DNA of 20,551 nucleotides from positions 1 through 20,551 of the IMG/VR virus record IMGVR_UViG_3300006922_000244; one strand, 5' to 3'. The translations under genes and the position numbers were made by a program. This stretch comes from a virus. A model generated the notes under the pieces. The model worked only from the letters and a program-made list of their open reading frames with translations, was not told the origin of the DNA and made no database searches. Positions 1-20,551 of this stretch are shown here, piece by piece (within the stretch, counting starts at the first letter, position 1; every line of letters starts with the position of its first letter).

Positions 1-2240
1 CCGAAAGAGTAATCATCACCAATATCAAAATCACACCCTACTGGGCAGTCTGGTATTGAGAGTCCTCTATCCTTTTGCATGTTTCTTAGTAGGATTTCAC
101 AGTATTCTTCTACTGCTTCTTCCTTCACTTCTGCTAATATTGAGTCATGCACTAACGCAAATATTTTAGCAGGTATTTTCTTTTCTAACACTTCACTATG
201 TGTATCAATTGCTCCGAGTAAGTTTACATCAGAAGCAACGGACTGAACTAGAAAATTTAGTCCTGATCTCACTTCATGAGAGGCAACACCTTTATCTTTC
301 GAGGCAACATTTGGTAATCTTCTTTTTCTTCCAAAGTGACTGTAAATAAAACCATTGTCACGAATAAAGTTTTGAGAATTATCAATCCACTTACGGAGTG
401 CTGAAAACTGTTTAAAGTAGTCATCAATCACCTCTTTAGCTTCAGATACGGTAAAAAGTTTACCACTATCTTTTGTTACTTGCCAACTGATCTTTTGCGG
501 ACCAGCACCATACATTATACCAAATGTCACAGCTTTAGCAGCCTGTCTCTCCATTGGGTATAGTTTTGCAACTTCGTCTGCCTCACATGGAAGCTCAAAG
601 ACTAACTTCGCAATATTACTGTGAAAGTTGCCTCCACTCTTAAATACTTCCATAAGGTTGTGGTCTTTAGCTAAGACAGCTGCACAATATACTTCTGCAG
701 TTGTCAAGTCCATTGCAACTATTTTGTTGCCAGGCTTCGCTTTCATACAACCTTTTACTATAGGATTATCACGAGGCAGCTGTTGCATATTTAATTTACC
801 GCTAGATGATAGACGACCTGATGTAGTCCCATGAAGATTAAAGTTCGTACGCAATCTTCCATCTCTATCTAGTGCGGGTATAATTTTATCAATATAAGTT
901 GTTTTAATTTTTACATTCTGTCTAACATTCAGAATGAGTTGGGGAACTGGATGTTCTTCTGCAAGATTACCTAAGCTCTCTGCATCCGTACTATCTGCAC
1001 CTGTTCCTGTTTTCTTTCCAGTAGGCTCTAATCCAATATAATCAAATAATAACTCTCTCAATTGTTTTGTTGAGTTAGGATTGAAGTCTCCTGTATTTGT
1101 TTTGTAGTCTTGTACTTCCTTGTACTCATCTAGCTTTTGAGCAGCATCTTCGATAACATCTGCCATAAGTGTTTGTGAACTTACTAGTCTATCTGTATCG
1201 AAAGGTACTCCATTGTTTTCTGCATCAATAAGAAATCTACACCCAGGCTTTAGAATATTCTCATATACCCAAGTAAGTCTCTTGTTAGTATCTAAAGCTT
1301 TCTTAAACTTGCCATGTAGAATGTACGTACAAACTGCATCCATACCAGCATAAGTTTTCATAATATCAAATGGAATCATATCCCAACTGAAGTCTGCTTT
1401 TAGTATACCATTTGTCTTTCTATAGTCAGCTATCCAGTCATACATAGGTTTTTCATAGTCTCCATATTTAGTATGTTTGAGAGACAACTGTTTTAGTCCA
1501 TGGGTTCCTGGATTTTCATCTATTAGGTAATGCTGTAGCATTGTGTCTTCGAATCTAGGAAAGTTAAACTTAAAGTGATACTCAAACCACGATACATCAA
1601 ATTTTGCATTATGAAATACTACTATCTTTTTATCGAAGACTTCTTGTAAAAGAGCCTCACATGTTGCATTAATACAGTCGCAGTTTATATACGCACCTGT
1701 TTCACCATCATAGCTTAAACTAATACCAATCATATACCCATCTCTAGGGTACAGTCCTGATGTTTCTGAGTCAAGAGCAATATATTCACTCTCACTATCT
1801 CTAGCTTTTATAATAAATTTACTTGCTTCTACACTATCGGTTATTCCAAAAGCAATACTCTCATCTATCTTTACTACTTTCTTTTTTCCCGATACGTATT
1901 CTATAATACTTTTCTTTGAATCTTCCCAGAGTGTTTTTACTTCTGGTTTGAAAGCAATCATAGCTGGGTTCATTACAGGAATAAATTTATCATCTACAAC
2001 TTTACCACTATACTCCATAATTGAAGTAACGTTTGTGTAATACTTTAGGGCTTCTGAGCCTACTAAAATAATCCAATCATAGCTGTCTATATCTATATCT
2101 ATATCTACATCTCTTTTTAGTACTTTTTTCAGTGTTCCATCTGATGATAGCGAATATCTATCAAATTCAAATAAGTTATCAAAGTGACCTATAAAGTCAG
2201 TCCTTGACGGTTTTGCTTCTATTAATGCTACTTTAGCCAT
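1..2240 (-). CDS. polA: DNA polymerase I family A, 3' end cut by window edge
   Basis: Replicative phage DNA polymerase, with 746 residues visible. The 3'-5' exonuclease motif Exo I reads LDSETSG around D157/E159, and the HNAKFD segment fits Exo II. In the polymerase domain, motif A is DLTTAEVYCAAVLA with D511, so it keeps the metal-binding Asp and the Glu but departs from the textbook DYSQIELR. Motif B has R565, K569, F573 and Y577 in the order RQAAKAVTFGIMYG; F573 matches E. coli F762. Motif C is LVHDSI with H698-D699. Only a few C-terminal residues can be missing, because family A enzymes end about 45-50 residues after motif C. The ATG at 2240 follows AAGGAGATAGA and overlaps the end of the HNH gene by 13 bases. 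No 5'-3' nuclease domain is present, as is usual in phages. It is the last visible gene of the replication operon. Confidence 0.96.
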   Translation of the reverse strand, partial: MAKVALIEAKPSRTDFIGHFDNLFEFDRYSLSSDGTLKKVLKRDVDIDIDIDSYDWIILVGSEALKYYTNVTSIMEYSGKVVDDKFIPVMNPAMIAFKPEVKTLWEDSKKSIIEYVSGKKKVVKIDESIAFGITDSVEASKFIIKARDSESEYIALDSETSGLYPRDGYMIGISLSYDGETGAYINCDCINATCEALLQEVFDKKIVVFHNAKFDVSWFEYHFKFNFPRFEDTMLQHYLIDENPGTHGLKQLSLKHTKYGDYEKPMYDWIADYRKTNGILKADFSWDMIPFDIMKTYAGMDAVCTYILHGKFKKALDTNKRLTWVYENILKPGCRFLIDAENNGVPFDTDRLVSSQTLMADVIEDAAQKLDEYKEVQDYKTNTGDFNPNSTKQLRELLFDYIGLEPTGKKTGTGADSTDAESLGNLAEEHPVPQLILNVRQNVKIKTTYIDKIIPALDRDGRLRTNFNLHGTTSGRLSSSGKLNMQQLPRDNPIVKGCMKAKPGNKIVAMDLTTAEVYCAAVLAKDHNLMEVFKSGGNFHSNIAKLVFELPCEADEVAKLYPMERQAAKAVTFGIMYGAGPQKISWQVTKDSGKLFTVSEAKEVIDDYFKQFSALRKWIDNSQNFIRDNGFIYSHFGRKRRLPNVASKDKGVASHEVRSGLNFLVQSVASDVNLLGAIDTHSEVLEKKIPAKIFALVHDSILAEVKEEAVEEYCEILLRNMQKDRGLSIPDCPVGCDFDIGDDYSF

Positions 2241-2815
2241 TCTATCTCCTTGTCTTTTGTATATACACCATTACCTAACTGTAGGTTTGGTGCGTGTCCA
2301 CCCTTTATAATCCAGTGGTTGTCTTTAGGACATACATACTGTAAATTACTTACGTGTGGGTTGTGTTTGTTATCATCTATATGGTCTACATTGAAGAAAG
2401 GTCTTAAGATACTTCTTAAGTTCTCATCAAAGTTATGCCAATAGGGTCTTAATTCTTCCGGACAGTCCTCTAAACCTACCCAACTATCCATTACTAATAC
2501 ATGAAGTCTTACTACTCTCTTTACTGTATCTGTTCTTTCACAGTAGTTTCCTGCTTCTGTGTTCACATATTTAAGTATACTTGCAGGAAGTTTCAGTCCA
2601 ACTGAAGGATATTTATTTCCATGTGGCCCAGTTCCATACCAAGTCAAAGGTGTTCCTTCCTTCTTTACGTTGTAGTTAATTACAACTCCATCTTTTGCTA
2701 TCATGTACCCAGGTACTTCTGCACCTTGGTGATTAAGTGGTTTTAACTCTTGATTTGTCCACTCAGGACAAGCATTTTTTATATCTACCACTTCTTGTGT
2801 TTTCATATTACCCAT
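2228..2815 (-). CDS. HNH endonuclease, probably free-standing homing type
   Basis: 195 residues. The C-terminal third carries the HNH_3 pattern: NVDHIDDNK at 142-150 (catalytic D144-H145), N157 in SNLQYV and N166-H167. The first ~110 residues contain GYMIAKDG and a VVRLHVLVMD segment typical of NUMOD4/HNH_3 homing endonucleases, in which such elements precede the nuclease core. It would cut double-stranded DNA. The gene sits exactly between primase and polymerase and overlaps both, by 8 and 13 bases, so it is fully embedded in the replication operon. This is a favoured location for homing endonucleases, next to a conserved target gene. Whether it is still active, or whether it has been recruited for another role such as packaging or recombination, cannot be told from the sequence. 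Confidence 0.85.
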   Translation of the reverse strand: MGNMKTQEVVDIKNACPEWTNQELKPLNHQGAEVPGYMIAKDGVVINYNVKKEGTPLTWYGTGPHGNKYPSVGLKLPASILKYVNTEAGNYCERTDTVKRVVRLHVLVMDSWVGLEDCPEELRPYWHNFDENLRSILRPFFNVDHIDDNKHNPHVSNLQYVCPKDNHWIIKGGHAPNLQLGNGVYTKDKEIEWLK

Positions 2816-3650
2816 ATAATCTTCTCTTTAGTCTAGCAACTCCTTCTCTAGTGAAGTTGCCCGGATCATTGCCCGGTTTTAATTTAATTGTTTGATGTGC
2901 CATGCCTAGAGTTTCACATATACCTTCTACTTTGGTAGCTGCGACTTGACCTGCTTCGTCTCCATCAAACATGATATCTACTCCTGTTGCTCCTTGCATT
3001 TTTAGAATAGATAGTTTAACCCAATCTACAGACTGTGTGCCGAAGCAACAGACTGTATTCTTTAACCCCTTATCCCATAAGTTAAGAGCATCAAATATAC
3101 CCTCAACCAATATAATTCTGTTCTGTATCATTTTAGGTTTTGCAGGACACAATGGTAACTTTAATCCTGGTGGATAAAGATGATACTTTGGCCTTGTTGG
3201 ATCGTCTCGTAGTAATCTACCTATCAACCCAACTGTCTTTCCTGTTATATCTCGAATAGGGAATATAACTCTTCCTGCAAACTTGTCCCCGTCCTCCCAA
3301 GTAAATGCACTCCATATTTTCAATGTATCAGCACTAATGTTTCTTAGTGTTCCACTATACATTACTGCACCTGCTGGTAGTTTAATTCCTACTGCTGAAG
3401 CTTTCTTCTCTGCAATCTTCTCCTTTAGCATGTATCTTTTAATTTCTAGTGGAGATTGAGGTGCACCAAAGAAAGTAAATACATTACCTTTGAATCCGCA
3501 CGAGAAACAATGAAACATTCCTGTAACTTTGTCCACTCTCATACTTGGATTACTATCATCATGCTCAGGATTAAGACACTTTATAACTGCATCTTTGCCA
3601 GAGATTTGATAATCTATGCCTTTCTCTACTAATAAATTTACTGCTTCCAT
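2808..3650 (-). CDS. DnaG-like DNA primase (zinc finger + TOPRIM)
   Basis: 280 residues, short compared with bacterial DnaG (about 600). The N-terminal zinc-binding module has ligands C25, H30, C48 and C51 (CLNPEH and CFSC). A linker with GRVIFPIRDITGKTVGLIGR (about 126-145) is the typical start of the RNA polymerase core. The TOPRIM motifs follow: LVEGIFDAL with E183, and MFDGDEAG with D229 and D231, then KPGNDPGNF (258-266), the usual DPGD-like stretch. It makes RNA primers for lagging-strand synthesis. No C-terminal helicase-interaction or helicase domain is fused; the DnaB-like helicase is a separate gene upstream in the same operon. Its ATG at 3650 overlaps the stop of the 58-residue gene by one base (TAATG), implying translational coupling. 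Confidence 0.94.
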   Translation of the reverse strand: MEAVNLLVEKGIDYQISGKDAVIKCLNPEHDDSNPSMRVDKVTGMFHCFSCGFKGNVFTFFGAPQSPLEIKRYMLKEKIAEKKASAVGIKLPAGAVMYSGTLRNISADTLKIWSAFTWEDGDKFAGRVIFPIRDITGKTVGLIGRLLRDDPTRPKYHLYPPGLKLPLCPAKPKMIQNRIILVEGIFDALNLWDKGLKNTVCCFGTQSVDWVKLSILKMQGATGVDIMFDGDEAGQVAATKVEGICETLGMAHQTIKLKPGNDPGNFTREGVARLKRRLYG

Positions 3651-3826
3651 TAATGTAAGTTCTCTCCATTATATTCTAGCTCTATCTCTGCTTCGTATAT
3701 CAATCTAAATTCCTCTAGTGAGGGTATATCCATTTGATAGTTTCCAAATATTTGATTGTTTTCGTGTAATCTTCTTACATAAAGTATATAAGCTGTTTGT
3801 AATTGTTTTTCTGTATATAATATCAT
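3650..3826 (-). CDS. small hypothetical protein, 58 aa, in the replication operon
   Basis: A short gene filling the whole space between epimerase and primase. It starts at ATG 3826, overlapping the epimerase stop as ATGA, and ends in TAATG over the primase start, so both edges are coupled. The product begins MILYTEKQLQTAYILYVR and contains a central PSLEEFRLIYEAEIE stretch. It is predicted to be mostly helical, soluble, and has no cysteines. Gene status is supported by the perfect stop/start tiling rather than by any motif. I do not recognise a function; its place between sugar-nucleotide and primase genes does not define one. Confidence 0.75.
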   Translation of the reverse strand: MILYTEKQLQTAYILYVRRLHENNQIFGNYQMDIPSLEEFRLIYEAEIELEYNGENLH

Positions 3827-4617
3827 ATTTTTACTATATCCTTAATAGTTTTCTTTGGTTTCATAAATTTACTCATGTGAGGGACTTGACTTGATTCATT
3901 GTCTCCTCTTCTTCTCGGTCCGTATTCTACTTTGAACTTTGGTCCATTTTCCTCTAAGAAAGCATTTACATACTCTAAGACTGTGTAAGAGTGACCAGAC
4001 CCTAAAGGTTCGTAGTCTGTCATTGCACCTGGCGCATGTATTGCTCTTATTATCGCATCACATAAATCATCTACATGAACATAGTCTCTTACACATGTTC
4101 CATCTTTTGTATTGTAATCATTACCATATATGGTAAAAAGCCCCGTACCACATGCGTTAACCGTAGCAGCATGTAATCCTTCAGGATTTGTAGGATTTCG
4201 TCCTCCCACATTGTAGAATCTAAATATAGTATACTCTTTGCACTCAGCTTTTACAATATCTTCCGCAAGTAATTTAGATTTTGCGTAAGGGGAAGTTGGA
4301 TTAAACGCAGCACCTGTAGAGGCAAAGATAAACTTTGCGTCGTGGAAGGCATCAATTACTCTCTTAGTTCCCATTATATTTGTATTGTAATATTCTGAGG
4401 GTTTGCATACACTCTCTCCAACTTTCACTAGTCCCGCTAAATGCACAACACAGTCATACATTAGCCAGTGCTGTTCAATACCACTCCCATCACGAGGAAT
4501 ATTTTGAATATCCCAATTGTGTATGTCTAACTCTAGTACTTCATGCTCTGTAGTCTTTAGCTTCTCAACTAAACACTTACCAATAAATCCGTTACTACCT
4601 GTTACTGCTATTCTCAT
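3823..4617 (-). CDS. NAD-dependent NDP-sugar epimerase/dehydratase (GalE-like, extended SDR)
   Basis: 264 residues. The Rossmann fold starts with VTGSNGFIGK (residues 5-14, GxxGxxG), then VVHLAGLVKVGES, then FASTGAAFNPTSPYAKSK with the catalytic pair Y111-K115 (YxxxK) and S100/T101. FRFYNVGGRNP and the segment IYGNDYNTKDGTCVRDYVHVDD are hallmark GalE-type sequences. It should interconvert or modify a nucleotide-activated sugar with bound NAD. It is shorter than typical GalE (about 330), with the substrate-binding C-terminal part reduced. It overlaps the upstream nucleotidyltransferase by 23 bases, so the two are probably made together and may act in one pathway. The substrate is unknown: a modified DNA base, a cell-surface sugar and a nucleotide-sugar pool function are all open. 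Confidence 0.88.
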   Translation of the reverse strand: MRIAVTGSNGFIGKCLVEKLKTTEHEVLELDIHNWDIQNIPRDGSGIEQHWLMYDCVVHLAGLVKVGESVCKPSEYYNTNIMGTKRVIDAFHDAKFIFASTGAAFNPTSPYAKSKLLAEDIVKAECKEYTIFRFYNVGGRNPTNPEGLHAATVNACGTGLFTIYGNDYNTKDGTCVRDYVHVDDLCDAIIRAIHAPGAMTDYEPLGSGHSYTVLEYVNAFLEENGPKFKVEYGPRRRGDNESSQVPHMSKFMKPKKTIKDIVKI

Positions 4618-5005
4618 GTACTCTGTTCCTTAGTTGTGTTGTGGAAAAAGAATGTTGTCTACTTGTGTAAAAAACTTCGTGTAACCCTTTCCCTGTGAAT
4701 TCCTTGTCTACATAATCTTCTCCGACAAAACGAAGATGTATCTCTGTAGCTTCTAGTAAGTCTAGTAGACTTTGTTCTGTATCATATGGAATGATCTCGT
4801 CTATATACTTTACCCCTTTAAGTTGTACATACCTTTCGAATACAGACTGTACGGGGGTGTTCTTTTCTTGTCTATCTATGCTCGGGTCAGTTTGTAACCC
4901 TACTATTAGATAATCGCAATTATTCTTTGCTTCTTTGAGCATTACTATATGCCCTGCATGTAAGAGATCAAATGCTCCACATGTAAATCCTATACTACAT
5001 GTCAT
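4595..5005 (-). CDS. cytidylyltransferase-like nucleotidyltransferase (TagD/RfaE family)
   Basis: 136 residues, the normal length for glycerol-3-phosphate cytidylyltransferase-like enzymes. The signature is GAFDLLHAGHI with H16 and H19 (HxGH), which binds the nucleotide triphosphate. LIVGLQTDPSID follows, and the C-terminal SFSTTQLRNR (about 119-128) corresponds to the family's ISTS motif. It would transfer a nucleotidyl group from CTP or a similar NTP to a phosphorylated sugar or polyol, or to another small phosphate. The start at 5005 is preceded by AGGAG inside the end of the helicase gene, which it overlaps by 11 bases. The next gene is a GalE-like epimerase. The acceptor substrate cannot be read from the sequence. 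Confidence 0.88.
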   Translation of the reverse strand: MTCSIGFTCGAFDLLHAGHIVMLKEAKNNCDYLIVGLQTDPSIDRQEKNTPVQSVFERYVQLKGVKYIDEIIPYDTEQSLLDLLEATEIHLRFVGEDYVDKEFTGKGLHEVFYTSRQHSFSTTQLRNRVHENSSNR

Positions 5006-6344
5006 TGATAGCCTCTCCTGTAGTCATGCTCTCTTTCATTTCCTGTCTATCTTCAGGATTCATAACAGATGTAGGCCCTATACGTAAGGTTTCCCAATCC
5101 ATTTCTGAAGTAAAATCTCTCATTTGTGCGCTTCTCATTTTCTGACAACTAAAGGTCATACAGTTGTCCTGTTGTTCCCAAGCGTTTAAGCTGTACGCTG
5201 CATCAGCAGCATCGAGAATACCCTTTGCAAATCTTGCTTCTCCTGTAGCATCAGTCTGATATGGAGAGAACACCATAGTTTCGTATTGCTGAGCCATAGA
5301 CTTCAGAGTTTTACTTACTTCTATTTGTTCTGTCCACTCATACTGACGACCTGAGGCTAGTGAGCGTTTGACTTGGTTTAGATAATCTACTATAATAATA
5401 CCAACATCTGGCAACTGATTCATTTTTGTTTTGAGTACTGCGTCAATCTTACCAATTGTTAGCATTGGATCGTAAACAATCTCAATCTGCTTGTCCTCAC
5501 GAAGAGGGTTTCTGATAAGTTTGGAGTGAAGATCTTCAAAATTTCTATGACTATAAAAGTCTGTGAGTAAGTCCCCACTATCTTGATAACGATCACACCA
5601 CCACCTTGCTACTCTATCCCACTCATCCCTGGAGAGATTCTTTCTGTGTAGTCTATTCACTGGTACATTAGCACCGAGCGCACAGATACGTTGCAGAATT
5701 TGTCTGCTATCCATCTCGATAGTGAAGTAAAGCGCTGAGCGGCCTTGCTCATAAATGTTGTTTGCCAAGTTAGCACATGTAATAGATTTACCTGCACCAC
5801 GTCGTCCTCCCACTAGCACCAAATCTTTGGGAGAAAATGTAAAGTCTCTATCATACTCATTATTCAATCCTAGAGTGACAAACTTGCCTAGTTCTTCCTC
5901 GGGGTCGAACAGTTCAATTTTTGCCATATTCTCTCCAGGCGGAGTAGTATCGACTTTTTCGGAGACTTCGACCACTATTTCTTGCAGTGAATCTAAGTTC
6001 TCCTCCGCTGTAGAGAAAGCAATTGTTTCATCTACAAACGAATCTATTTGGGTTAGAATTTCGTTCTGTGTGAACTCATTCTTTTGATAATCTAGCAATG
6101 TCATTGCATCAATTTCGGTTTCTACTGACTCTATCGCGTAGACCATTTCCTGTAGTTTGGAATCCCTAATCTCAAATTTTAAGTCTTCAAAGGAAGGTAA
6201 GTCTCCATATCTATCGACATGTGAGTTGATTATTTTCCACAGCGACTTGTATTCTGAAGGCAAATAAAGTTCCTTCAGTTCTGTCCAAACTGCTATTTCG
6301 GAATTTGATAGTATCTGATGTAGTAGAGCCGAGGCTAGTGTCAT
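4995..6344 (-). CDS. dnaB: replicative DNA helicase, DnaB family
   Basis: 449 residues with the usual two-part layout. A helical N-terminal domain (1-130) is followed by the RecA-like motor. Walker A is GGRRGAGKS at 179-187; the catalytic glutamate lies in YFTIEMDSRQ (E210); Walker B is VGIIIVDYLNQ with D320; FSPYQ (Q363) fits motif H3; and the candidate arginine finger is R371 in ARFAKGILDAADAAYSL. It unwinds the fork and should work with the primase encoded three genes downstream. The ATG at 6344 follows GGGAGAAAC. A hairpin terminator lies between this gene and the upstream HTH gene, so helicase expression probably depends on read-through or antitermination from the promoter near 7906. Confidence 0.95.
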   Translation of the reverse strand: MTLASALLHQILSNSEIAVWTELKELYLPSEYKSLWKIINSHVDRYGDLPSFEDLKFEIRDSKLQEMVYAIESVETEIDAMTLLDYQKNEFTQNEILTQIDSFVDETIAFSTAEENLDSLQEIVVEVSEKVDTTPPGENMAKIELFDPEEELGKFVTLGLNNEYDRDFTFSPKDLVLVGGRRGAGKSITCANLANNIYEQGRSALYFTIEMDSRQILQRICALGANVPVNRLHRKNLSRDEWDRVARWWCDRYQDSGDLLTDFYSHRNFEDLHSKLIRNPLREDKQIEIVYDPMLTIGKIDAVLKTKMNQLPDVGIIIVDYLNQVKRSLASGRQYEWTEQIEVSKTLKSMAQQYETMVFSPYQTDATGEARFAKGILDAADAAYSLNAWEQQDNCMTFSCQKMRSAQMRDFTSEMDWETLRIGPTSVMNPEDRQEMKESMTTGEAINDM

Positions 6345-6367
6345 GTTTCTCCCAAAAATGAACGAAA

Positions 6368-6393
6368 AGAAAGGGCGAATGAACGCCCTCTCT
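6368..6393 (-). terminator. intrinsic terminator between HTH gene and helicase
   Basis: Inverted arms at 6368-6377 and 6384-6393 pair over ten positions with one A-C mismatch around a six-base loop. On the minus strand the hairpin is followed by TTTCGTTCATTTTT. It lies after the stop of the four-repeat HTH gene and before the helicase start, and no sigma70 promoter is visible between hairpin and helicase. It probably attenuates transcription into the replication core. Confidence 0.8.
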
Positions 6394-6406
6394 TAGTCTA
6401 GTTTAA

Positions 6407-7126
6407 TTAGCTAACTGATTTTTCTTTTTTAGCTGATCCATCGTAGTCTGCACATGCGAGACCTCTTCTTGTAAGCATTGTTTTCACGCCTCTTACAGTT
6501 TTACCGATTTCTTCTGCTATTTCGTCTACAGTTAAAGACGCAATTTCTAAGTCAACAAAAGGGTCTTGTTTGTTAGAGCCTTTAGTTACTTTTTGCTTAG
6601 GAATAGAGCCGATGTCTCCACTTCTTAGCAAAGAAAGAGCTTTACCTCTGATAGAGTTTACACTTCTATCTAAAGCTTCTGCAATTTCTTCTACGAATGA
6701 ACCACCGTTTACCATATCGATAAATGTTGTTTCTTCGCTTTCAGAGTAAGTTCTAGGGGTTACAACTTTCTCTGCTGGTTTTACATGACCAGTAAGTTCC
6801 ATAGATAAGATTTTACCTTGGATTGATTTTGCTGAGAATGATCCGCCTTCGAAATTCTCTGCGATTTCAGCGTATGTATATGTACCGCTGTTGTTCTCTA
6901 CAAAGTTTTGTAGAGTTGCTTCTTGTTCATCAGAAAACGCTTTGCTTGCTGATGAGGAAGCTAATTCAACTTCAAAACCCATTTTTCTCAACTTTGAAGA
7001 TACACTTCTTGTTGATGTCTCTAAGTCTTCAGCTGCTTCTGCAACTTGAGCTTGTGAGACTGGTCCTTCACCGACGAAGTTAACTAGTTGATCAGTTCTC
7101 TCGTCTGTCCATTTTGGTAATGCCAT
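6407..7126 (-). CDS. four-repeat HTH (GcrA/SANT-like) DNA-binding protein
   Basis: 239 residues made of four related helical repeats: about 5-51 (KWTDERTDQL ... SVSSKLRKMGF), 64-112 (AFSDEQEATL ... SIQGKILSMEL), 124-168 (TYSESEETTF ... SIRGKALSLL) and 187-224 (QDPFVDLEIA ... GVKTMLTRRGL). Each has an aromatic/acidic start, a turn with an IAE core, and ends in a V/I-x2-KL-like recognition helix. The pattern resembles GcrA-type and Myb/SANT-like DNA-binding domains seen in single copy elsewhere in this window. Linkers are Ser/Lys-rich. It is likely to bind DNA at extended or repeated sites, as a regulator or architectural protein. It starts three bases after the ligase C-half gene, with AAGGA inside that gene's end, and is directly followed by a terminator. 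The exact family assignment is by eye. Confidence 0.75.
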   Translation of the reverse strand: MALPKWTDERTDQLVNFVGEGPVSQAQVAEAAEDLETSTRSVSSKLRKMGFEVELASSSASKAFSDEQEATLQNFVENNSGTYTYAEIAENFEGGSFSAKSIQGKILSMELTGHVKPAEKVVTPRTYSESEETTFIDMVNGGSFVEEIAEALDRSVNSIRGKALSLLRSGDIGSIPKQKVTKGSNKQDPFVDLEIASLTVDEIAEEIGKTVRGVKTMLTRRGLACADYDGSAKKEKSVS

Positions 7127-7128
7127 TT

Positions 7129-7881
7129 TTATATTTCCTTTAATAATTTTTTTATATTTGTTATTATCTTAACGCCTTTGTTTCTAGCATTGATAGTTTT
7201 AGAACTCTCAATACCACTCTCGTTAATCAGTATTGTAACGGCGTTAGTTACAGTACCTTTTACTGTGTAGCCAGCTTTCTCAAGCACTGCTAAAGCAGCT
7301 GACTTATTCGGATAACTACTAAGTTTACCTGTGATACAGACGACTCCTTTACTCTTCTCTTTTACACTTTTTTGTTTCGTCTTGAAAGAGAAAGGTAGTG
7401 TGTTGTATTCATTCGGATAAAACTCACATTGAATCCAATCAATTAAGTTTTGAGTAGCCTTTGGCCCTAAACCTGCTCGGTGACAACTATCCCAAGTAAT
7501 ACCTGAAATATCATCCACAACTGCACAGAGTTTAGAAGAGATTGACTTACCAACAAGTGGAATTCCAAATGCTGGTAGTAATTCTTCCAACCCAGATTCT
7601 GTAGACTTCTGTACTTCTAAATACAGTTTGTCAGCAATCTTTTCAGAATTCAGGCAGTCAGATATTTCTTCCCTCGATAAGGAGTAGAGATCGTGAAAAT
7701 CCTGAATCTGTAGTTTCTGAATGGTTGAGGGGCCAAGACCTTTTATTTTAAGGTGTTTGGCAAAGCCTTCCACCTTCTTGTCCCACTTAGCAGGACAATG
7801 GTCATTCAAGCAATACAAAATATCCTTGACAAGTTTTAGACTTGTATTACAACTTGGACATTCTGTGGGTATTGCTATCAT
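7129..7881 (-). CDS. ligB: NAD-dependent DNA ligase, C-terminal half (Zn finger, HhH, BRCT)
   Basis: 250 residues matching only the back half of bacterial LigA. The four-cysteine zinc finger is C8, C11, C24, C29 (CPSC and LNDHCPAK). Helix-hairpin-helix repeats follow (about 36-150, for example FAKHLKIKGLGPSTIQKL), and a BRCT domain occupies about 175-250 (GVVCITGKLSSYP). It lacks the adenylation and OB domains, which are encoded separately at 8496-9428. The two products presumably associate to form one nick-sealing enzyme; separately encoded NAD+ ligase subunits are known from phage T5. The transcript starts about 18 bases upstream from its own strong promoter, so it is made independently of the other half. 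Confidence 0.93.
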   Translation of the reverse strand: MIAIPTECPSCNTSLKLVKDILYCLNDHCPAKWDKKVEGFAKHLKIKGLGPSTIQKLQIQDFHDLYSLSREEISDCLNSEKIADKLYLEVQKSTESGLEELLPAFGIPLVGKSISSKLCAVVDDISGITWDSCHRAGLGPKATQNLIDWIQCEFYPNEYNTLPFSFKTKQKSVKEKSKGVVCITGKLSSYPNKSAALAVLEKAGYTVKGTVTNAVTILINESGIESSKTINARNKGVKIITNIKKLLKEI

Positions 7882-7905
7882 CTCTTATTCTCAAAATATA
7901 CATAT

Positions 7906-7945
7906 ATTATACTAAGATTTTGACCATTTGTCAAGATCTATTTTT
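7906..7945 (-). promoter_or_regulatory. strong sigma70 promoter of the ligase C-half/replication operon
   Basis: On the minus strand -35 TTGACA (7934-7929) and -10 TATAAT (7911-7906) are separated by exactly 17 bases. The -35 is preceded by the window's shared upstream box, here AAAAATAGATC. The predicted start near 7899 gives a leader of about 18 bases to the ATG at 7881. The promoter sits inside the end of the GIY-YIG gene. Confidence 0.92.
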
Positions 7946-8299
7946 GGGGAAGTCCTGAAGAATTAAGGAAGAAATTTTGAAACACTCTGTATGTCCTCCA
8001 AACTTAATTTTTGGAGCATAGCTGTCATGCTTATACTTAGCATGAAGTTCCTGTTCAAACTTCCAGCAATTATATATAGTGTCGTGGTAAGTTCGTTGTA
8101 TTCTTAAGTCGTAGTATTTGAATCCTCGACTTCGTTTGATTACGTGTCTCCAATCTTTCCCACTAGCTATACCTACCTTGATACACTCTCGGTTCCATGT
8201 TTTTGTATTGACTAAAATTACGCCGTATAAAACTCCGTCCCTTTCTTTTTCAAGAGGACGATTATCGAAGTATGTTTGATTGTATACTCCTCCAGCCAT
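7931..8299 (-). CDS. GIY-YIG-like (T5orf172/MUG113 type) endonuclease
   Basis: 122 residues. Visible family features are LYGVILVN (24-31) and IKVGIASG (40-47), equivalent to the GIY and YIG strands, a basic WRHVIKRSRG segment, an acidic helix residue in FEQELHAKY (E82/E84), and FGGHTECF at 100-107, which matches the FxGxTExF ending of T5orf172-like domains. It would be a DNA nuclease of small free-standing homing type. I place the start at ATG 8299, which overlaps the preceding stop as TAATG; a start at 8332 is possible but would overlap the neighbour by 34 bases and leaves a poor N-terminus. It lies between the two ligase halves, so it may be responsible for the gene split. Its own 3' end carries the promoter for the second half. 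Confidence 0.68.
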   Translation of the reverse strand: MAGGVYNQTYFDNRPLEKERDGVLYGVILVNTKTWNRECIKVGIASGKDWRHVIKRSRGFKYYDLRIQRTYHDTIYNCWKFEQELHAKYKHDSYAPKIKFGGHTECFKISSLILQDFPKNRS

Positions 8300-8499
8300 T
8301 AGAATATTTCTAAAGTAAAGTTTTCTGCACACTCTTCAGCGTACTGTTCAGTATGGCCTGTAATAACTCTGTCTTCTTTCCATATTTGGTTTTCAAACAT
8401 CCTAACTACATAACCATTCTTGTGGCTGTAAATTTCTGCTTTTCTATTTTTAGCTCGAAACTCATGTAATAAAGCTCCATCTATGATTTGTATACTCAT
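8299..8499 (-). CDS. small hypothetical protein, 66 aa, between ligase halves
   Basis: 66 residues starting MSIQIIDGALLHEFRA. It overlaps the ligase N-half stop as ATGA (8499-8496) and ends in TAATG at the GIY-YIG start. The sequence has alternating hydrophobic strands (YSHKNGYVVRMFENQIWKE) and a C-terminal helix with two cysteines' worth of ECAENF-like character, suggesting a small alpha/beta fold. It has no signal peptide or membrane segment. I do not recognise a function. Tight coupling on both sides argues it is a real gene. Confidence 0.75.
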   Translation of the reverse strand: MSIQIIDGALLHEFRAKNRKAEIYSHKNGYVVRMFENQIWKEDRVITGHTEQYAEECAENFTLEIF

Positions 8500-9428
8500 C
8501 CTATCCTCTGTACAATTTGTGGTATTATCTTACCTGCTCTAATTACTTCTACATAGCACCCAATCTCTAAGTTAAGTGCTTCTATAATAGCTTTATTATG
8601 CAGACTTGCTCTACTAACCAATGCATCTTCTATCATTACTGGCTCTAGAATTGCAACTGGAGATACTGCACCTGATTTACCTACTTGCCATTCTACATCT
8701 AATAATGTAGTAACGACTCCCGGCTCTCTTTTCTTCAGAGCGTATGCTCCTCTAGGGTGGTGACTAGTAAATCCTAACTCTTCAAACTGTTTATTACTGT
8801 TTACTCGCATGACTAGTCCATCTTGAGGATATTCCTCAGCTTGATCAGCTATTGATATAACAGTATCGAATCCTAGTGATTGTATATAATCCAAATCAGT
8901 CTCATAGTTTTCTGTAGGAGATACATTGATGCCGTATGCAATGAACCTTATGTCTCGAGTCATAAACTCATCAACACTTTTAAGGTTCAATGCTCCAGCA
9001 GCATAGTTTCTTGCGTTTGGTATGGTCTTTGGGGAGACTACCTCTCCTGTTATCTGCATAGGAGCAGTTACAGGAAAGGAGGTAGGTAACTTCTTAGACA
9101 TTAGTCTAGTGATATCTAATCCTTGTTTTCCATCTCCCCTTGTAAGCACTTTCTGTACTTTACCATCTGCAATTAATATACTTATCGCAGCTCCATCAAA
9201 CTTAGGTGTAACTACAGTACACGGAAACGCAGGTTTATCTTCTCCTTCCCATACTTTTTGCAGGGAAAACATTGGATATAAATGCGGGAACCGTTTTTCT
9301 GAGACATCAGAGTACCCAACATCCTCGATGTTTGCTAGGTTAAACAAATGGTCATATATCTCATCTGACATAATGGGAGAGCCTTTGTAATACTCTTCTG
9401 ATGCTTTTCTAACTAAATCTGAAATCAT
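8496..9428 (-). CDS. ligA: NAD-dependent DNA ligase, N-terminal half (adenylation + OB)
   Basis: 310 residues equal to the front half of bacterial LigA. Domain Ia is present in part (EEYYKGSPIMSDEIYDHLF, NAD binding). The nucleotidyltransferase motif I is TPKFDGAA with catalytic K76; TRGDGKQGLDIT (97-107), GEV with E129, NARNYAAGALNLK (138-150), QDGLVMRVN (202-210) and YALKKRE (K232) follow. The OB fold begins near 243 and ends RAGKIIPQI. It adenylates itself with NAD+ but lacks the zinc finger, HhH and BRCT parts, which are encoded at 7129-7881. It starts two bases after the stop of the preceding small gene and is followed by two small genes before the other half, in a different transcription unit. 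Confidence 0.95.
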   Translation of the reverse strand: MISDLVRKASEEYYKGSPIMSDEIYDHLFNLANIEDVGYSDVSEKRFPHLYPMFSLQKVWEGEDKPAFPCTVVTPKFDGAAISILIADGKVQKVLTRGDGKQGLDITRLMSKKLPTSFPVTAPMQITGEVVSPKTIPNARNYAAGALNLKSVDEFMTRDIRFIAYGINVSPTENYETDLDYIQSLGFDTVISIADQAEEYPQDGLVMRVNSNKQFEELGFTSHHPRGAYALKKREPGVVTTLLDVEWQVGKSGAVSPVAILEPVMIEDALVSRASLHNKAIIEALNLEIGCYVEVIRAGKIIPQIVQRIG

Positions 9429-9430
9429 AA

Positions 9431-9706
9431 CTATTTGCCTATGTGTTTGACGTCATCTCTTGGTATAACTTGGTATGCACCTTTGTTATACGCAACAGCG
9501 ACTGTGTATTGTTTACTTACTTCCTTCTTGTATGAAGTGTCTTGTGCAGGACTATATGGTTTAAGTTCTGCACTTGGTATAGAGGGTGAGGAAGGCAGGG
9601 TATGATCCTGCACCTGTAGGCGAACCCACTGTCCTGACCGGTTAGACGACTTCCTCTTTGTCTTTAATCTGTTCTTTCTTTTACGCCCATGCTGGTCGTA
9701 GCTCAT
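9431..9706 (-). CDS. basic hypothetical protein, 91 aa
   Basis: The product begins MSYDQHGRKRKNRLKTKRKS: the first 30 residues are very rich in Lys/Arg, the middle is Pro/Ser-rich and probably unfolded, and the end (YTVAVAYNKGAYQVIPRDDVKHIGK) looks like a short conserved recognition tail. I choose ATG 9706 because AAGGA stands just before it and the predicted transcript start gives it an 18-base leader like other genes here. The in-frame ATG at 9724 falls on the predicted transcription start and would add six residues. Lysine-rich head plus disordered body suggests binding to nucleic acid or to the ribosome, but no function is recognised. It opens the ligase N-half operon. Confidence 0.78.
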   Translation of the reverse strand: MSYDQHGRKRKNRLKTKRKSSNRSGQWVRLQVQDHTLPSSPSIPSAELKPYSPAQDTSYKKEVSKQYTVAVAYNKGAYQVIPRDDVKHIGK

Positions 9707-9730
9707 ACTTCCTTTTAAAATCATAAGTAT

Positions 9731-9770
9731 ATTATACAGAGATTTTGGGGAGTTGTCAAGAACTATTTTA
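9731..9770 (-). promoter_or_regulatory. strong sigma70 promoter of the ligase N-half operon
   Basis: On the minus strand TTGACA (9759-9754), 17 bases, TATAAT (9736-9731), with the shared upstream box TAAAATAGTTC directly before the -35. The box overlaps the stop codon of the PC4-like gene. The predicted start is about 9724. Confidence 0.93.
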
Positions 9771-10070
9771 TGATTGGTAAGTTTGGTTTATAAGGTCAGA
9801 GAACTCTCTTTCTAATATTTCTCTTGACTCTGCTAGAGAAATAATTTCTACAAGACCTTCGAAAAGACCTCTTGTATTCTCAAAGTCAATAGACATAGCA
9901 ATGCCGTCCTTACTAGGCTTCCATTCTTCATCAAAATCTTGATAATACTTACGAAGATGTAGATACTCTTTGCCTCTAAAACTATTTACTACTAGTCTTA
10001 CTTGCTCCGAGTTATCTTCGTTAACTGAAATGACCTTCTCATATTTTGCTGGTGCCTCATACAGGTTCAT
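9768..10070 (-). CDS. PC4-like single-strand DNA-binding / transcription coactivator protein
   Basis: 100 residues. The stretch VRLVVNSFRGKEYLHLRKYY (24-43) followed by EEWKPSKDGIAMSIDFE (48-64) matches the PC4/p15 fold: two strands, the RGKxYLxLRxYY element, then WxPxxxGIxLxxE. A long helix (66-96) completes the domain. Family members such as YdbC bind single-stranded DNA as dimers, so a role at replication forks, in recombination or in transcription bubbles is likely. No separate OB-type SSB is seen in the window, so this could partly take that role. AAGGTG stands seven bases before the ATG; the gene overlaps the preceding one by 14 bases. The call is by motif resemblance. Confidence 0.72.
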   Translation of the reverse strand: MNLYEAPAKYEKVISVNEDNSEQVRLVVNSFRGKEYLHLRKYYQDFDEEWKPSKDGIAMSIDFENTRGLFEGLVEIISLAESREILEREFSDLINQTYQS

Positions 10071-10326
10071 TTCTAATCACCTTGTTGAGTGGTACAATAC
10101 TTGTTACATTATCTGGCACAAGTATTCTGTAGGAATCTGTGTCCCAACAGAAGCATAATACAGTGTGTTGACCGCTTTTCGCCCTAGTTTTCTTTGATTG
10201 TATATATTTATTATCAAAATCTATAGTACACACGTTATATTTCAACTTGCGACTATTTTGACTTCTGTAAGTAATTACTGCATCCCCTGCTCTGTCCATT
10301 TTTTCAATGAACTCTTTCTTTTTCAT
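10057..10326 (-). CDS. hypothetical protein, 89 aa
   Basis: 89 residues starting MKKKEFIEKMDRAGDAVITY after a good AGGAG. The sequence alternates short beta-type stretches (YNVCTIDFDNKYIQSK, HTVLCFCWDTDSYRILVP) and ends with SIVPLNKVIRN, which suggests a small beta-barrel. It has three cysteines but no CxxC. It is co-transcribed with the PC4-like gene, which it overlaps by 14 bases, and lies just after a terminator, so its level probably depends on read-through. I do not recognise the family. Confidence 0.75.
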   Translation of the reverse strand: MKKKEFIEKMDRAGDAVITYRSQNSRKLKYNVCTIDFDNKYIQSKKTRAKSGQHTVLCFCWDTDSYRILVPDNVTSIVPLNKVIRNEPV

Positions 10327-10390
10327 ACTTCTCCTTAGTTAATAGTTGAAAATTTTCTTCTTTTTAACTTAAGGTCAATATTTTAGATAC

Positions 10391-10416
10391 AAAAATACCC
10401 CGAACTAGTCGGGGTA
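10391..10416 (-). terminator. intrinsic terminator after the HTH gene
   Basis: Perfect eight-base arms TACCCCGA (10396-10403) and TCGGGGTA (10409-10416) around a five-base loop, followed on the minus strand by TTTTTG. It closes the HTH transcript started at the 10879 promoter. Confidence 0.9.
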
Positions 10417-10423
10417 CAAACAA

Positions 10424-10867
10424 TTACTCGTTTATTTTGTTGATAAGGTCAGCAAAATACTGTGCTGCTTTACCAGTTAGTTTTTCAACTATAGAACTAT
10501 CTACATCATGACCTGCGTCACTGATTGCAGATGATAGTGCATCTTGAGCGTCAGCTTTTGATACTCTAGTTCCACCTGTTGAACCACCTGAAGCCTTGGC
10601 TGCTGGTGTTTTCTTGACATAGACGCCAGCCTTAGTAAGAATCATTCTGACTCCGTTAGGTGTTTGCCCTAGTTGCTCAGCAATGTCTGCAACTATTTCC
10701 ATACTATTCTCTGGTGTAGCATTCTCTTCTACATACATATCAATAGCTTCTTGTTTTGTTTCATCTGTCCATGTTGACATACGTTTTCTCCTGTGTTTGT
10801 AAAATTCAGGCATGCCGGGTGCCCACCCTGTCGCTTCCTTCATTTGTTGGTAATATCTATCACTCAT
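10424..10867 (-). CDS. GcrA/SANT-like HTH protein with alternative starts
   Basis: 147 residues from ATG 10867, or 118 from the internal ATG at 10780. The domain begins MSTWTDETKQEAIDMYVEEN and continues IVADIAEQLGQTPNGVRMILTKAGVYVKK, a trihelical DNA-binding unit like those of the four-repeat protein. A Gly/Ser/Ala linker follows, and a helical tail (KADAQDALSSAI ... LTGKAAQYFADLI). A perfect AGGAG lies seven bases before ATG 10780. The upstream ATG 10867 is only about five bases from the predicted transcription start, giving a nearly leaderless message with 29 extra residues rich in aromatic and charged positions. Both forms may be made. It is a monocistronic unit with its own strong promoter and terminator, suggesting an abundant regulator or nucleoid-type protein. 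Confidence 0.82.
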   Translation of the reverse strand: MSDRYYQQMKEATGWAPGMPEFYKHRRKRMSTWTDETKQEAIDMYVEENATPENSMEIVADIAEQLGQTPNGVRMILTKAGVYVKKTPAAKASGGSTGGTRVSKADAQDALSSAISDAGHDVDSSIVEKLTGKAAQYFADLINKINE

Positions 10868-10878
10868 AATATAAATAT

Positions 10879-10921
10879 ATTATAATAAATTTTGAAAGAT
10901 TTGTCAAGAACTATTTTATAC
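10879..10921 (-). promoter_or_regulatory. strong sigma70 promoter of the HTH gene
   Basis: On the minus strand TTGACA (10907-10902), 17 bases, TATAAT (10884-10879), preceded by TAAAATAGTTC, identical over 11 bases to the box at the 9731 promoter. The predicted start near 10872 is five bases before ATG 10867. Confidence 0.93.
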
Positions 10922-10924
10922 ATC

Positions 10925-11122
10925 CTATGAAAAATGTTTCTTGATTGCTTTAATTTTATCTTCTGCTTCGGCTATTTTTGAGACTTGAGTCTCCATAGCT
11001 TCTACAATATCAGGGTGTTCCCCAATACCAACAGAGTTGCGTTGATATGTCAATAGGTTTGCCTTTGCAACCTCTGCATCTCCTTCCAATTTTTTGATTA
11101 ATGCTGTAAATAAATAATTCAT
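10925..11122 (-). CDS. small helical hypothetical protein, 65 aa
   Basis: 65 residues, MNYLFTALIKKLEGDAEVAK onward. Almost wholly helical with a conserved-looking loop NSVGIGEHPDIVEAM between two amphipathic helices, a likely helical hairpin or coiled coil. No cysteines and no membrane segment. It overlaps the preceding membrane-protein gene by four bases (ATGA) and is the last gene of the operon that starts at 13264. Function not recognised. Confidence 0.78.
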   Translation of the reverse strand: MNYLFTALIKKLEGDAEVAKANLLTYQRNSVGIGEHPDIVEAMETQVSKIAEAEDKIKAIKKHFS

Positions 11123-11388
11123 TCTTGTCCTTCCATTATAGTTACTAGATACTTTGTTATAAATCTATCCTGTAACTCATCATTCACTATACACCCCCAT
11201 AAAAAGGGTGCGCCTATGGTGAAGCCTATTAGTTGTATAATAAATACAAGTGGCCACCATCTTGTTACTGCGTGATCTGGATATGACCTCCTCATATAGT
11301 TATGAATAGGCCACCATAATCTTCCCATTAACATTATTATTGATGACAAATAAATTGCCAACAATATACTAAATAAACTTAACTCCAT
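11119..11388 (-). CDS. membrane protein with two predicted helices, 89 aa
   Basis: Two hydrophobic stretches, about 2-24 (LSLFSILLAIYLSSIIMLMG) and 45-67 (WPLVFIIQLIGFTIGAPFLW), flank a basic loop with RRSYPDHAVTR. The C-terminal tail NDELQDRFITKYLVTIMEGQE is polar. The basic loop suggests both ends face outward, or a hairpin in the inner membrane. The gene is 20 bases overlapped with the HTH gene upstream. It could be a phage inner-membrane factor or holin-like; it is not inside the lysis cassette, so I give no function. Confidence 0.78.
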   Translation of the reverse strand: MELSLFSILLAIYLSSIIMLMGRLWWPIHNYMRRSYPDHAVTRWWPLVFIIQLIGFTIGAPFLWGCIVNDELQDRFITKYLVTIMEGQE

Positions 11389-12034
11389 ACTGCTCCAAGT
11401 GTCTTAAACTACCAAGCTCATAAGCAGGTTGAACAGTATATTTTCCAGCGAAAGGTAAATGAGGAAAATAAGTATCTTTTAAATCGTCTTGACTACACTC
11501 TATGGTGTAACAAAGATATAACTTATATCCTCTTGTTTCCGCTTTTTCAGGGAACAACTCTTTCTTTATGTATGCAGGGTAATTTACCCTAATTGCCCAT
11601 ACTACCTCTCCCTCGTGGAATGTGTCAGCTACACATTGTTCGGGTAATAACGCTCTCCTTCTGGCTTCATAATCTGAATCAGCGAGTTTCATTGGTATTC
11701 CAATTCTCTCAATGATATTCTTTATAAAGGCGGGGGATCGGTAGATGGACTGTGCAATAGAAGATACATTAAAACCTTCTACATACATTTTAGCAACGCT
11801 AGAAATTTCATCTCTACTTGCAGGCTTGCCTTTGTTCAGGGCTTTTCGTCTAGCCTTGAACTCCTGTGTGTCCTTCCATTCTTCAATAATTTTCTGAAGT
11901 CTGGTCGTGTTATACCTAATATTCAGAATTCCGCATGCTTCTTTCTTTGTTATAGGACTAGGTTGTTCAAGTAGCTCTATAACTTGTCTAATATTTACAT
12001 CAGTAAGATTTTCATATGATTTATTTTTTATCAA
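11369..12034 (-). CDS. double helix-turn-helix protein, 221 aa
   Basis: Two HTH-like units occupy the N-terminal half: PITKKEACGILNIRYNTTRLQKIIEEW (about 27-53) and SRDEISSVAKMYVEGFNVSSIAQSIYRSPAFIKNIIERIG (about 73-112). The C-terminal half (KGxVVWAIRVNYPAYIKKE-like, then LYLCYTIEC) is beta-rich and ends TVQPAYELGSLRHLEQYG, possibly a ligand- or partner-binding domain. Probably a DNA-binding regulator of phage or host genes. It overlaps both neighbours (14 bases with the DUF3310 gene upstream, 20 bases with the membrane gene downstream). Its target and effect are unknown. Confidence 0.78.
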   Translation of the reverse strand: MIKNKSYENLTDVNIRQVIELLEQPSPITKKEACGILNIRYNTTRLQKIIEEWKDTQEFKARRKALNKGKPASRDEISSVAKMYVEGFNVSSIAQSIYRSPAFIKNIIERIGIPMKLADSDYEARRRALLPEQCVADTFHEGEVVWAIRVNYPAYIKKELFPEKAETRGYKLYLCYTIECSQDDLKDTYFPHLPFAGKYTVQPAYELGSLRHLEQYGVKFI

Positions 12035-12293
12035 TCTCTTCTCCTAGCAACATAATTGCGTAATGTAATATTTTTAAAATATCTTCTTTGTTTTTGCCGT
12101 CTTTTTTACCATATCTTTGAGCATATTTTATAATGTTTCCTAAACAGAAACTTTCTCCATGCCCAGCATCAAATATAAACTCAGTTGCCTGAATTTTATT
12201 CATACTGTAGTGTTGGTCATATGTTCCTAAAATGTGGTTCTTTAGGATAAGGAGGGCTTCTCGTTCGTTAAATTTATTGTTCGTTATTTCCAT
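12021..12293 (-). CDS. DUF3310-like protein, 90 aa
   Basis: 90 residues. The core HYSMNKIQATEFIFDAGHGESFCLGNIIKYAQRYGKKDGKNKEDILKI is the DUF3310 pattern: HY-x-(I)-Q-x-x-E, then F-x-LGNIIKY-x-xRYGKK and a helix ending in a hydrophobic hairpin. The family is common in phages and is often annotated as a nucleotide kinase or MazG-like factor without proof. Here it lies with glutaredoxin and a repair-type gene, which fits nucleotide metabolism. The ATG at 12293 overlaps the end of a 50-codon gene by ten bases. Confidence 0.72.
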   Translation of the reverse strand: MEITNNKFNEREALLILKNHILGTYDQHYSMNKIQATEFIFDAGHGESFCLGNIIKYAQRYGKKDGKNKEDILKILHYAIMLLGEEIDKK

Positions 12294-12436
12294 GCTCTAA
12301 ATATCTTGGTTATTTTGTTATTTTTTAGTAGTTTAATTTGTTTTCTCCATCTTACAGATGTTTTTGTCTTTTCTTCGAGGTTATCACTATCGTTTATAAC
12401 TCTAGTTTGTCCATCACTTGTTTTAATAGGTTTCAT
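12284..12436 (-). CDS. very small basic hypothetical protein, 50 aa
   Basis: Reads MKPIKTSDGQTRVINDSDNL and ends TKIFRAWK; more than a quarter of residues are Lys or Arg. The ribosome binding site GAGGAG is formed by the last two codons of glutaredoxin, with the ATG one base after that gene's stop. It ends over the start of the DUF3310 gene. The close tiling and good ribosome binding site argue for a real gene. No motif or function is recognised; a nucleic-acid binding peptide is possible. Confidence 0.68.
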   Translation of the reverse strand: MKPIKTSDGQTRVINDSDNLEEKTKTSVRWRKQIKLLKNNKITKIFRAWK

Positions 12437-12437
12437 A

Positions 12438-12668
12438 TTACTCCTCGTTTGTTAGTAGCGATAGCAATGCTGAATAGCCACCAATCTTTTCTCCGTTAAA
12501 TATAATCTGCGGAAAGGTTCTAGCGGTTGGGAACTCTGCCATAAAGTTCTTAGCAGTATAATCTTCTCCCATGTTTAAGTATCTTACTTCTGCTTTCTTA
12601 TTCTCTGCTAGGTTCTTTGCCATAGTGCAGTAAGTGCAGTTATCTTTGCCATAAATTGTTACTTTCAT
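12438..12668 (-). CDS. grx: glutaredoxin
   Basis: 76 residues, the size of a minimal class I glutaredoxin. The dithiol active site is C11-T-Y-C14 after a first strand KVTIYGKDN. The cis-proline motif is TFPQI at 51-55, and IGGY at 62-65 forms the glutathione-binding turn. It reduces disulfides, most usefully those of a ribonucleotide reductase during phage DNA synthesis; no reductase lies in this window. It starts inside the end of the preceding gene (ATGA overlap) and supplies the ribosome binding site for the next. Confidence 0.95.
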   Translation of the reverse strand: MKVTIYGKDNCTYCTMAKNLAENKKAEVRYLNMGEDYTAKNFMAEFPTARTFPQIIFNGEKIGGYSALLSLLTNEE

Positions 12669-13264
12669 TTTGCTGTTATCCTTTTCTCATAGTCGGCGTA
12701 ATCTTCATTCCACCAATGTGGTTTGTCTCTGTATGACCACTTAGCAAAAGTTGCTTTGTCTAAGTGATAGTAGTCTCTGTAAGACTGAATCGGATTACCT
12801 TCCATTTTGAGCTCGTCAGGCATGGCTAGTAGGAACTCCGTCATTCCCAATCTTTCCATGTTTTTGGGTTCTGGTAATCGGTTGATTACTTCCACCACTG
12901 ATTTGTGCTGTTTACCGTATCTATAATAATATTCGTCGTTGAGGGCATTTGCATAACAGTGAACCCATTCGAAGTTATCAAGCGATGATCGAGTCCAAAT
13001 AGTACAAGGGTGATTGTACATCATTGGAAGGTAAGGTGTCAAGGGTCTCTCTTCCATTGGCAAGTGTTTAATTTCTGACTTTCGAGAATTAAGTTCTCGA
13101 GTTTCCTCTTTATTAAGTGCTCGCGGAATGAAACCTAGAACTGAATCTATCCATATTGCCGTACAAAGTAGCTGGGCTGCTTCGAGTGGCATCTTAACTA
13201 TATGCTTGTCTACATGAGCTTCCGCACACATATCTAAATTTTCGTCTAAGTAAAATAAATTCAT
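12665..13264 (-). CDS. conserved phage protein, possibly Pyr_excise-like DNA glycosylase
   Basis: 199 residues. The start MNLFYLDENLDMCAEAHVDKHIVKM, with two histidines, then HPCTIWTRSSLDNFEWV, YYYRYGKQHKS, AMPDEL and SYRDYYHLDK, is a familiar phage protein pattern that is sometimes linked to the pyrimidine-dimer glycosylase/endonuclease V fold. If so, it would remove UV-damaged bases, but I cannot confirm the catalytic residue. The ATG at 13264 is fixed by the conserved N-terminus and lies at the predicted transcription start, so the message is probably leaderless. It is the first gene of a seven-gene operon with glutaredoxin next. An uncharacterised metal-binding role is the main alternative. 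Confidence 0.72.
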   Translation of the reverse strand: MNLFYLDENLDMCAEAHVDKHIVKMPLEAAQLLCTAIWIDSVLGFIPRALNKEETRELNSRKSEIKHLPMEERPLTPYLPMMYNHPCTIWTRSSLDNFEWVHCYANALNDEYYYRYGKQHKSVVEVINRLPEPKNMERLGMTEFLLAMPDELKMEGNPIQSYRDYYHLDKATFAKWSYRDKPHWWNEDYADYEKRITAK

Positions 13265-13270
13265 AAATCT

Positions 13271-13310
13271 ATTATACAGAAATTTCGACCCGTTGTCAAG
13301 ACTTATTTTT
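13271..13310 (-). promoter_or_regulatory. strong sigma70 promoter giving a leaderless message
   Basis: On the minus strand TTGACA (13299-13294), 17 bases, TATAAT (13276-13271), preceded by the upstream box AAAAATAAGTC. Only six bases separate the -10 from the ATG at 13264, so the seventh base, the usual start point, is the A of the start codon. Confidence 0.93.
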
Positions 13311-13345
13311 AGTGAGGTTTATATTTAGTAGGGATTGTAAAAGGT

Positions 13346-13376
13346 GAAAGTCGAACTAAGAGTAAGCTCGACTTCC
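13346..13376 (-). terminator. probable terminator of the lysis operon
   Basis: Arms AAGTCGA (13348-13354) and TCGACTT (13368-13374) pair around a 13-base loop, with two more pairs after a mismatch. On the minus strand it is followed by TTTCACCTTTTAC, an imperfect U tract. It lies after the last lysis-cassette gene. Confidence 0.6.
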
Positions 13377-13390
13377 AACTGGTGAGATAA

Positions 13391-13762
13391 TTATTTCCCG
13401 AAGGCTTTTCCTGCTTCCGAGATACCAAATGCTCCTAGTGTTACAACTACAAACGAGGTGTAGATAGTATCACTAATCTGTAAGTCCATGCCCCAGAACG
13501 CTGTAATTAAATCACAGGTTCCGAATACGAACATTAAGAAGAAAGACATAAAGCCTATAATAGACTTTTCATTTATGTCATTGTCATCTAAGAACAAGTC
13601 CATAATCTTTCTTTTTGGTGGAGCAAGTTGCTTTCTTGCTGCTTCAGCTTCTGTTTTGAGAGCTGATATAGTGTCTTCTGCTCCGTCGAGTTTCTCGACA
13701 AGTGACATATATTTCTCGAGGTCAATGTTGACTTCGTTTCTATTGTCTACTGCTTCTGACAT
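13391..13762 (-). CDS. membrane protein with coiled coil, holin-like, 123 aa
   Basis: Residues 14-46 form an amphipathic, probably coiled-coil helix (IDLEKYMSLVEKLDGAEDTI). Two membrane segments follow, about 67-88 (SIIGFMSFFLMFVFGTCDLI) and 96-115 (TIYTSFVVVTLGAFGISEAG). The last gene of the lysis cassette; it overlaps the preceding small membrane gene as TAATG. Two-helix membrane protein plus location make it a candidate holin or a holin regulator. No sequence signature proves that, and the small 58-residue protein next to it is an equal candidate. Confidence 0.75.
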   Translation of the reverse strand: MSEAVDNRNEVNIDLEKYMSLVEKLDGAEDTISALKTEAEAARKQLAPPKRKIMDLFLDDNDINEKSIIGFMSFFLMFVFGTCDLITAFWGMDLQISDTIYTSFVVVTLGAFGISEAGKAFGK

Positions 13763-13938
13763 TATTTATCCTTGGCTTTGCCCACATTAAGTGCGCACCA
13801 ATCTAATACAACATAGATTTTTTTCATCCACCCGTCGTCGAGTGGTGTAGGTGTTAACGCAGCTACTGCAGATGCGACCAACACGATCGTTGGCACAACT
13901 GCTATTAAAGCTTGCACCCATTGAAAGAATTCTAACAT
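13762..13938 (-). CDS. small single-span membrane protein, 58 aa, in the lysis cassette
   Basis: Starts MLEFFQWVQALIAVVPTIVL after AAGGAGACTAGT. One strongly hydrophobic helix covers about 9-29, followed by a polar tail with LDDGWMKKIYVVLDW. The stop overlaps the next start (TAATG). Its size, single helix and position between the o-spanin-like lipoprotein gene and a two-helix membrane gene fit a small holin, pinholin or antiholin, but this is inferred from location only. Confidence 0.75.
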   Translation of the reverse strand: MLEFFQWVQALIAVVPTIVLVASAVAALTPTPLDDGWMKKIYVVLDWCALNVGKAKDK

Positions 13939-13939
13939 A

Positions 13940-14299
13940 CTAGTCTCCTTGTTCGGTAGTCACCTTCCTATAGTAAATAACTACCTCTTTGAGCTCGTTT
14001 ATATAACGTTTGAGCTCTTGAGTATTGTACGCCATCAGTTCATAATCTGGAACACTCATAGCGAAAAATACTACTTGTCCTTGGTCTTTTTCTACTCTCG
14101 ATAGAAATTCGTCAAGGTTCTTATCTGAAACCACATACCAATATGGTTCTTTTAAGTCTATTTCACGAGGCAGGATAGGTTGAATAATCTTCCTTTCAAT
14201 TGGTTTTGCACTAACCTCTAATGTCTTTGTTGGTAGTAGGCTGCACGATGAGACTATCATCAGCAGCATCGATGTCACGACTGTCTTCTTCAATTCCAT
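13940..14299 (-). CDS. outer-membrane lipoprotein, o-spanin (Rz1-type) candidate
   Basis: 119 residues from ATG 14299, which has a strong AGGAGG six bases upstream; a TTG just before it is less likely. The N-terminus MELKKTVVTSMLLMIVSSCS has a short lipoprotein signal with lipobox VSSC and acylated C19. The mature part includes PIERKIIQPILPREIDL, then PYWYVVSDKNLDEFLSRV and an ELKRYINELKEVVIYYRKV tail. It starts inside the last 89 bases of the i-spanin-like gene in another frame, the arrangement known from Rz/Rz1 pairs. Together they would link inner and outer membranes and fuse them at lysis. The mature domain is larger than a typical Rz1, so the spanin role is likely but not certain. Confidence 0.75.
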   Translation of the reverse strand: MELKKTVVTSMLLMIVSSCSLLPTKTLEVSAKPIERKIIQPILPREIDLKEPYWYVVSDKNLDEFLSRVEKDQGQVVFFAMSVPDYELMAYNTQELKRYINELKEVVIYYRKVTTEQGD

Positions 14300-14621
14300 C
14301 AAACGCCTCCTTTGTTGCCTTGTTAGCTCTTGTCTCTATCAGACCTGGCTTTGCCGCCGCTAACTTTGTTAAATTGTGTCTCTTAAATATGTCTAAGTAT
14401 CTATCCATTTCTTTTTGGATTTCCTGACCTTTAGACTGTAACTCTAAAAGAGACTGTCCTTGTAGTGCCATATCGTTTTGTAACTGCGATATTGTTTCTT
14501 CTTGTGTTGCTGCAGCTACCATTAACTGGGCATTGTTCTCTCGAAGTGTTTGATTATCACTCCATAGATACCAACTCCCTAGTGATAGGACTATTATAAT
14601 GGCTATAAAAAATTGATTCAT
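14211..14621 (-). CDS. inner-membrane coiled-coil protein, i-spanin (Rz-like) candidate
   Basis: 136 residues. One N-terminal membrane helix at about 3-20 (QFFIAIIIVLSLGSWYLW) is followed by a long coiled-coil region to about 80 (TLRENNAQLMVAAATQEETI). KRHNLTKLAAAKPGLIETRAN is a conserved-looking motif that precedes an acidic tail. Topology N-in with a periplasmic coiled coil is that of Rz-type i-spanins. The final 89 bases overlap a lipoprotein gene in another frame, and the upstream neighbours are lysozyme and a small hypothetical gene. Its start overlaps the preceding stop as ATGA. Confidence 0.78.
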   Translation of the reverse strand: MNQFFIAIIIVLSLGSWYLWSDNQTLRENNAQLMVAAATQEETISQLQNDMALQGQSLLELQSKGQEIQKEMDRYLDIFKRHNLTKLAAAKPGLIETRANKATKEAFDGIEEDSRDIDAADDSLIVQPTTNKDIRG

Positions 14622-14857
14622 AATTCTTGTATCCTGTAATTTAAGCCTTCCGCACCTCTTATCTCTACAACTTCCCCATCTGTGGTCTGGAATTTTAAGT
14701 ACTTATCTTTTTTGGAGAAGAACTTCTTCACCATAAATACTTGGTCATCCCCATCCCCGTAGGTAGAGTTATAACTGACGATTAATTTATATCGAGTTGC
14801 GAAAAGTTTTAAAAAGCTGTCCCAAAATTTGAGGAGCATAGTCTTTAGCTTAGACAT
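14618..14857 (-). CDS. hypothetical protein, 79 aa, in the lysis cassette
   Basis: Begins MSKLKTMLLKFWDSFLKLFA, an amphipathic basic helix that could attach to a membrane, then a small beta-rich domain: YKLIVSYNSTYGDGDDQVFMV, KKFFSKKDKYLKFQTTDGEVVEIRG. The gene overlaps lysozyme by eight bases and the i-spanin-like gene by four. It is not a typical holin, since no clear membrane span is present. Function not recognised. Confidence 0.75.
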   Translation of the reverse strand: MSKLKTMLLKFWDSFLKLFATRYKLIVSYNSTYGDGDDQVFMVKKFFSKKDKYLKFQTTDGEVVEIRGAEGLNYRIQEL

Positions 14858-15293
14858 GTTCCCAGATTGCTCCTTGAAATAATAAAGCTTCAGCTTCTCG
14901 TCTTCTGATAAGACCTTCTAAAACTTTACCTCCAGCTTTGTTCCACCTTTTTAGTTGGCTAGGAACATCTTCATAATCGTTTGCATTTAATCTCTTCAAA
15001 AGAGTTGATGCTTTTAGATTAGCTGGTCCAAGGTTGTACACCCATGAGACTAGGGCGTCAAATTGATTTTGTGTTAAAGAACATTCTACTAGGTCATTTA
15101 TATAACCCTCGAATTCTATTAGCTCATGTTTCAATGCGTCATCAGCGTCTGCTTCTGTCCACACATCTCCCTCTACTACATCCTTTGTATGCCCATATCC
15201 TATAGTCCATACTCCAGCCGCACATTTATATGCGTTTAATTCTAGTCCTTCAAATTTTTTGATAAGGGCTAAGCCCTCTGTTGATGTGTTCAT
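14850..15293 (-). CDS. endolysin, T4-type lysozyme (GH24)
   Basis: 147 residues, full length for the family. The catalytic region is KFEGLELNAYKCAAGVWTIG with E15, C24 and T30, so the aspartate of the classic E-D-T triad is a cysteine here, as in some other phage lysozymes. QNQFDALVSWVYNLGPANLKASTLL and NKAGGKVLEGLIRRREAEALLF complete the C-terminal lobe. It cuts the glycan strands of peptidoglycan. There is no signal peptide or signal-anchor segment, so release should need a holin, and candidates lie downstream in the same cassette. AGAGGAG precedes the ATG. A terminator stands between it and the Hsp20 unit, so lysis genes probably depend on antitermination or read-through. Confidence 0.95.
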   Translation of the reverse strand: MNTSTEGLALIKKFEGLELNAYKCAAGVWTIGYGHTKDVVEGDVWTEADADDALKHELIEFEGYINDLVECSLTQNQFDALVSWVYNLGPANLKASTLLKRLNANDYEDVPSQLKRWNKAGGKVLEGLIRRREAEALLFQGAIWEHV

Positions 15294-15308
15294 ATTTCTC
15301 CTCTGTGT

Positions 15309-15330
15309 AAAAAGGGAGCCGAAGCTCCCC
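15309..15330 (-). terminator. strong intrinsic terminator between the Hsp20 unit and lysis genes
   Basis: Perfect six-base arms GGGAGC (15314-15319) and GCTCCC (15324-15329). On the minus strand the loop is the stable TTCG tetraloop and the hairpin is followed by TTTTTAC. No promoter is visible between it and lysozyme. Confidence 0.92.
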
Positions 15331-15354
15331 CATAACTTTACCCTGTGTAAAATT

Positions 15355-15486
15355 TTAAGTCAGTACGCTAATACTATTTACCATGATTCCGCCGAATGTT
15401 ATCAGCAGAAAACAATTCATAGTAGCGTCGCAGAACTTGCCATCTTCACAAATTAAAAGTTTTAATTCGTAAAATTTTTGTTTCAT
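15355..15486 (-). CDS. very small hypothetical protein, 43 aa, after hsp20
   Basis: The ATG overlaps the Hsp20 stop as ATGA and the gene ends just before the terminator, so it forms a two-gene unit with hsp20. The product begins MKQKFYELKLLICEDGKFCD and its second half (CFLLITFGGIMVNSISVL) is hydrophobic enough for one membrane span. No ribosome binding site is needed if translation is coupled. The placement argues for a real gene, but no homolog comes to mind. Confidence 0.55.
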   Translation of the reverse strand: MKQKFYELKLLICEDGKFCDATMNCFLLITFGGIMVNSISVLT

Positions 15487-15878
15487 TTTATGTCAAATAC
15501 CTTTGGTTTCTTCTCATCTGGTATGACCTTCTCTAATTCTATGCTTAGCAAGCCGTTTTCAAACTCTACCTCATTGACGTTTATAAATTCGCCAAGAGAG
15601 AAAGTTCTTTTAAACACTTTTCCACTTATGCCTTTGTGTAAGTAAGATTCCTCTTCTCCACACTCTAGTTTAGTATTTCCTTGGATAGTCAGTTGCCTGT
15701 TCTCCAAAGTTACTTCAATGTTCTCTTTAATCCAGCCTGGCAACGCCATTTCAATACGAAAGTAGTCATCACCGCGTGTTACTATATTATGTCGAGGATA
15801 CGCTGTATCGTCAACGGGGTTAAAAAATCTCTCGTCAAAGCCGAGAAAGTGCTTTAATAGATAGTTGTCTATTGTCAT
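15483..15878 (-). CDS. hsp20: small heat shock protein Hsp20 (alpha-crystallin domain)
   Basis: 131 residues. A short N-terminal arm is followed by the alpha-crystallin domain from about 30: HNIVTRGDDYFRIEMALPGW, NIEVTLENRQLTIQG, VFKRTFSLGEFI, and the signature FENGLLSIELEK with G109-L110-L111. The C-terminal tail PKVFDIK is short and lacks a clear IxI motif. Such chaperones bind unfolding proteins without ATP; phage copies occur in marine myoviruses and could help virion assembly or stress survival. AGGAG precedes the ATG. A strong promoter lies upstream with a 161-base leader that may be regulatory. Confidence 0.95.
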   Translation of the reverse strand: MTIDNYLLKHFLGFDERFFNPVDDTAYPRHNIVTRGDDYFRIEMALPGWIKENIEVTLENRQLTIQGNTKLECGEEESYLHKGISGKVFKRTFSLGEFINVNEVEFENGLLSIELEKVIPDEKKPKVFDIK

Positions 15879-16039
15879 TGTTGTCTCCTTTTCAGTAAGC
15901 TTGCATCTTGGTTAAGTTTGCCCCTTTCGGTAGCATTAATTCCCTAGTTCTAAAACTGAATGTTCAAAGATGCAGAAAGAACCTGTTTTATTGATTGAAC
16001 TATACCATCCCATATCCCATAGTGCGAAATTCACACTAC
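15879..16039 (-). promoter_or_regulatory. 161-base structured leader of hsp20, possible RNA control element
   Basis: The predicted transcript starts near 16039 and reaches ATG 15878, far longer than the 0-18 base leaders of other promoters here. A near-perfect hairpin (arms 16032-16038 and 16020-16026) sits at the very 5' end. Two inverted eight-base arms, 15967-15974 and 15902-15909, could close a larger domain. Two mini-ORFs exist: one of 6 codons starting at 16020, and one of 14 codons starting MLPKGANLTKM after AGGGA and ending 16 bases before the hsp20 start. Bacterial hsp20 genes are often controlled by RNA thermometers, so that is a reasonable idea, not a demonstration. Confidence 0.45.
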
Positions 16040-16045
16040 AGATAT

Positions 16046-16085
16046 ATTATACTAAATTCTGAAGTTGATGTCAAGAATTATTTTT
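16046..16085 (-). promoter_or_regulatory. strong sigma70 promoter of hsp20
   Basis: On the minus strand TTGACA (16074-16069), 17 bases, TATAAT (16051-16046), preceded by the box AAAAATAATTC. It overlaps the end of the 48-residue membrane-protein gene. Confidence 0.93.
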
Positions 16086-16224
16086 CATCATCTTCAAGGA
16101 CAAGTAGCCCTTTATCTTCGAGAACATCAATGGTGTGTCGTATGAAGTGGTACTTACATAAAAAGTAAGTGCCTACATTCGATAATACTAACCATATCAG
16201 TACTGCTAAATCATTATTATTCAT
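16078..16224 (-). CDS. small membrane protein, 48 aa
   Basis: I place the start at ATG 16224 (MNNNDLAVLIWLVLSNVGTY), which has AAGGGA upstream and a leader of about 18 bases; any farther start would lie beyond the promoter. One membrane helix covers about 6-22, followed by CKYHFIRHTIDVLEDKGLLV and an acidic end. It stands alone between its own promoter and the hsp20 promoter, so it is a monocistronic gene or read-through partner. Function not recognised. Confidence 0.72.
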   Translation of the reverse strand: MNNNDLAVLIWLVLSNVGTYFLCKYHFIRHTIDVLEDKGLLVLEDDEK

Positions 16225-16248
16225 AGTGTTTCCCTTTTTTATGTATAT

Positions 16249-16289
16249 ATTATACAACTTTTCTAACGCCAGGTCAAGAACTATATTTA
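16249..16289 (-). promoter_or_regulatory. sigma70 promoter, minus arm of the divergent pair
   Basis: On the minus strand TTGACC (16277-16272), 17 bases, TATAAT (16254-16249), preceded by AAATATAGTTC. It faces away from the plus-strand promoter at 16309; the two -35 boxes are 31 bases apart. Predicted leader about 18 bases. Confidence 0.9.
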
Positions 16290-16296
16290 ACATGGT

Positions 16297-16337
16297 CAAA
16301 AATAATACTTGACACAAGGTTCTATTTTTAGTATAAT
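16297..16337 (+). promoter_or_regulatory. sigma70 promoter, plus arm of the divergent pair, leaderless
   Basis: TTGACA (16309-16314), 17 bases, TATAAT (16332-16337), preceded by AAAAATAATAC, the same type of box as on the minus-strand promoters. Six bases separate the -10 from the ATG at 16344, so the predicted start is the start codon itself. Confidence 0.92.
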
Positions 16338-16343
16338 ATGGAT

Positions 16344-16517
16344 ATGAACAAAAGATGGACTCAAGAAGATAAACAGTATTTGCGGGATAACTATAAGCTA
16401 ATTCCCACTACAGAGATTTGCAAGAAACTTCAGGTTACTGAGAGTCAACTCTATTCGCAGATACACTACTTACGAAAGAGAGGTTGGGCTTTCAATCACA
16501 GGAGAGCAAATGCCTAG
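16344..16517 (+). CDS. single-domain GcrA/SANT-like HTH regulator, 57 aa
   Basis: The product begins MNKRWTQEDKQYLRDNYKLI and continues PTTEICKKLQVTESQLYSQIHYLRKRGW: one compact trihelical domain of the WT-x-E type found repeatedly in this window. A basic end (HRRANA) follows. There is no ribosome binding site because the ATG coincides with the predicted transcription start. The last codons contain the AGGAG of the bS21 gene, which it overlaps by eight bases. A DNA-binding protein under a divergent promoter pair is a good candidate for an autoregulator, which is inference. Confidence 0.82.
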   Translation: MNKRWTQEDKQYLRDNYKLIPTTEICKKLQVTESQLYSQIHYLRKRGWAFNHRRANA

Positions 16518-16737
16518 TATATACTGTAAAAATATGCCAGCAGAAAAGGCAATTCGTATTTTTCGTAAGAAATGCGAGGCCGCTCAAATCAAAGAACGCT
16601 GTCGCGAACTCGAATTCTATGAGAAACCAACAGTGAAACGCAAACGCAAGAAAAACGAGCAAAGGAAGAGACATCTTAAATCATTAAATCAAATCCCATC
16701 CGACTATCGAAAGAGAAATAAATTTTCTCGGAGATAA
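16510..16737 (+). CDS. rpsU: ribosomal protein bS21, phage-encoded
   Basis: 75 residues. AEKAIRIFRKKCEAAQIKER corresponds to the first helix of bS21 (A-x-R-x-FKR-x-C-E-x-AG), and CRELEFYEKPTVKRKRKKNE to the family signature (R-x-x-EFYEKPTxxRKRKK), followed by a basic helix. bS21 binds the small ribosomal subunit near the anti-Shine-Dalgarno region and favours translation initiation. Phage copies are known from marine viruses and may replace the host protein on ribosomes. It has AGGAG five bases before the ATG and is co-transcribed with the HTH gene, in the only plus-strand operon of the window. Confidence 0.95.
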   Translation: MPSIYCKNMPAEKAIRIFRKKCEAAQIKERCRELEFYEKPTVKRKRKKNEQRKRHLKSLNQIPSDYRKRNKFSRR

Positions 16738-16790
16738 GACGTTCCCAGAAGTCACGCACAATGACCCTACCAAAAATAAAACTTGTAATC

Positions 16791-16818
16791 TTGATAAAAG
16801 TGTGATAAAATATATACT
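16791..16818 (+). promoter_or_regulatory. candidate plus-strand promoter after bS21
   Basis: TTGATA (16791-16796), 16 bases, TATACT (16813-16818), five of six matches at each hexamer. The preceding TAATC resembles the end of the shared upstream box. There is no gene behind it, so it may drive a non-coding RNA. Confidence 0.5.
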
Positions 16819-16824
16819 ATAAAT

Positions 16825-17005
16825 TAGAATAATTACTCAATTCATTCTTCTCTCTCCTAATCGAGACCTACTCCGATTATCTTAAAACAAGGCTCTTCGA
16901 GCGTAAGCGAAGAAGAGACCTGAGATGAACTGAGTGAAAGGTCGAGAGAGAAAATACAATCTAATTCAACAACGAAAAAGACCGACTAAAAGCTAATCGG
17001 TCTTT
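16825..17005 (+). ncRNA. candidate structured small RNA, about 180 bases
   Basis: There is no open reading frame of note in this stretch. Arms TTCTCTCTC (16848-16856) and GAGAGAGAA (16944-16952) pair perfectly. Directly inside, AGGTC (16939-16943) can pair with GACCT at 16865-16869 or, alternatively, with GACCT at 16917-16921. A hairpin capped by a GTAA tetraloop lies at 16893-16917 (CTCTTC against GAAGAG). The 16977-17005 hairpin could end the RNA. The two alternative partners for AGGTC suggest a possible switch. Transcription direction is inferred from the promoter at 16791; a transcript from the bS21 promoter could also include it. Confidence 0.4.
16977..17005 (-). terminator. intrinsic terminator of the accessory operon
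   Basis: Nine-base perfect arms AAAGACCGA (16977-16985) and TCGGTCTTT (16997-17005). On the minus strand the hairpin runs into TTTTTCG, fitting termination of the 20059-17054 operon. On the plus strand only three U follow, so it could work weakly in both directions. Confidence 0.88.
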
Positions 17006-17053
17006 GATGTCTGTCTAAAACTGCGTCTTAATTATCTAAAGACTTCGCCCAAT

Positions 17054-17278
17054 TCAAAATTTTTCATTAATCTTTCCCGTAATTGCATCTAATCTTTTAC
17101 GTCTTTTTATTTCCTCAACTTCTACTTCCATATCTAGAAATCGTACTTCAGTGTTCAAATATTCCATACTATCCCCAGTCTTTAGCGTAACCTTTAGATA
17201 CATTAAATCACCATGCATTCTAAAGTCCTGTCTATCACACATTCCTAGACCTTTCGGGGTCATTACTATTCTTCGCAT
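17054..17278 (-). CDS. hypothetical protein, 74 aa
   Basis: Starts MRRIVMTPKGLGMCDRQDFR after GGAGG, overlapping the end of the HTH gene by 13 bases. The middle (HGDLMYLKVTLKTGDSMEYL) looks like a small beta sheet, and the end is a charged helix (EVEEIKRRKRLDAITGKI). It is the last gene of the 11-gene accessory operon, followed by a terminator. No family recognised. Confidence 0.72.
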   Translation of the reverse strand: MRRIVMTPKGLGMCDRQDFRMHGDLMYLKVTLKTGDSMEYLNTEVRFLDMEVEVEEIKRRKRLDAITGKINEKF

Positions 17279-17577
17279 ATTGCCTCCAATACTAGCTTGA
17301 GAGTTTCTTTCGGAGCTTTCTCTAGCCCTTCCAAGTCTCCATACATTAAACCAAACTTCTCCTCTAGTTCTTGCACTAGCTGAGCCTTTGTTACTGGTTT
17401 CTCTCCAGACTTCGTCACATAATTCATTCTTATGTAGACTCCTTCTTTAGATAGTTTACCAATTACTGACTTCTCACTCTTGCCAAGTTCTTTTGCGAGA
17501 ATCGCAACAGTTTGGCGGTTTGGAGCGTCTCTATATCTTTTCACTATATCCGCTGTTACTTCCTTACTATAGTTCAT
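17266..17577 (-). CDS. GcrA/SANT-like HTH protein, 103 aa
   Basis: Residues 2-50 (MNYSKEVTADIVKRYRDAPN, then VAILAKELGKSEKSVIGKLSKEGVYI) form the same trihelical DNA-binding unit seen in three other genes of this window; SVIGKL is especially like GcrA-type recognition helices. The C-terminal half (VTKAQLVQELEEKFGLMYGD and a final helix) may be a dimerisation part. It overlaps its upstream neighbour as ATGA. Likely regulator; target unknown. Confidence 0.8.
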   Translation of the reverse strand: MNYSKEVTADIVKRYRDAPNRQTVAILAKELGKSEKSVIGKLSKEGVYIRMNYVTKSGEKPVTKAQLVQELEEKFGLMYGDLEGLEKAPKETLKLVLEAICEE

Positions 17578-17816
17578 ACATCCTTCCTTTCATAGTCGTC
17601 TATGACTTGCTCTACACTGTTTGGTAGCTGACATATACTTATCTTCTTTCCTTCTAGCTTATGTACTGCTCCATTGTTATAGTATACAAAATAACCTTCT
17701 CCAAATCCTAAATCACCGCCACCTTTACAACTGTAATGCTGACATATTTGGTTTCCCCATTCTTCTGCAGCTAGATACAGTCTTTGTTTTTCTACTTCGT
17801 TTTTATACTGTGTCAT
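17574..17816 (-). CDS. hypothetical protein, 80 aa
   Basis: MTQYKNEVEKQRLYLAAEEW forms an N-terminal helix; QICQHYSCKGGGDLGFGEGYFVYYNNGAVHKL follows, with a Gly-rich turn and likely strands. Two cysteines lie close together (ICQHYSC) but no full zinc site is visible. The gene overlaps both neighbours as ATGA. Function not recognised. Confidence 0.72.
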   Translation of the reverse strand: MTQYKNEVEKQRLYLAAEEWGNQICQHYSCKGGGDLGFGEGYFVYYNNGAVHKLEGKKISICQLPNSVEQVIDDYERKDV

Positions 17817-18445
17817 GACGTACTCCAGAATTCATCTGCTAGTTCGTCTAGCACTTCGTAAGGGTATATCGTTTCGCCTTCTACTTCGTACTCGCCATGA
17901 TAGTCAAAGTCTTTATCTTCTGTGTCTATGCTAGGGAATAACTCATTAAACTGTTGCATTAGTTGGTCTCCGTCAGTTTCGTAGAACTCTCCTTCCCAAG
18001 CAGTCCACTGTAGATTATTGTGTTCTGTTCCATAGTATTGCTTACCCATGAAGTTTCTAAACTCATCTTCGTATGTCATAGTTCCGTTCACTTCAGTATC
18101 GAACTTGTTTGCATACCACTCTATTATATTTAGCATTAGCTCATGTGGTTGTCTCCAAGCTGAATACCCACTTATAAAGCAACCATCCATATCTTCTATG
18201 TTACACCACTTAGCACCTATATTATCACAGTACCAATCATATGAGTTTTCTAACTCGCCGTCTTTGTCAAAGGTTTTAGCTACGTTTTCCATGAATGGCT
18301 GGTTCTCTATGTAGTCATAGTCCTCATATTCATATGGATTGCCATCATAATCGTTTCTAGTTCCCTTTACTTTCTGGATTCCCTCATTCCATTGTTCATC
18401 CGTTATACCTTCTATACTCATTGTAAAATATACATGATTTGCCAT
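17813..18445 (-). CDS. acidic protein, possibly Api92/YubB ferredoxin-like fold, 210 aa
   Basis: 210 residues; roughly a quarter are Asp or Glu, many of them next to Tyr. The start MANHVYFTMSIEGITDEQW, followed by WYCDNIGAKWCNIEDMDG and a YSAWRQPHELMLNIIEWYA stretch, resembles the Api92-like ferredoxin-fold proteins, where a W-x-x-x-x-G-x-KW element precedes a TAWxPP-like segment. The C-terminal third is very acidic (SIDTEDKDFDYHGEYEVEGE). The role of that family is unclear; strong negative charge would also fit a DNA-mimic or anti-defence protein, which is speculation. It overlaps both neighbours. Confidence 0.72.
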   Translation of the reverse strand: MANHVYFTMSIEGITDEQWNEGIQKVKGTRNDYDGNPYEYEDYDYIENQPFMENVAKTFDKDGELENSYDWYCDNIGAKWCNIEDMDGCFISGYSAWRQPHELMLNIIEWYANKFDTEVNGTMTYEDEFRNFMGKQYYGTEHNNLQWTAWEGEFYETDGDQLMQQFNELFPSIDTEDKDFDYHGEYEVEGETIYPYEVLDELADEFWSTS

Positions 18446-18573
18446 TATACAATCCTCCCTAGAATAAATACTTGTAGAATTAGTACTAATATAGGTACTA
18501 CTGTTCTCACAAGCTCTAAGCTGTGTTTATACTTGCTTAGCTCTGTTTCAAAATTATTTTTCTTTTTCGCCAT
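18445..18573 (-). CDS. tail-anchored small membrane protein, 42 aa
   Basis: The start is ATG 18573 (MAKKKNNFETELSKYKHSLE) with GGGAGA upstream; a longer reading frame exists but would run through two neighbours. A basic head is followed by one membrane helix at about 22-40 (VRTVVPILVLILQVFILG) right at the end. TAATG overlaps join it to genes on both sides. No function recognised; tiny tail-anchored proteins are common in phage accessory operons. Confidence 0.7.
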   Translation of the reverse strand: MAKKKNNFETELSKYKHSLELVRTVVPILVLILQVFILGRIV

Positions 18574-18665
18574 TATCTGTTCTCCCAAAATACGCAGACA
18601 AATAAGATGCCTACTACTACTGTTATTAATCCAATACCCGCCAATAAATTCTCTATTAACTCCAT
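18573..18665 (-). CDS. 30-residue single-span membrane peptide
   Basis: Starts MELIENLLAGIGLITVVVGI and is almost entirely one membrane helix ending CVFWENR. AGGAGA lies upstream, the start overlaps the MazG stop (TAATG) and its stop overlaps the next start (TAATG). Such exact tiling with a ribosome binding site supports translation despite the small size. A membrane-acting peptide next to another small membrane protein could form a pair. Confidence 0.65.
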   Translation of the reverse strand: MELIENLLAGIGLITVVVGILFVCVFWENR

Positions 18666-19063
18666 TAGATGTCTCCTTCTTCTCGCACTTCACTACGAAT
18701 CTTCTCAAAGCCATTCGGATATCTCTTCTCTAGCTTTGCTATGTTTTCTTTCATCACTTCTTCAGGTGTATACCCTAGAGCAATACATCCTTGAATCCAG
18801 TACCAAAGGACATCTCCCAGTTCACGCTTCATGTGATACCTGTTGCCTTCGTTCATTTCTTTACCTTGGAAAAATATTTTTTTCATAATCTCGGTAAATT
18901 CTCCACTTTCTGCTAACATCCCTATAGCTGAAGTCATTAACCTACTCCAGTCTACGTCAGGATGCATGATGCTAAGTTTGGTTATTCTCTGCTGAAAAGC
19001 ATTCGTTTCTCTACTCTCAGCCGAGGTACATTTGTCTACAAATTTCGCATAATCATTTATCAT
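18665..19063 (-). CDS. mazG: MazG-like nucleoside triphosphate pyrophosphohydrolase
   Basis: 132 residues of the single-domain, all-helical MazG type. The metal-binding motif is E52-x-x-E55 (AESGEFTEIMKK) and E81-x-x-D84 (KRELGDVLWYW), followed by EVMKENIAKLEKRYPNGF, a family-typical ending. It would hydrolyse NTPs, dNTPs or related nucleotides to monophosphates; in marine phages it is often proposed to tune nucleotide pools or alarmone levels. It overlaps the upstream basic gene as ATGA. Confidence 0.9.
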   Translation of the reverse strand: MINDYAKFVDKCTSAESRETNAFQQRITKLSIMHPDVDWSRLMTSAIGMLAESGEFTEIMKKIFFQGKEMNEGNRYHMKRELGDVLWYWIQGCIALGYTPEEVMKENIAKLEKRYPNGFEKIRSEVREEGDI

Positions 19064-19197
19064 CTGCCTTGCCCCTTATATTTCTTGAAGCTACGCTTCT
19101 TGTTTTTGTTCATGTTTAAGCTAATTCTGCTGTGTGAATCACCTTGTGCAGTTTTCTTTTTGTGCGATTTATGTTTCGCTTTACCACTCCACCTCAT
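19060..19197 (-). CDS. very basic small protein, 45 aa
   Basis: Begins MRWSGKAKHKSHKKKTAQGD and ends KNKKRSFKKYKGQGR; about a third of residues are Lys or Arg and there is no acidic residue except one Asp. It is probably unfolded and nucleic-acid binding, like ribosomal-protein tails. It overlaps the preceding gene (ATGA) and the MazG start (ATGA). Real-gene status rests on the tiling. No family recognised. Confidence 0.65.
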   Translation of the reverse strand: MRWSGKAKHKSHKKKTAQGDSHSRISLNMNKNKKRSFKKYKGQGR

Positions 19198-19421
19198 GAT
19201 TGCACCTCAGGTGTAACCCACTCTATTTTGATACCTCTACGCTGAAGTTCGTTTATGCACTTCTGTCTTACTTTTGGTTTCATGTTAGCTCCTTTTGAAT
19301 TTACGTATTCAAATAGCTCTTCTTTTTTCATTGTGTGCATGTAGAAGTGTTCCATTGGCAATTTACTTGCCGGTACGCCTCTAACGTATTTCTTTGCACT
19401 TGGTCTAAATTTTGTTGGCAT
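19194..19421 (-). CDS. conserved phage hypothetical protein, 75 aa
   Basis: MPTKFRPSAKKYVRGVPASK, then LPMEHFYMHTMKKEELFEYVNSKGANMKPKVRQKCINELQRRGI. A basic unstructured head is followed by two or three helices with a LxxYVN-turn-KxxxKCINELxRRG element, a pattern I have seen in phage proteins of unknown role. A very good AGGAGGTGCAAC precedes the ATG. No enzymatic motif is present. Confidence 0.78.
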   Translation of the reverse strand: MPTKFRPSAKKYVRGVPASKLPMEHFYMHTMKKEELFEYVNSKGANMKPKVRQKCINELQRRGIKIEWVTPEVQS

Positions 19422-19431
19422 GTTGCACCTC

Positions 19432-19707
19432 CTATGTGTCTTTACCTATCTTGTTTGTTTGTTCATTTTTTAGTAGTCGTTCCAAGCGTTGTATTTCGTT
19501 TTGCAACTCAACAACGCATGTCTCGAACTCTATAACTTCGTTATATAGCATATCTTGTACTTGCTGAAGCTGGAATGACATTTCTTGTAGATTTGTCATG
19601 CTTCGCTCCATATGCTCTCTATAAAAAGATACTCTATCTATTGTTGGAAATGGCATCACTTTTCCACTTTGGTCGCTCTTCACTCCCTTTGAAAATTTAT
19701 CTGTCAT
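19432..19707 (-). CDS. coiled-coil hypothetical protein, 91 aa
   Basis: I choose ATG 19707 (MTDKFSKGVKSDQSGKVMPF): it stands one base after the stop of the preceding gene with GGAG upstream. A start near 19743 would overlap that gene by 35 bases. The region DRVSFYREHMERSMTNLQEM to the end is one long helix with heptad-like leucines (VVELQNEIQRLERLLKNEQ), so a coiled coil is likely. No function recognised. Confidence 0.75.
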   Translation of the reverse strand: MTDKFSKGVKSDQSGKVMPFPTIDRVSFYREHMERSMTNLQEMSFQLQQVQDMLYNEVIEFETCVVELQNEIQRLERLLKNEQTNKIGKDT

Positions 19708-19708
19708 C

Positions 19709-20059
19709 TTAAACTCCGCTTGTTGTATGGGCGTATTGCTCATCACATTCTAACTTTCCACACACGCATTGCTGCAGTTTGTACTCGTCTATTAGCCATT
19801 CACCTACTGTATTTATTATTGCGTCGTAACTAATATCGCCAGTATTCCCTTCTATATTGTAAGCATATTTCATAGCTTGAAGCAATACATCTGATGGGAT
19901 ATCGTATGCGTCTATTAAGAACTGTCCGCTGTCTGATTGATAACAATCAAACTCTGCCCAATAGCCTAGGTCATTGACTACGCCTTGTGGTTCTAATACT
20001 CCATATATAATGCAGTTGTGCTCCTTTTCTAAGTGTTTTAGTGTTGTCCATAAATCCAT
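19709..20059 (-). CDS. hypothetical protein, 116 aa, first gene of the accessory operon
   Basis: Starts MDLWTTLKHLEKEHNCIIYG after AAGGAGAAAACA. A central alpha/beta part (YWAEFDCYQSDSGQFLIDAY) is followed by helices, and a CVCGKLECDEQYAH end with three cysteines and a histidine that could bind a metal, although the spacing is not a known finger. Strong promoter upstream with a leader of about 18 bases. Function not recognised. Confidence 0.78.
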   Translation of the reverse strand: MDLWTTLKHLEKEHNCIIYGVLEPQGVVNDLGYWAEFDCYQSDSGQFLIDAYDIPSDVLLQAMKYAYNIEGNTGDISYDAIINTVGEWLIDEYKLQQCVCGKLECDEQYAHTTSGV

Positions 20060-20083
20060 TGTTTTCTCCTTAAATATAGTAAT

Positions 20084-20125
20084 ATTATACAGAGAAATAA
20101 GGTGTTTGTCAAGAACTATTTTTTA
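20084..20125 (-). promoter_or_regulatory. strong sigma70 promoter of the accessory operon
   Basis: On the minus strand TTGACA (20112-20107), 17 bases, TATAAT (20089-20084), preceded by AAAAATAGTTC. Predicted start about 20077. Confidence 0.93.
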
Positions 20126-20160
20126 AGACCTTAAAATTTTGAGATATAGTTCCACGAGAC

Positions 20161-20192
20161 AAAAAAATAGGCAGTATCTCAACTGCCTATTT
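20161..20192 (-). terminator. strong intrinsic terminator at the end of the right-edge region
   Basis: Eleven-base perfect arms at 20165-20175 and 20182-20192 (core AATAGGCAGT and ACTGCCTATT) around a six-base loop. On the minus strand it is followed by a run of T, so it ends a minus-strand transcript entering from the right. This implies that 20193-20551 is transcribed. Confidence 0.92.
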
Positions 20193-20551
20193 AAACTCCG
20201 AACGTAAGTTTATTTTAAAGTGGTCGTGTTGGAATAACTCACGAACCTTTCCACTGTGTAGCTAGCGGTGATGGATATTACGAACTTCAATCTACGACTT
20301 GCGTCTATGGTATACTGCTCATTTCGCATCACTTATCTACTTGCAAGATATCTACTATTCAGTAGTTGACAGAGCGACTGCCGTTCTTCTTACTGCTTAG
20401 CTTTTATAGTGTTCCAAGTCTGCACTTCGTCATAATCATATTAGTGCTTTCTGCCCCTCTTACCCTACTCTCTTGCCTAAGCAAGCGTGGGATATCCTCG
20501 CAGATAAGCGGTGGAGTTCTCTGTATTCTAACTCCTTACCCGAGTTCACTC
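20193..20551 (-). other. gene-free, hairpin-rich region ending in a terminator; candidate structured RNA
   Basis: No open reading frame here has a ribosome binding site or a recognisable product (best are about 40 codons). The stretch is visibly richer in G+C than its surroundings. Hairpins by eye: 20219-20228 with 20240-20244 and 20251-20255 (ten pairs with one bulge); CTACT/AGTAG near 20352-20365; GCACT (20422-20426) with AGTGC (20443-20447); CTTGC (20472-20476) with GCAAG (20481-20485); GGAGTT (20513-20518) with AACTCC (20530-20535), extendable by GGT/ACC. The terminator at 20161 shows it is transcribed on the minus strand. I see no tRNA cloverleaf, tmRNA or RNase P signature. The upstream end lies outside the window. 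Confidence 0.35.

Follow-up and report, generated by a model that had tools for sequence, protein, structure and literature searches.

A conserved A/T-rich box abuts the -35 element in promoters of an uncultured family of T5-like phages

The window encodes part of the early region of a T5-like phage

We analyzed a complete virus record from IMG/VR of 20,551 bases (the window). It is a fragment from a phage that is T5-like (Demerecviridae-related) and belongs to an uncultured family. Its genes correspond to the early region of T5-like phages. The minus strand encodes a DnaB-like replicative helicase (4995–6344; ~30% identity to T5-like phages), a D5-like transcription factor (6407–7126; phrog_323), which is a marker of the T5 family, and, as is also seen in T5-like phages, an NAD-dependent DNA ligase split into two halves, ligB (7129–7881) and ligA (8496–9428). 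A primase and a family A polymerase are also present. All of the T5-like markers that we tested (the D5-like factor, the split ligase, and the T5-type helicase, primase, and polymerase) were found with their order kept, and the order of the early genes resembles that of Vibrio phage VCPH. The window contains no structural genes; the T5-type capsid, portal, TerL, and sciB are present in two long relatives (G001 and G002).

A near-identity DNA search against named phages found no match to the window, and its proteins are about 30–51% identical to those of cultured relatives. The nearest cultured proteins (~45–50% identity) are from phages of Vibrio, Aeromonas, and Enterobacterales, which does not pin down the host. 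A search with the protein encoded by 12665–13264 matched a broad mixture of phages and gave no pointer to the host either. Scanning the window for Rfam families and tRNAs yielded no matches.

Eight promoters share a box

The earlier note had proposed that eight promoters in the window share consensus elements spaced by exactly 17 bases. All eight are there: each has TATAAT after a spacer of exactly 17 bp, seven have TTGACA, and one (with its -35 at 16277) has TTGACC. In 1,000 dinucleotide shuffles of the window, such 29-bp cores arose 0.014 times on average and never more than once. The earlier note also described an A/T-rich box immediately upstream of the -35, and a box close to AAAA(A/T)ATA(G/A)TTC is seen at all eight sites with small deviations. 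It described the box as recurring on both strands, which holds for a single plus-strand site at 16309; the distribution is uneven, as the other seven sites are on the minus strand, with -35 elements that start at 7934, 9759, 10907, 13299, 16074, 16277, and 20112. (The earlier note located each promoter by the low end of its core.)

On the minus strand, the promoter at 7906–7944 (core 7906–7934, box 7935–7944, AAAATAGATC) lies upstream of ligB. The promoter at 9731–9769 (core 9731–9759, box 9760–9769, AAAATAGTTC) precedes the gene at 9431–9724, and the one at 10879–10917 (core 10879–10907, box 10908–10917) precedes a gene for a DNA-binding protein (10424–10867; phrog_1725). The promoter at 13271–13309 (core 13271–13299, box 13300–13309, AAAATAAGTC) is upstream of 12665–13264 (phrog_624), and that at 16046–16084 (core 16046–16074, box 16075–16084, AAAATAATTC) is upstream of an Hsp20-like gene (15483–15878). 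The TTGACC promoter (16249–16287; core 16249–16277, box 16278–16287, AATATAGTTC) precedes a gene for a small protein (16078–16248), and the last promoter (20084–20122; core 20084–20112, box 20113–20122, again AAAATAGTTC) precedes 19709–20059. The plus-strand promoter (16299–16337; box 16299–16308, AAAATAATAC; core 16309–16337) is the divergent promoter of a gene for a 57-residue helix-turn-helix (HTH) protein (16344–16517, plus strand; phrog_14101, D5-like).

Counting back from the -35 element, all eight sites have A at -10, -9, -7, and -5, T at -6, and C at -1; A at -8 and T at -2 are each found in seven, T at -3 is found in six, and -4 is G or A. If TTGACA is numbered as -35 to -30, then this AAAATAnTTC box occupies -45 to -36. 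The window has four perfect copies of the box (nine specified positions), as compared to 0.7 expected, and all four are joined to a -35. Allowing one mismatch gives 30 copies, versus 13.6 in shuffled sequences, and 20 of these 30 are away from promoters, so this looser box is specific only in combination with the core. A TTGACT-N17-TATAAT sequence at 5368 (plus strand), which is on the opposite strand within the helicase gene, has no box (7 of 9 positions mismatch).

The box is conserved in relatives and is specific to them

The earlier note had raised the possibility that relatives keep the -35 and -10 elements and lose the box. Instead, the relatives retain it. Contigs that were selected with the search pattern (L039–L158, and also G001–G010, several of which were drawn from them) are enriched for the box; the less biased tests are those with unselected relatives, with thinned orthologous promoters, and with a core-only scan. 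In 38 contigs that were recovered solely via the helicase, nearly all of the intergenic cores have the box. After thinning, all 13 perfect cores from unselected relatives that are not identical to the window have a box with at most one mismatch in nine positions.

For orthologous promoters, we began with 342 core sites that have an orthologous gene downstream, dropped the 121 that match the search pattern exactly, and thinned those that remained. Setting aside a group of eight sites (the 17266 group) left 100 sites that were picked by core and gene only. The box (at most two mismatches) is present in 93 of these 100, and 75 of them have an exact AAAATA beginning at -10, as compared to just three with it elsewhere. 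The mean pairwise identity of these promoters is 0.87 for the A6 portion of the box and 0.84 for TTC, versus 0.32–0.43 for the flanks and the spacer. Upstream of ligB, all 13 orthologous promoters have the box (at most two mismatches). Conservation is absent from the 17266 group, where 3/8 sites have the box by the same threshold; in the long contigs G001, G002, and G003, promoters of this type map in or near a cluster of genes adjacent to sciB.

The exact box with its core was found in at least 120 viral contigs, and a search with a scrambled box found just three, so the equal number of matches that the earlier note had considered was not seen. Among the 120 contigs listed with box and core, 104 encode homologs of the window's proteins. 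In bacterial genomes, the exact pattern has 16 matches, and three of these (L164, L165, and L171) are accompanied by such homologs. Finally, we scanned for the core alone in 115 loci out of 120 stretches, skipping sites less than 30 bases from an end. The box (at most two mismatches) was present at 35/45 sites from the family but at just 7/79 other viral sites. By these comparisons, the box is a real and conserved feature that is specific to this lineage.

Relationship to the promoters of T5

We compared these promoters to those of T5, where 19 promoters are reported to have been identified by in vitro transcription and all classes are reported to use the host's sigma70 RNA polymerase (PMC7472727). 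Our alignment included 37 of the 40 annotated T5 promoters, from two stretches of the genome that leave out 50–60 kb; P-D/E20 (a long entry), P-F30 (a 6-bp entry), and one copy of P-H22 were excluded. In the annotated promoters, positions -10 to -7 ahead of the -35 element form an A-tract (A in 73, 92, 81, and 92%), and the element itself is TTGCTW. The A-tract is in the same register in T5, VCPH, 70E37-2 (weakly at -7), Gary, AhSzq-1, and KEY; besides T5, these cultured T5-like phages are phages of Vibrio, Aeromonas, and Erwinia. Because cultured relatives share this register, the A-box has been kept while the letters of the -35 differ. In these alignments, the register of the A-box is the most evolutionarily stable part of the T5 promoter, and it outlasts the -35 letters.

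The family's promoters have the A-tract at -10 to -7, the 17-bp spacer, and the TATAATA of the N25-type promoters of T5, but the -35 element is TTGACA, TTGACT, or TTGACC rather than TTGCTW. They are therefore a variant of the N25 type and not the same promoter. The early promoters of T5 (N25, H207, and others) and of the T5-like phage AKFV33, for which AAAAATT at -43 has been reported (PMC3326045), resemble those of the family in having an A-tract at about -45 to -42, A/T blocks within a 17–18 bp spacer, a G ahead of TATAAT, and TATAATA with an A/T discriminator. The T5-like isolates mostly have TTGCTW, and T5's box is AAAAATTYAt; the uncultured family has TTGACA or TTGACT, the AAAATAnTTC box, and, often, ATG at +1. 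In short, the design is known from T5, but this branch has its own version of the box and frequently joins it directly to the start codon of a gene.

The box is probably an UP-element subsite

The earlier note had offered three readings of the box: an UP-type element, a site for a phage regulator to bind, or the mark of one temporal class. The first of these is the best supported. We think that the box is probably a lineage-specific version of the proximal UP-element subsite, to be bound by the C-terminal domain of the alpha subunit (alpha-CTD) of the host's RNA polymerase, and that these promoters are of the kind represented by N25 of T5, which use the host's sigma70. The proximal UP subsite has been placed at -45 to -37 (PMC2613000), and the A/T-rich box abuts the -35 at a fixed spacing within that region, in a register that is shared with T5. 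N25 itself has been described as having both an UP element and another one in its spacer (PMC12464699). The box differs from the UP element of PMC2613000 in having a T within the A-tract and a conserved TTC, and in giving only a weak hint of a distal subsite. Another phage promoter, Pm of phage Mu, is reported to have a partial UP element with a proximal-type subsite, but its subsite is further upstream and it requires the activator Mor (PMC4390567).

If this is correct, then one alpha-CTD of the host's polymerase probably holds on to the AAAATA stretch through its narrow minor groove, immediately upstream of where region 4 of sigma contacts the -35. Together with consensus -35 and -10 elements, a spacer that resembles AAAnTTT, and a discriminator rich in A/T, the box would make for very strong promoters, which could outcompete the host's genes once the early region enters the cell. 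We infer this contact, the strength of the promoters, and their timing from sequence.

Two observations fit the UP-element reading less well. First, PMC5664571 reports that a half UP element may change output only slightly. Second, the consensus selected in E. coli, which may not be the host, places its A-tract at -44 to -41 (PMC5664571), whereas the fifth specified position of the box is T in 93% of sites (in a set that was enriched by the search pattern). The T and the conserved TTC go beyond the known sequence requirements of alpha-CTD, so additional specificity may come from sigma region 4, the alpha-CTD of another host, or a phage factor.

The length and specificity of the box, which exceed what an UP element requires, might instead indicate that a phage regulator binds there and activates beside RNA polymerase; candidates are the 57-residue HTH protein, the D5-like factor, and other small HTH proteins. 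Genes for the HTH protein and the D5-like factor are present in the window, and the HTH gene itself has a box promoter, which diverges from a second one beside it. However, we found neither dyad symmetry nor an excess of free-standing copies over chance, as might be expected of a phage operator. Across 412 kb from G001–G010, there were 9 detached boxes, versus 11 expected by chance. The flanks have weak preferences for ACC (-15 to -13) and GGT (+9 to +11), but these do not covary (z of -0.1 to -1.0), so we rejected them as an operator dyad. Also, the same A-tract is present in other T5-like phages, including in promoters of T5, where 19 promoters were identified in vitro (PMC7472727). The fixed spacing, the proximal UP position, and the A/T core, along with the lack of free boxes and of covariation in the dyad, favor contact with RNA polymerase over an operator. 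An activator may bind only adjacent to the -35, and a class II-type activator would likewise hold a fixed spacing, but overall we consider a regulator site to be unlikely.

It is less likely still that the box marks a single temporal class of genes. We classified 136 sites from the window and ten long contigs by the homology of genes within set distances; 37 sites were unassigned or inside genes, and 12 of these 37 have the box. The box (at most two mismatches) is present at 72 of 80 early promoters but at just 2 of 14 promoters in the sciB-adjacent cluster. We consider this cluster to be putatively pre-early by analogy only; in one contig, it contains a weak homolog of dmp. This part of the pattern fits the proposal, but all five of the clear late promoters (of sciB and the p149 operon) also carry the box. 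Because the box is common to early and late promoters and is mostly missing from the sciB-adjacent cluster, it does not mark one class. Early and late promoters are divided better by the discriminator than by the box: its first base is A in 67 of the 72 early promoters with the box and T in all five late promoters. This agrees with a report that the early and late promoters of T5 differ mainly in the discriminator (PMC7472727). Class switching in T5 is said to be unexplained in the same source, and comparing the box and the discriminator across classes suggests where to look for it.

Lastly, although C at -1 (in 59%) and a richness in A from -7 to -5 also occur among 79 promoters from unrelated viruses, we think it very improbable that the box is merely how any very strong sigma70 promoter looks in an A/T-rich virus, as only 7 of those 79 have the full box (at most two mismatches) and scrambling the box abolishes nearly all matches.

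Many of the promoters are fused to a start codon

The most surprising part of these promoters is their fusion to the start codon. In 88 of 320 thinned box promoters, the first ATG is 5–8 nt past TATAAT, without a Shine-Dalgarno motif (the ATGs that we counted open a reading frame of at least 40 codons). Because this places the ATG at about the predicted +1, it implies leaderless mRNAs. Other genes in this family of phages often use Shine-Dalgarno leaders.

The ATG is most often at offset 6 (70 sites, 64 of them with a reading frame of at least 40 codons), as compared to 1–3 sites at offsets of 3–5. Offsets 0 and 2, both upstream of the predicted start, also have many ATGs (22 and 37 sites); these are partly due to the shared TATAATAT(G) letters. 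By the list of motifs that we used, just 1 of the 88 has an in-frame alternative start within 75 nt that is led by a Shine-Dalgarno motif.

The arrangement is rarer in other groups: ATG at offsets of 5–8 was found in 0/25 promoters from T5, 1/32 from VCPH, 1/10 from 70E37-2, 0/9 from Gary, 0/11 from KEY, and 0/3 from AhSzq-1. It was found in 9 of 107 promoters of unrelated viruses and in 7 of 23 promoters from the window and from family loci that were not chosen by motif. It also varies by gene, with a fused ATG at 10/10 HTH genes, 7/7 sciB, 16/24 relatives of 12665–13264, 10/24 ligA, and 0/18 ligB. In the window, the start codons of 12665–13264 (13262–13264, minus strand) and of the HTH gene are both 6 nt past TATAAT, which is the predicted +1 for the former, and both genes are candidates for leaderless mRNAs. 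Homology often begins at or near residue 1 of the genes with a fused ATG, but some matches begin further in or further downstream. For the gene at 9431–9724, an internal ATG after GGAAGT is a competing start.

These observations lead us to favor the view that the promoter and the start codon often form one cassette, with the ATG 6–7 nt past TATAAT and the predicted start of transcription on the A of AUG, and that leaderless mRNA would then be a standing strategy for replication genes, sciB, and regulator genes.

Implications

The promoter signature finds an uncultured branch of the T5-like phages from DNA alone. As for the start codons, our searches of open-licence literature turned up no report of leaderless mRNA in T5-like phages. 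Leaderless genes are reported from 15 of 239 genomes of γ-Proteobacteria, at about 4.5% of the genes there (PMC3160421), and fusion of promoters to start codons would be unusual against those figures. If our interpretation is true, then leaderless mRNA might possibly allow some of the phage's genes to escape the usual initiation pathway at late times in infection.

Start codons at the predicted transcription start

Among box promoters (those with the A-rich element directly before the -35) in a thinned set, 88 of 320 have a start codon 5–8 nt past TATAAT, approximately at the predicted transcription start. Start codons 6–7 nt past TATAAT, at the predicted transcription start, were noted among loci L001-L158, L179-L187 and L296-L311 from other contigs, and at two sites in the window, 13262-13299 (-) and 16309-16346 (+). 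This placement suggests that these promoters would produce leaderless mRNAs.

Within the spacer of the family's promoters, columns +14 to +19 form an AAAnTTT-like block. This block is similar to the spacer UP element of the T5 N25 promoter, as described in PMC12464699.

Other features of the window and its relatives

An Hsp20-like small heat shock gene (15483-15878; Pfam E 6e-15) lies between the lysis genes and the HTH region. Such genes are not known to be common among T5-like isolates. Judging by translation, neighbouring genes at 3823-5005 resemble a nucleotide-sugar epimerase and a cytidylyltransferase; this putative pair is flanked by helicase and primase.

The minus strand of 20200-20551 has no convincing gene and terminates in a terminator-like hairpin and T run, just upstream of the minus-strand box promoter at 20112. 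An Rfam scan of the window gave no match here. This stretch may be a structured RNA.

In three long relative contigs, strong TTGACA promoters cluster beside sciB, a T5-type gene (G001, 20.9-22.1 kb, L184; G002, 52.5-53.4 kb, L181; G003, 24.4-25.3 kb, L297). Most lack the box, and some have TAAAAT and GC-rich discriminators. These are possibly pre-early promoters.

Follow-up and report, generated by a model that had tools for sequence, protein, structure and literature searches.

Genes for ribosomal protein bS21 are widespread in aquatic viruses, which raises the question of why phages carry them. The window analyzed here, a 20.5-kb IMG/VR fragment of a T5-like phage taken over its full 20,551 nucleotides, poses this question in a specific form: nearly all of its genes lie on the minus strand, and its sole plus-strand coding island consists of a small HTH gene and a bS21 gene (Table 1). 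The initial annotation had described this island as a coupled pair, and that description stands, with a 57-aa ORF preceding a protein that exceeds the curated Pfam cut-off for bS21. The reading that we favor, and to which we give an even chance of being correct, is that they belong to a host-takeover cassette of uncultured T5-like phages, comprising a leaderless HTH regulator, a bS21 that is swapped into host ribosomes, and a structured RNA. The fixed association of bS21 with one HTH gene, a predicted leaderless transcript, and a covarying RNA would provide concrete partners for the role of phage bS21.

Assignment of the window to T5-like phages follows from a D6-type DnaB-like helicase, a D5-like regulator, and a two-piece ligase; no tRNAs were detected across it. 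The bS21 gene has Hsp20, lysozyme, and replication genes as its neighbors, and the divergently transcribed small gene that flanks the cassette is kept in close relatives only. Phages carrying the cassette are uncultured and mostly marine. One T5-like contig with the HTH-bS21 pair (L288; NZIJ01000061.1) was binned in a Halieaceae MAG, which is a weak hint of a gammaproteobacterial host.

Table 1. Features of the window and of the HTH-bS21 cassette
Feature	Position	Strand	Remarks
DNA polymerase-like ORF	runs past left end of window		named from translation
DnaB-like helicase (T5-type, D6)	in window		~30% identity to Vibrio T5-like phages
D5-like regulator, full-length	6407-7126		phrog_323, E 2e-47; gene separate from the 57-aa HTH
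Two ligase-like ORFs	7129-7881 and 8496-9428		recognized from translations alone
Lysozyme and Hsp20 genes	in window		neighbors of bS21
48-aa protein	16078-16224	-	hydrophobic N-terminus; SD leader; divergent flank
Divergent sigma-70-type promoter, TTGACC-N17-TATAAT	16277-16249 (-35 16277-16272, -10 16254-16249)	-	predicted to drive the small minus-strand gene
Cassette promoter, TTGACA-N17-TATAAT	16309-16337 (-35 16309-16314, -10 16332-16337)	+	predicted start ~16344, at the A of the HTH ATG
HTH protein, 57 aa	16344-16517	+	three-helix, D5-like/Myb-like; mRNA predicted leaderless
bS21 Shine-Dalgarno, AGGAG	16500-16504	+	within HTH gene; from sequence and alignment
Ribosomal protein bS21, 75 aa	16510-16737	+	PF01165, 48.8 bits against a cut-off of 27
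RNA promoter, TTGTAA-N17-TAAAAT	16783-16811	+	close relatives mostly TTGCAA-N17-TATAAT
Structured non-coding RNA gene, ~185 nt	16818-17005	+	own conserved promoter; long irregular hairpin
Covarying rod of the RNA	16846-16951	+	covariance model
RNA tip motif	16892-16915	+	invariant in window clade
Terminator-like hairpin of the RNA	16977-17005	+	

The HTH protein is predicted to fold into three helices (residues 7-16, 22-29, and 33-45; AF2 pLDDT 85) and aligns to positions 93-139 of the D5-like family profile phrog_323 (E 1e-7). It thereby shares part of the profile of the T5 D5-like DNA-binding proteins, but differs from them in consisting of a single 57-aa domain; it may act as a DNA-binding regulator. 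Comparison with the PDB recovered no significant fold match, matches in cultivated phages were weak only, and the single match in bacterial genomes is the phage-like contig in the Halieaceae MAG. The start was placed at 16344 rather than 16338 because the ATG at 16338 is missing in several relatives, whereas that at 16344 is invariant. In one related contig (3300050343_000135; L002/L015/L034) the HTH and several other genes appear frameshifted in a protein background otherwise very similar to that of the window, which suggests indel errors in the assembly.

The association of this gene with bS21 extends well beyond the window. Among 120 distinct HTH sequences from all loci, 114 are followed by bS21 on the same strand, 139-822 nt downstream, six are cut by contig ends, and none lacks it; some of these loci were recovered with bS21 or the RNA as query, yet the outcome is the same when the HTH is the only query, with bS21 downstream on the same strand for every HTH with enough sequence. 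The pairing is therefore far beyond chance, and the genetic coupling described in the initial annotation is conserved in all 114 cases with room. Nearly all of them represent one syntenic phage lineage, so that much of the linkage reflects shared ancestry. A second lineage (L208, 67 kb; L232/L235, 100 kb) nonetheless lacks recognizable synteny and shows the order HTH, ~143-aa protein, and a different bS21; in L288, a distant T5-like relative, the order is HTH, an 82-aa protein, and bS21. Intervening genes differ from locus to locus, but the order and strand of HTH and bS21 are never broken. The same annotation had proposed that freely varying neighbors of bS21 would speak against a functional pairing: the inserted neighbors do vary, while the HTH is constant. 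Nor is the fine structure of the junction general. The bS21 Shine-Dalgarno site was correctly placed inside the HTH gene of the window, where the two genes overlap by 8 nt, but gaps reach 80 nt in other phages (L021/L028) and extra genes intervene elsewhere. Two such insertions may be recorded in their own right: a cytochrome c gene in L119/L046 (PF00034, E 1e-10, CAACH motif), and, in many cassettes (e.g., L047 and L119), a conserved ~75-aa protein (FDMAWVxKFVQATxDxQxNxANDLxRLTRAxG) that matches no Pfam family above cut-off.

Two further features had no place in the initial annotation. One is the geometry of the cassette promoter: TATAAT-N6-ATG occurs in 104 of 107 homologous promoters while the N6 bases themselves vary, and at 34 distinct junctions read by eye this ATG opens the HTH frame. 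Such conservation leads us to predict that the HTH mRNA is leaderless. The same spacing occurs at two more window genes, at 9724 (-) and 13264 (-), which are likewise predicted to be leaderless and keep the geometry in some relatives. SD-like sites precede 30 of the 35 window genes examined, and three of the five without one sit 6-11 nt behind a -10 box. A leaderless start would free the gene at the head of the bS21 operon from reliance on SD pairing, and it is possible to see in this independence the purpose of the arrangement. Ribosomal protein bS21 is exchangeable, acts on SD-ASD pairing, and serves SD-led initiation (PMC12054373); ribosomes without bS1/bS21 favor leaderless mRNAs (PMC12186496).

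The other is a conserved structured RNA 3' of bS21. When the core motif of one group was used as a search pattern it recovered 42 contigs, with bS21 upstream in 39 of the 39 with room, and a covariance model built from ten sequences of that same group finds the RNA of the window clade at the homologous place (16846-16951, E 7e-4). In an alignment of 36 distinct sequences, both sides have changed in 28 of the 35 pairs, and 91.7% of cells are paired; the covariation score of 0.51, which is favored by an alignment partly fitted to structure, compares with 0.14 in shuffled and at most 0.11 in slid alignments and was reached by none of 500 shuffles. Compensatory changes thus exceed chance, with the same reservation about the partly structure-fitted alignment. 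A second model matches further HTH loci but gives no match in 59 control loci, which lack the HTH and come nearly all from other bS21 phages; about half of the searched HTH loci are missed by the model, and in most of those inspected a diverged but similar fold lies behind the same type of promoter. The RNA was matched by none of the Rfam 15 covariance models, the best scores falling far below gathering scores, and a known Rfam family was accordingly rejected as its identity; blastn recovered no counterpart in cultivated phages, and a search of bacterial genomes did not recover the exact motif. A 6S-like RNA was also considered and rejected, since Rfam gave no match and the covarying model shows no large bubble at its center. 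An earlier, sequence-driven model (R1) had recovered the terminal stem alone and matched one of 52 sources, and was superseded by R2/R3. On these comparisons, the RNA appears to define a new family among structured RNAs of phages.

Several alternatives bear on how these elements are related. It is possible, if somewhat unlikely in our estimation, that the HTH and bS21 genes are neighbors by inheritance only, the former being a promoter-proximal regulator unrelated to bS21 and the latter a late, translation-boosting passenger. Whole-region synteny within the lineage would be expected on such an account, as would the 37 of 137 distinct bS21 sequences (from bS21 phages of other lineages) that lack this HTH and the different bS21 neighbors in published bS21 phages; the recurrence of the order in the non-syntenic lineage of L208/L232, the failure of any insertion to break order or strand, and the presence of bS21 beside every HTH with enough sequence argue against it. 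Alternatively, the divergent region might be a switch, of lysogeny type or autoregulatory, in which the HTH binds an operator lying between the two promoters. The HTH is the first gene, and the promoters do diverge from a near-palindromic, AT-rich center; both are present, back to back as had been noted from the outset, and each has a spacer of 17. Their boxes are nevertheless not special. The arrangement AAAATAGTTC-TTGACA-N17-TATAAT occurs at about eight places in the window, and AAAATAGTTC or a close variant precedes the -35 of most strong window promoters; two such promoters facing away from one another produce an apparent palindrome. The divergent boxes are two ordinary promoters of the phage, at which an HTH operator is not demonstrated, and a special operator at 16278-16308, where the initial annotation had suggested testing HTH binding, is not supported because the upstream box is common to most strong promoters of the window. 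The window also showed no integrase or CI-like gene, and we consider a switch of this kind very doubtful. The shared boxes are compatible with a more general binding of the HTH protein to phage promoters, which may occur.

The RNA invites other readings. It could be a functional partner of bS21, bound by it outside the ribosome or serving to titrate or deliver it, in the manner of OLE RNA, a structured RNA that is bound by bS21 (PMC12054373). The tight co-occurrence of RNA and bS21 would fit such a partnership, but the window rod, as read from its sequence, has no CCUCC anti-SD mimic, the RNA varies more than bS21 does, and no similar RNA was recognized in L208, L232, or L288; we hold a partnership to be unlikely. 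An antisense role toward the HTH-bS21 mRNA is highly improbable: the RNA lies directly downstream of bS21, and its CUCUCCU in the window is complementary to the bS21 SD region AGGAGAG, but across 36 loci its duplexes with the bS21 start region are energetically no stronger than those formed with shuffled targets (mean z -0.3), and pairing with the bS21 start was rejected on this ground. A bolder extension, which we regard as quite unlikely, is a dedicated phage RNP in which bS21 and the rod RNA jointly target the host's ribosomes or its polymerase; the level would be set by the HTH, whose leaderless mRNA would have no need of bS21-dependent SD pairing. If true, the phage would possess a viral system of three parts that reprograms translation in the host.

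The host-takeover cassette, the reading favored above, would operate as follows. Host sigma-70 polymerase would express the cassette. From the consensus promoter, transcription would begin on the A of the HTH ATG, giving a leaderless mRNA on which HTH translation would proceed independently of SD/anti-SD pairing. The HTH protein would then probably regulate its own promoter, other phage promoters, or both, while bS21 would be made from the same mRNA by way of its own SD. As a 30S protein that binds loosely and can be exchanged, phage bS21 could enter host ribosomes and there favor initiation on SD-led phage mRNAs. A separate promoter would supply the ~185-nt rod-shaped RNA belonging to the cassette, for which bS21, the 30S subunit, and RNA polymerase are candidate partners. 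Takeover of translation by the window bS21 is plausible by analogy with a phage bS21 that joins E. coli ribosomes (PMC6375957). Two published observations tell against the reading: in E. coli the phage bS21 tested brought translation down to ~5% (PMC6375957), and the bS21 of other phages is expressed late (PMC9723584). The cassette suggests a compact unit for tuning host protein synthesis.

Phage-borne bS21 is, in itself, already known. Pelagibacter phage HTVC008M likewise encodes an S21 domain that is presumed to join host ribosomes, but is a myovirus (Mizuno et al. 2019, PMC6375957), whereas the window phage is T5-like and links its bS21 with both an HTH gene and a structured RNA. The Bacteroidetes bS21 phages resemble it in having a conserved bS21 context, and in a survey of 900 phages some had Hsp20 (n=127) or lysozyme (n=29) close to bS21, as in the window (Chen et al. 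2022, PMC9723584). In those phages, as there described, bS21 lies among structural genes, amid a terminase, capsid, and protease cluster, and is expressed late (PMC9723584); the window bS21 lies outside any such cluster, behind a consensus sigma-70 promoter and beside Hsp20, lysis, and replication genes. OLE RNP offers a further likeness, in that bS21 is associated with a structured non-coding RNA, but its link is biochemical and its RNA is ~600 nt long with an anti-SD mimic (PMC12054373), while the link in the window is genetic only and the RNA, at ~185 nt, lacks both that mimic and a match in Rfam. Neither the HTH partner, the leaderless geometry, nor the RNA is mentioned in the available text of PMC6375957 and PMC9723584; Rfam and, within the same portions, published bS21-phage work yielded neither the fixed three-part arrangement nor its RNA family.

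A conserved leader region lies on the opposite strand. The hsp20 gene has its own promoter (16074, -) and a 5' leader of ~190 nt (15879-16074, -), for which Rfam gave no match. In an alignment of 11 window-clade sequences this leader is strongly conserved and hairpin-rich, with an invariant GTTCTTTCTGCATCT block, and it is possibly a separate cis-acting RNA.
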